The translations under genes were made by a program, and so were the position numbers. This document shows positions 1 through 64,000 of a DNA stretch of 64,000 nucleotides, piece by piece (position 1 is the stretch's first letter; every line of letters starts with the position of its first letter). Origin of the DNA: Lactiplantibacillus songbeiensis (GTDB lineage: Bacteria; Bacillota; Bacilli; Lactobacillales; Lactobacillaceae); contig NZ_BJDL01000001.1 in NCBI RefSeq assembly GCF_005405125.1, forward strand, positions 1-64,000, given 5' to 3'. Below the pieces are notes generated by a model. The model searched no databases. It saw only the letters and a program-made list of their open reading frames with translations, and was not told where the DNA came from.

Positions 1-130
1 GCAAATGTTTGCTACCAATTCAAGAATTGATAGACCCTACACATTTGATTCGTCGAAACTTTGTTCAGTTTTCAAAGGTCTAAGTTCGTTCGTTGATTTC
101 CTCAACGCAACTTAATTATCATAACATCTT
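1..130 (-). other. 16S rRNA precursor leader (5' part of a leftward rRNA operon)
   Basis: Read on the minus strand, this stretch runs from the proximal rRNA promoter toward the window edge. It contains the segment TTTGAAAACTGAACAAAGTT followed by a CTATCAATTCTTGAATTGGT dyad, which I recognise as the precursor leader found just before 16S genes in lactobacilli. It normally pairs with sequence after the 16S gene to form the processing stalk. The 16S gene itself lies left of base 1 and is not seen. Confidence 0.75.
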
Positions 131-146
131 AAGCATTTCATGTCAA
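118..146 (-). promoter_or_regulatory. rRNA operon promoter P2 (proximal)
   Basis: On the minus strand a perfect -35 TTGACA (141-146) is followed by a 17-nt spacer and -10 TATGAT (118-123), with a TG one base before the -10. The match to the sigma-A consensus is very strong. It reads leftward into the 16S leader, as expected for the proximal of two tandem rRNA promoters. Confidence 0.85.
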
Positions 147-209
147 CATCTTTTTTTCAAGAAGTAACAACTCAATTTGTCATGCATTGCCGTTGCGACA
201 ACAGAAACA

Positions 210-238
210 ATCTTATCAATAACTGAAGAAGTTGTCAA
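210..238 (-). promoter_or_regulatory. rRNA operon promoter P1 (distal)
   Basis: The minus strand shows a perfect -35 TTGACA (233-238), a 17-nt spacer and -10 TAAGAT (210-215). It lies 92 bp upstream of P2 in the same direction, and the DNA just upstream of it is AT-rich as in an UP element. Tandem promoters are typical of rRNA operons. Confidence 0.83.
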
Positions 239-583
239 CAACTTTCTTCAATCAATTTTCAATTGGAAGGCACGCGGCTAAACGCTTTGTGCGCCTCAAC
301 AACGTATACTAATTTACCAATTATCACGGCCAATTGCAAGCCTTAAATTCAAAAAATAACCAGTCAATATAACCATGTTCAAAATTACATTCAAGCATTG
401 TCCGGATATCAGCTGATAATGCCAATAATTGTCTGATTTTTCAAACAAACAACAAACAATACCAGATGTTCACAATCGTTAATCGCTGTATTGTTCGATA
501 AAAGTAAAAATTCATTTTTCCAAAAAACTTTTTTAACTTGTTAGAAAAGTTCATCATTTCAAAGAAAAATGCCTTAAAGTAAT
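239..583. other. AT-rich non-coding DNA between lysS terminator and rRNA promoters
   Basis: I see no gene here on either strand. The DNA is AT-rich with many A and T runs. A 14-bp segment, AGCTGATAATGCCA, at 411-424 recurs at 600-613 inside the lysS terminator. This may be chance or an old duplication. Confidence 0.5.
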
Positions 584-584
584 C

Positions 585-631
585 AAAAAAACGGCTTAAA
601 GCTGATAATGCCAGCTTTAAACCGTTTTTTG

Positions 632-632
<1 letters not shown>
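585..632 (-). terminator. Terminator of the lysS transcription unit
   Basis: On the minus strand an ACGGTTTAAAGCTG arm pairs with a CAGCTTTAAGCCGT arm around a short loop, followed by a run of T. It lies directly after the lysS stop codon and separates lysS from the rRNA promoters. Confidence 0.9.
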
Positions 633-2161
<1,529 letters not shown>

Positions 2162-2275
2162 TTAGCAGTCATCCTGCGACTCACCAATCTTGCCAGTCTC
2201 AAACCAGCCAGTCCCATCAACTTCACTATACCTTTCAATTTTGACAATCAGTTAGCAAAAAAGCAAGCGAATTAT

Positions 2276-3295
2276 TCACTTAACCGCTTTCGTTGCCAAA
2301 TAAGTCGCCAATTGATCACTAAAGCGGTCTATGATCGTATCCATCGCCGCCAACGTGTCCGCTGACATTAACGCCACCTTGGGGCGAGTTGACCGTGGGA
2401 TGCCTTTTAAATAGTACGAAACTTGTTGTCGGAACTCAAAACACCCCACTGTTTCACCCTTAACTGCCACTAGCCGATGTAATAACTCCTGCGCCATTTG
2501 CAACTTAGCTAGTGGACTAGGTGGCGTCAACAGCTCACCTGTCGCTAGATAATGCGTCGTCTGGCGTAAAATCCAAGGATTGCCCTGAATAGCGCGACCC
2601 ATCATAACAGCATCGGCCCCCACTGTCGTTAACATGCGTTTGGCATCTGCTGGGGTCTGTACATCTCCATTACCGATAAACGGAATCGTCAAGGCAGCGG
2701 CCACTTGTTTTAGGATGGCCCAGTCGGCTTGTCCTTGGAACTTCTGCTGCCGTGTTCGACCATGCATCGCAACCGCACTAGCGCCTGCTCGTTCAGCTGC
2801 CAAGGCATTGTCTACTGCATATAAATGATCCATGTCCCAGCCAGTCCGCATCTTCACCGTCACCGGCTTATGGACAGCATCAGTAACAGCAGCGACCATC
2901 TCATAGACTTTCAATGGCTCTAATAGCCATTTAGCGCCCGCTTCAGTGCGAACCACTTTGTTAACTGGACAACCAAGGTTAATATCAATAATATCAGCAG
3001 TCGTCTGTTGGTCAACAAATTGTGCCGCTTGCACCAGTGTTTCTTTCGAGCCACCATAGATTTGGATACTCATCGGGTGTTCACGCGGATCAACTGTCAT
3101 CATCGCTAAGGTCTTTTGATTATGATACATAATCCCTCGATCAGAGATCATCTCACAAACGACCAGACCAGCACCATACCCTTTACAAATGACCCGAAAA
3201 GCTGCATTGGTCACTCCGGCCATCGGTGCAACGACGACTCGGTTCCCAATCGTTACCTTGCCAATCTGCCAACTACCCGTTAATGCGGTTGCCAC
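2276..3295 (-). CDS. dus: tRNA-dihydrouridine synthase (DusB-type)
   Basis: An FMN enzyme that reduces uridines in the tRNA D-loop to dihydrouridine using NADPH. The 339-aa protein has the family's TIM-barrel start (VVAPMAGVTNAAFR, residues 21-34). The catalytic cysteine is C109 in NLGCPVNKVV. The FMN/tRNA part is IGNGDV followed by GADAVMMGRA. The start is a GTG whose first base is the last base of the hslO stop codon (TAGTG), so the two genes are translationally coupled. The hslO-dus-lysS order is the usual Lactobacillales arrangement. I am sure of the family. Which uridine positions are modified cannot be read from sequence. Confidence 0.95.
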   Translation of the reverse strand: MATALTGSWQIGKVTIGNRVVVAPMAGVTNAAFRVICKGYGAGLVVCEMISDRGIMYHNQKTLAMMTVDPREHPMSIQIYGGSKETLVQAAQFVDQQTTADIIDINLGCPVNKVVRTEAGAKWLLEPLKVYEMVAAVTDAVHKPVTVKMRTGWDMDHLYAVDNALAAERAGASAVAMHGRTRQQKFQGQADWAILKQVAAALTIPFIGNGDVQTPADAKRMLTTVGADAVMMGRAIQGNPWILRQTTHYLATGELLTPPSPLAKLQMAQELLHRLVAVKGETVGCFEFRQQVSYYLKGIPRSTRPKVALMSADTLAAMDTIIDRFSDQLATYLATKAVK

Positions 3296-4182
3296 TAATC
3301 CTTCCCGTGAGCTTGTGCTAAGACAGCTTTTAAGTCAGCTTCTGAGAAGTGATACTCATTCCCACAAAAATGGCAAACCGCAGTTGCACCATGATCTTCA
3401 TCAATCATGGCTTGGACATCAGCTTTAGGCAATGCTGCTAATGACCCTGCAAACCGTTTTTTAGAACAGTCACATTCAAACTTAACGGGCATTTTATCTA
3501 ACACTTTAACATCGCCATCAAATAGCAATGCTAAAATATCTTCTGGTGTTTTGCCATCCCGTAATAGCTTCGAGACTAACGGCATATCTTTTAACTTAGC
3601 TTCAAGCGACCCAATCGCTTCATCAGTCGCATTCGGTAGGACTTGCACTAAAAAGCCCCCGGCGACACCAATTGAATTATCTTCATTAACAAAGACCGAT
3701 AACCCAACAGCCGACGGGATCTGTTCAGACTGAGCCAAGTAATACGTAAAGTCTTCACCCAGTTCACCCGAAACTAACGGGACTTGACCCGTAAACGGAT
3801 CACCAACACCTTGATCTTTAGTAACCGCTAAAAACCCTTCATGACCTACTGCGGCCCGGACGTCAATCTTATGCTGATCATTTAAAGGTAGATGAACATG
3901 GGGATGCTGCAGATAACCTTTAACGGTACCGTTCGCATTACCATCAACAACAATCCCGCCAACCGGACCATTCCCGTTAATTTTCACCGTTAGCTTTTCA
4001 TCACCCTTAAGGACTGAAGACGCCAACAACAATGTACCCACGAGACTCCGACCCAATGCCGCCGAAGCTGCACTCCAGGTATCATGCCGCTGCTGGGCCT
4101 CACTAACCATAGCCGTGGCACTAACCGCATACGCCCGAAACATCTCATTACCGGCAATACTCTTCACTAAATAATCTTCCAT
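3295..4182 (-). CDS. hslO: Redox-regulated chaperone Hsp33
   Basis: A cytoplasmic holdase chaperone activated by oxidation: disulfides form in its zinc centre and the protein unfolds and dimerises. The 295-aa length fits the family. The C-terminal redox switch is complete, with C237-x-C239 (CDC) and C270-x-x-C273 (CHFC), which bind zinc when reduced. An AGAGGAG site lies 7 nt before the ATG. It overlaps dus by one base downstream. Upstream, the ftsH terminator separates it from ftsH, so it probably has its own promoter between 4183 and 4255, where I could not single out a convincing one. Confidence 0.97.
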   Translation of the reverse strand: MEDYLVKSIAGNEMFRAYAVSATAMVSEAQQRHDTWSAASAALGRSLVGTLLLASSVLKGDEKLTVKINGNGPVGGIVVDGNANGTVKGYLQHPHVHLPLNDQHKIDVRAAVGHEGFLAVTKDQGVGDPFTGQVPLVSGELGEDFTYYLAQSEQIPSAVGLSVFVNEDNSIGVAGGFLVQVLPNATDEAIGSLEAKLKDMPLVSKLLRDGKTPEDILALLFDGDVKVLDKMPVKFECDCSKKRFAGSLAALPKADVQAMIDEDHGATAVCHFCGNEYHFSEADLKAVLAQAHGKD

Positions 4183-4255
4183 TAATAAACTCCTCTACTG
4201 ATGTTGTCTAAGTTGCACTTAAACAAACTAATTCATATTCTGATTAATGATACAA

Positions 4256-4294
4256 CAGAAAAAGAGCCGAGACAAAGTCTCAGCTCTTTGTTTA
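4256..4294 (-). terminator. Terminator after ftsH
   Basis: Read leftward, AAGAGCTGAGACTTTGTCTCGGCTCTTTTTC forms a GC-rich hairpin (GAGCTGAGAC with GTCTCGGCTC) followed by T residues. It lies 10 bp after the ftsH stop codon. Confidence 0.88.
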
Positions 4295-4303
4295 ATCTTT
4301 TGG

Positions 4304-6478
4304 TTAAGCTTGGCTATCTGAATCATCACCGGAAGTGGCCGCACTATCCGCACTTGCTTCGCTAGTCGCACTCGTCGCCACACTGGTTTCAGCAGAGTCT
4401 GCTGAAGTTGCTGTAGACGTTGCTTGCGATTCACTCGGGAAGTTTGGTTCGTCAGCCGCACTACTATCACTAGTCGTTTGACTTTGGGCTTGTTGCTTTT
4501 CAGCTTCACGCCGTTCCAACTCCCGCTTAGATTCTTCAAAGGTCGCTGCTTTTTCACTAGGAAATTCGCTGCCAGCCTTAGCAGGCATCTCCCCAGTCTT
4601 GAATAGGCTGAGAATCTGCTTTTCATCCAAGGTTTCATACTTCAATAAGGCTTCCGCAATCAACTTATGTTGTTCACGGTGTGATTGGATAATGTCGATC
4701 GCCGTTTGATGGGCTTCTTCAGCCAAGCGACGAATTTCATCATCAATCAATTGAGCCGTATGTTGCGAGAAGGCACTAGCGCCCATGCCTTGTTGGTAAG
4801 CCGCTTGCTGGTTGGCATTTTCCAATTCAACTGGGCCGAGCTTAGAACTCATCCCATATTGAGTGACCATGGCCCGCGCAATTTGCGTGGCTTGCTCAAA
4901 GTCATTGGAAGCACCGGATGATTGGGCATCGAAGATAATTTCTTCGGCGGCCCGGCCACCCATTAAACCAGCCATTTGTTCCTTGGCATCTCGTTTCGAC
5001 ATTAGCATCTGATCTTCCCGTGGAAGCATGATAGCGTAACCGCCAGCGCGACCCCGTGGGACAATCGTTACTTTGTGCACAACTCGAGCATCATTTAAGA
5101 CTAACCCAACAATCGTATGACCAGCTTCATGGTACGCCACGGTTTCCCGTTCGTGCTTAGAAACAACGCGATCATGCTTAGCTGGACCAGCAATAACTCG
5201 GTCTTCAGCTTCATCTAAGTCCGAAGCATCGACTTGTTTCTTATTACGACGAGCAGCAAGTAATGCGGCTTCGTTCAATAAGTTTTCCAAGTCGGCCCCA
5301 ACGAACCCAGGTGTTTGCTTAGCAATTTCTTTCAAATCAACGTCACTAGCCAATGGCTTATTCTTGGCGTGGACTTTCAAGATGGCTTCACGACCCTTGA
5401 TATCTGGACGACCAACTAAGATCTTCCGGTCAAAACGACCTGGACGAAGTAAAGCTGGGTCTAAGACATCAGAACGGTTGGTTGCCGCCATGACGATAAC
5501 ACCTTCGTTACCCGTGAACCCATCCATTTCAACCAATAATTGGTTCAAGGTTTGTTCACGTTCATCATGACCGCCGCCCATGCCGTTACCACGTTGCCGA
5601 CCAACCGCATCAATTTCATCAATAAAGATGATTGATGGGGCATTCTTCTTGGCTTGTTCAAATAGGTCCCGAACACGACTAGCCCCGACCCCGACGAACA
5701 TTTCGACGAAATCTGAACCAGAGATTGAGAAGAATGGCACGGCTGCTTCACCAGCAACCGCCTTAGCTAGCAACGTCTTACCAGTACCCGGAGGCCCCTC
5801 GAGGAGTACTCCCGATGGTATCCGAGCACCTAAGGACACGAACTTGCGTGGATCCTTCAAGAATTCGACAACTTCGACCAATTCTTGCTTTTCTTCCTCT
5901 TCACCGGCAACATCTGAGAAACGAACTTTATTTTGCTTACTATCGGCTGGTTTCGCCTTCGTCTTACCAAAGTTCATGACCCGGTTGTTCCCGCCGCCTT
6001 GACCAGCTTGTCCCATCATCATATAGAATAGGAATACAAACAAAATCAATGGCGCGACATACATCAATAACGTGACCCAGATTCCGCTAGATTCTTCGGC
6101 TTTAGCCGTTAATTTAACGTTGTGTTGGTTGGCTAACTTAGAAACCTGTTCGACCGTGGAGTTGTTTTCAAGCATCGTCGTTGAAAACGAAGTCGTTTTC
6201 GACGATGAGCTGCTGGCAATCCCTAACGCATTAGTTGAAGAAACCTTTTGCGCTTTCCGGTATTGACCGGTTACCTTGTAGACGCCACCACTAGGCTGGA
6301 TGCTAACGTTTTTGACGTTATCCTTGTCTAATTGTTTGACAAATTCGCTATAGCGGATATCTTGCGTTTGTGAGCCGGAGTTATTCCCAAAGAAGAAATA
6401 AATGATCCCCATTAAACTCAAAAAGATTAAGATATAAAACAAGCTATTACGAAAGAGTCCATTGCGTCGATTGTTCAT
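4304..6478 (-). CDS. ftsH: ATP-dependent zinc metalloprotease FtsH
   Basis: A membrane-anchored AAA+ protease that degrades misfolded membrane proteins and short-lived regulators. The 724-aa protein has two N-terminal membrane segments (about 7-32 and 133-155) around an extracellular domain. These are followed by Walker A GPPGTGKT (228-235), Walker B ([11 protein letters not shown]), the second region of homology, and the zinc site HEAGH (450-454). I chose the ATG of MNNRRNG because the ATG five codons upstream lies inside its AAGGAGG ribosome binding site. After about residue 660 the tail is unusually rich in Ser, Thr, Ala and acidic residues, with no known fold. A CtsR operator overlaps its promoter, so heat-stress control is expected. 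Confidence 0.98.
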
Positions 6479-6544
6479 ATGTGCCTCCTTCATCGAAACT
6501 CTTATATACTGCTAAAAGCACGGTACTATACTTCGATAGTCTAA

Positions 6545-6574
6545 ATAATAGCACATTTGACTATCATTGACCAA
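6545..6574 (-). promoter_or_regulatory. ftsH promoter with CtsR operator
   Basis: On the minus strand GGTCAATGATAGTCAAA (6556-6572) matches the CtsR operator consensus GGTCAAA-NAN-RGTCAAA at all but one fixed position. It sits inside a promoter with -35 TTGGTC (6569-6574), an 18-nt spacer and extended -10 TGC-TATTAT (6545-6550). CtsR bound here would block RNA polymerase. As I recall, ftsH is a known CtsR-regulon member in L. plantarum. Confidence 0.85.
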
Positions 6575-7117
6575 TTATTTATGCTCGTAAATCGCTGGTT
6601 TTAAAATCCCAACGTACGGGAGGTTCCGGTAACGTTCGGCATAATCCAAACCATAGCCAACAACAAACTCATTTGGTACTTCAAAACCAATGTAATCTGC
6701 CTTGATATCGACTAAGCGACCAGCTGGTTTGTCCAATAAGGTACAGACCTTAACAGAGTTCACGTCACGGCGTTGTAATAGATCAACTAAAAACTTCAAC
6801 GTCCGGCCGGTATCAATGATATCTTCAATCACTAACACATCGCGCCCGGTCACATCTGCATCTAAGTCCTTGGTTAATTGGACCTCGCCGCTCGAAATCG
6901 TCTCGTTACCATAGCTGGATAAGTTAATAAAATCAAGATCGGCATAAACATCCATTTCTCGAATAATATCCGTAGTAAATAAGACGGCACCCTTGAGTAC
7001 ACAAATAATTAATGGGTTCTTACCAGCATATTCCGTCGTTAATTCCTGACCTAGCTTTTGGGCAACTTGATGGATTTGTTCGCGACTGTAGAGTACTCGT
7101 TCAATGTCGTTGTTCAT
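6575..7117 (-). CDS. hpt: Hypoxanthine phosphoribosyltransferase
   Basis: Salvages hypoxanthine and guanine to IMP and GMP using PRPP. The 180-aa protein shows the PRPP-binding loop [13 protein letters not shown] (94-107) and the upstream LKGAVLF segment (41-47). The ATG overlaps the tilS stop codon by four bases (ATGA), so translation is coupled. The tilS-hpt-ftsH order is strongly conserved in Firmicutes. In Bacillus, HprT and TilS interact and activate ftsH, but here ftsH also has its own promoter. I am sure of the family. Confidence 0.97.
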
Positions 7118-8490
7118 CGTTTCAGATGTGCTCCTTTCAACTCCGTATGTTTTAAGGCTAAAAATACTGTTCGCGTGGCGGTGGTGGGCTGTCGGTAACT
7201 GAACTTATGGCCAACGACCCATAACACCGTATCGTGGGCATTCACTAATACTTGCACTAACGCCCGCTGTGCAACTGGCACCTTTTGATCAATTAAAATG
7301 CGCCGGACCTTTTGATGACCACCGCCCTTTAACTGCACTAGATCATTCGCTTGCCACGGCCGCCACTGTAACGGCCAATCATCATCAGTTAATGGAAATG
7401 GTTGACTAGTTGGTAGCGCGGCCTGTTCAAAAACACCCACGACTTGGGTCGCAGTAATTTTCTGCCATTGGTTTAAGTCTACCATATTTTTTTCAACCGG
7501 CCTTAACTTTTTAACCCTTTTTTTAAGCGGTTGAATCGCAACCAAGCCAGTCGCTTTTGTCAGTTGCCAATCATGATTCAACGGGAGCCGTCCCGTTGGC
7601 AATTGCGAGTTTTGTAACCAATGAGCTACTGGACCTAACTTTAGCTGACTAAACTGCGTATCAGTCCCTTGGGTCAGCCAAGCTTGTAACACTGGCAACT
7701 GCCAGCTGCTAGGCAGTTGTTGCCACGCATCAACGGTCAATTGCTTTTTTTGAGTCGTGACAGTCGGCAATAATCCCCTAATCATTTCAGTTTGCGCCAT
7801 CAATAACTGTTGTAACTGTTGTTCATAGCTGGCCACATGCGCTAAGAAAGCTGGATTAAGCTGCGTTAGTTCCGGAACGACCCGGTGACGTAGTCGATTG
7901 CGGGTTAGTTCAACATCTGCATTCGTCGCATCCTCATACCAGGTCACTCCCTGAGCTTGAGCGTACTCACGCAATTGTCCTTTTGACCAAGTCAACAAGG
8001 GACGTACCAGCTGACCGGTGTAAAATGGGCGGGCAGCCTGAATGCCAACCAACTGTGCCAAGTCACCTCCACGCGCTAACTTCATCAGATAAGTTTCCGC
8101 TTGATCATTAGCATGATGAGCCGTTAATACCGCAGCAGCTTGTGTTGCCGTTATCAACTGACCAAAAAAGGTATAGCGAAACTGACGGGCAGCGGCTTCG
8201 ATACCCGTCTTCGGGTGCAACCTAACTGGCCAGTCTGTCAGCTTCAACGTTAACTGGTGTTGCTGACAATATTTAGTTAAATAGGCGGCTTCCGTTTGAC
8301 TCTGGGCACGTAGATGATGATTAACGTGTGCGACGATCAGTTGAGGCCGCTGCTGACTAGGTAACTGCTCGAGCAAGGTTAATAGCGCCATCGAGTCGAC
8401 TCCTGTAGATACTGCTACGATGACTGTAACCTCGGGATCTAATAGTTGCTGAGCCGCTAGTTGTCGTTTAAATTGTTGAATAGGCGTCAT
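7114..8490 (-). CDS. tilS: tRNA(Ile)-lysidine synthase
   Basis: Joins lysine to C34 of the CAU-anticodon tRNA-Ile so that it reads AUA codons. The enzyme is essential in most bacteria. The 458-aa protein has the N-terminal ATP-pyrophosphatase PP-loop as STGVDS (28-33), where the textbook motif is SGGxDS, and the HHANDQAET segment that follows. The C-terminal TilS domain is at about 380-455. I chose the ATG of MTPIQQ. A TTG ten codons upstream lies in the terminator of the preceding gene and lacks a ribosome binding site. The chosen ATG has only a weak GCGGGAA site, so expression may be low. It overlaps hpt by four bases. Confidence 0.93.
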
Positions 8491-8521
8491 GATTGTTCCC
8501 GCTTTCAAATTTGCTGACAAT

Positions 8522-8552
8522 AAAAGCGCCAGACAGTGTCTTGGCGCTTACT
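8522..8552 (-). terminator. Terminator between the S1-domain gene and tilS
   Basis: Read leftward, AAGCGCCA pairs with TGGCGCTT around a GACACTGTC loop, with TTTTATT after. It ends about 30 bp before the tilS ATG, so tilS-hpt may depend on read-through or a start within this gap. Confidence 0.75.
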
Positions 8553-8602
8553 TTTTTTACTTTAGTGATTACTCATAGAAATTGGTGTTCATCCCTGAAA
8601 AA

Positions 8603-9160
8603 CTAACTACGACGGCCGCCACGACCACCGCGTTTGCCTTCTGTATTCCGCTTCAAAGTCGTTAAGCGATCTTCGCTTTCCTTCAAGAAGCCAGACATCA
8701 AGGAGTCAAAATCTTGTTTCTTATTTTCATGTTGTCGTGGTTGGAAACGACCGCCGCCGTTACCGCCCCGACTATGAAAGTTATTAGTACGTTGATGGTT
8801 CCCGTTGCCTTGGTGGTCGTTACGATCGAAATGACCGTGATTATTACCTTGGTGATTGCCACCTTGATGGTTATTGCTACTATGATGATTGTCATGTTCG
8901 CGATGCTGGTGTTCCCCTTCAGGATGATCCACCGCTTTACGAATTGACAACCCAATCTTACCATCGTTACCAACTGATAACACTTTGACGGTCACGTCAT
9001 CGCCGACACTCAAAACATCATGAATATCTTTAACGAATCCATCGGAAACTTCACTGATATGCACCAGCCCCGTTTGATTGTTACCTAAGTTCACGAAGGC
9101 ACCAAAATTGGTGATTCCGGATACTTTACCAGTGACTTTCGTACCTACTTCAATTGCCAT
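8603..9160 (-). CDS. S1-domain RNA-binding protein (YabR-like)
   Basis: An S1 OB-fold (residues 1-75: GTKVTGKVSGITNFGAFVNL, then GLVHISEVS) like that of polynucleotide phosphorylase, so RNA binding is expected. B. subtilis YabR and L. plantarum have it at the same place between divIC and tilS. What stands out is residues 80-147, a low-complexity stretch made almost only of His, Asn, Gly, Gln and Arg, followed by a short charged region and an RGGRGGRRS end. The protein is 185 aa, longer than the roughly 130 aa of Bacillus homologues because of this insert. An AGGAGG site lies about 13 nt before the ATG, a wide spacing across a T run. The cellular role is not established. Confidence 0.85.
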   Translation of the reverse strand: MAIEVGTKVTGKVSGITNFGAFVNLGNNQTGLVHISEVSDGFVKDIHDVLSVGDDVTVKVLSVGNDGKIGLSIRKAVDHPEGEHQHREHDNHHSSNNHQGGNHQGNNHGHFDRNDHQGNGNHQRTNNFHSRGGNGGGRFQPRQHENKKQDFDSLMSGFLKESEDRLTTLKRNTEGKRGGRGGRRS

Positions 9161-9284
9161 AAAAAAAGTTGTTCCTCCTATGAAATAATGGTTTTAGTAT
9201 AGCATACATTACGCTAGCTTGAATGAAATAATTTAATGCCAATATTAAATGGTCTACCCGTTAAAAGCGGTTCTCAGACCCGTT

Positions 9285-9683
9285 TTAATTAGCCGTTACG
9301 TCCGAAGCATTATCATTTGGTAAGCTATAAACTGTCTCACCGGTTTTCGTATAATCATACTTTGATCGCAAAAGCTTTTGTAAGTAATCCTTATTATTCA
9401 GCTGCTTAATCTGCGTCTCAAGCTTCGTATGTTGCGTACGGGCTTGATTCAACTTTACTTGACTGGTGGCAACCTGACGATTAACCCCTTGCAAACTTGC
9501 GCGGGTATTGATCAATTGGAAGCCAAAGAACAATAACAACGCCCCAAATACCGCGACAATCGTAATAAACCGGCGCCGCCGCACTTGCAACCGACGCTGT
9601 TGATACCCATGCTGATTAGAAGCTACTTGTCGCGAATAGTCATTATCCAACTGCTTGATCTTATTATGAGCACCGTTCGTCAT
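9285..9683 (-). CDS. divIC: Septum formation initiator DivIC
   Basis: A bitopic division protein that works with FtsL and DivIB at the septum. The 132-aa protein has a basic cytoplasmic N-terminus (RRLQVRRRR), one membrane helix at 39-57, an extracellular coiled-coil (about 65-105) and the family segment LLRSKYDYTKTGETVYSLP near the end. The ATG of MTNGAHNK is 9 nt after AAAGGA. A TTG six codons upstream overlaps that site and is not used. The family is clear from topology and the neighbourhood (rqcP, divIC, S1 gene, tilS). Confidence 0.9.
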   Translation of the reverse strand: MTNGAHNKIKQLDNDYSRQVASNQHGYQQRRLQVRRRRFITIVAVFGALLLFFGFQLINTRASLQGVNRQVATSQVKLNQARTQHTKLETQIKQLNNKDYLQKLLRSKYDYTKTGETVYSLPNDNASDVTAN

Positions 9684-9891
9684 GCTTGCCAGTCCTTTCA
9701 AATCGTGTTGCCTAAATTATACCAACTTAAAACCGCCGTGTAAACGACATCATTAGGATTAGACCAATGTTTTCAGTTAATTTTCATTTCCATTAAATTG
9801 AACCAAAACAGCCCGCTTAGTTTGCTACCAGCTTGCATGAGACAACTACGCAAAAATGTCTACTTGCCGTGCGACAATCATAGTAAACATT

Positions 9892-10067
9892 GATTGCCGT
9901 CTCCGTTGACCAGCACGTTCGCGGTGGGGCAGACCTGCAGCCAAAGAGCGGTCTGCAGGGCACTTGTTAGCCGAAAATCACGTCTAGCAAGCTGGCCCAA
10001 TCACTAAGGCCGGAAAAATCACCGGTCTAAGTGATTCGACACGGCGAACATGCTGGTCACTGCGACT
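9892..10067 (+). repeat. Structured intergenic element, subtype B, copy B1 (forward)
   Basis: A 176-bp element with nested inverted repeats. The ends pair (GACCAGCACGTTCGC near the left with GGCGAACATGCTGGTC near the right). Inside are a CTGCAG hairpin (around 9943-9968), CTTGTTAG with CTAGCAAG, and AATCACT with AGTGATT. A second subtype B copy lies at 34010-34180 on the other strand. It shares the CGACAC motif and architecture with the more common subtype A. It forms a facing pair with copy A1. Confidence 0.85.
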
Positions 10068-10234
10068 CATATTAGTTTTAATAAGATACTTGATGATAGC
10101 TAATATTACCACCTGCAAAATTAGTTGTTTAACGCCTTGGAATATCATAAGCGATATTATCAAATATTTTAGGAACTAATCTCCCAGCTAAAAATACTGG
10201 GTTTAAGCAATCATTAATTGATACATACTCATCA
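10068..10234. other. AT-rich spacer inside a repeat pair
   Basis: This is non-coding DNA between elements B1 and A1, more AT-rich than its surroundings. I see no gene and no clear terminator. Confidence 0.5.
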
Positions 10235-10388
10235 ATTAACGCCGGGCGGGTCAGAATTGGCTCAGTGGTGTCGTTTTACTTAATCGGTGATTTTCCGATT
10301 TAGTAAAAGCCCGGCTTATGAGACCGCACTATGGCTCATAAATGCGGCCACCACGTTCCAGCCGATTCTGGCCCAACCAGAGTGGCAA
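10235..10388 (-). repeat. Structured intergenic element, subtype A, copy A1 (reverse)
   Basis: A full-length subtype A copy in reverse orientation. In forward reading its hairpins are TTTATGAG/CTCATAA and TTTTACT/AGTAAAA plus AATCGG/CCGATT. The outer arms CAGAATCGGCT and AGCCAATTCTG pair. The arm sequences differ from other copies but pairing is kept. It lies downstream of rqcP, between rqcP and divIC. Confidence 0.9.
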
Positions 10389-10426
10389 ACTTTACCAATC
10401 TCGAGATGTTGTAGCTAGTAAGTAGC

Positions 10427-10705
10427 CTATTGTTCCCGATAGTCCGTCTTGTAGTCTTCGCTAACGATATCGTACATTAGTTCAGCATCGTTTTTCTTAG
10501 TAGTTTCTAGTAATTGGGTCACTTTGACCGTCAACGTCTTGTTCCCAAACGCAATAATCAACTCATCGCCTACGCTAACTGTTGATGATGACTTGCCAAC
10601 TTTACCGTTGATTTGAATCCGCCCTTTATCAGCGATTTCTTTGGCGACGGTGCGCCGTTTAATAATCCGTGAAACTTTCAAAAATTTATCTAAACGCATA
10701 CTCAT
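10427..10705 (-). CDS. rqcP: S4-domain RNA-binding protein RqcP (YabO)
   Basis: A 92-aa single S4 domain ([28 protein letters not shown]) that fits B. subtilis RqcP/YabO in length and sequence. In Bacillus it works with RqcH on obstructed 50S subunits, supporting alanine tailing of stalled nascent chains. Here this function is by homology. The ATG overlaps the stop codon of the upstream flippase gene by one base (TAATG). A second ATG two codons in is a possible alternative start. The mfd-flippase-rqcP-divIC order matches Bacillus (mfd, spoVT, yabM, yabN, yabO) with some genes missing. Confidence 0.9.
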
Positions 10706-12306
10706 TAGTTATGTTCCTTTCCTTTAGCAACAACTTTAATCAGTCGTTTACCATATGGCAGCACTAGCCATTCACGAATCGTGAATAACCGGACCGCCAC
10801 TGAACCGACAACAAACACGATCACCCCAATTAAAACACCAACTAGGGTAATCAAGCCGGCCATCCCGCGATAATTAGCCATCACGGGCCCGACTAAGGCG
10901 CGAATTTCACGACTCGTCAATAAAACAACTAAGCCCATCACACCGCTAACTAACAATAATTTAATCAAATAGCCGCTTTCCAGCAAAACCTGCCGTAAAT
11001 CTTCCGGCGAACCAAGCCACATCACTGCGAACATGACCGCTAAGCTCAGTACAGTCGCTAAGCTGGCACCATTAATGCCGAAATGAACGACCATTTGATA
11101 ATTTAACAACATTTTAACCGCCAAACCAGCAATAATGCCAATAATCATCGCCGTATATTGGTCCAAACTCTGTAAGACACTCGTATAAGTGGTAATCAAC
11201 GCGGCAAACAAAATACTAAAGACATAGACTCGAAGCGCCGTTGTGCCTTCCATCGACCCAAATAACAACCGATTGATCTGTGGCATTAAAGCCACTAAAC
11301 CGACAGTTGCCGCCATTGATAAGGCTAAGCTGACATGGACCATTGCGCGCGTATGCCGCTTGAATTCAATCAATTGCCGTTTGGCCAACGCATTGGTCAA
11401 AGCCGGTAGTAAAGTTGCAGAAAATGACGTTGCCACTACTAATCCCAATTGAACTAGCGGTTGCCCACGGTCATAGACCCCTTTTAACGACTTGGCAAAA
11501 TCAATCGGCAGGCCTTGCCGCGTCAAGCCCCGCATCACCGAAAATGAATCAATCAGCTGCAATAAAATGACGACGGCTGCAACTAAACATAACGTACCGC
11601 CCTCAACTATGAAGCGTTTCGTCAAAGTCCGATAGTCTGGTAATGGCTTGGTCGGTGTTGGTGCAGGGGCTAAGATATGTCGCAATCCAAAGCTGACAAA
11701 GATCAACGACGAACAGATCGCTGCAATTGCCGCTGAACTCATCGCCCAAGTGCCCATATGATAATCGTCCCAGCCCCGATGTAATCCGAAGTATGCAGCC
11801 ATAATAATCACTGCTACCCGCACGGTTTGTTCGATCAACTGAGAAACGGCAGTCGGACCCATCAGGAATTTACCTTGGTAATACCCCCGACCGGTTGCTA
11901 ACCACGGCATGAATAGAAACATCCAAGCCACCGCATCAATAATCGGAGCTAAACGACCATCGCCCATCCGCACCGCCAGCCAATTAGCCCCCAACTGCAA
12001 GCCAATAAACAGCACTAGCGATAGTCCGCTTAAGATATGAAAGGCACGCCGGGCGATCAATGATTGACTCGTCTCATCCGGCTGTTCCGCCACGAGTTTA
12101 GAAATAAAGGTTGGAAACCCATTCAAGGCAAAGGTCATCCCTAAACCATAGATGGGATAAATCTGTTGGTAAACATAAAAACCGGTATTACCAACCATAT
12201 TTTGAAATGGAATCCGGTACACCGCACTCAAAATCTTGGCCACTAATGACGAGATGGAAAGTATTAGGGCGCCCCGGAACATGGTGTTCAGGTGATCTTT
12301 TGGCAT
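10705..12306 (-). CDS. Polysaccharide/lipid II flippase-like membrane protein (MOP family, YabM/MurJ-like)
   Basis: A 533-aa integral membrane protein with about 14 hydrophobic segments. Its start ([20 protein letters not shown], then [10 protein letters not shown]) is typical of the SpoVB/YabM/Wzx branch of the MOP exporter superfamily. These proteins move undecaprenyl-linked sugars across the membrane, and some supply lipid II like MurJ. The exact substrate cannot be read from sequence. The ATG lies 8 nt after AGAAGG. A GTG directly before it is also possible. It sits 19 bp after mfd and overlaps rqcP by one base, so mfd, flippase and rqcP look co-transcribed. Confidence 0.88.
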
Positions 12307-12325
12307 CACAAATCCCTTCTACCGA

Positions 12326-15300
12326 TTACTTGCTCGGTGTGGCCGCAGGTGTCGGCACCAAAATGGCCCCTAACTGTTGCACAAATAATGTCAGCTGATT
12401 AAGCCAAGCATCTTCTTGCATCTGCGGTTGAATCACTAATTTAACCTTCATTTTATCATCATCAATCCCGACTGTCGCTCGTAATTTCGTTTTTGCTAAG
12501 GCCTTAAAGATATCTTTAGTATCTAGCTTAGCCGTTCCTTGCTTGGATAACGTCAGATGTAAGTCACTATCAGTGCGTTGGATCTTTTCAATCAAGGCGT
12601 CATCGGCTAGCATTTTCAACTTACCAACTGCCAACAAACCAGCAACTTCACTCGGATAGTCACCGAACCGGTCAATCAAGTCAGCTTGGACTTCCAAATA
12701 CTGATCGTTATTTTCTAATTGCCGAATCCGCTTGTAGATTTCAATCTTTTGGCGTTCATCTTCAATATAAGTGGATGGTAAGTAAGCTTCAATGCCCAAC
12801 TCAATCGTGGCATCGGTCTTCACTTTAGCTGTCTGACCGCGCTTCTTAGCCACGGCTTCTGATAACATCTGCGTATACAGATCATACCCAACTGAATCAA
12901 TAAAGCCATGTTGCTGCTTACCAAGCAAATTACCAGCACCCCGGATCGACAAATCACGCATCGCAATCTTAAAACCAGACCCTAATTCAGTAAAGTCTTT
13001 AATCGCTTGTAGTCGTTTTTCGCCAACTTCAGTCAACACTTTATTCTGTTGGTAAGTAAAGTACGCGTAGGCAACGCGACTACTCCGTCCGATCCGGCCC
13101 CGCAATTGATAAAGTTGTGACAAACCCATATGATCGGCATTTTCAACGAACAAAGTATTCACATTAGGAATATCGACTCCAGTTTCAATAATGGTGGTCG
13201 TAACCAACACATCGTATTCACCGCGAATGAAGTCGTATAAGATGCCTTCCAATTGTGATTCCGGCATCTGACCATCAATGTGGGCGACCGCCGCTTCCGG
13301 GACTAAAGCTTTAATCTGGGCGACGACTTTATCAATATCGTGGACTCGATTATGCAAGTAAAAGACTTGGCCGTTCCGTTGCATTTCACGTTCAATACCT
13401 TCTTTAACGACGCCAAAGTTTTGTTCCATAACGTAAGTCTGAATTGGATAACGGTTAGTTGGTGGTGTTTCAATCACTGACAAATCCCGTACACCGAGCA
13501 TCGACATGTGCAAGGTCCGTGGAATTGGCGTCGCTGTCAACGTCAAAACATCAACGCTCGACTTCAACTCTTTCAGCCGTTCCTTATGCTTAACGCCGAA
13601 CCGTTGCTCTTCATCAATAATCAACAGTCCTAGATCAGCAAAGTTCACATCTTTAGATAAGAGACGGTGCGTCCCGACCACAATATCCAATTCACCATCT
13701 TTAAGCTGCTTGACAGTTTCCTTCATTTCTTTTCCGGTCCGGAAACGAGATAACATCCCGACATTGACTGGGTAACCTTCAAACCGATTAAGCATCGTCT
13801 CATAATGTTGTTGCGCTAAAATCGTCGTCGGCACAAGAAAGGCGACTTGTTTACCGGCTTCAATCGCTTTAAATGCCGCCCGCAACGCGACTTCGGTCTT
13901 CCCATAGCCAACATCTCCGACCAACAAACGGTCCATTGGCTTGGGCTTTTCCATATCATGCTTGATTTCGTCAATCGACCGCAACTGATCGGGCGTTTCA
14001 GCATATGGAAATTCATTATCGAATTCCGTCTGATAACTATCATCCGGCGCATACGCATAACCAACTTCAGCCTCGCGTTGCGCATATAATTCAACCAACT
14101 CATCCGCGATATCTTCAATTTTAGCCGCAACTTTGCGCTTAGCCTTGGTCCATTCAGTACCGCCTAACTTGTTAATCTTCGGTGTCTTGGATTCTGACGA
14201 AACGTACTTCTGAACGAGATTTAGCTGGGTCACCGGAATAAAGATCTTCGCATTATTCTGGTAAGCGATTGTAATGTAGTCTTGATGGACACCATCGACT
14301 TCCAGCGTCTCCATCCCGATATACTTCCCAATCCCATGATTAACGTGCACGACGTAATCACCAGGCTTTAAGTCGGTATAACTCTTCAGCCGTTCCGCAT
14401 TGGCTAACGTTTGCCGCCGAGGCCGCTTCTTGGCCACTTTTTTAAACATTTCTTGTTCGGTCACAACAACTAAATGACCATCTGGAAATTCAAAGCCGTT
14501 CTGCAAAGAACCTTGGACAATCTGTACCACGCCGGTCTGCAAATTTTCCGCCTTAGTCATGACCGCGTCAATCTCGAAATCATCTAAGGTATTGCTGACC
14601 TTGGTCAACCGCTCCGCTTCTGAGACCATCAAGACGACGGTCTGATTAAGCTTATGCCAGCGGTCTAATTCCGTTTTCAGGGCTGGCAATTGACCGAAGA
14701 ACTCTTGCATCGGTCGTGTCCGAACATTGGTAATCTGAGCTAAACGCACATTACCAATCCCTTTTTGAAAGAGTGAGACTAGTAACTGAGCATGGGCATC
14801 GTCCTTCAACAAATCTCGGATATCGTTACCATAGTCAGCCGTTGATAGGACCCGATGATGTGCCAATTGATCGGTGACCCAATTGGCTTCTTCTTGTAAC
14901 AACTGTTGCTCGCCATCCAAAATCCGCGAATACTCATCAAATAGCACGACCCCATCGGTTGGTAGATAATCCAAAATACTGGTTTTACTACCATATAAGT
15001 AGGACCCATACAGCAACAAGTCATTACCGATTAACCCTTTGCGCATATCTGACAACGGTTGCGCCAAGTTATCGGCTAAGGTTTGCCGATCAGCGGGATC
15101 TAGCTGCTTACTTTCGGCTGCCATCGCTTTGGTCAATCGTTCTGCCCCGGCCGTCATCATGGCTTGGGTCAAGATAAAGTCCGTAGCCGGCAACACGGTA
15201 AACGTCTCTAAGTTGTCAACCGAGCGCTGTGTTTCAGGATCAAAGTACTTCAACGTATCAATTTCAGTGTCGAACAAATCTAATCGTAACGGATAGTCGG

Positions 15301-15856
15301 CATCCAGAGGATAAATATCCACAATTGAACCGCGGACCGCAAAATCACCAGGCCGCGCAACTAATTTTTCTTTTAAGTAGCCCATATCATGTAACTGGAC
15401 TTGGATCTGTTCTAAATCAATATCTTGACCAACCGTTAACGTTAATGCCGCTGACTTAAACTGGGCAACTGGTGGTAAGAACCGCCGTGCGCCCGCAACC
15501 GATGTGACCACCACAGCTGGCTGATCACTAATTAACGCATTCAGGGCTTCGACTCGTTGTGCCCGATACTCCGGTGAACTGGTCGCAAGTTCGGCCGCCA
15601 CCATTTCTTCAGCGGGAAACAAAAAGACCTGATCATCGCTTAACAGGCTCGTTAAATCATCGACCAATTGACTGGCATGAAAGCCATTATCCGTCACAAT
15701 CAGGATTGAATGTGTCAACTGGTTAAAAAGCGCACTCACGTATGCGGTGCGGGCTGAGCCATTTAGACCGGTCACCAATTGCCGACTACCGGGACTAATG
15801 CCCGCTAAAATCGTCTGAAAATCCGGGGTCTGTTCAATAATCGCTTCTATATCCAT
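12326..15856 (-). CDS. mfd: Transcription-repair coupling factor Mfd
   Basis: A DNA translocase that removes RNA polymerase stalled at lesions and recruits UvrA. The 1176-aa protein is full length. It has an N-terminal UvrB-like part, the RNA-polymerase interaction domain around YVVHVNHGIGKYIGME, helicase motifs GDVGYGKTE (Walker A) and DEEQ box, TATPIPRT, then GRIGRSSRVAYAY, and a C-terminal TRCF domain. It starts at an ATG after GGAAGGAAG, 17 bp downstream of pth. The pth-mfd pair is conserved in Firmicutes. Confidence 0.98.
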   Translation of the reverse strand: MDIEAIIEQTPDFQTILAGISPGSRQLVTGLNGSARTAYVSALFNQLTHSILIVTDNGFHASQLVDDLTSLLSDDQVFLFPAEEMVAAELATSSPEYRAQRVEALNALISDQPAVVVTSVAGARRFLPPVAQFKSAALTLTVGQDIDLEQIQVQLHDMGYLKEKLVARPGDFAVRGSIVDIYPLDADYPLRLDLFDTEIDTLKYFDPETQRSVDNLETFTVLPATDFILTQAMMTAGAERLTKAMAAESKQLDPADRQTLADNLAQPLSDMRKGLIGNDLLLYGSYLYGSKTSILDYLPTDGVVLFDEYSRILDGEQQLLQEEANWVTDQLAHHRVLSTADYGNDIRDLLKDDAHAQLLVSLFQKGIGNVRLAQITNVRTRPMQEFFGQLPALKTELDRWHKLNQTVVLMVSEAERLTKVSNTLDDFEIDAVMTKAENLQTGVVQIVQGSLQNGFEFPDGHLVVVTEQEMFKKVAKKRPRRQTLANAERLKSYTDLKPGDYVVHVNHGIGKYIGMETLEVDGVHQDYITIAYQNNAKIFIPVTQLNLVQKYVSSESKTPKINKLGGTEWTKAKRKVAAKIEDIADELVELYAQREAEVGYAYAPDDSYQTEFDNEFPYAETPDQLRSIDEIKHDMEKPKPMDRLLVGDVGYGKTEVALRAAFKAIEAGKQVAFLVPTTILAQQHYETMLNRFEGYPVNVGMLSRFRTGKEMKETVKQLKDGELDIVVGTHRLLSKDVNFADLGLLIIDEEQRFGVKHKERLKELKSSVDVLTLTATPIPRTLHMSMLGVRDLSVIETPPTNRYPIQTYVMEQNFGVVKEGIEREMQRNGQVFYLHNRVHDIDKVVAQIKALVPEAAVAHIDGQMPESQLEGILYDFIRGEYDVLVTTTIIETGVDIPNVNTLFVENADHMGLSQLYQLRGRIGRSSRVAYAYFTYQQNKVLTEVGEKRLQAIKDFTELGSGFKIAMRDLSIRGAGNLLGKQQHGFIDSVGYDLYTQMLSEAVAKKRGQTAKVKTDATIELGIEAYLPSTYIEDERQKIEIYKRIRQLENNDQYLEVQADLIDRFGDYPSEVAGLLAVGKLKMLADDALIEKIQRTDSDLHLTLSKQGTAKLDTKDIFKALAKTKLRATVGIDDDKMKVKLVIQPQMQEDAWLNQLTLFVQQLGAILVPTPAATPSK

Positions 15857-15873
15857 GGCGACTTCCTTCCTAC

Positions 15874-16434
15874 CTAGTTATACTGATTCATCACAGCCGC
15901 AAAATCAGTCCCAGCTAACCAGGACTCTACCGCTGCAACTGCTGTAATTTTGGCATCATTAAATAGTGGCAACTGAGCTGGGGTGAATTTACCAAGCACA
16001 TAATCCACTACACTCATCTTTTGGGGATGCTCAATCCCCACTTTTACCCGTTTAAAATGCTGATCACCCACGTGACTTAAAATACTTTTAATCCCATTAT
16101 GACCACCTGCTGAACCCTTTTGCTTCAAGCGAACTTTGCCCAATGGTAGATCCAGATCATCATGGACGACCAGTAGCTCAGCCGGATCAATATTGTAGTA
16201 AGTCATCAACGGTCCAACGGCACGACCAGAATCATTCATATAAGTTGATGGCTTGACCAATAACACTTTTTCACCGTTAACAAAGGCTGTTGCTACTTCG
16301 GCTTCAAACTTACTCGTTTTAAAATCGACATTTAATTTAGCCGCAATCTCATCGACAATCATAAAGCCGACATTGTGCCGCGTCTGGGCATATTTAGCCC
16401 CAATATTTCCTAAACCAACGATCATTTTCATCAT
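15874..16434 (-). CDS. pth: Peptidyl-tRNA hydrolase
   Basis: Cleaves peptidyl-tRNA that drops off the ribosome, which recycles tRNA. It is essential. The protein is 186 aa. Catalytic residues are visible: N10 (GLGNIG), H20 (TRHNVGF), the STYMNDSG loop and the Asp in VVHDDLDLP. The start is not certain. GTG at 16440, ATG at 16434 and ATG at 16431 all follow GAGGAG. I chose 16434 (10 nt after AGGAG). It is the first gene of a pth-mfd-flippase-rqcP operon whose leader (16441-16562) can form two mutually exclusive hairpins. Confidence 0.95.
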   Translation of the reverse strand: MMKMIVGLGNIGAKYAQTRHNVGFMIVDEIAAKLNVDFKTSKFEAEVATAFVNGEKVLLVKPSTYMNDSGRAVGPLMTYYNIDPAELLVVHDDLDLPLGKVRLKQKGSAGGHNGIKSILSHVGDQHFKRVKVGIEHPQKMSVVDYVLGKFTPAQLPLFNDAKITAVAAVESWLAGTDFAAVMNQYN

Positions 16435-16440
16435 GAACAC

Positions 16441-16568
16441 TTAACTCCTCTAGGTTGTTGACATGCAAAACAGGCCGAATCAGGCTCACCCTGATTCGGC
16501 AGTGCCGAACGAACTTGTTCACCAGTTCACTAAACCAACTGGTCTCATTTTTCAGTGCAATTAGTATA
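16441..16568 (-). promoter_or_regulatory. pth-mfd promoter and structured leader
   Basis: The minus strand has an extended -10 (TGG-TATACT, 16563-16568) with no good -35. The roughly 120-nt leader contains ACCAGTTGGTTTAGTGAACTGG and a perfect 11-bp stem GCCGAATCAGG/CCTGATTCGGC (16474-16500). Just upstream, TTCGGC could instead pair with the same GCCGAA, so two folds exclude each other. No T-box motif is visible. Confidence 0.55.
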
Positions 16569-16667
16569 CCATACTCCCCGCAACCGAGCATGTGTCAAGC
16601 ATTGTTTGTTAGTTATGACAATTTGATTAAAGCGATTACATTTAGAACGACTTTCTGTCAATCATCA

Positions 16668-16676
16668 TGCTATAAT
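16668..16676 (+). promoter_or_regulatory. ldhL promoter (extended -10)
   Basis: TGC-TATAAT (perfect -10 at 16671-16676 with extended TG) lies 47 bp before the ldhL start codon. No good -35 is found at 16-18 nt, as in other extended -10 promoters. Confidence 0.65.
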
Positions 16677-16717
16677 GGAAGCGTTGGAAACAATAAATTT
16701 TCGTTATGAGAGGATGA

Positions 16718-17686
<969 letters not shown>

Positions 17687-17697
17687 TGATTTAGTAT

Positions 17698-17739
17698 TGG
17701 CAGTGTCGTCCTGGTTTGGATGACACTGCTTTTTTTAGT
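17698..17739 (+). terminator. ldhL terminator
   Basis: GGCAGTGTCGTCC pairs with GGATGACACTGC around a TGGTTT loop, followed by seven T. It begins 12 bp after the ldhL stop. Confidence 0.93.
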
Positions 17740-17743
17740 TCTG

Positions 17744-17887
17744 AATTGCCGCTCCGGGCGGACTGGAGTGATGCTGGAACGTGGTGACCACGTTTGAAAG
17801 CCTGGGGGACGGGCTTTGACTAAGGCCGGAAAATCACCAGCCTAAGTCAAACGACACCACTGAGCATCATCCAGCCCGCCTGCGCTA
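17744..17887 (+). repeat. Structured intergenic element, subtype A, copy A2 (forward)
   Basis: A forward subtype A copy belonging to a sequence variant in which the outer arms read GGACTGGAGTGATGCT and AGCATCATCCAG rather than the usual AGAATCGGCT/AGCCAATTCT. The middle hairpin is shortened here. It lies right after the ldhL terminator and forms a facing pair with A3. Confidence 0.87.
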
Positions 17888-18052
17888 TTTAATCTGATGA
17901 TCGTGATTGGCTATGTAGTCAATGAGCACGTCGTCATACTAGTAGTGGCTAGTTGCTAAAATATTGGAAAGCCATTTCTAATTTTGAAGTCTTTAAATAG
18001 TTCGCCGATTAAGAAACCCAATGACCCAACTGAGTCGTAACGCCCCCGTTGC
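17888..18052. other. Spacer between repeat copies A2 and A3
   Basis: AT-rich non-coding DNA. I see no gene, promoter or terminator that I could defend. Confidence 0.5.
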
Positions 18053-18206
18053 TTAACGCCGGGCGGGCCAGAATTGGCTCAGTGGTGTCATTTATCTTAG
18101 TCGTGGGTTTCGACTTAGATAAAGCCCGGCTTGCGAGACCGCTCTTCGGCTCGCAAACGCGGCCACCACGTTCCAGCCAATTCTGGACCAACCAGAGTGG
18201 CAAATT
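18053..18206 (-). repeat. Structured intergenic element, subtype A, copy A3 (reverse)
   Basis: A full subtype A copy in reverse orientation. In forward reading the middle hairpin is TTTGCGAG/CTCGCAA and the last hairpin TTTATCTAAGTCG with CGACTAAGATAAA. Short open frames on both strands here are produced by the repeat and are not genes. Confidence 0.9.
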
Positions 18207-18308
18207 TAACTTACTCGATCTAACATTAGCACGTGCTACTAATTGTTAATTAACTTTTTTCTAACAACGCTTCCAGCCCTCACGACAACCGGGTTGAGCT
18301 CACTTTTT

Positions 18309-18322
18309 GTCAAGCGCTTAAT
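18309..18322 (+). promoter_or_regulatory. Possible cre-like site upstream of the L,D-transpeptidase gene
   Basis: TGTCAAGCGCTTAA contains the AAGCGCTT core of catabolite response elements bound by CcpA, but one end departs from the consensus. It lies about 20 bp before a possible extended -10 (TGT-TATAAG, 18341-18349). Confidence 0.35.
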
Positions 18323-18385
18323 TTGCCATTCCTGCCGAAATGTTATAAGGTAAAAATATTAATATGCACACGGAGGCATTTCTTA

Positions 18386-19780
18386 ATGAAACATAAACGG
18401 GGGATTGAGATTGCGGGCGGCATTGTCGGCTTATTAGCGGTCGGCTATATCGCCACCAGTCTCACACTTCAACATAATCAAAAATTTCTGATGAATACCC
18501 AGATTGCTGGGGTCGATGTCAGTGGTAAGACTGCCAATCAGGTGACTGACCAAGTTAGCCATGCTTTGGAACATCGGACTTACCACGTGGTTGAACATGG
18601 CCAAGCCATTTATTCATTCAACAGTAAGTCAGCTGGAATCAGTATTGATACCCAGCATGATCTACAAAAGCTAGCTAAGCACCAAAATTATTGGAGCTGG
18701 CCATTAGCACTGATGAATTCAGCCAGTGCCGATGACAGTGTCCGCTTGGGTAAACTCAATGTGTCTAGTTCTAGTATGCAGCAGTTAGTTAATCAAATTA
18801 TGAAGACTGCGGGCAACACGAACCGGACTAAAACTGAAAATGCCAAGTTAGTTTATAAAAATGGCCAAGTTGACATTCAAAAGGAAGTCCAAGGTACTGA
18901 GATTAACACTAAGGCTTTAAAAGTGGTGGTTAAAAAAGCCCTCGCTGATGGGAAGACTAGTATTAATTTAAAGGACGCTTACGTGAAGCCAACGTTAACG
19001 AGTACCAGTAAAGCACTCACAACGGCTAAAACCAAAGCACAACCGTATGCCAAAGAAGTTGCCAAATACAACATCAACGGCCATAAATTCCAGATCCCGA
19101 ATAATACGATCTTAGGTTGGATTCAAGTTGATAAAGCTGGCCAAGTCACTTTAAACCAAAAGTCAGTTTTAGCTTACGTCAACAAATTGAACGATAAGTA
19201 CCACACTTACCACACCACGCGGACCTTTAAGAGTACGATGCGTGGCACGGTCAAGATTAGTGGTGGGCTGTTCGGTTGGTCGATTAAGACTAAGAAAGAA
19301 GCTGCGGCATTAAGCAAGCAAATCTTAGCTGGTAAAGACTTCACCCGTTCACCAATCATCAGTGGGTCTGGTTACCACAACAAGAAGACCGATATTGGTA
19401 ATACCTATATCGAAGTTGACAAACAAAATCAACACATGTGGGTCTACGTCAATGGTAAAGTCAAGGTTTCGACTGATGTCGTTACTGGTAAACCTGGCGC
19501 CCATGCAACAACCACTGGGGTATGGAACCTTTGGAGTAAACAACGTAATGCCACTTTACGTGGGCAAAACGATAACGGCTCTAGTTACACCCAACCCGTT
19601 GCCTACTGGATGCCATTTGATGACACCGGTGAAGGAATCCATGATTCACCATGGCAACCACAATACGGTGGGACTTGGTACAAGTCACACGGTTCCCACG
19701 GTTGTGTCAACACACCGCCGTCGGTTGTTGGCAAAGTTTACGACGCGGTTTCGGTTGGGACACCGGTCGTCGTCTTCTAA
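18386..19780 (+). CDS. L,D-transpeptidase (YkuD domain) with peptidoglycan-binding region
   Basis: A cell-surface enzyme that makes or edits 3-3 cross-links, or attaches molecules to tetrapeptide stems. The 464-aa protein has an N-terminal signal-anchor helix (about 7-27). Next comes a central region of the PG_binding_4 type (from about 35 to 320) with VxVSGKT-like repeats. The C-terminal YkuD domain (about 340-464) carries the catalytic motif SHGSHGCVNTPP, with H438 and C440. The ATG of MKHKRG follows CGGAGG by 9 nt. In-frame codons upstream have no such site. It is monocistronic with its own terminator. The family is certain, the precise reaction is not. Confidence 0.92.
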   Translation: MKHKRGIEIAGGIVGLLAVGYIATSLTLQHNQKFLMNTQIAGVDVSGKTANQVTDQVSHALEHRTYHVVEHGQAIYSFNSKSAGISIDTQHDLQKLAKHQNYWSWPLALMNSASADDSVRLGKLNVSSSSMQQLVNQIMKTAGNTNRTKTENAKLVYKNGQVDIQKEVQGTEINTKALKVVVKKALADGKTSINLKDAYVKPTLTSTSKALTTAKTKAQPYAKEVAKYNINGHKFQIPNNTILGWIQVDKAGQVTLNQKSVLAYVNKLNDKYHTYHTTRTFKSTMRGTVKISGGLFGWSIKTKKEAAALSKQILAGKDFTRSPIISGSGYHNKKTDIGNTYIEVDKQNQHMWVYVNGKVKVSTDVVTGKPGAHATTTGVWNLWSKQRNATLRGQNDNGSSYTQPVAYWMPFDDTGEGIHDSPWQPQYGGTWYKSHGSHGCVNTPPSVVGKVYDAVSVGTPVVVF

Positions 19781-19795
19781 TTTAAATTTAATTTA

Positions 19796-19834
19796 AACAG
19801 TCGATCAGCAATTGCTGGTTGGCTGTTTTTTTAG
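19796..19834 (+). terminator. Terminator of the L,D-transpeptidase gene
   Basis: AACAG...CTGTT closes a hairpin containing ATCAGC-AA-TTGCTGGT, followed by seven T, 16 bp after the stop codon. Confidence 0.85.
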
Positions 19835-19935
19835 GCTAAAACCGGAGCTGACAGTTAGTCATCACTCCCCCCGTTTACGCTTTTATGGTATTATTTAATT
19901 AGAATAAATCTAATAAATCTGGGGGATCAGTCATT

Positions 19936-20574
19936 ATGCTCTTAAAAACTTTAGTTAAACCCAAAGAACGGCTCACTACCGTCACGGCCGATGCCACTTT
20001 GGAAGAAGCCTTACAAGTCCTTGAAGACTCTGGCTTCCGGTGTGTCCCAATCTTGGACGAAACTGGGCATATTTTCCGCGGTAATATTTATAAAATGCAT
20101 ATCTATCGTCACAAATCACGCGGTGGCGATATGTCGTTACCTGTCACCTCACTACTCAAAAACGCCACTAAGACGATTCAAGTTGACGCCGCCTTTTACA
20201 ACGTCTTCTTCTCAATCAAAGATTTGCCTTATATCGCCGTTTTAGATGAACACGGTTACTTCTATGGCATTTTGACCCATACCCGCTTATTGGATATGTT
20301 GTCACAGTCTTGGAATGTTAACGTTGGTAGTTATGTCTTAACGGTCGTTTCAATCGGTGAACGTGGTGATTTGGCTGCGATGGCTAAGATCATCACCAAG
20401 TACACGTCGATTGCCGGCTGTTTGACTTTGGATGTGCAAAACGGCACCTTGGGTCATCGGACCTTATTCACCTTACCGGAAGACGTGGATACCGAAAAGC
20501 TGAAGCGCATCACCGATAACTTGAACCGCAAACAATTCAAAGTAATCGAAGTTGAAGATTTACAAGCTGAATAA
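19936..20574 (+). CDS. cbpA: CBS-domain protein, cyclic-di-AMP-binding type (CbpA-like)
   Basis: A 212-aa cytoplasmic protein with two CBS motifs (about 10-60 and 75-135) followed by an ACT-like domain (about 138-205). This CBS-CBS-ACT layout is that of the c-di-AMP-binding protein CbpA described in Listeria and of B. subtilis YkuL-type proteins. Ligand binding here is by homology, since no residue test is possible by eye. It starts at ATG after GGGGGATC and has its own short transcription unit between two terminators. It would sense c-di-AMP, which in lactobacilli controls potassium and osmolyte balance. Confidence 0.75.
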   Translation: MLLKTLVKPKERLTTVTADATLEEALQVLEDSGFRCVPILDETGHIFRGNIYKMHIYRHKSRGGDMSLPVTSLLKNATKTIQVDAAFYNVFFSIKDLPYIAVLDEHGYFYGILTHTRLLDMLSQSWNVNVGSYVLTVVSIGERGDLAAMAKIITKYTSIAGCLTLDVQNGTLGHRTLFTLPEDVDTEKLKRITDNLNRKQFKVIEVEDLQAE

Positions 20575-20580
20575 TGGGTT

Positions 20581-20622
20581 AAAAAAATGGATTGCCACTT
20601 GTTTGATGGCAATCCATTTTTG
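20581..20622. terminator. Bidirectional terminator between cbpA and queT
   Basis: AAAAAAATGGATTGCCA pairs with TGGCAATCCATTTTT around an eight-base loop. The A run on one side and T run on the other let it end both convergent transcripts. Confidence 0.92.
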
Positions 20623-20623
20623 G

Positions 20624-21130
20624 TTATTGTAAACGGGCACTAAAATGTAAAATCTTATCCAATCCGTACATAATCGGTGCAGTAATCGTCATAATAATGA
20701 ATTCAGAGATTGCTGTAGTTAGGTAAGTTGGCCAAAAAGCCGTCCCACCACCGACTAACATCAGCATCCAAGCAATCATGCACATGGAAATCGTAAACAA
20801 GAAGATGTTTAACGCCATCCGTTGCCAAACAGTTTTGAGCTTCGGTCCTAACCAAGTCACCAATAACAAGGCAATTAGTGATTGAGCACCGCCAAACAAC
20901 ACATTCAGCAAGCTGGCCCCGGGACCAAAGGCATCAAACAAGATAACGCCGGCCACGATTCCCCAGATATACTTACGATTGAAGACGGCTAAGTGATTCA
21001 AGCCTTCCGACACCCGGAATTGAATTGCGCCAGACGCCAAGTTAAACGCCGCCGGGCCGACCGATAAGACAATGTATAATGCCGCCACTAAGGCATTGAT
21101 GATCCATGGGCGGATTTTTGAACTAGTCAT
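20624..21130 (-). CDS. queT: QueT-family queuosine precursor transporter (ECF S-component)
   Basis: A 168-aa protein with about five hydrophobic segments, of the QueT (COG4708/DUF988) family. QueT proteins are substrate-capture subunits that use shared ECF energy-coupling modules to import preQ1 or related precursors for queuosine in tRNA. The family assignment rests on the N-terminal pattern (ALYIVLSVGPAAFNLASGAI, then QFRVSEGLN) and on the preQ1 riboswitch directly upstream. The ATG follows GGAGG by 9 nt, and that site is part of the riboswitch. No ECF ATPase or T subunit lies nearby, as expected for group II ECF transporters. Confidence 0.9.
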   Translation of the reverse strand: MTSSKIRPWIINALVAALYIVLSVGPAAFNLASGAIQFRVSEGLNHLAVFNRKYIWGIVAGVILFDAFGPGASLLNVLFGGAQSLIALLLVTWLGPKLKTVWQRMALNIFLFTISMCMIAWMLMLVGGGTAFWPTYLTTAISEFIIMTITAPIMYGLDKILHFSARLQ

Positions 21131-21139
21131 GCTATCTTT

Positions 21140-21177
21140 CCTCCTAGTTTTTTTACGTGGGATGGTTACGAACCACG
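21140..21177 (-). promoter_or_regulatory. preQ1 class I riboswitch controlling queT translation
   Basis: On the minus strand a P1 stem CGTGG (21173-21177) / CCACG (21156-21160) encloses a loop TTCGTAACCATC. An A-rich tail TAAAAAAACTAGGAGG follows. This is the preQ1-I H-type pseudoknot layout, in which the ACTA tail pairs back into the loop. The tail runs into the GGAGG ribosome binding site of queT, so ligand binding should hide it and shut off translation. The downstream gene supports the call. Confidence 0.8.
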
Positions 21178-21197
21178 AAAATTAACGAGCGGATTCA

Positions 21198-21226
21198 ATC
21201 GTAGCACGACTAATCAGTCGTCGCAA
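21198..21226 (-). promoter_or_regulatory. queT promoter
   Basis: The minus strand has -35 TTGCGA (21221-21226), a 17-nt spacer and extended -10 TGC-TACGAT (21198-21203), placed so that the transcript would begin shortly before the preQ1 aptamer. A CGACTGATTAGTCG dyad lies within the spacer and might be a binding site. Confidence 0.65.
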
Positions 21227-21240
21227 GGTGGATTTCAATT

Positions 21241-21393
21241 TGTCACTCTGGTTGGGGCAGCATCGGCTGGAACGTGGTGGCCACGTTTTTGAGCCACAGA
21301 ACGGTCTCAAAAGCCGGGCTTTATCTAGGTCGAAAAATCATCGACCAAGATAAACGACACCACTGAGCCAATGCTACCCCGCCCGCCGTTAGC
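21241..21393 (+). repeat. Structured intergenic element, subtype A, copy A4 (forward)
   Basis: A full forward copy. Outer arms AGCATCGGCT/AGCCAATGCT, middle hairpin TTTTTGAG/CTCAAAA and last hairpin TTTATCT/AGATAAA with GGTCGA/TCGACC all differ from other copies in sequence but keep pairing. It lies upstream of queT and pairs with A5. Confidence 0.9.
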
Positions 21394-21492
21394 TAGTCGA
21401 CAACTTTAAATTGAGTATGACTTGCGTAACAGTCTACACCAAAGTTCTTATCTGAGCACTAATTACCAAATAATCTCAAGAAAAACAATTGT
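21394..21492. other. Spacer between repeat copies A4 and A5
   Basis: Non-coding, about 100 bp, AT-rich. I see nothing else in it. Confidence 0.5.
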
Positions 21493-21651
21493 AGCGTAGG
21501 GCGGGCTGGATGATGCTCAGTGGTGTCGTTTGACTTGGGTCGGGTGACCTTTCCCGGCCCTAGTCAAAGCCCGGCTTGGAAGACCGCTTCTCAGGCTTCC
21601 AAACGTGGCCACCACGTTCCAGCATCAGTCCAGACCAACCGTAGCGGCAAC
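21493..21651 (-). repeat. Structured intergenic element, subtype A, copy A5 (reverse)
   Basis: A full reverse copy of the GACTGATGCT arm variant. In forward reading its last hairpin is TTTGACT/AGTCAAA with GGGCCGGG/CCCGACCC, more GC-rich than in other copies. It ends 8 bp from the argF stop codon and so lies in the 3' untranslated region of the arginine operon. I see no separate terminator there. Confidence 0.9.
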
Positions 21652-21658
21652 AATCAGC

Positions 21659-22678
21659 TTAAAACAAACTATCTGGAATAAATAGATCGCCTAATGTGGC
21701 GGCCATGATGGCTTTAATCGCGGGCAAGCGATTGCCGGCCTCTTCGAAGACGACAGCTTGAGGACTAGTGAAGACTTCATCAGTGATTTCAATGGCATCT
21801 AGATCATATTTCTGTCCCAACGCCGCGCCAGTTATGGTTTGATGATCATGAAAGGCCGGCAGACAATGCATGACGATTGTCTCAGGTTGACCCGTTGCAG
21901 CCACTAGATCAGCATTGATCTGGAACGGCAATAATTGTTTAATTCGTTCCCCGTAATCGACTTGTTCGCCCATCGAGACCCAAACATCGGTATATAAGGC
22001 ATCGGCACCGGCGACTGCCACTTGTGGATCTGCGGTAATTAAGATGTCACTACCAGATTGTTGCGCGTAAGTCTGCGCCAAGGCCACCACATCAGCGGCC
22101 GGCTGTAGCCCAGTTGGTGCGCCAATATGAATATTGACACCCAGCATCGCACTAGTCACTAACAAGCTATTCGCCATGTTATTCCGTCCGTCCCCCACAT
22201 AGGTCAATGTTAAGCCTTTCAGATGACCAAAGTGGGCTTTCAAAGTCATGAAATCCGCAATCATTTGTGTTGGATGCCACTCGTCGGTTAAACCATTCCA
22301 CACCGGAACCCCACTATCCTTAGCCAGCGTTTCGACTGTCGACTGGGCAAAACCCCGAAATTCAATCCCATCAAACATCGAGCCCAACACTTTGGCTGTA
22401 TCACTGACTGATTCCTTTTTACCAAGTTGAATATCATTTTTACCCAAGAACTCAGGATGAGCGCCGAGATCATTGGCCGCCACGGTAAACGCTGAACGCG
22501 TCCGCGTCGACGTCTTTTCAAATAGCAGCGCAATATTTTTCCCTTGTAAATAGGGATGGGGAATATGTTGCGCCTTTAAGGTCTTCAAATGCAAGCCGAA
22601 ATCAATCAGATAAGTTAACTCGGCGGGCGTAAAATCAATTTCTTTTAAAAAGGACTGGCCATTAAAGTGTGTGTTCAT
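21659..22678 (-). CDS. argF: Ornithine carbamoyltransferase (anabolic)
   Basis: Makes citrulline from ornithine and carbamoyl phosphate. The 339-aa protein carries the carbamoyl-phosphate motif STRTR (in [12 protein letters not shown]), the [13 protein letters not shown] segment and the ornithine-binding HCLP motif (MHCLPAFHD). The ATG overlaps the argD stop by four bases (ATGA) and follows ACGGAGG. It is last in argC-J-B-D-F and next to carAB, so it is anabolic. A catabolic arcB would sit with arcA and arcC. Confidence 0.96.
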
Positions 22679-23838
22679 GCGGTTACCTCCGTTTCAAGTG
22701 TCATCAAAACTGTCTTAATCTGTGCCAAGCCAGCTAATAAATCGGCGGTCGACATCACTAGTGGTGGCAATAGTCGTAGCGTGTTATCACCAGCCGATAA
22801 GGTTAGCAGTTGCTGGTGTTGTAGGGCCGTAATCACTTTAGCAACGGGAACTTGCGGCTCGAGATGAATCCCAATCATCAAGCCTTTACCAGTGACTTGT
22901 TTAACACTGGGTAACGGTGCAATCTCATCGGTTAACGTTTGCCAAACAGTTTGTGCTTTTTGTTGGACCGTTTGCAAAAAGGCCGGTGTTAACTGTGCCA
23001 ACACCGCTTGGGCCGCAGCCATCGCCAAGGCGTTCCCAGCAAAGGTTGAGCCGTGACTGCCTGGACCAAACGCCGTTGCCAACTTGGCCTTGCCAACCAT
23101 TGCCCCCACTGGCAAACCATTCGCTAACCCCTTAGCCACCGTATAAATATCCGGATCAAGTCCATAACCCTCATACGCCATCCGATAACCGGTCCGACCA
23201 ATCCCCGACTGAACTTCATCAATAATCAACAACACGCCTTGTTGCTGACAGGCTTGATTGACTGCCTTTAACCAATCAGCTTGGCCAGCAAAGACGCCGC
23301 CCTCACCTTGGACCACTTCTAAAATAACCGCAGCTAATTGTGGGGTAATCTGTTGAATGGCGGCGGGATCATTGTAATCAGCAAACTGAACACCCGGAAC
23401 CAATGGCGCATAGCCGGCTTGAATATTAGGATTACCGGTCATCGACATTGACCCATATGTCCGGCCATGAAAAGAATGATTAAACGCTAAAATAGCCGTT
23501 TTGCCAGTATATTTACGAGCTAACTTTAAAGCCGCTTCATTGGCTTCCGTTCCAGAGTTGGCAAAGTAAACCAGCCGCTCATCACCATTAGTCAGCAACG
23601 TGGCCACTTGTTCCTGTAAGGTATTCTCATACAAATTCGAGGTATGCCAGATTTTAGTTAATTGCTGACTAACGGCAGTCTGAATGGCCGAGTTTTGATA
23701 GCCAAAGTTGCAGACGCCAATTCCGGCCGTAAAATCCAAATAAGTCTGACCTTGATCGTCAGTTAAGTGAACCCCTTGACCACTCTCAATCGCAAAGGGG
23801 AACCGTTGATACGTTGGAAACACATGGGTCATTTTCAT
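22675..23838 (-). CDS. argD: Acetylornithine aminotransferase
   Basis: A PLP enzyme that converts N-acetylglutamate semialdehyde to N-acetylornithine using glutamate. The 387-aa protein is a class III aminotransferase. It has the NSGTEANE motif (94-101), [13 protein letters not shown] and the PLP-binding K236 in TVAKGLANG. It overlaps argB upstream and argF downstream by four bases each, so the operon is translationally coupled. Confidence 0.96.
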
Positions 23839-24584
23839 AGCACTACCTCCGTTTTGATAATGGCGGTCCCGGGCTGGTCAATTGCATTCGTAATGACCGC
23901 CTGTTGGACGCCAGCTTGAATGGCTTGAATCGCAGCTTGCACTTTAGGACGCATCCCAGCCGTAATCACAGCTTGGGCCGTTAACCGCTGGGCCTGCTTA
24001 GGCGATAAGCTCCGCATGACCATACCGTGATGCATAATTCCCGGCACATCGGTCAATAACACGAGTTTTTCGGCATGGAGTTGTTGAGCTAAAGCGGTAG
24101 CCGCCATATCCGCATTGACATTCAGCCATTGTCCCTCAGTCGTCAAGGCTAACGGCGCCAAGACGCCAATCTGATGTGCCAATAAAGCTTGTAACGCCAC
24201 CTGGTTCACCTGCGTCACTTGACCAACGTAGCCGAGGCGTTGTTGATCTAGTGGCGTTCCTGTTAATAACTGTTGGTCGGCCGCATTTAACCCCAGCGCC
24301 GATAAGTGATGCTGATTCAGTTGCGTCAATAACGCTGGCTGGGCGTCTCCCAGTAGGACTAGTTTAGTTAACGCCAAAGTCTGTGCGTCGGTCACCCGTA
24401 GCCCATGTACCTTGTGCACCGGTAACTGCAGTTGCGTCGTTAAAGTGGTAATCATCGGCCCACCACCATGTACGATTAATAATTGTTTACCTTGAGCTTG
24501 CCACGCTTGTAATTGTTGAAAGAAGCGCTCAGTCAACTGCCGGATCGCTTGACCACCAATCTTGATAATAATCAAATTTTTCAT
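23835..24584 (-). CDS. argB: Acetylglutamate kinase
   Basis: Phosphorylates N-acetylglutamate, the second step of arginine synthesis and a usual point of arginine feedback. The 249-aa protein has KIGGQAI near the start, VHGGGPMI, and the ATP-site aspartate region LVLLTDVPGI. I chose the ATG of MKNLIIIKIGG: it follows ACGGAGG by 6 nt. An ATG eleven codons upstream lies inside argJ and has no ribosome binding site. The gap to argJ is then 13 bp. It lacks the N-terminal helix that arginine-sensitive hexameric kinases carry, so feedback inhibition may be weak. That is inference. Confidence 0.95.
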   Translation of the reverse strand: MKNLIIIKIGGQAIRQLTERFFQQLQAWQAQGKQLLIVHGGGPMITTLTTQLQLPVHKVHGLRVTDAQTLALTKLVLLGDAQPALLTQLNQHHLSALGLNAADQQLLTGTPLDQQRLGYVGQVTQVNQVALQALLAHQIGVLAPLALTTEGQWLNVNADMAATALAQQLHAEKLVLLTDVPGIMHHGMVMRSLSPKQAQRLTAQAVITAGMRPKVQAAIQAIQAGVQQAVITNAIDQPGTAIIKTEVVL

Positions 24585-24597
24585 TGCGGGCCTCCGT

Positions 24598-25806
24598 TTA
24601 AGTATGGTAACTGGCATTGATCTTGACGTAGTTATAAGTTAAGTCACAACCCCAAGCTTGACCAGTGGCGTCACCAGCATGCAAGTCGACATCAATCACA
24701 ACTTGCGATTGCCCCAAGGTCGCTTTCACCGCCGCTTCATCAAATGGTAAGGCCAAGCTGTCGGCGACTAACGGTATCCCATTCATCGCAATGTCCACAT
24801 GGTCAATATCCAGTTCAGCATCGGTCGCGCCAATCGTACTGATAATCCGCCCCCAGTTCGGGTCTTCACCAAAAATGGCAGCTTTGACTAAGTTAGACCC
24901 AACAATCGCCTTGGCCACTTGTTGACCATCCATTCGTGTCGCGGCCTGAGTCACATTACATTCAACGAGCTTCGTCGCCCCTTCGCCATCCGCCGCAATC
25001 TGTTTAGCTAGCGAGCTTAAAACCAAATGTAGGGCTTGATTGAAAATGTCGTAATCGGGTGTCCCGGCCGTTAAGCTCGGGTTATCTGCCAGACCATTCG
25101 CTAAGGTGACGACCATATCATTGGTAGACGTATCACCATCCACAGTAATCTGGTTAAACGTTGAATCGACGTTATCACTAAGCATGTGCTGCAAGACAGA
25201 TCCGTCAACTTGGGCATCTGTCGTTACAAAGCCGAGCATCGTTGCCATCTTCGGGTGAATCATCCCTGACCCTTTGGCAAAGCCCGTCAGTGTCACCAAA
25301 TGACCGCTTAACTCACATTGCACACTGATGGTTTTGGGATGTTGATCAGTCGTCAAGACGGCATAAGTCACGGCATCACTCTTCGTTGGCGTTAATTGTG
25401 GTAACCCATTTTTGATGAGATCCATTGGGAGTTGCGCCCCAATCAGTCCCGTCGATGCAACCCCGATTAAGCTGGGATCAACAGCTAATTTATTTGCTAG
25501 CCATTGTTGTTCTTGCAAAGCATTCTCCCAGCCTTGTTGACCAGTACAAGAATTGGCAACGGCACTATTGAGCAATAAGCCTTGTAACTGATGGTCTTGA
25601 TTAATCATTGTTTTGGTTAATTTGGTCGGCGCTGCTTGAAATTGATTGGTGGTATACGTGCCAGCCGCCGCAGCCGGAACTTTGGAGAATAGCCAGCCAA
25701 AGTCTTTTTTAGCTTTCCGGAGGCCAATGTGGATGCCGTCGCTATAAAAGCCAGCGGGCCACTGAAAGGCGACCGTTTGAATTTGATTACTTGTTAAAAC
25801 TTGCAT
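24598..25806 (-). CDS. argJ: Bifunctional glutamate N-acetyltransferase/ornithine acetyltransferase ArgJ
   Basis: Transfers the acetyl group from N-acetylornithine to glutamate and thereby recycles it. Bifunctional forms also use acetyl-CoA to start the path. The 402-aa precursor cleaves itself between A188 and T189 (KMATML), and the new N-terminal Thr is the nucleophile. The TSTNDMV segment is present. No argA is in the window, consistent with a bifunctional enzyme, though this is not proof. It starts at an ATG 8 nt after AGAGGAG, 18 bp after argC. Confidence 0.96.
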   Translation of the reverse strand: MQVLTSNQIQTVAFQWPAGFYSDGIHIGLRKAKKDFGWLFSKVPAAAAGTYTTNQFQAAPTKLTKTMINQDHQLQGLLLNSAVANSCTGQQGWENALQEQQWLANKLAVDPSLIGVASTGLIGAQLPMDLIKNGLPQLTPTKSDAVTYAVLTTDQHPKTISVQCELSGHLVTLTGFAKGSGMIHPKMATMLGFVTTDAQVDGSVLQHMLSDNVDSTFNQITVDGDTSTNDMVVTLANGLADNPSLTAGTPDYDIFNQALHLVLSSLAKQIAADGEGATKLVECNVTQAATRMDGQQVAKAIVGSNLVKAAIFGEDPNWGRIISTIGATDAELDIDHVDIAMNGIPLVADSLALPFDEAAVKATLGQSQVVIDVDLHAGDATGQAWGCDLTYNYVKINASYHT

Positions 25807-25824
25807 AAGCAGTACTCCTCTCAG

Positions 25825-26853
25825 TTAGGGAAACGTTGGTAAAGTTGGTAATCCCGTCGTTTGTGGCAGGTTCATTAATTGATTGAAATTTTGAATGGCT
25901 TGACCCGCGGCACCCTTCATCAAGTTGTCGATCACACTGACAATCAAGATGGTCTTGGTCACAGGGTTGTAGTTGATTCCAAGCGCGCAGTTGTTCGAGC
26001 CCACGACGGTTTTTAAAGTCGGTAACTCACCCGCCGGCAGCACTTGAACAAACGGACTCGTTTGATACGTCTGTTGATATTGCGCGATTAAAGCGGCGGT
26101 GGTGGTCGGCTGAGCAACTTTGACATAAATACTGCTCATAATACCACGCGTCACTGGGATTAAAGTGGTAGTGAATTCCAACGCGGGAATCGCTGACCAC
26201 CAAGCCTGTAATTGCTGCATAATTTCAGGAATATGCTGATGCTGATTCACTTTATAAAGTTGTAAGTTATCATTGACCGTCGTAAATTGACTAGTCGCTG
26301 CTAGCTTCTTGCCAGCCCCCGACAACCCGGACTTGGCATCGACCACAATACTTGTTGGATCAATCAAGTGGTTTTGAACCACCGGCGCTAAGCCCAACAA
26401 AGTGGCGGTCGCGTAACAGCCGGGATTGGCAACATATGACGTTAAGTGGTGATTGAACTCGGCTAATCCATAACTGGCTTTCGTTAAAGCTGCTGCTTCA
26501 GCCGCCGGACGATGATACCAGCGCGTATAGCTGGCGGGATCTTGCAGCCGAAAGTCACCGGATAAATCAATAACGGGAAAGCCAGCCTTTAATAAAGGTA
26601 AGGCTAACGTCTGGGTGACCCCAGCCGAAGTAGCGAAAAAGGCAACGTCATTTGCCGCCATCACCTTAGCGGCAACAAATGGTCGGACCATGGCCGTTTC
26701 TTTCTGATAAGCCGGAACCACCGTTGCTAACGGCGTCGCTGCCTGATCAACGTGACCATATAAGTTAATCTGGTCAACTGCGGGATGTTGCTTTAATAAT
26801 CGGTATAACACGGTACCGCTATAACCACTGACGCCAATTAACGCTACTTGCAT
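25825..26853 (-). CDS. argC: N-acetyl-gamma-glutamyl-phosphate reductase
   Basis: Reduces N-acetylglutamyl phosphate to the semialdehyde with NADPH. The 342-aa protein has an N-terminal nucleotide-binding start (ALIGVSGYSG) and the catalytic C146 in NPGCYATA. It is the first gene of the leftward arginine operon. The ATG follows GAGGTGA, and a promoter with ARG-box-like sites lies upstream. Confidence 0.96.
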   Translation of the reverse strand: MQVALIGVSGYSGTVLYRLLKQHPAVDQINLYGHVDQAATPLATVVPAYQKETAMVRPFVAAKVMAANDVAFFATSAGVTQTLALPLLKAGFPVIDLSGDFRLQDPASYTRWYHRPAAEAAALTKASYGLAEFNHHLTSYVANPGCYATATLLGLAPVVQNHLIDPTSIVVDAKSGLSGAGKKLAATSQFTTVNDNLQLYKVNQHQHIPEIMQQLQAWWSAIPALEFTTTLIPVTRGIMSSIYVKVAQPTTTAALIAQYQQTYQTSPFVQVLPAGELPTLKTVVGSNNCALGINYNPVTKTILIVSVIDNLMKGAAGQAIQNFNQLMNLPQTTGLPTLPTFP

Positions 26854-26887
26854 AAAATCACCTCAAATATTCAAAAATTAGTTTTAT

Positions 26888-26992
26888 TTTGCATATCTAT
26901 GCGATAAGCATGCTTCACACTATATTCTCATCATTTGATAAATGCAAGTCTTTTTGAAAAAATATGCAATTTTATTTATTAATTTGCATATT
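26888..26992 (-). promoter_or_regulatory. argC operon promoter with ARG-box-like dyads
   Basis: The minus strand has -35 TTGCAT (26942-26947), a 17-nt spacer and -10 TATAGT (26919-26924). Palindromic TGCATATCTATGCG (26890-26903) lies downstream of the start. A larger ATATGCAA...TTGCATAT dyad (26962-26988) lies upstream. These resemble ArgR operators (two TGMATA-type half sites). L. plantarum is known to use two ArgR-type regulators. Which site each regulator uses cannot be told here. Confidence 0.65.
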
Positions 26993-27011
26993 TAATCCAT
27001 TTATGTACTAT

Positions 27012-27066
27012 ATATTCATAATTTATGTATTTTTTGCTTGACTTCTAGCGTGAATAATTGTTTACT
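27012..27066 (+). promoter_or_regulatory. carA promoter with ARG-box-like sites
   Basis: TTGACT (27038-27043), a 17-nt spacer and TTTACT (27061-27066) form the likely promoter. TGAATAATTGTTTA (27051-27064) overlaps its -10, and ATTCATAATTTATGTA (27014-27029) lies just upstream. Both resemble the TGAATAATTATTCA ARG box. Occupancy would block carAB when arginine is plentiful. Confidence 0.6.
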
Positions 27067-27120
27067 AGTTGCATTAACCAAAATAGTTTTAATCTGATTT
27101 TAAGAAAGGTCGGTAACAAC

Positions 27121-28191
27121 ATGCAAAAATACTTAACACTCGCAGATGGCACTCAATGGATTGGAACGGCCTTTGGCGACCGATCCGTTGAAGGCGCTGG
27201 TAATTTAGTCTTTAATACTGGAATGCTCGGTTATCAAGAAACGATTACCGACCCTTCCTACTTAAACCAACTAATTGCCTTTACTTATCCGTTGATCGGC
27301 AACTATGGCATCGATCCGACTGTCAATCAGGCCGCGACGATTGGCACCCAAGCGGTCATCGTCCATGAACTGGCCGACTTCAGCGATCACTATAGTAGTC
27401 GCGAAACTTTAGATAGTTTTCTTTTTACGCACCATGTGCCCGGTATCCAAGGCATCGACACCCGTGAGTTAACCATTCATTTACGTCACACGGGAACTCA
27501 ACTGGCCATCATTAGCAATCAACCGGTCACGAATTTCCAACTAAAAGCCGCGAGTCTACCGACTAAACAACTGACACCCCAACCCGTACCCGTTCAAACC
27601 ACCCAGGGGTCACGGCCCCATATCGTGATCCTCGATTTCGGTGAGAAGACCGCAATTACCCAAGAACTCGTTGCGCGGGGCTGCCAAGTCAGTGTCGTGC
27701 CAGCGACTAGCTCATTTAACTTAATCCAGGCTTATCATCCAGATGGTATTCTGCTCTCTAATGGCCCTGGCGATCCAGAAGCACAAGCAGCCGTCCTACC
27801 CTTGATTCGCCAACTAGCCGCACATTATCCATTGGCCGGTATTTGTCTCGGCCACCAATTAATCGCCTTAGCATATGGTGCCAAGACTTATCAACTAACA
27901 TTCGGTCATCATGGCTTAAACCACCCGGTCCAAATGCTAGCCACTGGCAACGTCATCATGACCGCTCAGAATCATGACTTTGCAGTCGATCCAGCTTCCG
28001 TCGCGAAAACACCGCTCCAAGTGACAGCGGTTGAACTCAATGACGGTAGTGTTGAAGGACTAACGTTGCCAGGTCAGACGGTTATGTCAGTCCAGTTCCA
28101 TCCCGAAGCCCATCCCGGTCCGACCGAAGCCGGGCAATTCTTCGATCACTTTATTCATACGTTAACTCAGGAGGTCGTTGCCAATGCCTAA
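27121..28191 (+). CDS. carA: Carbamoyl-phosphate synthase small (glutaminase) subunit, arginine-linked
   Basis: Splits glutamine and passes ammonia to CarB for carbamoyl phosphate. The 356-aa protein has the CPSase small-chain domain (1-140) and a class I amidotransferase domain with nucleophile C242 (GICLGHQ) and a C-terminal [10 protein letters not shown] His-Glu pair. The ATG of MQKYLT follows AAAGG. In-frame codons upstream lie within the promoter. It is divergent from argC with shared regulatory DNA, so this is the arginine-specific copy, distinct from a pyr-operon copy that L. plantarum also has. Confidence 0.96.
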
Positions 28192-31100
28192 AAATCTCAC
28201 CATTCATCGGGTTGCCGTCATCGGTTCCGGTCCGATTAAAATCGGGCAAGCTGCCGAATTCGACTATGCCGGGACTCAAGCTTGCCTCGCATTAAAGGCA
28301 GCCGGTTACCATGTCATCTTGATCAATTCGAATCCCGCAACCATCATGACTGATCATACAACCGCCGATGAAATCTTCATCCAACCGTTAACCCTGGCCA
28401 GTGTGACCAAAGTCTTAACTCAAAGTCATCCTGACGCCTTGTTACCCACATTAGGTGGTCAAACCGGGCTAAATCTCGCTATGGCCTTAGACCAAGCCGG
28501 TGTGTTGGCAAAGTTACACATCCAACTCTTAGGAACTTCGCTCAAGACGATTAACCAAGCTGAGGACCGGGCGGCGTTTAAAGACCTGATGACTAAGCTC
28601 AATCAGCCCGTCCCCGCCAGTACGACTGTTCACCACGTTGCTTCGGCCTTGAGCTTTGCGGCTAATATCGGCTACCCGGTGATCGTACGGCCGGCCTTTA
28701 CCCTCGGTGGTTCCAGTGGCGGAATCGCGGATAATCCACACGACCTCCGTCAGATTCTACAACGCGGTCTGACCCTATCACCAGTCAACGAATGCTTAAT
28801 CGAACAAAGTATTGCTGGTTATAAAGAAATTGAGTTCGAAGTCATGCGTGATAACTCCGGTGCTAAGATCATCGTTTGCAGTATGGAGAACTTTGACCCC
28901 GTCGGCATCCATACTGGCGACTCGATCGTCTACGCCCCCGTTCAGACACTAACCGATACGGAATATCAGACTTTGCGGCAAGCCGCCTTAACGATCGTCG
29001 ACGCTTTAGATATCAAAGGCGGCTGTAACGTCCAGCTCGCTCAAGACCCGCATAGTGCGCAGTATCAAGTCATTGAAGTCAACCCGCGGGTCAGCCGGTC
29101 ATCGGCCTTGGCATCCAAAGCCACCGGTTATCCAATTGCGAAGATTGCCGCTGAAATCGCCATTGGCTTGAACTTAGCGGAGATTAAAAATCCAATTACG
29201 CAAACAACCTACGCGGCCTTTGAACCTGCGCTCGATTATGTGGTCGCTAAGCTCCCTCGCTTTGCCTTTGATAAATTTCCAACTGCCGATGCCCACTTAG
29301 GCACTCAGATGAAAGCCACCGGTGAAGTTATGGCAATTGGGACCACCATTGAAGAAGCGACCCTAAAAGCGATTGCGTCATTAGAAACTGAGCCGACAGT
29401 GCAAACAACACTAGTCCCCAAGCAGCACATCACCACGGCGCAATTATTAGCTGAGCTGACAACGCCGACTGATCAACGTTTATTCTATTTATTTGCCGCC
29501 TTACAACAAGGCTGGCCGTTAGCTAAACTGGCTGACTTAACTGGGATTACACCCTTTTTCTTAAGTAAGCTCCAACACATTATTGGCCTCACCCAGCAAC
29601 TCGCAGCCAATCCAACACCACAACAACTCTTAACGGCTAAAAAATATGGGCTCAGTACGGCCACGATGGCACATTATAGTCAGTTGCCCCTCGCACAAGT
29701 CACGGCTTTAACAGCCACGGCGCCACTCGTTTATAAAATGGTGGATACTTGTGCCGGTGAATTTGCCAGTGCCACCCCTTACTTTTACAGTACGGCTTTT
29801 GGCACAACTACCGAAAGCCAGCCGCTGGGCCATAGTATTCTGGTATTGGGGGCTGGTCCCATCCGGATTGGACAAGGCATCGAGTTTGACTACACGACCG
29901 TGCATTGTGTTAAAGCGATTCAGCAAGCCGGTTATCGGGCAATTGTCGTCAATAATAATCCCGAAACCGTTTCGACTGATTTCTCCAGTTCTGACAAACT
30001 TTACTTTGAACCGTTGACATTGGAACGGTTACTACCAATTATTCAGCTTGAACAACCAGTTGGCGTGATTGTCCAATTTGGCGGTCAAACAGCAATTAAT
30101 CTGGCTAACCAACTGGCTGATGCGGGCGTGACGATTTTAGGGACTAGTGTCAAAGCCACCGATATTACTGAAAATCGGCAAGCGTTCGCCGCGCTACTTG
30201 AACAACAACAAGTTGCTCAGGCGACCGGCACCACTGTGACTGATCTAGCCGCTGCAAAAATCGCAGCTTTAAAGATTGGCTATCCCTTACTCGTGCGGCC
30301 CAGTTTTGTTTTAGGCGGTCGAGCGATGGCCATCGTGCATGATGCGACCGAATTGACACCCGTGGTCAAAGCTGCGGTTGCCGCTGGACATGGCGCCCCA
30401 ATCTTAATGGATCATTACTTAGCTGGGATCGAGTGCGAAGTTGACATACTGTCAGACGGACGTCACGTCTGCATCCCCGGGATTATGGAACACGTCGAAG
30501 GGTCTGGCGTTCATTCTGGTGATTCAATCGCCATTTACCCACCGCAACGGCTCAGTACCACTAATCAAACCAAAATCATTAACATTGCCACTAAGCTCGG
30601 TCAAGCGTTGCATTGCGTGGGTATGATGAATATTCAATTCGTCGTCACCGACGATGTCTACGTCATTGACGTCAATCCACGCGCCAGCCGGACCGTCCCG
30701 TTCATGAGTAAAGTGACCCGCTTGCCGCTCGCCCAATTAGCCACCAAGTTAATCTTAGGCGCAACCTTAGCGGGATTGAACCTGCCAACCGGTCAGTATC
30801 CTTTAACCGGCCAAGTCGCCGTCAAAGCGCCAGTCTTTTCCTTCAACAAATTACCCCAATTACCAACTCAGCTTAGTCCTGAGATGAAATCAACGGGTGA
30901 AACGATGGGACTAGGGGCAACGCTAAGTGATGCTTGGCACGCGGCCCTAGCCGACAGTTACCAGTTGCAGAACTGGCAACCACAAGATGGGCTAATTACC
31001 GACGTACCGACTAGTCACGACCCCGCCGTTAAAGCTTGGTTAGCAACGCTATCAGTGCCAGTAACGATTGCCGCCGACTTAGCTCAGCTCCCAACCGATA

Positions 31101-31249
31101 GTCTGGCCGCAGTATTGGCCTTAGATCATGCCAACGATGCGCCATTAGCCACTTGGGCCCTCAACCATGCTAAACCATTGTTAACGGCGTTAGATACTGC
31201 TAAGGCGTTAGTGACAATTAACGGCTTGAACCCGATTGTTACCGATTAA
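28184..31249 (+). CDS. carB: Carbamoyl-phosphate synthase large subunit, arginine-linked
   Basis: Makes carbamoyl phosphate from bicarbonate, ammonia and 2 ATP. The 1021-aa protein has the two matching ATP-grasp halves (each opening with [11 protein letters not shown] or [11 protein letters not shown], then EFDY). After the second half only about 80 residues remain. The C-terminal MGS-like allosteric domain that binds UMP or IMP in pyrimidine-linked enzymes is therefore short and diverged. That fits an arginine-specific enzyme. The ATG lies 8 bp inside the carA end and follows AGGAGG. A TTG two codons earlier is possible. Confidence 0.96.
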
Positions 31250-31300
31250 CTAAACCCTTTTACTGCTAGCCGGTATCTGCCAGATAGGGTATTTACACGC

Positions 31301-31430
31301 TTAAGTGCTAGTTGGTTTAAATTGCCACTCTGGTTGGGCCAGAATCGGCTGGAACGTGGTGGCCACGTTTTCGAGCCACAGAGCGGTCTCGAAAGCCGGG
31401 GGTTATCTAAGTCGGAAAATTGGACGACTA
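31301..31430 (+). repeat. Structured intergenic element, subtype A, copy A6 (forward, 3'-truncated)
   Basis: Begins with the extended left end (CTTAAGTGCTAGTTGG, then GCCACTCTGGTTGGGCC) and is normal through the middle hairpin TTTTCGAG/CTCGAAA. It breaks off within the last hairpin and lacks the CGACACCACTGAG module and right arm, so it could not form the outer stem. It lies just after carB. Confidence 0.87.
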
Positions 31431-31442
31431 AACTTTAACAAC

Positions 31443-31490
31443 AAAAAACGCGAGCCAGCTAACATCAAAGTTAGTTGACTCGCGTTTTGA
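31443..31490. terminator. Bidirectional terminator between carB and mazF
   Basis: AAAACGCGAG...CTAAC pairs with GTTAG...CTCGCGTTTT, with A and T runs at the two ends. It serves both convergent genes. Confidence 0.9.
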
Positions 31491-31549
31491 CTATCTTCCG
31501 TGACAGTCTTTGCATATTATTATGTAAAGGTTTAGTGCCCCAAAACAAC

Positions 31550-31942
31550 CTAGTGCTGCATCGTCCGCCGCGGTCGCCGTTTACTGCGATCCGCTAAGCC
31601 GATACTGATTAACAGTGCCCCATCGACTCGCTGCATCGTCTGGTCATCTAAATGGGTGACACGATCTTTTAATCGTTGCTTATCAATCGTTCGAACCTGC
31701 TCCAATAACACGACCGAATTTTTTTCAATTCCGGTATGCGCCGCATTAATGTTAATATGCGTTGGCATTTTAGTCTTTTGGATTTTCGCGGTAATCGCCG
31801 CGACAATCACCGTGGGACTGTAATGATTACCAACGTTATTCTGCACGATTAAGACCGGCCGCATTCCGCCTTGTTCAGACCCGACGACCGGCGATAAGTC
31901 AGCATAAAAGATGTCTCCGCGTTTAATGTCAGCTGCGACCAT
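31550..31942 (-). CDS. mazF: MazF/PemK-family mRNA interferase toxin, no antitoxin gene seen
   Basis: A 130-aa protein of the CcdB/PemK fold ([20 protein letters not shown] near the start, then [23 protein letters not shown]). Family members cut single-stranded mRNA at short motifs. It resembles B. subtilis EndoA/NdoA, which also lies next to alr. In B. subtilis the antitoxin gene ndoAI sits between alr and ndoA. Here that gap (31943-32184) holds only a terminator and a promoter, with no frame over about eight codons on this strand. The C-terminus is basic ([12 protein letters not shown]). The ATG follows GGGGAG. Confidence 0.9.
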
Positions 31943-32026
31943 CGCCTCATCTCCCCTTGTTACTGACGCCCATAGTTGTAATTGACTACTTAACTGTAGC
32001 CAACAACATGCCTATTCTTGCTACTT

Positions 32027-32056
32027 ATGATAGCATGAAAGCTCAACTTTTAGCAA
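32027..32056 (-). promoter_or_regulatory. Promoter of the mazF-like gene
   Basis: The minus strand has -35 TTGCTA (32051-32056), an 18-nt spacer and extended -10 TGC-TATCAT (32027-32032). It lies just downstream of the alr terminator, so the toxin gene is a separate monocistronic unit. Confidence 0.6.
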
Positions 32057-32078
32057 CCGTTTACTTATTTGACAGCGC

Positions 32079-32123
32079 TAAAAACCGGGCCAATGTCAAC
32101 ATTACCAACATCGGCCCGGTTAG
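32079..32123 (-). terminator. alr terminator
   Basis: Read leftward, AACCGGGCCGATGTTGG pairs with the CATTGGCCCGGTT arm, followed by TTT. The long GC-rich stem ends the acpS-alr transcript before mazF. Confidence 0.88.
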
Positions 32124-32184
32124 GATTTTATTTATCGTTCTTATTAGTATTGATTTGCGTAACTAATAACATTTGGTATCAGCC

Positions 32185-33318
32185 TTATTCGCCGTCAGTA
32201 TAAACACGTGGCAAGCGCGTTGCTAATCCGCAAGCAATCTCATAATGGATCGTGCCACAATAATCAGCGACATCTTGCAAACTAATCGTCTGCTTGCCAT
32301 CCGTACCAACTAAAGTCACTTTAGTTCCAGCTGGATAGGCTTTTGGTAGCCGCACCATCATCTGATCCATGCAGACTCGACCAACGATTTCACACACCTG
32401 ACCGTCGACTAAGACGTGAAAGCCTTGTAGTCGGCGTTCGTAACCATCGGCATACCCGATTGGCACGGTGCCAATCCATTCATCTTGATCGGCAGTATAA
32501 GTCGCGCCATAACTGATCGACTTCCCACGAGCTAACTTCTTCACAAAAGCCAGTTCCGCAGTCAAACTCAACGCTGGCTGTAAATGATACGGTGCACTTA
32601 GCTCCGTCCCCGAAGGATTTAACCCATATAATGCGACCCCAAAACGAATCACATTGCCATTGCAAGCTTGATGCCATAAACTAGTCGCTGAATTTGAGAC
32701 ATGCACATACCGTGGCAATTCATCAATCACCGCAATCAGTGCTTTCCAATTTGATAATTGGTGCATAAAGTAGGTGTCATCAGCTTGATCAGCGGTGGCA
32801 AAATGGGTAAAGATACCTTCAAAGTCAAATGGACTGTTAGCAGCTCGTAAGACTTTAACCGCGTCAGCTAATTCAGCCGGCGTCTGAAAACCAATCCGTC
32901 CCATCCCAGTATCCAAGGCAACGTGCACATGTAGTGGCTGGGTCACCTGATTAGCCGCCAAGACAGCTGCCGCTTGAGCTAACCAATCAGTCGAGCCAAC
33001 CGCAACCGAAATATCATGTTCCGCAATAACGGCCGCAAACTCTGGTTCCACAATACCTAAAACTAGAATTGGTGCTGTAATTCCAGCTTGACGTAAGGCC
33101 AACGCTTCATCTAAGATGGCCACACAAAATCCGGTGGCTCCAGCTTGTTTGGCTGCTTGCGCTACTTGAATAATCCCATGACCATAACCATTCGCCTTAA
33201 CGACGGCCCACAATTCAGTCAGTGGATCTTTGCGCGTCATTTCCTCATTAATATTATGTTTAATTGCCTGCAAGTCAACATGGACTTGTGTGTGGCGGTG
33301 TTCCCCAATTACAACCAT
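32185..33318 (-). CDS. alr: Alanine racemase
   Basis: A PLP enzyme that makes D-alanine for peptidoglycan and teichoic acids. It is the well-known essential alr of L. plantarum. The 377-aa protein has the PLP lysine K41 ([11 protein letters not shown]) and the second catalytic tyrosine in SISYGATYT. The ATG of MVVIGEHRH follows AAAGAGG by about 9 nt. An earlier in-frame start would overlap acpS deeply and lacks a site. It lies 2 bp after acpS, so they are co-transcribed. D-alanine also feeds murF in this window. Confidence 0.97.
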
Positions 33319-33320
33319 CA

Positions 33321-33680
33321 CTAATTGCCTCTTTCCAAAATTACTTGCGTCATCACGAATTGATCGGTATGTGAGATTGAAATCCACGCCGGCCCGTCAA
33401 ACGGTTGGCGGGTGATTTCTGGACGGCCCGCAGCATTATCCAAAATTTCAACATCATGAAACCCAACTTGCGCGCCAATGCCAGTTCCAAAAGCTTTACT
33501 ATACGATTCCTTCGCGGAAAAGCGCCCCGCTAAGAATTCAACTTGTCGCTTTTGCCCATACTGGTTAAAGACCGCCAGTTCATTTGCCGTCAAGACCTTT
33601 TCCGGCAGCTTTAACCCCGCCGTCAGCATCGCTTGAATCCGGGCTAATTCAGTTAAATCAATGCCGGTACCATAAATCAC
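33321..33680 (-). CDS. acpS: Holo-[acyl-carrier-protein] synthase
   Basis: Moves 4'-phosphopantetheine from CoA to apo-ACP, needed for fatty acid synthesis. The 119-aa length is normal. The magnesium-binding Asp (GTGIDLTEL) and the [14 protein letters not shown] motif are both present. I chose a GTG start (codons MIYGTGIDL) 10 nt after AAGG. In-frame codons further upstream would add about 29 residues with no family match. The acpS-alr order is the standard Firmicutes arrangement. Confidence 0.95.
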
Positions 33681-33784
33681 AACCCCATCGCCTTTCAAAA
33701 TCTGATATTTCCAATTTACCACAGTCGCCAGCAATGTAACAGACCGTTTAACACGCAATCTTTTCACGATGGCATGAAACTAAA

Positions 33785-33945
33785 TTGTCGCTCCGGTTGG
33801 TCTGGACTGATGCTGGAACGTGGTGGCCACGTTTGGAAGCCTTAGGAGCGGTCTTCCAAGCCGGGCTTTGACTAAGGCCGGCAAGGTTCACCGACCTAAG
33901 TCAAACGACACCACTGAGCATCATCCAGTCCAGCCTACGCTAAAT
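33785..33945 (+). repeat. Structured intergenic element, subtype A, copy A7 (forward)
   Basis: A full forward copy of the GACTGATGCT variant. Outer arms CTGGACTGATGCT and AGCATCATCCAGTCCAG pair almost perfectly. The middle hairpin is TTTGGAAG/CTTCCAA and the last TTTGACT/AGTCAAA. It lies upstream of acpS and pairs with B2. Confidence 0.9.
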
Positions 33946-34009
33946 AACTATTACAGTTTAGTTTTATTCGCTGCTAATTCCCATAAATACTTAAAACAAC
34001 CCAAGCAAA

Positions 34010-34180
34010 GTCGCAGTGACCAGCTGATTCGCCGTGTCGAATCACTTGAACCGGTGATTTTCCGGTTTTAGTGATTGGGCCAGCTTGTTAGACATGTTCT
34101 TCGGCTAACAAGTGCCCTGCAGACCGCTTTTGGGCTGCAGGTCTGCCCCACCGCGAATCGGCTGGTCAACGGAGACGGTC
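34010..34180 (-). repeat. Structured intergenic element, subtype B, copy B2 (reverse)
   Basis: The second subtype B copy, on the opposite strand from B1 (9892-10067). Its ends GTGACCAGC and GCTGGTCAAC pair. The distal hairpin in forward reading is AATCACTAAAACCGG with CCGGTTCAAGTGATT, where B1 has AGGCCGG with CCGGTCT. Compensating changes are thus seen in B as well. Short open frames spanning A7 and B2 are not genes. Confidence 0.88.
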
Positions 34181-34245
34181 AAAATAATGAGCGCCTATCC
34201 CCATCCACCCCACTAGTTTTGCTTTAATTCTAGCATGTCAGCCCA

Positions 34246-34277
34246 CAAAAAAAGCCGAGCCTGCGCTCGACTTTTTA
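34246..34277 (-). terminator. cshA terminator
   Basis: Read leftward, GTCGAGC-GCAG-GCTCGGC forms the hairpin and is followed by seven T. It lies about 50 bp after the helicase stop codon. Confidence 0.87.
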
Positions 34278-34326
34278 CCGAATCTCCGTTACCGGTGATT
34301 CCGTTAGTAATGTTAATTAGTTAGCT

Positions 34327-35940
34327 TTAATCGTTAGTGCGAATCGTGAAGTTCCGCTTGCTACTTTGTTTGCGGCCATCATCATGGTTACGGTTGTTGC
34401 TGCGATTGTCTTCGCGGCTACGACCTTTGTAACCATTGCTCTTACGATCATTACCACGACGGCCACTGCCGCCTTTATGATCGCCATTACGATGATCACG
34501 GTCACGATTGCTACTGTGTGAGTAGCGACCGTTGCCACCGCCACGGTTACCGCCACCATTACGGCTACGGTTACCACGATAACCACCGCCACGACGATTG
34601 CCACCGCCGCCTTTATGGCGAGGTAATGGGCGTTCTGGCGTGATCTTAACAGGGACAGCTGTTGAATCATCCTTGGTTAAGTCGTTTAATAAAGCGGCAA
34701 CCAAGTCAGTAGCATCGTACTTAGCTAATAATTCAGCTGCTTGTTCAGCAAACTTATTAGTTTCAGTCTTAGCAACTAATGAATCCACATTAGCTTCAGC
34801 AGCAGCGATTTGACCAGCAAAGGCTTCAGCTTCAGTAGGTGGCTTCAAAGGCAACATGCGCACCTTAGTCAACTTTTCAATAACCCGTAAGTATTCCATT
34901 TCGTTCGGTGTCACAAAGGTTAATGAAACCCCTTTATGCCCGGCACGGCCAGTACGGCCAACACGATGGACGTAACTGTCAGGATCTTGAGGAATATCGT
35001 AATTGTAAACATGGGTGACACCAGAAACATCAAGTCCCCGGGCAGCCACATCGGTTGCAACTAAGATATCCAACTTACCAGCTTTGAATTCACGCATAAT
35101 TTGCGTCCGACGTTGTTGACTCAAATCACCATGAATCCCAGCAGCGTTGTAACCGCGAGCTTCAAGGCCTTTTGATAATTCGTCAACTCGACGCTTCGTC
35201 CGACCAAAGACAATCGTTAAATCAGGTGCCTGAACATCGAATAAACGGGTCATGATATCGAACTTTTCGTATTCTTTAGCTTTAACGTAATATTGTTCAA
35301 CCGTATCAGCGGTCAATTCTTTAGCTTTGATTTTAACATGGTGTGGTTCATGCATGAATTGAACACCAATCCGCTTAATTTCTGGCGGCATGGTGGCTGA
35401 AAACAGCATGGTCTGACGTTCGTTAGGCACTTGTTTGATAATCGATTCGATATCTTCCAAGAACCCCATGTTTAACATTTCATCGGCTTCGTCTAAGACC
35501 AACATTTTAACGTGGTCTAATTTAACGGTACCGCGACGAATATGGTCTAATAAACGACCAGGTGTCCCAACAATCACTTGTGGGTTTTGCTTCAAGTTTC
35601 TGATCTGGCGACGAATGTCAGCGCCACCGTAGACAACTTGCGCCTTAGCACCTTCGTCTTTACCCATACGGAAGATTTCTTCCTGGGTTTGGATTGCTAA
35701 TTCACGCGTTGGTGAAATAACAAGTGCTTGGATGTTATGGTTCGAAAAATCCAAACGTTGGAGGATTGGTAACGCAAACGCGGCGGTCTTCCCGGTCCCG
35801 GTTTGAGCTTGTCCAATCACGTCTTTCCCTTCAAGTACCATTGGAATGGTTTCAGCTTGAATTGGGGTGGCTTCTTCGTAGCCTGCTCGGTTAACTGCTT
35901 TAAGTAGGCTATCGGATAAGCCTAGTTCTGTAAACTTCAA
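34327..35940 (-). CDS. cshA: DEAD-box RNA helicase CshA
   Basis: An ATP-dependent RNA helicase of the CshA/DeaD type that acts in mRNA turnover, ribosome assembly and cold growth. The 537-aa protein shows the Q motif, Walker A AQTGTGKT, DEAD box (LVLDEADEMLN), SAT motif and HRVGRTGR. After about residue 440 the tail is low complexity, rich in Arg, Gly, Asn, Asp and His (RRGGGYRGNR-type repeats), typical of RNA-binding tails but long. The start is TTG, 8 nt after GGAGG. The 5' untranslated region is about 120 nt, a feature often linked to cold control. Confidence 0.95.
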   Translation of the reverse strand: MKFTELGLSDSLLKAVNRAGYEEATPIQAETIPMVLEGKDVIGQAQTGTGKTAAFALPILQRLDFSNHNIQALVISPTRELAIQTQEEIFRMGKDEGAKAQVVYGGADIRRQIRNLKQNPQVIVGTPGRLLDHIRRGTVKLDHVKMLVLDEADEMLNMGFLEDIESIIKQVPNERQTMLFSATMPPEIKRIGVQFMHEPHHVKIKAKELTADTVEQYYVKAKEYEKFDIMTRLFDVQAPDLTIVFGRTKRRVDELSKGLEARGYNAAGIHGDLSQQRRTQIMREFKAGKLDILVATDVAARGLDVSGVTHVYNYDIPQDPDSYVHRVGRTGRAGHKGVSLTFVTPNEMEYLRVIEKLTKVRMLPLKPPTEAEAFAGQIAAAEANVDSLVAKTETNKFAEQAAELLAKYDATDLVAALLNDLTKDDSTAVPVKITPERPLPRHKGGGGNRRGGGYRGNRSRNGGGNRGGGNGRYSHSSNRDRDHRNGDHKGGSGRRGNDRKSNGYKGRSREDNRSNNRNHDDGRKQSSKRNFTIRTND

Positions 35941-36068
35941 ATATGTTTCCTCCTAAGGATGACACCATGGGATTACTAGTAGCTAGGAAAAAATCCGTTC
36001 CCCGTAGTGCGCTTGCTAGTAAGCCAACGGTCTGACTTGTTTCGTGCTTCAAATAGTACAACTGAATT

Positions 36069-36097
36069 ATCATACACCGGTTAATGTAAATTAGCAA
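36069..36097 (-). promoter_or_regulatory. cshA promoter
   Basis: The minus strand has -35 TTGCTA (36092-36097), a 17-nt spacer and -10 TATGAT (36069-36074), giving a leader of roughly 120 nt before the TTG start. Confidence 0.6.
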
Positions 36098-36350
36098 GCG
36101 TGTTCACTCTGGCAAGCAACTACTGAATCACCCCTAGCTAAGCGATTAAACCACGCTTAGGACTGGCTGATTAGCATCTAACAGCAGTCACACGCCCCGC
36201 AACAAGCCATAAAGCAGCTTGATTTTTCAGAAAAATTAATTTATTTTTCCATATAATCTTTCAAAAACTTGTCAAAATTCTTAACCAATGACAACACGTC
36301 TATTTTAACGCGCTTCTACCGTCACGCCTATTAATAACCTCTATGGCTAA
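36098..36350. other. Non-coding DNA between MFS gene and cshA promoter
   Basis: I see no gene here and no strong hairpin after the MFS stop codon. The DNA is AT-rich around 36220-36320. Confidence 0.45.
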
Positions 36351-37787
36351 TTAAGCGGCCCGCCGCCGATTTAATAGCCGAATACCAGTAATGACCGTTG
36401 CCACTAGACAGATTATCAATGATACGATAAAGGCAACCCGCATCCCATCAATAAAGATTTCTGGATGAGCCGGTAAATAAGACGTGACTTTATATCCGGC
36501 TGATTGACTCATGGCGGAATAAAGGACCGTCGTTGCTACGGAAATCCCGAAGATCATGCCGAGTTCTCGCGCCAATGCATTAATCCCACCAGCAACGCCC
36601 AAGTCTTTGACTTCAACTGACCCCATTACAATCGCATTATTGGGTGCTTGAAAGACCCCATTACCGAAACCGACCAAGCCGATGAAGAACATAAAGACCC
36701 AGAGTGGCGTCGTTAAGTTAGCAAAGATGTAACCAACCTGGCTAATCGAAATGAGTACTAAGCCGATAAAAGTGAGTAGTTCCGGCCCAATCTTATCAGA
36801 AATTGCCCCAGCAATCGGCGCCACGACCACTTGCACAATCGGGAACGCCATCAAAGCATAACCCGCATAATTAGCCGCCAAGCCCCGTGCATTTTCCAAA
36901 TAAAATGGTGAAATCACGTTAAAGAAGAAGTTCGCCACAAAGATCAAGAAAGCACAGAGAATACTGATTGAGAAGCGGGCATTCTTAAAGAGCTGTAACG
37001 CCAAGATGGGATTATCATGATGTAACTCAATGCGCACAAAGATGATAGTGGCAATTAACGCAATCGCAAAACAACCTAAGATGATTGGCTTGGTGAAGCC
37101 AATTTCTTGCCCAATAAAGACGCCGGCAAACAAGCTGACCATCATTAGCGCAAACAAACTCGCCCCCGGCTTATCAATCGGCAAATGGCTCATTGTAATA
37201 TCTTTTGGCAAAATGACTTGGCCTAAAATCATCCCTAAAATACCGATCGGCACGTTGATCCAGAAAATATACCCCCAGCTAAAGTGCGCTAAAATCAGCC
37301 CACCAATCCCAGGCCCGGCAATGCTACCTAACGCTACGAATGAGCCAATCATGCCTAACGCCCGCCCACGTTCTTTGAATGGAAAGACTTCAGTAATAAT
37401 CCCATTGTTGGCGCTCATCGTCATCGCGGCGCCAACCGCTTGAATGCTTCGCGCCGCTAACAACATGAACAGGCCAGAATTAAATCCTGACAATAGTGAG
37501 CCAGCCGTAAACAAGGCCGCCCCAATCTTAAAAATACGAATCTTACCATGGGCATCACCTAGCTTGCCGAATAACAATAGCAACGCACAAATAATAATCA
37601 AATAAATTGACACAACCCATTCAGCTTGATTCATTGGGATCGTCATCGCCTTACTCATCACGGGTAACGCGATGTTGACGATACTGCCATCTAACGTTGA
37701 CATAAAGGTAAAGAGACAAACGGCAATTAATATCCACCAACGTCGTTTTTGAATCTGAGGATCAGTTGAAAATGAAGCTACTTTCAT
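36351..37787 (-). CDS. MFS multidrug efflux transporter (DHA2/EmrB type, 14 TM)
   Basis: A 478-aa proton-driven exporter with about 14 hydrophobic segments. The start of helix 1 has the DHA2 motif FMSTLDGSIVNIALP. The loop after helix 2 is GKLGDAHGKIRIF (motif A), and the GSFVALGSIAGPGIGGLIL stretch is the motif C antiporter signature. The substrate is unknown, and drugs, bile or phenolic compounds are usual for the group. The ATG overlaps the padR stop by four bases (ATGA), so the regulator and pump form one operon. Confidence 0.92.
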   Translation of the reverse strand: MKVASFSTDPQIQKRRWWILIAVCLFTFMSTLDGSIVNIALPVMSKAMTIPMNQAEWVVSIYLIIICALLLLFGKLGDAHGKIRIFKIGAALFTAGSLLSGFNSGLFMLLAARSIQAVGAAMTMSANNGIITEVFPFKERGRALGMIGSFVALGSIAGPGIGGLILAHFSWGYIFWINVPIGILGMILGQVILPKDITMSHLPIDKPGASLFALMMVSLFAGVFIGQEIGFTKPIILGCFAIALIATIIFVRIELHHDNPILALQLFKNARFSISILCAFLIFVANFFFNVISPFYLENARGLAANYAGYALMAFPIVQVVVAPIAGAISDKIGPELLTFIGLVLISISQVGYIFANLTTPLWVFMFFIGLVGFGNGVFQAPNNAIVMGSVEVKDLGVAGGINALARELGMIFGISVATTVLYSAMSQSAGYKVTSYLPAHPEIFIDGMRVAFIVSLIICLVATVITGIRLLNRRRAA

Positions 37788-38326
37788 GATGTACTTTCCT
37801 TCTTTGCTTGAATTAAGGCGTCGACCCAGTTGAGCTGAGCCTGTGCGCGGACCTGTTGTAACTCATTAACTAACAACACATCAGCAATATCCGCCCCAAC
37901 CATGTGCACATTGTGTTGAAGCCGAGTTTGCTGGTCCGTCAGGCGACTCAACTGACCTTGAGTGAACGCTTTAAAATCTGTTAAAACGGCCAACTGCTGG
38001 TCAATCGTTAATAAATGTAAAAAGTTCAATTTGATCTGAAATGTCAGCTGCGTCTGTTTATTCAATGCCACTGGTGCCAATACTAACGTCCAAAAATGTT
38101 GCTGACCATTCGTGGTAAGTGTGGCCACTTTTTGGGGCCGCTTGCTCGTGGTCGGCTTAAAACCCAAGGTCAGCTCACCCGCTGCTGCTAACTTATCAAG
38201 CAACGGGTAAAGCGCCCCAAAACTAATCGTCAGTTCTTGACCAACAACGCTGACTAAGGCCTTCCGTAACTGATAGCCGGTCATCGGTCGATCCATTAAT
38301 TGCCCTAAAATAAATAATTCATACAT
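37784..38326 (-). CDS. PadR-family transcriptional regulator
   Basis: A 180-aa protein. Its N-terminal winged helix (YELFILGQLMDRPMTGYQL, then FGALYPLLDKLAAAGEL) is the PadR signature. The C-terminal half is helical for dimerisation (Vir_C family layout). It is first in an operon with the MFS pump and has an inverted repeat in its own promoter, so autorepression relieved by a pump substrate is likely. It is not L. plantarum PadR of phenolic acid decarboxylase itself, since no padA is nearby. Confidence 0.9.
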   Translation of the reverse strand: MYELFILGQLMDRPMTGYQLRKALVSVVGQELTISFGALYPLLDKLAAAGELTLGFKPTTSKRPQKVATLTTNGQQHFWTLVLAPVALNKQTQLTFQIKLNFLHLLTIDQQLAVLTDFKAFTQGQLSRLTDQQTRLQHNVHMVGADIADVLLVNELQQVRAQAQLNWVDALIQAKKESTS

Positions 38327-38357
38327 TTTTAACCACCGCCTTTTTTAGCGCATCATT

Positions 38358-38386
38358 ATTATATGTATCTTTTAGATATATTACAA
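38358..38386 (-). promoter_or_regulatory. padR-MFS promoter with inverted-repeat operator
   Basis: The minus strand has -35 TTGTAA (38381-38386), a 17-nt spacer and perfect -10 TATAAT (38358-38363). The perfect dyad TATCT-AAA-AGATA (38366-38378) fills the spacer. This position suits a repressor, and the encoded PadR protein is the best candidate. Confidence 0.75.
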
Positions 38387-38429
38387 GCGTTTCTATTTTT
38401 TAATTTTGAGTGGCTTAGTTGGCGGAAAA

Positions 38430-38456
38430 TGACCACTCTGGTTGGTCCATAATCGG
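38430..38456 (+). repeat. Remnant of subtype A element (left end only), copy A8
   Basis: About 26 bp matching the left end of subtype A (CCACTCTGGTTGG, then TCCATAATCGG), after which the match stops. It looks like what remained after a deletion. No right end is nearby. Confidence 0.65.
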
Positions 38457-38558
38457 TTTGACCACAACCCCTAAGCTAATAAGTAGTGATTAACTAATTT
38501 CAAAATAATACATGATCTAACAATAGTCACAATGACCAAATTAACAGCTGGCCAAACA

Positions 38559-38598
38559 AAAAAGACACGACTCAGTCAACTGACCAATTCGTGTCTGG
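38559..38598 (-). terminator. murF terminator
   Basis: Read leftward, AGACACGA pairs with TCGTGTCT around a loop with a further TTGGTCAGTTGAC pairing, followed by six T. Confidence 0.88.
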
Positions 38599-38608
38599 CA
38601 ATACTTTA

Positions 38609-39985
38609 TTAAGCTTCTAATGCCGCTAAAACATTCTCTAAATGAATCCCGTGACTGCCTTTTAACAGCACTTCATCATCCGCAGTAACGGCTTGTTTTA
38701 AATCATTAATTAATTGTGGTTGTTCATGCGTTGGATAGTAATGAATTGCGGTTGCTGGATACTTCGCCGCCAGATCCGTTGCTAAGGCCTGCATGTGTTC
38801 CCCATTCAAATAAACGCTTTGAATGGTTTCTGGATTCAATTCGCTCGCCAAACTAGCATGCAACTGATCGGCTTGCGCACCCAATTCCAACATATCCCCT
38901 AAAACAACAATCCGTTGGCCAGTAACCGGGGTCGCTGCAAAGGCTGCTAAGACACGCTTGGCCGCGGTGGGATTAGAATTGTAAACATCACTCAAAATAG
39001 CCTCACCATTATGTCCGGTTAACCATTCGGTCCGATTCTCAGTTGGTACGAACTTAGCTAGCGCTTGTTGTGCCGGCTTTTCCCGGACGTGAAAGGTATC
39101 GGCAACTAATAACGCTGCCATGGCATTATTCACATTGTAGGCACCCATCATTGGAATCGTAAATGGTGACTCTGGCCAAAGACTAGCCGTAAAGCTAGTC
39201 GTCGCCCGACTCGTTTCAATCGCACTGGCACTCAACGTATTATCAGCATTCAAGCCAAAGGTCCGTTGGCGTTGTGTGACCTCTTTGGCCCGTGTTTGTA
39301 ACAATGGTTCATCACCATTATAGATAAAGGTCCCATCCGCTTTTAAGCCATGGACGATTTCCATCTTTGCATCGGCAATCTTGTCGCGTGTACCAAAGAA
39401 TTCAATATGCGCTTCCCCAACCATTGTGATCACGGCCACGTCCGGTTGTACCAAGTTGCTGAGAAAATCCAATTCACCAAAGTGATCCATGCCCATTTCA
39501 ACTACAACGACTTCCGTGTTAGGTTCCATACTCAATAACGTAATTGGCACCCCAATTTGGTTATTGAAATTAGCATGCGTCTTGGTGACATTGAATTGCG
39601 TACTTAACACACTAGCAATCATATCCTTGGTCGTGGTCTTCCCATTACTACCCGTGACCGCAACCACTTTAGGATTGATCTTTTGTAAATAATATTGGCC
39701 CAATTGTTGTAACGCTGTCAACGTATCTGGCACCAAAATAACGGGTAACTCGCTTGGTGCACTATCAGTATGATCAGTTGCCCATAAAGTTGCCACCGCC
39801 CCATGGTCAATTGCGCTTTGAATATAGTCATGACCATCATTGGCTCCCGTGAGCGGCACAAATAAATCGCCTGCTGTTAAGTGTCGACTATCAAAGGCCA
39901 CACCCGTCACATTGACGTCTGGCCAGACTTGCGCCGCATTCACAGCTTGAACTGCTTTCGCAATTTCGGTAACTTGCATCTTCAT
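38609..39985 (-). CDS. murF: UDP-MurNAc-tripeptide--D-alanyl-D-alanine (or D-lactate) ligase MurF
   Basis: Adds the terminal dipeptide to UDP-MurNAc-tripeptide. In L. plantarum-type bacteria that end is D-Ala-D-Lac, giving natural vancomycin resistance. That point is family knowledge, not read here. The 458-aa protein has the Mur ligase ATP loop VTGSNGKTTTKDM, the VVEMGMDHFGELDFL segment and a C-terminal domain with YNSNPTA. The ATG of MKMQVTE follows GGAGAG by 9 nt. In-frame codons upstream have no site. It is transcribed alone, with a terminator after it. Confidence 0.96.
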   Translation of the reverse strand: MKMQVTEIAKAVQAVNAAQVWPDVNVTGVAFDSRHLTAGDLFVPLTGANDGHDYIQSAIDHGAVATLWATDHTDSAPSELPVILVPDTLTALQQLGQYYLQKINPKVVAVTGSNGKTTTKDMIASVLSTQFNVTKTHANFNNQIGVPITLLSMEPNTEVVVVEMGMDHFGELDFLSNLVQPDVAVITMVGEAHIEFFGTRDKIADAKMEIVHGLKADGTFIYNGDEPLLQTRAKEVTQRQRTFGLNADNTLSASAIETSRATTSFTASLWPESPFTIPMMGAYNVNNAMAALLVADTFHVREKPAQQALAKFVPTENRTEWLTGHNGEAILSDVYNSNPTAAKRVLAAFAATPVTGQRIVVLGDMLELGAQADQLHASLASELNPETIQSVYLNGEHMQALATDLAAKYPATAIHYYPTHEQPQLINDLKQAVTADDEVLLKGSHGIHLENVLAALEA

Positions 39986-40185
39986 ATGATATAACTCTCC
40001 ATTCACGGTTCTCATTAATTAGTGAACCCGTATTCCTGACTAGTACCGCTTTTTTAAACCGATTAGTGGCAGATTTAGTGTTAACTAAATTTGACTATCG
40101 CATTGAAAATTATACCACTTTGACGAGTGGGACTCTACGAACTCTCATAAATTGCCCAGTTCTAACACTAATTATGCGTGAAAGT

Positions 40186-40230
40186 AAAAGCGCAGTCCCA
40201 GCTTAACTAACTGTTCTGCGCTTCTTCATA
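40186..40230 (-). terminator. Terminator after the unknown gene at 40234
   Basis: Read leftward, AAGCGCAG pairs with CTGCGCTT around a loop of about 20 bases, followed by TTACTTT. This is weaker than the other terminators. Confidence 0.65.
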
Positions 40231-40233
40231 GCA

Positions 40234-41022
40234 TTATAAATGATCTTCAAAGGCCTTCGCATCGTGAATCGTGAGCCCCCATTGACTGGACACTAGATTG
40301 AACGTCAAAGTGGCTACATTATGGGTATGCTGGCCATCATCATTCCGCGCCGGATCAAAAACCTCGATATCGTCATTGGCAATCTCCGTATGCACCGGTA
40401 CTAATAATTGGCGTTGACGCACCATTGATTGATCAAAGTAAATAAACAAGCCATCCGACATTAAATGCATCAATTGCTTGATAATCGGCTCTGGTACCCG
40501 TGGCACACTGATTGTCCGCATAAACATCCGTCGGCCACGGTAAGCCGCCAACGTATGCCGTAAGATTGAGGCATTGAGGACATGGCTAAACGCCGACAAG
40601 TAGTAACAATATAACTTGATCCCACCATTACGTTGTTCCAAGAAAACGTAGTGGTTACGCAGCTTATAATTAAAAGGCGAGCGGATCGGTCGATTCATAT
40701 GACCCAAATATAATAACTCAGCAATTTCGGTAGCTGTCAAAAAGTCTAAATCACCGACTTCATCATAGTCCATCCATTTAACTTGCTCAGTATGGCTTTG
40801 CAGTAAAAAACGACGAATATCATTCTCGTCATTAATCACATTCAACCCAGTGTGGGCATTGACCGCGTGCACGTCATCGTCAACCCCGACCAACGAGACC
40901 AAGTTACTCGGCAGCCGTTTGATGCCATGCACAAAATCGCTCTGGTCAATCCCATAGGCAAACACTAAATTATCAATTTTTTCTAAATTGGCGTAAATAT
41001 ATCTGCGTTGCAATCGACTCAC
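40234..41022 (-). CDS. Conserved hypothetical protein, function not recognised
   Basis: A 262-aa soluble protein with no signal peptide or membrane segment, and I do not recognise its family. It begins MSRLQRRYIYANLEKIDN and has an aromatic-rich core (YKLRNHYVFLEQRNGG, then IKLYCYYLSAFSHVL) and a mixed alpha/beta look. A run such as VSLVGVDDDVHAVNAHTG could be a turn-rich binding region, but no catalytic motif stands out. It lies alone between htpX and murF, with a terminator after it, and codon use matches its neighbours. It is likely a real gene: the frame is long, the coding strand agrees with its neighbours, and its flanks are non-coding. Confidence 0.7.
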   Translation of the reverse strand: MSRLQRRYIYANLEKIDNLVFAYGIDQSDFVHGIKRLPSNLVSLVGVDDDVHAVNAHTGLNVINDENDIRRFLLQSHTEQVKWMDYDEVGDLDFLTATEIAELLYLGHMNRPIRSPFNYKLRNHYVFLEQRNGGIKLYCYYLSAFSHVLNASILRHTLAAYRGRRMFMRTISVPRVPEPIIKQLMHLMSDGLFIYFDQSMVRQRQLLVPVHTEIANDDIEVFDPARNDDGQHTHNVATLTFNLVSSQWGLTIHDAKAFEDHL

Positions 41023-41085
41023 TCTTTCAACTGTCTATTTATTACTTATATTATAAGCCGTTCCGCTCGAAATAGTTGGCTTGAA

Positions 41086-41988
41086 TCACATCTTTTTTAA
41101 ACGTTCGATCCGATCAGCCATTGGTGGGTGGGTATCAAATAAATGTGCCCAGGACTTTTTAGCTTTAAATGGATCTGAAATATAGAGCGCCGCGCTACTA
41201 GGATCAGCAGCTTGCATCGGCTGACTATCATCAATCTTCTGTAAGGCACTAATTAACCCTAATGGATTCCGGGTCAATTCGACACTCCCAGCATCGGCTA
41301 AATACTCCCGATTACGCGATAGCGCTAACTGAACTAAACTAGCTGCTAACGGTGCCAGTATAATCACCACAATGGCTAGGATCATGAGTAATACTTGTAC
41401 ACTACCATTGCCATCACGGTCATTATCCCGCCGGCGTCGACCGCCACCCCACCAAAAGGCGTTCATCCCCCAATTGACAAGTAAGCTAATCGCCGCCGTC
41501 AATGCTAAGGCAATCGTTTGTAACCGAATGTCGTAATTACGCACGTGGGTCAGTTCATGACCTAAGACGCCTTCCATCTCTTCACGGTTCAGTCGTGCTT
41601 GAATTCCGGTCGTCACCGCAACGGCGGCGTGTTCCGGGTTATTTCCTGTGGCAAATGCATTCGGACTGTCATCTTGAATAATAAAAACGCGTGGCATCGG
41701 GACTTTCGCAACCAATGCCATATCTTCAACAATGTGCCATAATTCGGGATCATCGTCTTCACCATGCAGTTCACGGGCATGATTCATGCCCATCACCACA
41801 TCAGTCGATTGTCCCAACATAATGGCCATATAAATAACGGCCACAATGAGTGCCATCACGAGTCCTGCTACGGTGCTGTCAAAAAAGACATACCCGACCG
41901 CCGCCCCAATCACGGCCACTAGCAAGACAAAAGCGGCCATCACGTAAACCGTGTGCCGCTTATTGCGGGCTATCTGCTCAAATAACAT
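41086..41988 (-). CDS. htpX: Membrane-bound zinc metalloprotease HtpX
   Basis: An M48 protease that works with FtsH in membrane protein quality control. The 300-aa protein has two N-terminal membrane helices, the zinc motif HELTH in [11 protein letters not shown], two more central helices and the [12 protein letters not shown] third-ligand segment. The ATG of MLFEQIAR follows AGAGG by 8 nt. A TTG two codons earlier is less likely. It lies 11 bp after lemA, so lemA-htpX is an operon, the usual Lactobacillales pairing. Confidence 0.96.
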
Positions 41989-41999
41989 GGGCAAAACCT

Positions 42000-42566
42000 C
42001 TAATCTTGATCATCAAATGAGACTTTTGGGGCTTCTTTTTCAGTTTCAGGAACCGCCAAAAAGTCAACCTTTTGAAAATGATGGATGCCAGCGACTAAGT
42101 TAGATGGAAATTGTTGTAACTTCATATTGTAACTAGCCGTACTAGAATTGAAAAGTTGACGTGAATACGCAATTTTATTTTCAGTATTCGTCAATTCTTC
42201 CATTAACTTGCTAAATTCTTGATTGGCTTTCAAATCTGGATAACTTTCAGCTAACGCAAAAATACTCTTTAAAGAACTGGTTAATTGATCTGAAAGTGCC
42301 ATCGCCTGTTGATGATCCCCAGCCGGGACTTGGGTCATCTGGTTACGTAATGAGACAACTTGCTCTAATGTCGTCTTTTCATGCTTGGCGTAGCCTTTAA
42401 CCGTACTGACCAAGTTTGGAATTAAATCATTCCGTCGTTTGAGCTGAACATCAATTTGACTCCATGCTTCTTGCGTATACATCCGCGCTTTGACCAAGCC
42501 GTTATAAATAATCGCATAAATGGCGACAATCACGAGGATAATCGCAATAATTATTAAACCTACCAT
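42000..42566 (-). CDS. lemA: LemA family membrane protein
   Basis: A 188-aa protein with one N-terminal membrane helix (about 2-22), a short loop and a long helical bundle ([20 protein letters not shown], then [13 protein letters not shown] is the family signature). The role is unknown, but it is repeatedly found with htpX. The ATG of MVGLII follows AAGGAGG by 9 nt. In-frame codons further up lack a site and would precede the membrane helix with a polar tail not seen in the family. Confidence 0.94.
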
Positions 42567-42646
42567 CAAATGAACCCTCCTTGTCTTATAAACCTCATCA
42601 TTATTGTAACGTGAAACTTGGGTCAACAACATAGGCCGGCCTAAAT

Positions 42647-43351
42647 TTAATATTTGTTATTAAAGTGACTCGAAAATGACTTCTGAATTCCGGTTGGCGC
42701 TTGACGGAATTGCCACTTTTTTACGTACGTCCCACGAATCATCAGGCGACCCGCCCCAGTCTTATCACACGTAATCAATGTCACCAGCTTTTTACCCGGG
42801 ACATCATCGATGACTTGGACATCTGTCGCGGCAATAAAACTACGTTGGGTTGTTTTATATTCATAGATATGCGACATATCTGACAAATAAATCATCTGAC
42901 CCACTTTACTCTTATAGTAGAGTGGACTAAATAAAGCGCCATGCTTTATCATATGGTGACCGGCCAACGCATAGTTGCCACTCCCCATCGTCTGGTCAGC
43001 TTTCAACGTCCCCGCAGCCAAAGCCAACGTTTCGTTACTAACACCATTGCCAATCGGTAAATACAAGTCAATCGATGGAATCGCAATCGATCCAATCACG
43101 TGAATCGAACTTTTATTCATCCGGGCTTTAGCCACCGTTTGAAAATCCAACGACTTCACTTTTGAAAAATCAAAATTACCTTTTTTCGTTTGATTCTTTT
43201 TGACGGACTTAGCCGTCACAGTCGGCGCATATGAACTCACCAACCAACTTTTTATTTGTTCGTTAAAGATTAACGCTAACGACAGCGCTATCAAAATCAC
43301 AAACACAATTCGTCCCAGCCATTTTAAACCGGGATGTTGTTTTGATTTCAT
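42647..43351 (-). CDS. srtA: Class A sortase
   Basis: A membrane-anchored transpeptidase that cuts LPxTG-type signals between Thr and Gly and joins surface proteins to peptidoglycan. The 234-aa protein has an N-terminal anchor helix (about 11-30). The catalytic triad is H132 (ALAGHH), C195 (TLITC) and most likely R202 (GAGRLMIRG). The ATG follows GGGAGG. A lone gene with no pilus or substrate gene nearby fits the housekeeping sortase. Confidence 0.95.
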
Positions 43352-43555
43352 ACTTTTTCGCCTCCCATTGTACTAACCACTCAACCTAAAGCGGTCTACG
43401 GTAAATATACCCTAATTTACCGCAATAGAAAAGTCGTGGGTCTTAATTGTACGTCTGGCACCGAGCTAAAATTCCGCAATCATCGATAACTTTACTTTAC
43501 GAGTGCCAACCGGTATTCATTGCTTTATTAATGCCATTCACGACCAATATAGAAC

Positions 43556-43690
43556 GTGTACTTGGTGCTAGTTGAAGTTGCCGCCTGCCGGTTGGTTCCT
43601 AAAACGCTGGAACGCCATGGGTCATTTTGAAACCAAGCCTGGTCTTCAAAACTGACCTTGCCCTAATCAGAGTAGCAACTTTCACTAACT
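43556..43690 (+). repeat. Structured element, subtype C left part fused to a subtype A right end, copy C1
   Basis: Begins like the full subtype C copy at 52441 (CTTGGTGCTAGTTGAA, GCCGCCTGCCGGTTG, CCTAAAACGCTGGAACGCCA) and runs through its TTTTGAAACC...GGTCTTCAAAA hairpin. It then jumps to AATCAGAGTAGCAACTTTCAC, which is how a reversed subtype A copy ends. The CGACAC module and the right arm of C are missing. It looks like a facing C-A pair that lost its middle. Confidence 0.75.
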
Positions 43691-43800
43691 CACAACATAG
43701 TTAACCCAAGAAAATAATTATATTTTTCTTATGAAGTTCATAATGCTTGCATAATCGCATTGAATTCTGATATGCTAGTATCAACAAATAAAGAAAGTAG
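43691..43800. promoter_or_regulatory. Upstream region of the release-factor-like gene
   Basis: TTGCAT, an 18-nt spacer and TATGCT (around 43746-43775) could form a weak promoter for the gene starting at 43810. The rest of 43352-43555 shows no feature I can name. Confidence 0.4.
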
Positions 43801-43809
43801 GTTGGACCT

Positions 43810-44946
43810 ATGGATACTATGGTAAAAAATGATCTTCAACACTTGATGCGACAACGCGATGCTGGACCATTCATCGCCATCTATCTGAATACTGACGCCG
43901 TCTTAAATGACTTGAACCACCGCCGCTTACAACTCAAACAGTTGGTGGCTGACGCCCAGCAACAATTGGCCCAACACTTTCCGAAAGCTAGCTTCCGACC
44001 ATTTCAAGCTCAGTTTGACCGGTTAGCTAACGATAACAGCTTTTGGCTACAACATACCGGCCCACAAACCGGCTTGATTGCGAATGCCGAGACGTGTCTG
44101 ATTTTCGATTTACAGACCCCGACTGATACTCAAGTCATCGTTAATAGTATGCCGGCGATTCGGCCAATCTTAGCCGACCGTCAGCAACAGTTTGACTTTG
44201 ACTTGCTAGCCTTAAATGAAGATTCGATGGCACTTTACCAGCAACGTGAAGGTGACCTTGTGGCAGTCGACTTACCGCTAGACGCCCCAATGACCTTAAA
44301 AGGGACGCTGGGAACCGAAAAACGTGGTGGTGACCTGAACTTTAATTCTAGTCCCGTGCATGGTGTGAACTACCATGGTCACAACGCTAAAGCTGAGGAA
44401 CGTGCGATTGATCAACGTAATTACTATTTACAGGTTGACCAGTACGTGTTGGCAACCCACTCGCAAGCTTCGCAACGCCCATTAATCTTAATGGGCTTAC
44501 CGCATAACCAAGCGGTATTCCGCAAACTCAGCAAGAATCCGTATCTCTCACAACATTTGATGATTGATAACTCGCCGAATGGCCTGAGCCTAGCCGAGAT
44601 TGCCGTTGCAACGACGCCTGTTCAGAACAAATGGCGAACCGAACTGACTGAAATCTTATTAGATCGTTACGACCAAGCCAAGTCACGGCAACGGGCCTTA
44701 AATGATCCGTTTGACATGATTCGTCCCGCCTTAGATGGCCGGATTGACACTTTGATTGTAGCCGCTAATGCCCAAGTTGGCGGTACGATCAATCCCGACG
44801 GCAGCGTGCAGACTGATCTACAACTACCTGACAACTTAATCGATGACTTAGTGGACGTCGTGATGAGTCGCCAAGGACAAGTTCGGATTATTCCGGCTGA
44901 CCGGATGCCAGTTGAGACAGCCGCCCTGGCGCTACTTCGCTATTAA
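43810..44946 (+). CDS. Archaeo-eukaryotic release-factor-like protein (baeRF family)
   Basis: A 378-aa soluble protein. Its overall layout fits the bacterial archaeo-eukaryotic release factor (baeRF) group, which are eRF1-related domains in bacteria proposed to act on stalled or special ribosomes. The evidence is the start DLQHLMRQRDAGPFIAIYLN and the eRF1-domain-3-like end: GRIDTLIVAANAQVGG, DGSVQTD, then VRIIPADRMPVETAALALLRY. This assignment rests on memory of the family's ending and not on a search. No GGQ peptide-release motif is visible. The ATG follows GTAGG by 8 nt. It stands alone between a repeat and a terminator. Confidence 0.6.
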   Translation: MDTMVKNDLQHLMRQRDAGPFIAIYLNTDAVLNDLNHRRLQLKQLVADAQQQLAQHFPKASFRPFQAQFDRLANDNSFWLQHTGPQTGLIANAETCLIFDLQTPTDTQVIVNSMPAIRPILADRQQQFDFDLLALNEDSMALYQQREGDLVAVDLPLDAPMTLKGTLGTEKRGGDLNFNSSPVHGVNYHGHNAKAEERAIDQRNYYLQVDQYVLATHSQASQRPLILMGLPHNQAVFRKLSKNPYLSQHLMIDNSPNGLSLAEIAVATTPVQNKWRTELTEILLDRYDQAKSRQRALNDPFDMIRPALDGRIDTLIVAANAQVGGTINPDGSVQTDLQLPDNLIDDLVDVVMSRQGQVRIIPADRMPVETAALALLRY

Positions 44947-44982
44947 ATAAAAGAACTGCCAATTGGCAGTTCTTTTTATTTG
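44947..44982. terminator. Bidirectional terminator at 44947-44982
   Basis: A perfect palindrome AAGAACTGCC-AATT-GGCAGTTCTT with A and T runs ends both this gene and the convergent acetyltransferase gene. Confidence 0.93.
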
Positions 44983-44995
44983 GCTATTCGATAAG

Positions 44996-45634
44996 TCATG
45001 CTTCCAAATAAGCCTGACTCATAATCTTAAACGCCTCTTGACTGGGTTGCCATTGCTTTTTCATTGCCGGTAATTGCGCATCATAAGCTTGAGCAGCGGC
45101 CTCATCAATAGCCATCACTGGACTCATCAGATAGTGCCAGCTTCTTCCAGCCAAAGTGCCTGGCACCAATTCTTTAACCAACATCGCTGCTGGGAACTTG
45201 CCATCTGGTAAACTCACCTGAAATTGGTGACAACTCTTAAAGCCACGACCTACGTAATTATTTGGATCACCAAAGATCACAATTGCTGGATATCCCAATG
45301 CCTGGACTTTCTCAAACGATGCGGTCAATAATCGCTTGCCGTAGCCTTGCCGCTGAAAAGCTGGCGCCACACTCAATGGTCCAAAAGTGACAATCCGTTT
45401 GACTTCACCCGTTGGCGTTGTCAATTGTGCCTTAGTATACATAATATTAGCAATGATTTGCCCATCTAAGACTAAAACATCCGCTAATTCTGGCATAAAA
45501 TCAGCGTGATGACGCATGGTGTGTACTAAGTAATGTTCCACACAGCCGGGCATATACACGTTGTAAAAAGCCTGACGGGTCAACCTTTCTACGGCCTGGT
45601 AGTCTGCGGGTGTTTCCTGCCGAATCGTTAACAT
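44996..45634 (-). CDS. GNAT-family N-acetyltransferase
   Basis: A 212-aa acetyl-CoA-dependent acetyltransferase. The GNAT core is visible: FGPLSVAPAFQRQGYGKRLL is strand 4 followed by the acetyl-CoA pyrophosphate loop (QRQGYGKRL). IVIFGDPNNYVGRGFK matches the YhbS-like subgroup. A C-terminal extension from about residue 150 is present. The substrate cannot be told. It is read toward a shared terminator and is separated from rpmE2 by its terminator. Confidence 0.88.
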   Translation of the reverse strand: MLTIRQETPADYQAVERLTRQAFYNVYMPGCVEHYLVHTMRHHADFMPELADVLVLDGQIIANIMYTKAQLTTPTGEVKRIVTFGPLSVAPAFQRQGYGKRLLTASFEKVQALGYPAIVIFGDPNNYVGRGFKSCHQFQVSLPDGKFPAAMLVKELVPGTLAGRSWHYLMSPVMAIDEAAAQAYDAQLPAMKKQWQPSQEAFKIMSQAYLEA

Positions 45635-45697
45635 TGCAATCCCTCCGTTGTGTCATCATTTAAAACAGCTTACCATGTAAGCGCCATCTTTTAAATG

Positions 45698-45733
45698 TAA
45701 AAAAAAGCCAACCGACAAACGCCAGTTGACTTG
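45698..45733 (-). terminator. rpmE2 terminator
   Basis: Read leftward, GTCAACTGGCG pairs imperfectly with the GGTTGGC arm around a TTTG loop and ends in eight T. It lies 20 bp after rpmE2. Confidence 0.82.
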
Positions 45734-45750
45734 AATTGATATCAAATTGA

Positions 45751-45996
45751 TTATTTGAGACCGTATTTCTTGTTGAAACGATCGACCGCACCATCGGCCT
45801 TGGTAAACTTTTGCTTACCAGTGTAGAATGGATGTGAATCTGACGTAACTTCAACACGGATCAATGGGTAAGTGTTACCATCTTCCCATTCAACAGTTTC
45901 AGCTGACGTAGCAGTTGAACCAGAGATAAACTTGAAACCAGTCGTTGAATCTTGGAAAACAACGTTGTGGTAATCTGGATGGATTCCTTTTTGCAT
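45751..45996 (-). CDS. rpmE2: 50S ribosomal protein L31, type B
   Basis: An 81-aa ribosomal protein that bridges the subunits. [16 protein letters not shown] at the start and [16 protein letters not shown] at the end identify L31. The four zinc-binding cysteines of type A are absent, as in the zinc-free type B form. It follows rho in the same direction (rho-rpmE is a common Firmicutes order) with 117 bp between. The ATG follows GGAGCG. Confidence 0.96.
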
Positions 45997-46113
45997 AATA
46001 TTACGCTCCTTTGCCCTGAATCATTTGCTGAAACAGAGATTATCATAGTTTTAATCAACGCTAAATATCTTATCATGAATCCTAGCCCAGCGTCAAGCCT
46101 CGCAACCAGTCAA

Positions 46114-47406
46114 TTATCGCCGTGGTCGCCGGGTTGACTGCCCATTAAACTTTAACCCACTCAAGTCATGTAGAAAAGCTTGGTTGGTATCACTGTGCTT
46201 TAAGAATTGTAGCAATTGTTCCGTATATTCCAACGCATTGCCCGTCATTGAACGCCGAATCTGCCAAACTGGCTCTAACGCCGCTCGACTAAGCAACAAT
46301 TCTTCCTTACGCGTACTGGACTGTTTCAAATCTAACGCCGGGAAGACCCGTCGTTCCGCTAATTCACGAGATAACTGCAATTCAGAGTTCCCAGTTCCTT
46401 TAAATTCTTCATAAATCATATCGTCCATGCGGCTACCCGTATCAACTAAGGTCGTCCCTAGGATAGTCAGACTACCGCCTTCTTCGATATTCCGGGCAGA
46501 ACCAAAGAACCGCTTGGGTTTATAGAACGCGGTGGGGTCTAGCCCACCAGATAACGTCCGTCCACTGGATGGCATCGTCAGGTTATAGGCCCGGGTCAGT
46601 CGGGTAATTGAGTCAAGTAAGATAACCACATCCTGCTTGTCTTCAACTAAGCGCCGTGCCCGTTCTAAGACTAATTCAGCGACCCGCACGTGGTTTTGTG
46701 GTTGCTGATCAAAGGTTGAACTAACAACTTCCCCTTTGATCGACCGTTCCAAATCAGTGACTTCTTCCGGCCGTTCATCAATCAATAACATAATTAACTT
46801 AACATCCGGATAGTTCGTCATAATCCCATTGGCAATATTTTTTAATAACGTCGTTTTACCAGCTTTGGGTGGTGCCACGATCAAGCCCCGTTGACCAAAG
46901 CCAATCGGAACAAACGTATCAATCAAACGTGTCGATAACACGGATTTGGTCGTCGTTAAGGTCAATTGTTTTTCCGGGTACAACGGTGTTAACGCCGGGA
47001 AATGTGGCCGTTGCTTAGCTTCATTGGGATCTTTACCATTAACAGTTCCGACTCGCATCAAGCCATAATACCGTTCATTAGGTTTGGGTGGCCGGGCTTG
47101 TCCTGCCACATAATCACCATTCCGTAATCCGAAACGGTGAATCTGTGATTGTGAGATATAAATATCTTCTTGGGAAGGCCCATAGTTAATTGGTCGCAAA
47201 AAGCCGTAGCCCTCTTGCCCAATAATTTCGAGAACACCCTCCATTTGGACAAAGCCGCGCTTTTTATCTTGTTCACGCAGCACGGCTAATGACAATTCTT
47301 TTTTATTCATTTGAGAATAATATTGAATTTTATAGTCGCGCGCATACGTATAAATTTCCTTGAGTGTCTTTTGCTCAAGATCGTGCATCGTTAAAATTTT
47401 ATCCAT
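46114..47406 (-). CDS. rho: Transcription termination factor Rho
   Basis: A hexameric RNA helicase that ends transcription at unstructured C-rich RNA. The 430-aa protein has the N-terminal Rho domain, cold-shock-like RNA-binding domain ([19 protein letters not shown]), Walker [10 protein letters not shown] and Walker [14 protein letters not shown]. Full RNA-binding loops are present. The ATG of MDKILTM follows AAAGAG by 8 nt. A GTG two codons earlier is possible. The 145 bp between murA and rho is filled by a type D structured repeat. Confidence 0.96.
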
Positions 47407-47427
47407 TATCACTGCTCTTTCTCAGCT

Positions 47428-47561
47428 GGTGGTCGTTTTGCCGAAACGTGTTCGGTAAGCCTGGGGATTCCGCTTGCTACGCCAAACAACCATCCGGAAA
47501 AACACCGGATAATTATTTGGCTAGGCAATGCTCACCCCCACCCGGCTTACCTCACACTCTA
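47428..47561 (-). repeat. Structured element type D, copy D1 (downstream of murA)
   Basis: A 130-bp element matching copy D2 (49083-49213) in its unpaired parts (CCGCTTGCTACGCCAA, GGCTAGGCAATGCTC, TCACACTC). Its arms differ in sequence but still pair: GCCAAAcAA..ATCCGG with CCGGATaaTT.TTTGGC, and outer GTAAGCC with GGCTTAC. It begins within the last two codons and stop of murA and ends just before rho. Confidence 0.85.
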
Positions 47562-48826
47562 ATTTCGTCAGCGGCAATCTCCACGTCAGCCCCCAGCGTA
47601 TGCAACTTATCAATCACGCGGTCATAGCCACGTAAAATGTTGTCAGCGCGTGAGATTTCGGTGGTGCCACTAGCAATTAGACCAGCAATCATTAAGGCCG
47701 CGCCAGAACGGATTTCGCCCGCTTCGACATGTGCCCCCTGTAGGTGGGAAGAGTGTCCCACCACGATTAAATTATCTTGAACACGGATATCCGCGCCCAT
47801 TTTGCGTAATTGTGCAATATGCTGCGTTCGTTGCGGATAGATCGTGTCAATCACGACACTATTGCCGTTAGCCCGTAATAATAACGGCGTAATCGGTTGC
47901 TGCAAATCAGTCGCAAAACCAGGATACGTCATCGTTTTTACACGTACTGGATTAAGGTCACTAACCCGTGGAACGTAAATACTGTCTTCGTTAATTTGTA
48001 ACCCAACACCCATTTCGAGCATCTTGGCCGTAAACGATTCCATATGTTCAGGAATGACATTCTTAAGTAAAATGCCGTCACCAATGGCCGCAGCCAATGA
48101 AAGGTACGTTCCAGTCTCAATACGATCTGGGATAATGGTGTGCGTGGCCCGTGCGCGTAGAGAGTCAACGCCTTCAATCCGGATGACATCGGTCCCGGCG
48201 CCACGAATCTTCGCACCCATGTTGTTTAAGAAAGTCGCCACATCAATGATTTCAGGTTCTTTGGCGGCGTTTTCAATCGTCGTTGTCCCATGCGCTTTAA
48301 CGGCGGCTAAAATAATGTTAATTGTCGCCCCAACGGACACCACGTCTAAGAAAATGCGGGCGCCATGCAACCCTTCAGTACCCGTTGAAATGAAGACGGA
48401 GTCGTTTTTTTCAACGACATTCGCCCCGAGTGCTTTAAATCCTTTAATGTGTTGATCAATCGGCCGAGGACCAATATTGTCCCCGCCTGGAAAAGTGACG
48501 GTTGCCCGGTTAAAACGGCCGAGTAATGCGCCCATGAAATAATAAGATGCACGCAGGCTTTTAATTGCGTGACTTGGTAATTCGGATTCTTCAATATGAG
48601 TTGGATCAATCGTTAATACATCGTTTTCAAAAGTGGAATGGACATTCATCGATTCCAAAATAATTTTTAAATTGTGAACGTCTAAGATGTGCGGAACCGT
48701 GTCAAATCGGACCGGAGTGTCTGCGAGAATCGCAGCAGGAATCAGTGCGACGGTACTATTTTTTGCGCCACCGATCGTCAATTCCCCAGAAAGTCGTTTT
48801 CCGCCATGGATAATCATTTTTTTCAT
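47552..48826 (-). CDS. murA: UDP-N-acetylglucosamine 1-carboxyvinyltransferase (MurA) with Asp at the catalytic Cys position
   Basis: Transfers enolpyruvate from PEP to UDP-GlcNAc, the first committed step of peptidoglycan synthesis. The 424-aa protein has the two-lobed EPSP-synthase fold, starting MKKMIIHGGKRLSGELTIGG with AKNSTVALIPA. The active-site loop reads FPGGDNIGPRPIDQHIKG. Residue 116 is Asp (codon 48479-48481) where E. coli MurA has Cys115, the target of fosfomycin. An Asp here occurs in some naturally resistant bacteria and keeps activity. Low-GC Gram-positives often carry two murA genes, and only one is in the window. It lies upstream of rho, as in Bacillus (murAB-rho region). 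Confidence 0.96.
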   Translation of the reverse strand: MKKMIIHGGKRLSGELTIGGAKNSTVALIPAAILADTPVRFDTVPHILDVHNLKIILESMNVHSTFENDVLTIDPTHIEESELPSHAIKSLRASYYFMGALLGRFNRATVTFPGGDNIGPRPIDQHIKGFKALGANVVEKNDSVFISTGTEGLHGARIFLDVVSVGATINIILAAVKAHGTTTIENAAKEPEIIDVATFLNNMGAKIRGAGTDVIRIEGVDSLRARATHTIIPDRIETGTYLSLAAAIGDGILLKNVIPEHMESFTAKMLEMGVGLQINEDSIYVPRVSDLNPVRVKTMTYPGFATDLQQPITPLLLRANGNSVVIDTIYPQRTQHIAQLRKMGADIRVQDNLIVVGHSSHLQGAHVEAGEIRSGAALMIAGLIASGTTEISRADNILRGYDRVIDKLHTLGADVEIAADEIRV

Positions 48827-49033
48827 AACATAACTTTCCTCGCTAAATAAGTGTCACACTGTACAATTACAATCAATAACCATAATAAAGAATGTCATCC
48901 AAAAAAACAACCAATATCAGGAAACTGTAATCTTTTATCACTAATAAAGTACGAAAATTTAGTTATTTAACCGTTTTCATGATAAAAATTCTCAAATTGA
49001 TTAATTTTTGGTAACGACGACTGTCTTTTTAGC

Positions 49034-49077
49034 GCAAAAAAGCGTTAGGACTTTTGGAGCGTCCTAACGCTTTGTGT
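49034..49077 (-). terminator. pyrG terminator
   Basis: Read leftward, AAAGCGTTAGGACG pairs with GTCCTAACGCTTTTTT around CTCCAAAA. It lies about 140 bp after pyrG, so element D2 is inside the pyrG transcript. Confidence 0.9.
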
Positions 49078-49082
49078 TTTGA

Positions 49083-49213
49083 GTTAGTTTTGTTGAAACG
49101 TGTTCACTCGGACTGAAGGCTCCGCTTGCTACGCCAAGTCAACTAGCCGGAAGATCACCGGCTAATTGACTTGGCTAGGCAATGCTCGCCTTCACCCGTC
49201 CTCGTTCACACTC
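49083..49213 (-). repeat. Structured element type D, copy D2 (pyrG 3' untranslated region)
   Basis: The second type D copy, beginning directly after the pyrG stop codon and ending before its terminator, so it is transcribed. The main hairpin is GCCAAGTCAA..AGCCGG with CCGGCTaaTTGACTTGGC, and the outer stem GGAC..AAGG with CCTT..GTCC. All these arms differ from D1 while pairing is kept. Confidence 0.85.
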
Positions 49214-50863
<1,650 letters not shown>

Positions 50864-50872
50864 CTAAATAAA

Positions 50873-50980
50873 GAAAACTCCCTATTCAGTGAATAGGGAG
50901 CTTGATTTCGTTTGAATGTCTCCAGTATGACTACCAGAGAGCCCAAATAAGATAATACAAGTTGATTCAACTTTCGTCAA
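50873..50980 (-). promoter_or_regulatory. pyrG promoter and CTP-sensitive attenuator leader
   Basis: The minus strand has -35 TTGACG (50975-50980), a 17-nt spacer and -10 TATTAT (50952-50957). The likely start is GGGCTCTC, with +1 at 50944. A terminator hairpin CTCCCTATTC/GAATAGGGAG with a T-rich tail (50873-50902) follows. In Bacillus pyrG, low CTP makes polymerase stutter at GGGC and add extra G. The G tract then pairs with the CUCCC arm and prevents termination. Start sequence, spacing and hairpin here match that design. Confidence 0.85.
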
Positions 50981-50995
50981 GTCAAATCAGTCAGC

Positions 50996-51607
50996 TTACT
51001 TTTGCTCTTCGTCGTCATCATCATCGAAGTCGTCATCATCGTCATCGTTTAATTCAGATAATTGGCCTTCGATGCCATCTGGTAAAGTTTCATCCGCCGC
51101 GTCGTCATCACTATCATCCACACCGGCAAGTTCGTCATACTTACTTGCACTGGAATCATCGTCATCGTCGCTTTCGGAATCGTCTTCATCTTCGTAATTG
51201 TCGTCGTCTTCGGGATCATCGTCATCGTAATCAATGACATCATCATCGTCGCCGGCGTCAGCCAAGAAGGCGTTAACCTTCTTACGCTTCTTGCGTTTTG
51301 GCCGATCATCGTCTTCATCATCATCGGTATGAATCACAGCTTCATCAATGGATTCAAATGGGTACCATGCACGCAGGCCCCACATATTGTCACCGAGCGA
51401 AATGAAACTACCGTCAATATTTAGATCGGTATAAAATTGTGATAAACGCTCCCGAATTTCTTCGTCGCTTTTACCCAAATAAGATTGCACAGCGTTCGCC
51501 AAATCGGCAAACGCCATCGCGTCACCATGTTGTGACAAAATTGCATGCGCAACCTCGATTAAAGATAATTCGGACTTTTTCTGTCCATCAAATTGTTTTA
51601 GTTCCAA
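50996..51607 (-). CDS. rpoE: DNA-directed RNA polymerase delta subunit
   Basis: A Gram-positive polymerase subunit that speeds recycling and adjusts transcription to NTP levels. The 203-aa protein has a folded N-terminal HARE-HTH domain (1-90, [20 protein letters not shown]) and an extremely acidic tail (from about 100 to the end) made almost only of Asp and Glu with a KKRKKVN basic patch between. The acidic tail is longer than in B. subtilis (173 aa). The start is probably TTG (codons MELKQFDG) about 11 nt after AAAGGA. Confidence 0.95.
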
Positions 51608-51651
51608 ACTGGTGCACGTCCTTTCCGCAGTTTACAGTTCATCATACCAAA

Positions 51652-52092
51652 TCAAGCCGTGAATTGCAATCGCAACTTGTAGTTACCAATTAGTTGTTCA
51701 CCGGCATATAAGTCATAGTTGATATTGACTTCCCCAGAAAATGGCCGTTCCCGTAGCCGTACTTGTAACAATGGTGTGACTGTATCGACTGGTAAGATCC
51801 CCATCGGCGTCCGATAACGGGCTTGTACCCGTTTGCCATTGGAAAAGTGGAGCCGTAATCGGTTCTCCGCACTACGGGTCAACACAACATCGCCATTAGC
51901 GGCTAGCTTAATGGTAACAGGAACTGGTTGTCCCTGATCTTTACTTGCTTCTTTGTAACGTAAATAAAATGCATCACCCATCTGAACGAGCTGACCATCA
52001 ACGTCTAACGCGTAGTTAGCTGCATCGCCATCTTGTACTGCCTGCGTCTCAAGGTGGATTGCCACTGGGACGCCAGTTGTTAAATCATCCAT
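51652..52092 (-). CDS. DUF1934 family beta-barrel protein (YwiB-like)
   Basis: A 146-aa protein. The pattern of alternating strands and the end NYDLYAGEQLIGNYKLRLQF fit DUF1934, a calycin-like barrel family with B. subtilis YwiB as member. The function is unknown. The ATG of MDDLTTG follows GGAGG by about 8 nt. In-frame upstream codons have no ribosome binding site. It lies 44 bp before rpoE in the same direction, the usual neighbourhood near rpoE, pyrG and argS. Confidence 0.85.
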   Translation of the reverse strand: MDDLTTGVPVAIHLETQAVQDGDAANYALDVDGQLVQMGDAFYLRYKEASKDQGQPVPVTIKLAANGDVVLTRSAENRLRLHFSNGKRVQARYRTPMGILPVDTVTPLLQVRLRERPFSGEVNINYDLYAGEQLIGNYKLRLQFTA

Positions 52093-52440
52093 GAATTCTA
52101 CCTCCAGAATGTGTGGCTGCCAACCCGATTGCCACACACGATTAGTTTCCTAAGTGGCTTGTATCCGTTCATATAGTGGCTTTCAATTTGTCGTTCCGGT
52201 CGAACTGGACTTAATGGCAGCCCGAGCCTCCAAACGACTGAATCATCACTATTCAAAATATGAGCCTTACAAACCACACGTCTTCTTATCTGACAATTCA
52301 GTCTTAAAAACACTAACTTGTCATTAAAGATAACTCCTTAACAATTATAAGCTATCTGAACGAAAATGACTAAAAATCCACCCAAGTCGGGGAATTCCCC
52401 TGCGGACTAGTAAGGTTTCGAGTATAATTAATCAGGAACA
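52093..52440. other. Non-coding region with a possible decayed repeat end
   Basis: No gene seen. At about 52188-52215, TTGTCGTTCCGGTCGAACTG, then GACTTAATGG, resembles the left end of the GACTGATGCT variant of subtype A but soon loses similarity. It may be a decayed copy. Confidence 0.35.
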
Positions 52441-52625
52441 GCATGCTTGATGCTAGTTGAAATTGCCGCCTGCCGGTTGTTTCCTAAAACACTGGAACGC
52501 CATGGGTTATTTTGAAGCCAAAAATGAGTCTTCAAAACTGACCTTGGCCTAAGTCCGAGCAGACTACTCGCACTAAGGTCAACGACACGGCTGAGCATTT
52601 TAGGAACCAACGGCTCGGCTAAATT
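52441..52625 (+). repeat. Structured intergenic element, subtype C, copy C2 (forward, complete)
   Basis: The only complete subtype C copy. Outer arms CCGGTTGTTTCCTAAAA and TTTTAGGAACCAACGG pair. Inside are TTTTGAAG with CTTCAAAA, and GACCTT with AAGGTC plus CGAG/CTCG. The shared module AACGACACGGCTGAGC sits at the same place as CGACACCACTGAGC in subtype A. It forms a facing pair with A9. Confidence 0.85.
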
Positions 52626-52662
52626 TGTGGTCGACACAATAGATACATTAATTCACGTTAAT

Positions 52663-52838
52663 TAACGTCGGGCGGGCCAGAATTGGCTCAGTGGTGTCGT
52701 TTATCTTAGTCGGTGATTTTCCGACTTAGATAAAGCCCGGCTTTCGAGACCGCTCTTCGGCTCGAAAACGCGGCCACCACGTTCCAGCCGATTCTGGCCC
52801 AACCAGAGTGGCAATTTAAACTAACTAGCACCAAGCGT
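52663..52838 (-). repeat. Structured intergenic element, subtype A, copy A9 (reverse)
   Basis: A full reverse copy including the extended end (AATTTAAACTAACTAGCACC). Forward arms are CAGAATCGGCT/AGCCAATTCTG, TTTTCGAG/CTCGAAA and TTTATCTAAGTCGG with the CCGACTAAGATAAA arm. It lies between the DUF1934 gene and lipL. Confidence 0.9.
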
Positions 52839-52943
52839 AGGAACCGCACTTGCTGTTAATCACACAAGTATTTTTGAATCGATCAACAACTGGCATCATG
52901 CCAATCATCATTCTAATAACCAACTTAACGAGGTGAACGCGTT

Positions 52944-53750
52944 GTGACTCAACCCACGTTAGCAACTTTAACGCAATATTATCAACCCGAAGAAAAGCTT
53001 GATAGTTTTGCAACGATGAACGCCCTGCTCTGGCTTACTGCTGAACAACAACAACCAATCGTGCATTACTGGCAATTGCCACAGACGGTAATCTTAGGCT
53101 TGCGCGATCAACAATTACCAGCGCTCGCAGCTGGATTGCAAACTTTAGCACAAGCCGATTATCACGTCTTATTGCGTAATTCTGGCGGACTAGCGGTCGT
53201 CGCCGATAGCGGTGTTTTAAACGTTTCTTTATTCTTACCGGCCTACCGCAGTGATTACACGATTGAAGCCGCCTATCAGCTTATGACGACTTATGTTCAG
53301 GCAGCTTGGCCAGATTTACCAATTACCGCTGGTGAAATCAAGCATTCCTATTGTCCCGGTGATTATGATCTAAGCATTCATGGGCAAAAAATTGCCGGTA
53401 TGTCACAACGCCGTACTGAACAAGCGTTGGTCGTGATGCTCTATATCAGTATTAACGGCAATCAAGACCAACGTAGCCAACTGATTCGTCACTTTTATGC
53501 TGCTGGATTGGCTGGTCAACAAGATAGCCGCTTTCCAGATATTGACCCGCAAGTGATGACGACCATTTCGGCAGCGCAACAATCAGTGCTTACCATTGAC
53601 CAAGCCATCGATCGCTTTAACGTCGTTTGGCAACAAAACTATCAGCTTGATCACCACCGCTTAAAAAATTTAATTGAAGAACCTGAGTTTCAAGCTCATT
53701 TGACCCATGCCTACCATGACATGCAACGCCGGCAAACCCGACTACATTAA
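52944..53750 (+). CDS. lipL: Octanoyl-[GcvH]:protein N-octanoyltransferase (LipL-like)
   Basis: A 268-aa protein of the lipoate/biotin ligase fold. LipL moves octanoyl or lipoyl groups from GcvH to E2 subunits such as pyruvate dehydrogenase through a cysteine thioester. The catalytic Cys is C137 in SYCPGDYDLS, followed by KIAGMSQRR, the LipL pattern. An N-terminal LLRNSGGLAVVADSG forms the lipoyl site. It could also be called lipoate-protein ligase, but no ATP-site motif typical of LplA is seen. The start is GTG, 7 nt after GAGGTGA. It is first of a three-gene rightward group with the HD and HAD genes. Confidence 0.85.
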   Translation: MTQPTLATLTQYYQPEEKLDSFATMNALLWLTAEQQQPIVHYWQLPQTVILGLRDQQLPALAAGLQTLAQADYHVLLRNSGGLAVVADSGVLNVSLFLPAYRSDYTIEAAYQLMTTYVQAAWPDLPITAGEIKHSYCPGDYDLSIHGQKIAGMSQRRTEQALVVMLYISINGNQDQRSQLIRHFYAAGLAGQQDSRFPDIDPQVMTTISAAQQSVLTIDQAIDRFNVVWQQNYQLDHHRLKNLIEEPEFQAHLTHAYHDMQRRQTRLH

Positions 53751-53775
53751 TGCTTAACGAACGGAGGAACTTTAC

Positions 53776-55122
53776 TTGTCATATCGCAATCAACTGATCC
53801 CCATGGAAAAGGTCTTTCGCGACCCGGTCCATGATTATGTCTATATCCAACACCAAATTATCCTTGATCTGATTAACACGTCTGAATTTCAACGGTTACG
53901 CCGCATTAAACAGCTTGGCACGACCTCATTGACCTTTCATGGCGCTGAACATTCCCGGTTCGGTCACTGTCTTGGCGTTTATGAAGTCACGCGCCGAATC
54001 TGCGACAACTTCCAACGCAACTATCCAACCAAAACACCTGGTGACGGCGGTTGGGATGACCATGAACGTTTAGTAGCTTTGTGTGCCGCACTCTTACACG
54101 ATATCGGCCACGGCCCTTATTCCCATACGTTTGAACATATTTTCCACACTGACCATGAAGCCTTGACGGTCCAAATCTTGACCTCACCCGATACTGAAGT
54201 CAACCAAGTCTTACGGCAAGTCTCGCCAGAATTTCCAAGTCAGGTCGCAGCCGTTATTCAGAAAACTTATCCTAATCCCCAAGTCGTGCAAATGATTTCT
54301 AGTCAGATTGATGCTGACCGGATGGATTATTTATTACGTGATTCTTACTTTACCGGGACCAATTATGGGAACTTTGATTTAACTCGAATCTTACGGGTCA
54401 TGAAGCCGTATCAAGGCGGCATTACCTTTGCGATGGAAGGCATGCACGCCGTTGAAGACTACATCGTTAGTCGCTTCCAGATGTACATGCAAGTCTACTT
54501 CCACCCAGTCTCACGGTCGATGGAAGTTATCTTGGATCACTTATTAGAACGCGCCAATGACTTATATCAAAGCCATGATGTCGACGCAGAAGCCACGCCA
54601 CATATGCTATTACCATTCTTTAACAACAACTTTACGTTGCAAGATTATTTACGGCTAGATGACGGGGTCTTGAATACTTACTTTAATCACTGGCGCGACA
54701 GTAAAGATCCCATCTTAGCTGACTTAGCAACCCGGTTCTTAGATCGACGGCCATTAAAGTCTGCCCGCATCGATGATCAGACCAATGACCTGATTCCAGC
54801 TATGCAAGCCTTGATCGAAAAGGCCGGCTTTGACAGCCATTACTATACGGACACTAACGATAGTTACGACTTGCCATACGATGCCTATGATCCAAAGATG
54901 AAGAAGCCCCGGACCCAGATTGAACTAATGCAAGAAGATGGCTCACTCGTTGAGCTCTCAACGGTTAGTGATCTAGTCCGCGCGATTACCGGCAAAGTGT
55001 CCGGCGATCGGCGCTTCTTCTTCCCAAAGGAAATGCTGAGTCAAAACTCAGAAGTCGATTTATTTGATCCCATCTACCAAGCCTTTCAAGCCCATATTCA
55101 AAACGATCGCTTAATCATCTAG
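53776..55122 (+). CDS. HD-domain phosphohydrolase (YwfO-like)
   Basis: A 448-aa metal-dependent phosphohydrolase. The HD signature is H64 (SRFGHCLGV), H108-D109 (CAALLHDIGHGPYSH) and D318-region helices. Bacillus YwfO and Enterococcus EF1143-type enzymes of this family hydrolyse dNTPs, with dGTP as regulator. This is family knowledge, so the substrate here is inferred. The start is TTG, 8 nt after GGAGG. In B. subtilis ywfO lies near ywfL (lipL), as here. The gene lies 25 bp after lipL and 10 bp before the HAD gene, so the three are co-transcribed. Confidence 0.9.
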   Translation: MSYRNQLIPMEKVFRDPVHDYVYIQHQIILDLINTSEFQRLRRIKQLGTTSLTFHGAEHSRFGHCLGVYEVTRRICDNFQRNYPTKTPGDGGWDDHERLVALCAALLHDIGHGPYSHTFEHIFHTDHEALTVQILTSPDTEVNQVLRQVSPEFPSQVAAVIQKTYPNPQVVQMISSQIDADRMDYLLRDSYFTGTNYGNFDLTRILRVMKPYQGGITFAMEGMHAVEDYIVSRFQMYMQVYFHPVSRSMEVILDHLLERANDLYQSHDVDAEATPHMLLPFFNNNFTLQDYLRLDDGVLNTYFNHWRDSKDPILADLATRFLDRRPLKSARIDDQTNDLIPAMQALIEKAGFDSHYYTDTNDSYDLPYDAYDPKMKKPRTQIELMQEDGSLVELSTVSDLVRAITGKVSGDRRFFFPKEMLSQNSEVDLFDPIYQAFQAHIQNDRLII

Positions 55123-55132
55123 GAGGAACTTT

Positions 55133-55942
55133 ATGTCAACCGTTAAACTCATTGCCATCGACATGGATGGTACCTTATTAAACGAACACAGTGAACTCAA
55201 TCCCGCCACCATTGACGCCGTCCAAGCAGCGCGTGATCAAGGCATTAAAGTCGTCATTTGTACTGGTCGCCCACTCAGCGGCGTCAGCCCATTTCTAAAG
55301 CAGTTGCATATTGATGGTGATGACGAATACGCGATTACGTTCAATGGTTCCATGGCCCAAACGATTAGTGGTCGCATTATCACCAGCCATACGTTGACCC
55401 ATGACGATTACATCGACTTAGAAGCCCTAAGCCGGAAATTAGGCATTCATTGTCACGTGGAAAGTGAAGATCATATCTACACGGCTAACCGGAATATCAG
55501 TCCCTATACCGTTGGCGAGAGTGCGCTTGTGAATATGCCAATTCGTTACCGCGCCCCTGGTGATATGCGGATCGATATGCCAGTTGTTAAAGCCATGTTC
55601 ATTGATCAGCCGGAATTACTAGCAGCCGCCGCTGAAAAAATTCCACAACGCTTTCATGACAAATACGCTATTGTGAAGTCGGCACCGTATTTCTTAGAAT
55701 TCATGAATCCGAACGCTAGCAAAGGGTCAGCCTTAAAGGATTTAGCCGAACGGTTGAAGCTTACCGCCGATAATGTGATGGCGATTGGGGATCAAGGAAA
55801 TGATTTAAGCATGCTGAAATACGCAACCAATAGTGTGGCAATGGGCAATGCCATTCCACAAGCGAAAGCCTTAGCCAAGTTTGAAACCAAGACGAATATT
55901 GAAGACGGCGTCGCTTTTGCGATTCGCAATTGGGCACTATAA
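55133..55942 (+). CDS. Cof-type HAD-IIB sugar-phosphate phosphatase
   Basis: A 269-aa cytoplasmic phosphatase. HAD motif I is DMDGTLL (residues 10-16), motif II ICTGRP, and motifs III/IV are the Lys region and AIGDQGNDLSML. The Cof/YidA-like cap domain lies between. Such enzymes remove phosphate from sugar phosphates or flavin precursors, so the specific substrate is unknown. The ATG follows AGGAGG. It is last in lipL-HD-HAD. Confidence 0.92.
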   Translation: MSTVKLIAIDMDGTLLNEHSELNPATIDAVQAARDQGIKVVICTGRPLSGVSPFLKQLHIDGDDEYAITFNGSMAQTISGRIITSHTLTHDDYIDLEALSRKLGIHCHVESEDHIYTANRNISPYTVGESALVNMPIRYRAPGDMRIDMPVVKAMFIDQPELLAAAAEKIPQRFHDKYAIVKSAPYFLEFMNPNASKGSALKDLAERLKLTADNVMAIGDQGNDLSMLKYATNSVAMGNAIPQAKALAKFETKTNIEDGVAFAIRNWAL

Positions 55943-55952
55943 TGAAATAGAT

Positions 55953-56007
55953 CAAAATAAAACCACTCAAGCGTCTGTAACTTAACGCTCGAGTAGTTTT
56001 ATTTTGA
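55953..56007. terminator. Bidirectional terminator at 55953-56007
   Basis: AAAATAAAACCACTC...GCG pairs with CGC..GAGTAGTTTTATTTT. It ends the lipL group rightward and the lipoprotein gene leftward. Confidence 0.88.
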
Positions 56008-56020
56008 TTCTAGCTTAATT

Positions 56021-57007
56021 TTATTCAAATTCACCAGTACTCATGTTTTGCTTTAACACGCTGCCACTAGCTGGATAGTACCGGTAAATATCTGTCAGAT
56101 TCGTCACATTTTCATCGTTGCTATCATGCATGACTTCAATCTGATAATACTTGCTCGTTTCCTTAGTGACATTGAACTGATCGTTTTTTTCAAAAGTGAC
56201 TCCGGCCGCGGCCCGAAAGTTGCTTAGCACTTGCTTCGTGGTCATGCTACTCTCACTACCACTGGTGGCACTATCAGCCTGACTAGTGGCCGTGCTGTCG
56301 CTGGCATCACTTGTCGCAGTGGTCGCACTACTACTGCTAGTACTGCTGGCATCTACCGACGAGTTACTACTCGTATGGTCACTTTCGGCAACGGCGGAAC
56401 TATCACGACCCGAACTCGTCGATTGCGACGCCTCATAGTTCATAATAGCAGCCTTCATGGCGGTAGTCTTCTGTTGTAAATCCTTAATAACTGGGTGCGT
56501 TGGTGAAATCTTATCTAACTTATCGATATTCGTTTTGGCAGCGGCTAACGCATGTACGCTCATCTCATCACGGGCACTGTTATAGTAACCGTTAGCCAAC
56601 TTAACTTGTTGATATTGCTTGGTTAAAGCGGCTTTAGCCTGCGTAAACGATGCATCCGTTACGAGTTGATAATTCGCTAACGTATTAAAATACGACTTAG
56701 CCTGACTTAATTGATTTTTGTTGAGCGCTGTCGCGGCTTTTTGATAATGCCGTAATCCCGTTAAGAGATTTTTAGCAGCGGTATCCTTCGTATTAGCCGC
56801 TGATAAGGTGTTGATAGCAGCTTTAATTTGATGATGCGAAATTTGTTGATCTGCCTTGGTTAAAATCTTAGCTGAGCCACTGGCGGCAGCTGATGAAGTC
56901 GAGCTGTCACTAGAACTACTAGTCAACTTCGCACAGCCTGACAATGTGATCAATCCAAATAAGATGATCATCATCAGCCCCCAACGTGGTCGATGCGCTT
57001 GATCCAC
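56021..57007 (-). CDS. Secreted lipoprotein with Ser/Thr-rich linker, unknown function
   Basis: A 328-aa lipoprotein. It has a basic N-terminus, a hydrophobic helix and lipobox LSGC with the lipidated C25, so it is anchored on the outer face of the membrane. Residues 27-46 are Ser-rich. Residues 50-190 are helical with TPR-like spacing (NTLSAANTKDTAAKNLLTGL, then YQKAATALNKNQLSQAKSYF). Residues 190-255 are almost only Ser, Thr, Ala, Asp, and a small C-terminal domain of about 70 aa follows. The role is unknown. The start is GTG, 8 nt after AAGGAGG. The linker probably spans the wall. Confidence 0.82.
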   Translation of the reverse strand: MDQAHRPRWGLMMIILFGLITLSGCAKLTSSSSDSSTSSAAASGSAKILTKADQQISHHQIKAAINTLSAANTKDTAAKNLLTGLRHYQKAATALNKNQLSQAKSYFNTLANYQLVTDASFTQAKAALTKQYQQVKLANGYYNSARDEMSVHALAAAKTNIDKLDKISPTHPVIKDLQQKTTAMKAAIMNYEASQSTSSGRDSSAVAESDHTSSNSSVDASSTSSSSATTATSDASDSTATSQADSATSGSESSMTTKQVLSNFRAAAGVTFEKNDQFNVTKETSKYYQIEVMHDSNDENVTNLTDIYRYYPASGSVLKQNMSTGEFE

Positions 57008-57080
57008 GGCGAATCCCTCCTTTTAACTCAATCCTCATTATACCATGGCAAACTGAGAACCAAAGTCTTTTAAAGATTCC

Positions 57081-58112
57081 TTAAATTATCTTAACTAACC
57101 ACGCCACGTACCATAAACTTAAGATGATGACAGCACTCAGATTAGACCAGCGATACATCACGATTAACGCTAAATATTCACGAAACATCGCAAACGGTAA
57201 ATAATACCAAGGCGTGGTAGCGCCCATCCCATAAACGTTTAATCGTAAGTGCCGCGCTAGAATATTGGCCCGCAACACGTGATAATCACTCGTCACCATC
57301 ACCGCCCGATAAAACGGCTGCTGCCGAACAATTAAGGCATGTGAAAAACGCAAATTTTCAGCGGTCGACGTCGACCGATTTTCTTCTTTAATCACATCTA
57401 ACGGAATCCCTAGTGCCACTAAATAATGACGCATCGCGGTACTTTCTGGCATGACCTCATCACTACCTTGACCACCAGAGACAATAATTCGAATCGCATG
57501 ATGATCTTTTTCACGTTGGGCTCGATAAATCTTGGCTGCCGTTTTCAAACGGTAACTCAACGTTCGCGTTGGTCGGCCATCCGGCATCAACCCAGCCCCT
57601 AAGACGATAATATCATCAATTGGTCCAATTCGGCCTAACCGCGTCGTGCCACAAGCCACTAGATAAGCCAAAAAACTGAACGTAAAATAACCCGTTAAAA
57701 TAAACGCCAGTCCCAATGCTTTCCACAACCACTGCCAATGCCAGGTCAGTGCGTTAATCACCGCTGACACCAGCATTAAGACCAGCAAAAAACCGACAAT
57801 CGCCAGTAACGTATAGTGTAAGTGCCAGCCTTCTTTGTGTAGCAGACGATAACTATAACGCACAAAACTAATCGCGACAACTAAAATGACGATTGGCAAA
57901 ATGATATAGCCAGCCAGCTTCAAGCCAACAATCAAAAACTGCCAAAACGGACTAGCTTGGTCGCTAACGGAACGGTAGCCGGCAAGTGCCAAACCAGCAA
58001 GTGCAATTAAAAATAAGTGGCCAGTCAACCAGCGGCGGCGATCCGTCAGTTGCAATGTCACCGCGCTCACTAGTGCAAGACTACCCCAATAAAACCAATC
58101 CACGTTAACCAC
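57081..58112 (-). CDS. YdcF/ElyC-like membrane protein (DUF218)
   Basis: A 343-aa protein. About five to six membrane segments fill residues 5-155. A DUF218 domain follows: DIIVLGAGLMPDGRPTRTLS, RLKTAAKIY, VSGGQGSDEVMPES, ENRSTSTAENL, VTSDYHVLRA. One or two final hydrophobic stretches complete it. E. coli ElyC and SanA in this family affect the cell envelope, but no reaction is established. It is transcribed leftward toward the lipoprotein gene, 73 bp away with no terminator, so co-transcription is likely. Confidence 0.88.
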   Translation of the reverse strand: MVNVDWFYWGSLALVSAVTLQLTDRRRWLTGHLFLIALAGLALAGYRSVSDQASPFWQFLIVGLKLAGYIILPIVILVVAISFVRYSYRLLHKEGWHLHYTLLAIVGFLLVLMLVSAVINALTWHWQWLWKALGLAFILTGYFTFSFLAYLVACGTTRLGRIGPIDDIIVLGAGLMPDGRPTRTLSYRLKTAAKIYRAQREKDHHAIRIIVSGGQGSDEVMPESTAMRHYLVALGIPLDVIKEENRSTSTAENLRFSHALIVRQQPFYRAVMVTSDYHVLRANILARHLRLNVYGMGATTPWYYLPFAMFREYLALIVMYRWSNLSAVIILSLWYVAWLVKII

Positions 58113-58212
58113 CCTCTTTTTGTTCTATCAGTTTTAATTATAGCTAATTTCAGTGGTCGATACCAATTGCGAGTTTAATCAGTGCATGTTGTTAGTCAAT
58201 TAATAAATTTAC

Positions 58213-58390
58213 ACTTAGTACTAGTTGGCTTAAATTGCCACTCTGGTTGGCCCAGAATCGGCTGGAACGTGGTGGCCACGTTTTCGAGCCACAGGGCGGT
58301 CTCGAAAGCCGGGCTTTATCTAAGTCGAAAACCACGACTAAGATAAACGACACCACTGAGCCAATTCTGGACCGCCCGTCGTTAATTAAC
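58213..58390 (+). repeat. Structured intergenic element, subtype A, copy A10 (forward)
   Basis: A full forward copy with the extended left end (ACTTAGTACTAGTTGGCTTA). Arms: CAGAATCGGCT/AGCCAATTCTG, TTTTCGAG/CTCGAAA, TTTATCTAAGTCG/CGACTAAGATAAA. It lies beyond the prs terminator, while reverse copy A11 lies upstream of prs, so prs sits between a facing pair. Confidence 0.9.
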
Positions 58391-58424
58391 GGACATTAGA
58401 AAAGGCCCATTAATACATTGTGGC

Positions 58425-58460
58425 AAAAAAAGACACGTTCAGCTTACGCCAAACGTGTCT
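58425..58460 (-). terminator. prs terminator
   Basis: Read leftward, AGACACGTTTGGCG pairs with the GCTGAACGTGTCT arm and is followed by seven T, 13 bp after prs. Confidence 0.9.
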
Positions 58461-58473
58461 TAAATTATTAGTC

Positions 58474-59454
58474 TTAGTTTTCTTCGTTGTGGAAACGATT
58501 CTTGAATAATGGACTAACCGGTTTGTTTTCATGGATAAACTTAATCGCTTGACCCATTAATTGACCAACTGAAACTTGTTCAATCTTGTCAATTTGCTTT
58601 TCAGCTGGTAAAGCGATTGAATCAGTCACAATTAACTTCTTAATTGGTGACTTTTCAATTCGTTCGATAGCTGGGCCTGAAAGTACGGGATGCGTACAAC
58701 TAGCATAAACATCTGTCGCACCAGCATCCATCAAGGCTTGGGCACCTAATGTAATGGTCCCAGCGGTATCAATCATATCATCGATCATGATCGCGCGTTT
58801 ACCCTTCACATCACCGATAATATTCATCACTTCGGCCACATTAGCACGTGGACGACGCTTATCAATAATAGCAATTGGGGCTTTCAAGAATTCAGCCAAT
58901 TTACGAGCCCGTGTCACCCCACCATGATCTGGTGAAACAACAACGGCATTTTCATCTAAATGATGAGTAAGGAAGTAGTCAGCTAACAGTGGCGCACCCA
59001 TTAAATGATCCAAAGGAATATCAAAGAAACCTTGGATTTGGGCAGCATGTAAGTCCAATGCTAAAATCCGAGTTGCCCCGGCAGTTTCCAACATGTTGGC
59101 AACTAACTTAGCGGTAATTGGTTCCCGTGAACGGGCTTTCCGATCTTGACGGGCGTACCCATAATAAGGGATGACCACGTTGATCGTCTTGGCACTGGCC
59201 CGCCGTAACGCATCAATCATAATCAATAATTCCATCAGGTTGTCATTAACAGGAGCGGAAGTTGATTGAATGATGTACACTTGGTCACCACGAATACTTT
59301 CCTCAATGTTAATGCGAATTTCGCCGTCACTAAAGCGATCGACTGATGTCTTACCCAATTTAACACCAACGGCTTCAGCAATTTTTTCTGCCAATGGTTT
59401 ATTTGAATTCAAAGCAAAAATCTTTAACTTTGGATCAAAATACTGTTCTGACAT
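58474..59454 (-). CDS. prs: Ribose-phosphate pyrophosphokinase
   Basis: Makes PRPP from ribose 5-phosphate and ATP, feeding purine, pyrimidine and histidine paths and serving as ligand of PurR in this window. The 326-aa protein has the PRPP loop [13 protein letters not shown], the divalent metal site [14 protein letters not shown] and the flexible loop [12 protein letters not shown] chose the ATG of MSEQYF. The ATG four codons earlier is part of its own GGAGG site. The prs-glmU-purR order is the standard Firmicutes arrangement. Confidence 0.97.
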
Positions 59455-59841
59455 AATTTCCTCCATTCGAAAATTTATTCTTACTAAATAATATGCATTT
59501 TAGCGTTGAAAATCAAGCCCCCTTAGCAGTTATAAATTGCGTCAGACTGGGCTGGAGGCGAATACTTCGGGTTTTCAGCGGGTTTGACTTTTTAATATTA
59601 AAGTTTCGTGAGGCTGATTTTATTGATTATGCCTATTAGCCCGGTCCTAGCGTAGGCCTCGATGGTAACGGTACCACCAAGTTAGATCAATTTAAAGTCT
59701 AACAACTGACTTATTGATACCCAACTACCTTTAAAACCCGAACATTTTTTGTAATTTAGCGAACTTATAAATTTTCCAATTCAGTCGTTTCCTAAAATGC
59801 TGATTGCAATGACTTAACGTTTGTTTACAAATAGCCAATAT
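59455..59841. other. Non-coding region upstream of prs
   Basis: No gene seen. A possible subtype C trace, GTCGTTTCCTAAAATGCTG, lies at about 59787-59805 without further match. Otherwise the DNA is AT-rich. The prs promoter should lie here, but I could not pick one with confidence. Confidence 0.4.
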
Positions 59842-60019
59842 TTAACGTCGGGCGGGCTAGAATTGGCTCAGTGGTGTCGTTTATCTTGGTCGGTGATTTT
59901 CCGACTTAGATAAAGCCCGGCTTGGAAGACCGCACTCTGGCTTCCAAACGTGGCCACCACGTTCCAGCCGATTCTGGCCCAACCAGAGTGGCAACCTATA
60001 TCCAACTAGTACCAAGCGC
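59842..60019 (-). repeat. Structured intergenic element, subtype A, copy A11 (reverse)
   Basis: A full reverse copy with extended end (CCAACTAGTACCAAGCGC). Forward arms: middle hairpin TTTGGAAG/CTTCCAA (like A7), last hairpin TTTATCTAAGTCGG with the CCGACcAAGATAAA arm, outer arms CAGAATCGGCT with AGCCAATTCTA. It lies between prs and the glmU terminator. Confidence 0.9.
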
Positions 60020-60059
60020 TAGTCAAATGCAGCGTTGGAACCTACCGAGTGACTGCTTT

Positions 60060-60106
60060 AAAAAAGCACCACCAAATTCACAAGAAACGTGACTTCAGTG
60101 GTGCTC
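60060..60106 (-). terminator. glmU terminator
   Basis: Read leftward, AGCACCACTGAAGTCACG pairs with the TTGTGAATTTGGTGGTGCT arm, followed by six T, 10 bp after the glmU stop. Confidence 0.9.
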
Positions 60107-60115
60107 AATAATTAA

Positions 60116-61498
60116 TTACATATTTTCGGGTTCATGTGGTAATTTCTTCCAATAGTCCGGCTTGTTCGTCTGCCGAGCCCGGGCAATCGCCATATCGTGG
60201 ACCTTCACATCATCGGTGATGGTTGAGCCAGCCGCGATGAAGGAATGATCCGCCACATCGACTGGTGCCACAATGTTAGAATTACTCCCAACAAAGGCAG
60301 AGTCACCAACATTCGTATGATGCTTATTGACACCATCGTAGTTGACAAAGACAACCCCACAACCAACGTTGATGTCTTTACCTAACGTGGCATTCCCTAC
60401 GTAAGTTAAATGACCAACCTTCGTCCGATCGCCAATCTTAGCCTTCTTGATTTCGACAAAGTTGCCCAAGTGGACATGTTCACCAATCTCAGCTTCTGGC
60501 CGCAAATGACTGTATGGGCCGATATTGCTATCAGCATGCATAATTGAGTCTTCCAAAAATGATGACGTCACCGTGACACGATCTTCAATCGTCATATCAT
60601 GAATTTCAGAATGCGCACCGATAAAGCAATCTTCACCAATCGTCGTGTTGCCTTTAATCAAAACACCAGGTTCGATAATCGTATCGGCACCAATCTTAAT
60701 GCCAGCATCGATATACGTATCATCTGGGTTAATAATGGACACGCCATTTTCCATGTGGTGTTCATTGATCCGCTTTTGCATCACTTTAGTGGCTTGCGCC
60801 AAAGCTGCCCGCGTGTTAACACCCATTGATTCATCGAAATCTGACATTTGATAAGCCGCCACAATATCGCCTTGTTCCTTCATGATTTCAATCACGTCGG
60901 TCAAGTAATATTCACCTTGCGCATTATCGTTGGTAACTTGATGTAATGCCGCAAACAATGCTTGGTTATCAAAACAATAAACCCCGGTGTTAATTTCGTG
61001 GATTTCTTGTTCTTCTTTTGTCGCGTCTTTTTGTTCAACAATCTTTTCAACGATCCCTAAATGATTCCGAACGATGCGGCCATAGCCTTGTGGGTCTGGC
61101 GCATTGGAGGTCAAAATCGTGCCGGCCGCTTTTTTAGCTTGATGATATTCAAATAATTCTTCTAACGTTTCCGCGCGGAACAAGGGGGTATCACCACTAA
61201 TGATTAAGGTCATCCCATCCTTATCCTTCAATAGAGGTTCAGCTTGCAAAACAGCATGGCCGGTCCCTAATTGTTCAGTTTGTTCCGCATATTTGGTCCG
61301 GTCGCCAAGCGCTTGTTCAACGTCTTTGGCACCATGGCCCACAATCGTCACGATGTTATCCATCGAAACGGCTTCAACTTGGGTCAACACGTGGTCGACC
61401 ATCGATTTGCCGCATACTTGATGCAGCACTTTGACTAACTTGGATTTCATCCGCGTCCCTTTACCAGCGGCGAGGATAATTGCATTTTTGGTTGTCAT
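60116..61498 (-). CDS. glmU: Bifunctional UDP-GlcNAc pyrophosphorylase/glucosamine-1-P acetyltransferase
   Basis: Makes UDP-GlcNAc, the substrate of MurA in this window. The 460-aa protein has an N-terminal uridylyltransferase domain ([20 protein letters not shown], 8-27) and a left-handed beta-helix acetyltransferase domain from about 250 on, with hexapeptide repeats and the acetyl-CoA-region [16 protein letters not shown]. The ATG follows AAGGAG. It lies 119 bp after purR in the same direction. Confidence 0.97.
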
Positions 61499-61617
61499 AA
61501 CAAATAAAGCTCCTTAGTCTTCAGATAACTCAATGATACCAAAGATTGATCTAATTGTCGCCGGTCTTTAGTAGCATTGGCTTGACATGTGTCCAAAGAC
61601 AATCTTAAACCTGCACC

Positions 61618-62460
61618 CTACTTTTGGTCTTCCGCCCCGAAGACCTTTTCTAAGTAGTTACCGGGAATCACTTTAATGGCTTTTTCGTTGTCATTAACGT
61701 TGGTGACTCGCAATAATGACGTGTAATCATCGATCAATCGATTACCCGTAAAAGCCGCTTCTGCGAAAACGGTGATGCCGATTAAGTTCGCATCGAATTC
61801 TTCGATTAACGTCTTCATCCCGTTAATCGTCCCGCCGCCCTTCATGAAGTCATCGACAATCAAGACATTGGCGCCTTCTTGTAAGCTACGCTTGGATAAT
61901 TCCATCTTCTTAATCCGTTCAGAAGACCCGGATACATAGTTCACACTAACCGTGGACCCTTCCGTAATCTTAGAATCGTTCCGAACGATCACAAATGGCA
62001 CGTTTAAGTAAGTTGCCACGCTTTGGGCAATCGGAATCCCTTTAGTCGCCACCGTCATAACAGCATCGATCTTTTGGTTCAAGTATTGTGTCGCAATCAC
62101 CCGGCCGACTTGCCGTAAGATTTCTGGTTGGCCCAAAATATCTGATAAATAAACGTAGCCACCTGGCAAGACCCGGCTTTTGTCGGCTACTAGATCCGTC
62201 ATCTTATCAATGAAAGTTTGTGCTTCTTCTTTTAAAATATACGGAATGAACCGCGCCCCACCAGCCGCGCCGGGAATCGTTTCTAAGATCCCCGTCCCAC
62301 GCATCTGGAAGGTCCGCTTGAGAATCGTCAAATCTTCACTAATGGAAGATTTCGCTGATTCGTAGCGTTCCGCAAAGAACGTCAATGAAACTAATGTATG
62401 GGGCCGTTCTAATAAATAGCGCGTCATATCAATTAAACGTTCGCTTCTACGTACTTTCAT
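61618..62460 (-). CDS. purR: Purine operon regulator PurR
   Basis: A Firmicutes PurR that controls purine genes in response to PRPP. The 280-aa protein has an N-terminal winged helix (RSERLIDMTRYLLERPHTLV) and a C-terminal phosphoribosyltransferase-like domain with the PRPP loop VLIVDDFMKGGGTING. The fold is used for binding, not catalysis. In Bacillus it represses and in Lactococcus it activates, and the direction here is unknown. The ATG follows GAGGTGG. A PurBox-like site lies in its promoter. Confidence 0.95.
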   Translation of the reverse strand: MKVRRSERLIDMTRYLLERPHTLVSLTFFAERYESAKSSISEDLTILKRTFQMRGTGILETIPGAAGGARFIPYILKEEAQTFIDKMTDLVADKSRVLPGGYVYLSDILGQPEILRQVGRVIATQYLNQKIDAVMTVATKGIPIAQSVATYLNVPFVIVRNDSKITEGSTVSVNYVSGSSERIKKMELSKRSLQEGANVLIVDDFMKGGGTINGMKTLIEEFDANLIGITVFAEAAFTGNRLIDDYTSLLRVTNVNDNEKAIKVIPGNYLEKVFGAEDQK

Positions 62461-62504
62461 GTTTCCACCTCAACCTAAATCATCTTTTTTAAAGTCTATG
62501 CAAA

Positions 62505-62530
62505 ATGATAACACAAACGTTCGGGAATTA
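62505..62530 (-). promoter_or_regulatory. purR promoter with PurBox-like site
   Basis: The minus strand has -10 TATCAT (62505-62510). Just upstream, TAATTCCCGAACGTT (62517-62531) contains the CCGAAC core of the PurBox (AWWWCCGAACWWT). No good -35 is seen. The second, oppositely directed PurBox usual in Bacillus is not clear, so autoregulation is only suggested. Confidence 0.4.
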
Positions 62531-62634
62531 GCTAGGCTTTCATTATTTTTTTCCAAAACAATCGGAATTTCTTAATAATTTCGCTTTAAAAAAGACTTTC
62601 ACGGAATATTCACCCGGAATTTATGAACAATCAC

Positions 62635-62664
62635 AAAAAAGAGCTAGTCAGCCGACTAGCCCAA
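62635..62664 (-). terminator. Terminator of the metal ABC transporter operon
   Basis: Read leftward, GGGCTAGTC-GGCT-GACTAGCTC followed by six T, just after the permease stop. Confidence 0.9.
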
Positions 62665-62668
62665 TGCC

Positions 62669-63466
62669 TTAACTACCAACGTGTAACCGTTGATACCCTA
62701 AGGCCGTAAAATAAAAGACACATTCAATCGCAGCAATAAAGAAACTGACCGGTAAATTGGTCACATACCCCAAATACAGGCCCAACCACACGCCGACGAT
62801 GGCAAATAAAATCGAGACACCAATCATCTTGCTGACGGTGTGAACAAAGTAACGTGCCGCCGCGGCTGGCAACGTTAATAGGATAAAAATCAACAATGAC
62901 CCAACAATCTGGGCCGCCACACTGACACTCATTGCGACTAGCACCAAGAAGACCACTGAAATCGCAGTCGTCCATAAGCCACTCACCCGTGCACCAATCG
63001 CATCGAATGAATCAAACTTTAAAGGCCGGTACAACGCCAACATCACGAGTAAGACAATCCCTGATAAGACAGCCACCCGTAACACATCACCAGCCGCAAT
63101 TCCAATCACGCTCCCAAATAAAATGCTGGTCGCATAACTCGACGTTTGATTTGATAAGGATAAAAATAAAATCCCTAATCCAATAAATAACGCCGAAATT
63201 GCAGAGATTGAAGCTTCGCGGCGGGACTGTTTGACACTCATCTGCCCGACAATCACTGAACTGATCACCGTAAAGATCAACATCCCGGATAAGGCAGTCC
63301 AGCCCATAAAGATCCCGAAAGCTGCCCCGGCAAAGCCAATCTCTGACAAGGTATGGGTCAAGAAAGATAAGTTCCGGGCAATGACGAAGACGCCAATCGT
63401 GCCGCAAATAATGGCAATAAACGTCCCGGCCAAATACGCATTGCGCATAAACGCTAAACTAAACAT
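62669..63466 (-). CDS. Metal (Zn/Mn) ABC transporter permease
   Basis: A 265-aa protein with about eight membrane helices of the ABC-3 family (ZnuB/MntB/TroC). The N-terminal FMRNAYLAGTFIAIICG and the GIAAGDVLR/SFDAIGARVSG segments are typical. It forms the membrane channel for zinc, manganese or iron. Which metal cannot be read. The ATG lies inside the end of the ATPase gene (8-bp overlap), with the AAGGAGG site also inside it, so the two are translationally coupled. Confidence 0.92.
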   Translation of the reverse strand: MFSLAFMRNAYLAGTFIAIICGTIGVFVIARNLSFLTHTLSEIGFAGAAFGIFMGWTALSGMLIFTVISSVIVGQMSVKQSRREASISAISALFIGLGILFLSLSNQTSSYATSILFGSVIGIAAGDVLRVAVLSGIVLLVMLALYRPLKFDSFDAIGARVSGLWTTAISVVFLVLVAMSVSVAAQIVGSLLIFILLTLPAAAARYFVHTVSKMIGVSILFAIVGVWLGLYLGYVTNLPVSFFIAAIECVFYFTALGYQRLHVGS

Positions 63467-64000
63467 CGGAAACCTCCTTCAATTGTTCAACCGACATTCC
63501 TGCCATCGCCCCAAATTCCTGTTGACCGGGTCGCAACGCTAAATAATGTTTGGCGTATTGCTTAGCTAACGGTAAATCGTGGGTAATAAATAACACGGTG
63601 ATATGACTCGTCTGGTTGAGATTCTGAACAAGGTCTAATAATTCATATTTCATTTCATTATCTAAGCTGGCCGTGGATTCATCCAAGATCAATAATTGGG
63701 GGGCTTGGACAATCGCTTGGGCCAAGTATGCCCGTTGCTTTTCCCCGCCGGATGCCATTCCTAACGGCCGCTGTTTGATTTTCTTAACATTGGTCACACG
63801 TAATGCCGTATCGACTTGGCGGTGTTCAGCTTTCGAAAGCCACGGTCGCCAACCACGCATATTTAAGCTAACAAAATCTTCAATAGTTAACGGATATTCT
63901 TGGTCTAAATTTCGAAATTGTGGCACGTAGCCAACTTTAATCGCTTTTTTACTTGGAAAATACTTGATTTGACCACTCGTTGGTTTGAGCATCCCCAGCA
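63459..64000 (-). CDS. Metal ABC transporter ATP-binding protein (partial, N-terminus beyond window)
   Basis: The C-terminal 180 or so residues of an ABC ATPase of the ZnuC/MntA type. Visible are the Q-loop (VGYVPQFR), the ABC signature MASGGEKQRAYLAQ, Walker B LLILDESTASLD and the H-loop LFITHDLPL. Walker A lies beyond base 64000, and the frame stays open to the edge (...LLGMLKPTSGQI), so the gene starts outside. With the permease it forms an operon. A substrate-binding lipoprotein may lie further upstream or elsewhere. Confidence 0.92.
   Translation of the reverse strand, partial: LGMLKPTSGQIKYFPSKKAIKVGYVPQFRNLDQEYPLTIEDFVSLNMRGWRPWLSKAEHRQVDTALRVTNVKKIKQRPLGMASGGEKQRAYLAQAIVQAPQLLILDESTASLDNEMKYELLDLVQNLNQTSHITVLFITHDLPLAKQYAKHYLALRPGQQEFGAMAGMSVEQLKEVSDV

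Follow-up and report, generated by a model that had tools for sequence, protein, structure and literature searches.

In REP/BIME systems associated with RAYT, paired inverted palindromes lie between genes, as they do in the family described here, although REPs are single hairpins of 20-40 bp, whereas the present family comprises ~140-nt junctions with DDE-type ends. Correia elements of Neisseria are not known to us to carry paired three-way-junction arms. They are likewise MITEs, and are reported to invert in place (cited in PMC10969869). Prokaryotic IS-derived MITEs also share TIRs with an IS, have target duplications, are intergenic, need no ORF and are predicted to yield folded transcripts, according to a review (PMC10969869), but differ from the present family, which has two internal three-way-junction arms and compensatory evolution across genera. 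The review mentions neither compensatory change, nor IS982, nor Lactobacillus. The pneumococcal repeats BOX, RUP and SPRITE, as portrayed in PMC3049150, are similarly modular, structured, proposed to be mobile and enriched between convergent genes, but differ in sequence and architecture; no covariation analysis of them was found there. Bacillus cereus bcr1-bcr18 are also intergenic and MITE-like or structured, but are from another genus and have other sequences. About half of the bcr copies were found in transcripts (PMC3446304).

The window is the whole stretch of DNA analyzed, 64,000 nucleotides of the Lactiplantibacillus songbeiensis genome. A sequence-only reading had proposed at least fourteen copies or fragments of a structured element, confined to intergenic DNA. 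All of those listed were confirmed, giving 15 in total: 10 A arms and 2 C arms recovered by profile and covariance searches, plus 1 A fragment and 2 B copies. These lie between the listed ORFs apart from one arm, which overlaps an ORF end at 21659 by 12 bases. Full arm units are far above chance in the window (best covariance-model E 5.7e-35), while the motif CGACAC-NN-C alone is weak evidence (14 occurrences versus 5.7 expected, with 1 of 100 shuffles reaching 14). Covariance-model matches further indicate homology among subtypes A, B and C, in agreement with their earlier grouping.

The copies are not free-standing hairpins but arms, such that A and C (or B) form two halves of one element. 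Complete elements span ~385-406 bp, with ~396-406 bp typical of this genome, and consist of a left arm (A) and a right arm (C), each of ~140 nt and oriented towards the other, within IS982-type terminal inverted repeats (TIRs). The example in the window is a 396-bp MITE (52443..52838, no strand assigned), comprising a right arm of subtype C (C2; 52444..52644, + strand) and a left arm of subtype A (52656..52838, - strand), each including its terminal repeat, with 9-bp flanks AGGAACAGC (52434-52442) and AGGAACCGC (52839-52847). Solitary left arms (A) occur at 58211..58392 (+; degenerate terminal repeat, truncated element) and 59836..60019 (-; terminal repeat present), and these four arms were all found by profile and covariance searches, the two solitary ones as hits at 58212-58392 and 59836-60018. 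Less complete copies include a right arm (C1) with a terminal repeat and decayed 3' part (43558..43687, +; search hit 43561-43687, 28.5 bits), a truncated left arm (A) with a decayed 3' part (31299..31433, +; 46.3 bits) and a short left-arm (A) fragment (38427..38461, +), at the site of which the sister genome G193 has a full arm.

Not all arm-bearing elements have IS982-like ends, and none were recognizable at four places in the window. At 9892-10401, a B arm with an extra hairpin (9892..10067, +; covariance model E 2.9e-7, P2-P4 part only) stands opposite a left arm (A) in which the IS982 repeat was not seen (10232..10398, -). At 17736-18221, a left-type arm without the IS982 repeat and with P3 partly deleted (17736..17892, +) is opposed by a left arm (18046..18221, -), and at 21225-21670 a left arm (21225..21397, +) and a left-type arm (21492..21670, -) form a facing pair. 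The element at 33780-34178 combines a left-type arm (33780..33948, +) with a B arm carrying an extra hairpin (34009..34178, -; covariance model E 8.9e-6, P2-P4 part only). In these four elements, all arms other than the two B arms were detected by profile and covariance searches. Multi-arm clusters were convergent in 60 of 60 cases (own genome and G193 stretches), as were the arm clusters at 13 of 13 distinct loci in other genomes.

As the A+C elements end in IS982-type TIRs with 7-9 bp target duplications, they are MITEs, and they are short, present in many copies and without a transposase gene. Genome-wide, the TIR (≤3 mismatches) was found at 225 sites (114 forward, 111 reverse) versus 3 for the reversed control, and 60 distinct TIR-to-TIR elements of 94-406 bp were delimited. 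Exact end duplications of 7, 8 and 9 bp flank 8, 7 and 6 of these 60, respectively; allowing ≤1 mismatch, the counts are 10, 12 and 9, where mismatched flanks would be expected to give 0.20, 0.08 and 0.00. Clear duplications therefore mark a minority of copies, the remainder having none or decayed ones. The sister species G125 carries two IS982 elements of 958 bp, both intact, whose ends (ACGCTTGGTGCTAGTTG) match those of the MITE. The one transposase scanned there belongs to the IS982 family (219 bits, cut-off 130), which is of the DDE type. The only IS982 relative found in the L. songbeiensis genome is decayed, retaining a matching left end but interrupted by 9 stops. A 3,447-bp TIR-to-TIR interval on C1 was considered as an autonomous element and rejected, as it contains ordinary host genes, presumably for an ammonium-transporter-like and a dehydrogenase-like protein (named by reading translations).

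Comparisons between species also illustrate mobility. A clean insertion is evident in G193 relative to G000, where the flanks overlap by 8 bases, and insertion presence or absence differs between species; the element at 52443-52838 is at the same place in both, with a nearly identical flanking duplication. Together, the ends, duplications, intact IS in a relative and insertion differences suggest that an IS982-family transposase moves the MITE in trans, which would leave the 7-9 bp duplications. Moreover, elements were inverted in place in G193 at 5 of 20 orthologous sites (G000 versus G193), and the unit at 33780-34178 is inverted there. The entire element was turned in the two most closely inspected inversions, both arms included, which places the exchange at the outer ends and not within the arms.

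Each arm is a three-way junction, consisting of P1, an internal loop, P2, and then P3 and P4, closed by the outer stem plus GTGGTG/CACCAC. Paired-arm sequences quoted previously are readable in the sequence, and the earlier claim that compensating changes preserve the fold held up in our own tree-based null tests (not R-scape; E<0.05, within the proposed structure). Covariation was significant in 6-8 of 48 pairs for left arms alone and in 9-11 of 52 pairs for the joint left and right alignment, rising to 28-30 of 52 when 15 further genomes from the genus were aligned, and to 35-37 of 52 for 13 genomes from seven genera; of the alignments, A2-A4 had been fitted to the model. For the 29 right-arm sequences by themselves, an all-pairs test yielded nothing significant. 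The top two pairs of alignment A4 that lie beyond the given structure (36-80 and 37-79) lengthen P3, and 2,515 of 2,755 pair cells in A4 are Watson-Crick (WC), with 39 G.U and 99 A.C. Conservation over seven genera extends to letters of the loops and junctions, among them GCTGGAACG and CTGAGC.

Within the genus, 19 of 21 genomes have the fold, and within the family 10 of 40 sampled genera do, a spread far wider than that of the IS982 MITE. Recurrence of the fold in other genera suggests that the folded molecule itself may have a job. For example, genome G149 harbors 58 arms yet has no IS982 match; in other species an IS982-like end was recognized near only a few arms, and several have arm-bearing elements without recognizable IS982-like ends. 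Other end types surround the arms in the plantarum group (CATGATTAAAACGTGCC), and different ends again in G128. Since the same arms have other outer sequences in other lineages, conservation appears to lie in the arms, with the transposase ends being exchangeable, and the fold would be older and wider than the IS982 ends. The sequence-only reading had missed this spread beyond the L. songbeiensis genome, along with the pairing of arms into elements, the transposon ends of A+C elements and the three-way-junction closure.

To determine which strand is kept, pair states were counted on the tree, with parsimony ties broken at random. In the direction originally read, changes from WC to A.C exceeded those from WC to G.U in all eight comparisons (internal and terminal branches: left arms, 12.6:3.3 and 48.4:22.2; alignment A3, 11.5:1.2 and 22.3:6.2; right arms, 7.9:5.2 and 30.4:29.0, not significant; other genera, 16.8:10.8 and 20.1:12.1, not significant), and unpaired transitions lacked the A.C-type bias. 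An A.C in that direction is a G.U on the opposite strand, so the wobble evidence better supports the complement of the strand first read. The bias is moderate and suggests that the favored strand is each arm read outward from the element center. A one-strand wobble bias speaks against a cruciform, which would need both strands, and one single strand, as RNA rather than cruciform, is probably what is held as a fold. The initial choice between RNA, single-stranded DNA and cruciform DNA is thereby narrowed, not settled; G.U is rare on both strands, at a level that is low for an RNA structure and would also fit a DNA role or palindrome correction.

Our preferred reading, to which we assign a probability of roughly 0.58, is that the copies are arms of IS982-mobilized non-autonomous elements whose fold is selected on one strand, most likely as RNA. 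Selection would act on the outward-read strand, presumably within read-through transcripts. Given the facing arms, a transcript from either direction would carry one arm in the favored sense, and the element would work both ways. As a best guess, it may form a stable RNA structure, possibly bound by protein, through which transcripts are shielded or processed, and such a structure could make insertions tolerable to the host. A broader proposal is possible but tentative: that a ~140-nt three-way junction found family-wide in Lactobacillaceae is the true unit of inheritance, facing when paired and selected on one strand, that survived in at least 10 genera by exchanging transposase ends, its folded strand being recognized by a yet-unknown host or transposon factor and the facing pair being indifferent to its own frequent inversion. 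MITEs are usually viewed as ends around disposable filler, whereas in this family it is the filler that is conserved, and compensating changes run through the seven genera examined in detail. Should the outward strand act as RNA, genomes of industrial lactic acid bacteria would each be carrying an unrecognized RNA module in hundreds of copies. The in-place inversions make orientation-independence directly testable, and a covariance model is now at hand for annotating the arm family.

The strongest competitor, to which we give about half the weight of our preferred reading or slightly less, is that the arms act as DNA, forming hairpins, in cruciform or single-stranded DNA, whose shape is recognized by a transposase or recombinase, much as integrases recognize folded attC sites. 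The predominance of WC pairs, the facing arrangement of arms and the in-place inversions fit such a role. However, IS982 has a DDE transposase, which to our knowledge does not need folded ends, the inspected inversions exchanged outside the arms, and a cruciform would show no strand preference.

It is rather unlikely that these are ordinary MITEs or terminators, the fold being either incidental to inverted repeats or that of a bidirectional terminator. TIRs, target duplications and copy number are as expected of a MITE, and the elements are commoner in convergent (20/46) and divergent (15/39) gaps than in tandem ones (30/145; chi-square P 0.003, gap length not controlled), but the arms are internal, are not formed by the TIRs, and remain conserved across genera in which these TIRs are absent. 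A bidirectional terminator was rejected, as neither the window element nor the arms have the signature of a GC-rich hairpin followed by a T-run: a T-run follows the fold in 2 of 150 arms read outward and 1 of 150 read inward, and no promoter- or terminator-like site was found in the full window element. Slightly less plausible still is compensation by mutation alone, whereby template switching in near-palindromes would use one stem arm to correct its partner. Stems of hairpins are inverted repeats at short range, and single-step double changes dominate (205.9 WC to WC versus 27.6 WC to G.U plus WC to A.C; internal branches, A4), yet the P1 and P2 strands covary while ~100 nt apart, loop and junction letters are conserved over seven genera, and unpaired columns show the opposite strand bias. 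That this is an RNA or repeat family with an existing name is very improbable: comparable kinds exist (BOX, ERIC, Correia, bcr1-18), but Rfam 15 gave sub-threshold hits only, nothing reaching the gathering score in either the window or four related loci, consistent with the original statement that no named family was known, and our searches of the open PMC literature, a scope mostly excluding subscription papers, turned up no description of this repeat.

The full window element had no match in plasmid and phage searches, and neither an arm of G111 nor the arm pair of G128 matched a plasmid. An arm of G049 gave 3 weak plasmid matches, whereas 22 plasmid records matched an arm from the plantarum group. 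In G080, arms in tandem (L352 and L353) resemble repeated boxB modules.

All 15 copies or fragments proposed by the sequence-only reading were found in the window by profile and covariance searches and by reading of the sequence. Alignment of 19 oriented copies bounded by terminal inverted repeats (TIRs), together with the window copy at 52443-52838, resolved them into one unit in which a left arm of subtype A and an inverted right arm of subtype C flank a short AT-rich centre. The TIR is ACGCTTGGTGCTAGTTG, and a search with this pattern plus one extra 5' base (≤3 mismatches) located, across the genome, 114 sites in forward and 111 in reverse orientation, versus 3 and 0 in a reversed control. 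The 60 distinct TIR-to-TIR elements (41 from L. songbeiensis, 13 from its sister species [G193] and 6 from two other congeners [G125 and G149]) were 94-406 bp long; the longer class was mostly 385-406 bp, and the shorter elements are internal deletions. Flanks duplicated without mismatch over 7, 8 and 9 bp accompanied 8, 7 and 6 of the 60 elements, respectively, where a mismatched-flank control predicted almost none. The anatomy is thus that of a mobile element with IS982-type ends. An intact partner insertion sequence is present in a relative, as G125 carries two 958-bp insertion sequences with the same ends as the elements, and the transposase scanned from these matched IS982 (219 bits). The L. 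songbeiensis genome holds only a decayed relative (59% identical, nine stops, TIR-like left end). IS982 relatives occurred in 12 of 21 genus genomes (E ≤1e-10); none was detected at that threshold in G149, though 58 arms were found there. In other members of the family, ends of IS982 type (ACGCGTGGTGCTAGTT) occur frequently.

Comparison with G193, covering L. songbeiensis elements whose flanks lay within the available G193 stretches, showed that the two species differ in their elements, inversion included. Of 20 sites judged, nine had the same orientation, five were inverted and four lacked the element in G193, while one was a symmetric pair and one had a second element nested inside. The element at 52443-52838 occupies a position common to both species, with similar duplicated flanks and reversed orientation. 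At 33780-34178, flank identity ends within a few bases of the element ends. Independent insertion may apply at some of the sites. Inversion of a miniature inverted-repeat transposable element (MITE) is described for Correia elements (PMC10969869). Further variation was seen at one locus of plantarum-like genomes (element, inverted form or none), and the sites corresponding to window positions 9892, 17736 and 33780 were short and without arms in both G125 and G149, as were 43557 and 58210 in G125. Comparison of positions 3763-3951 of stretch L064 with stretch L193 showed a G193 element nested inside another, which L. songbeiensis carries without the insert.

Each arm (~140 nt) folds as a three-way junction. 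Read inward from the TIR, P1 (CCAGAATCGGCT/AGCCAATTCTGG and variants) is separated by an internal loop (GGAAC/TG) from P2, which pairs GTGGTG with CACCAC in the left arm and GCCATG with CACGGC in the right. P2 is followed by P3 (GAGCC...GGTCTC, with one bulged base) and by P4, in which an A.A mismatch is conserved. CGA then leads from P4 back into P2, so that the CGACAC module noted previously consists of the junction strand and one of the two P2 strands. Five single arms had folding energies 4.8-9.9 standard deviations below shuffles on either strand.

The earlier proposal that stems covary between copies was borne out in four alignments under two tree-based nulls coded for this analysis. The joint alignment had 91.1% of cells paired, both-side changes in 29 of 52 pairs and 9 and 11 significant pairs under the two nulls; against 500 shuffles, four of five measures were reached by none and the fifth (pair types) by one. 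The other alignments were fitted to a covariance model trained on 41 arms, so their paired percentages lean towards the model: 93.2% for 149 distinct arms of L. songbeiensis and G193 (from the best 150 of 165 matches; both-side changes 31/52, significant 8-9/52), and 92.3% for 32 arms from 15 other genus genomes, none used in training (46/52 and 28-30/52). Among 54 distinct arms from 13 genomes in seven genera (70 rows minus 6 low-scoring and 10 duplicates), 35-37 of 52 pairs were significant. An all-pairs test there gave 30 significant pairs, 28 inside the structure and two that extend P3 and are free of the fitting bias. The three-way-junction arm is hence conserved across genera.

Where arms are grouped, they face each other. 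Of 85 clusters, taken from the window and from L. songbeiensis and G193 stretches, 25 had one arm, 50 had two and 10 had three, and all 60 multi-arm clusters ran forward then reverse. The same was true of 13/13 distinct multi-arm loci in other genomes, three of which begin with two or three tandem arms. Two such loci in genome G080 (L352 and L353), with two to three tandem arms and then one facing arm, resemble modular BOX elements. With a crude ORF caller, elements lay in 20/46 convergent, 15/39 divergent and 30/145 tandem gaps (gap length uncontrolled), and nine clusters overlapped a called ORF by >60 bp. No promoter- or terminator-like site was found in the window element scanned.

In the forward direction, changes from Watson-Crick pairs to A.C exceeded those to G.U in 8/8 rows. 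The excess was significant for left arms (internal P = 0.02, terminal P = 0.003) and the other genus genomes (P = 0.003 and 0.004), was not significant row by row for right arms and other genera, and was absent from unpaired columns. An A.C mismatch in this reading corresponds to a G.U pair on the opposite strand, so it is the complement, with each arm read from the centre outward, that keeps its pairing. This gives moderate support to conservation of this one strand. We infer that the outward strand acts as RNA, although wobble pairs are rare on either strand. The facing pair would then make the element independent of orientation, and a stable or bound RNA could render insertions tolerable. 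The main rival is a role of the arms as DNA in recombination. The one-strand bias of A.C over G.U is hard to reconcile with a cruciform or with palindrome correction alone.

The covariance model matched at least 150 arms in L. songbeiensis (Lactiplantibacillus; 3.03 Mb, 50 contigs). Numerous elements end no more than ~150 bases from the start or end of a contig (e.g., C9, 124; C17, 60; C18, 59; C29, 141; C30, 141), which makes the repeats a probable cause of breaks in the assembly. Arms were found in 19 of 21 genus genomes, own included (E ≤0.001; none in G211 and G071), and, under stricter filters, in 24 of 131 family genomes (10/40 genera, own included). A search of eleven named genomes recovered them from L. 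pingfangensis (60) and Loigolactobacillus bifermentans (12); none turned up in Ligilactobacillus animalis, Lactobacillus taiwanensis, L. gigeriorum, Weissella paramesenteroides, Leuconostoc inhae, Vagococcus allomyrinae, two Enterococcus and one Streptococcus. One protein near the elements has its closest named relative in L. pingfangensis (99%), with surrounding DNA 67-88% identical. Parts of one arm appeared on 22 plasmid records. Two plantarum-like genomes carry a ~780-bp unit with other inner ends and, in part, an outer IS982-like end, and copies in genome G128 have sharp borders with outer ends different again. With the same arms bearing differing ends across lineages, the arms must predate each individual set of ends.

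A structured repeat pair at 47435-47568 and 49087-49222, with a P4-like hairpin of the CCGGAAAA-CACCGG type, had no match to the arm model. By eye, a similar structure on Ligilactobacillus salivarius plasmid pSF118-44 (~3078-3240 of stretch L290) apparently takes the place of P4 and looks as if inserted into an arm. The window also contains a PreQ1 riboswitch (21138-21182) and an L31 ribosomal protein leader (46006-46038), both on the reverse strand and at Rfam gathering score, and low-complexity TCATCGTC-type repeats (50991-51348) within a reverse ORF of 203 aa.
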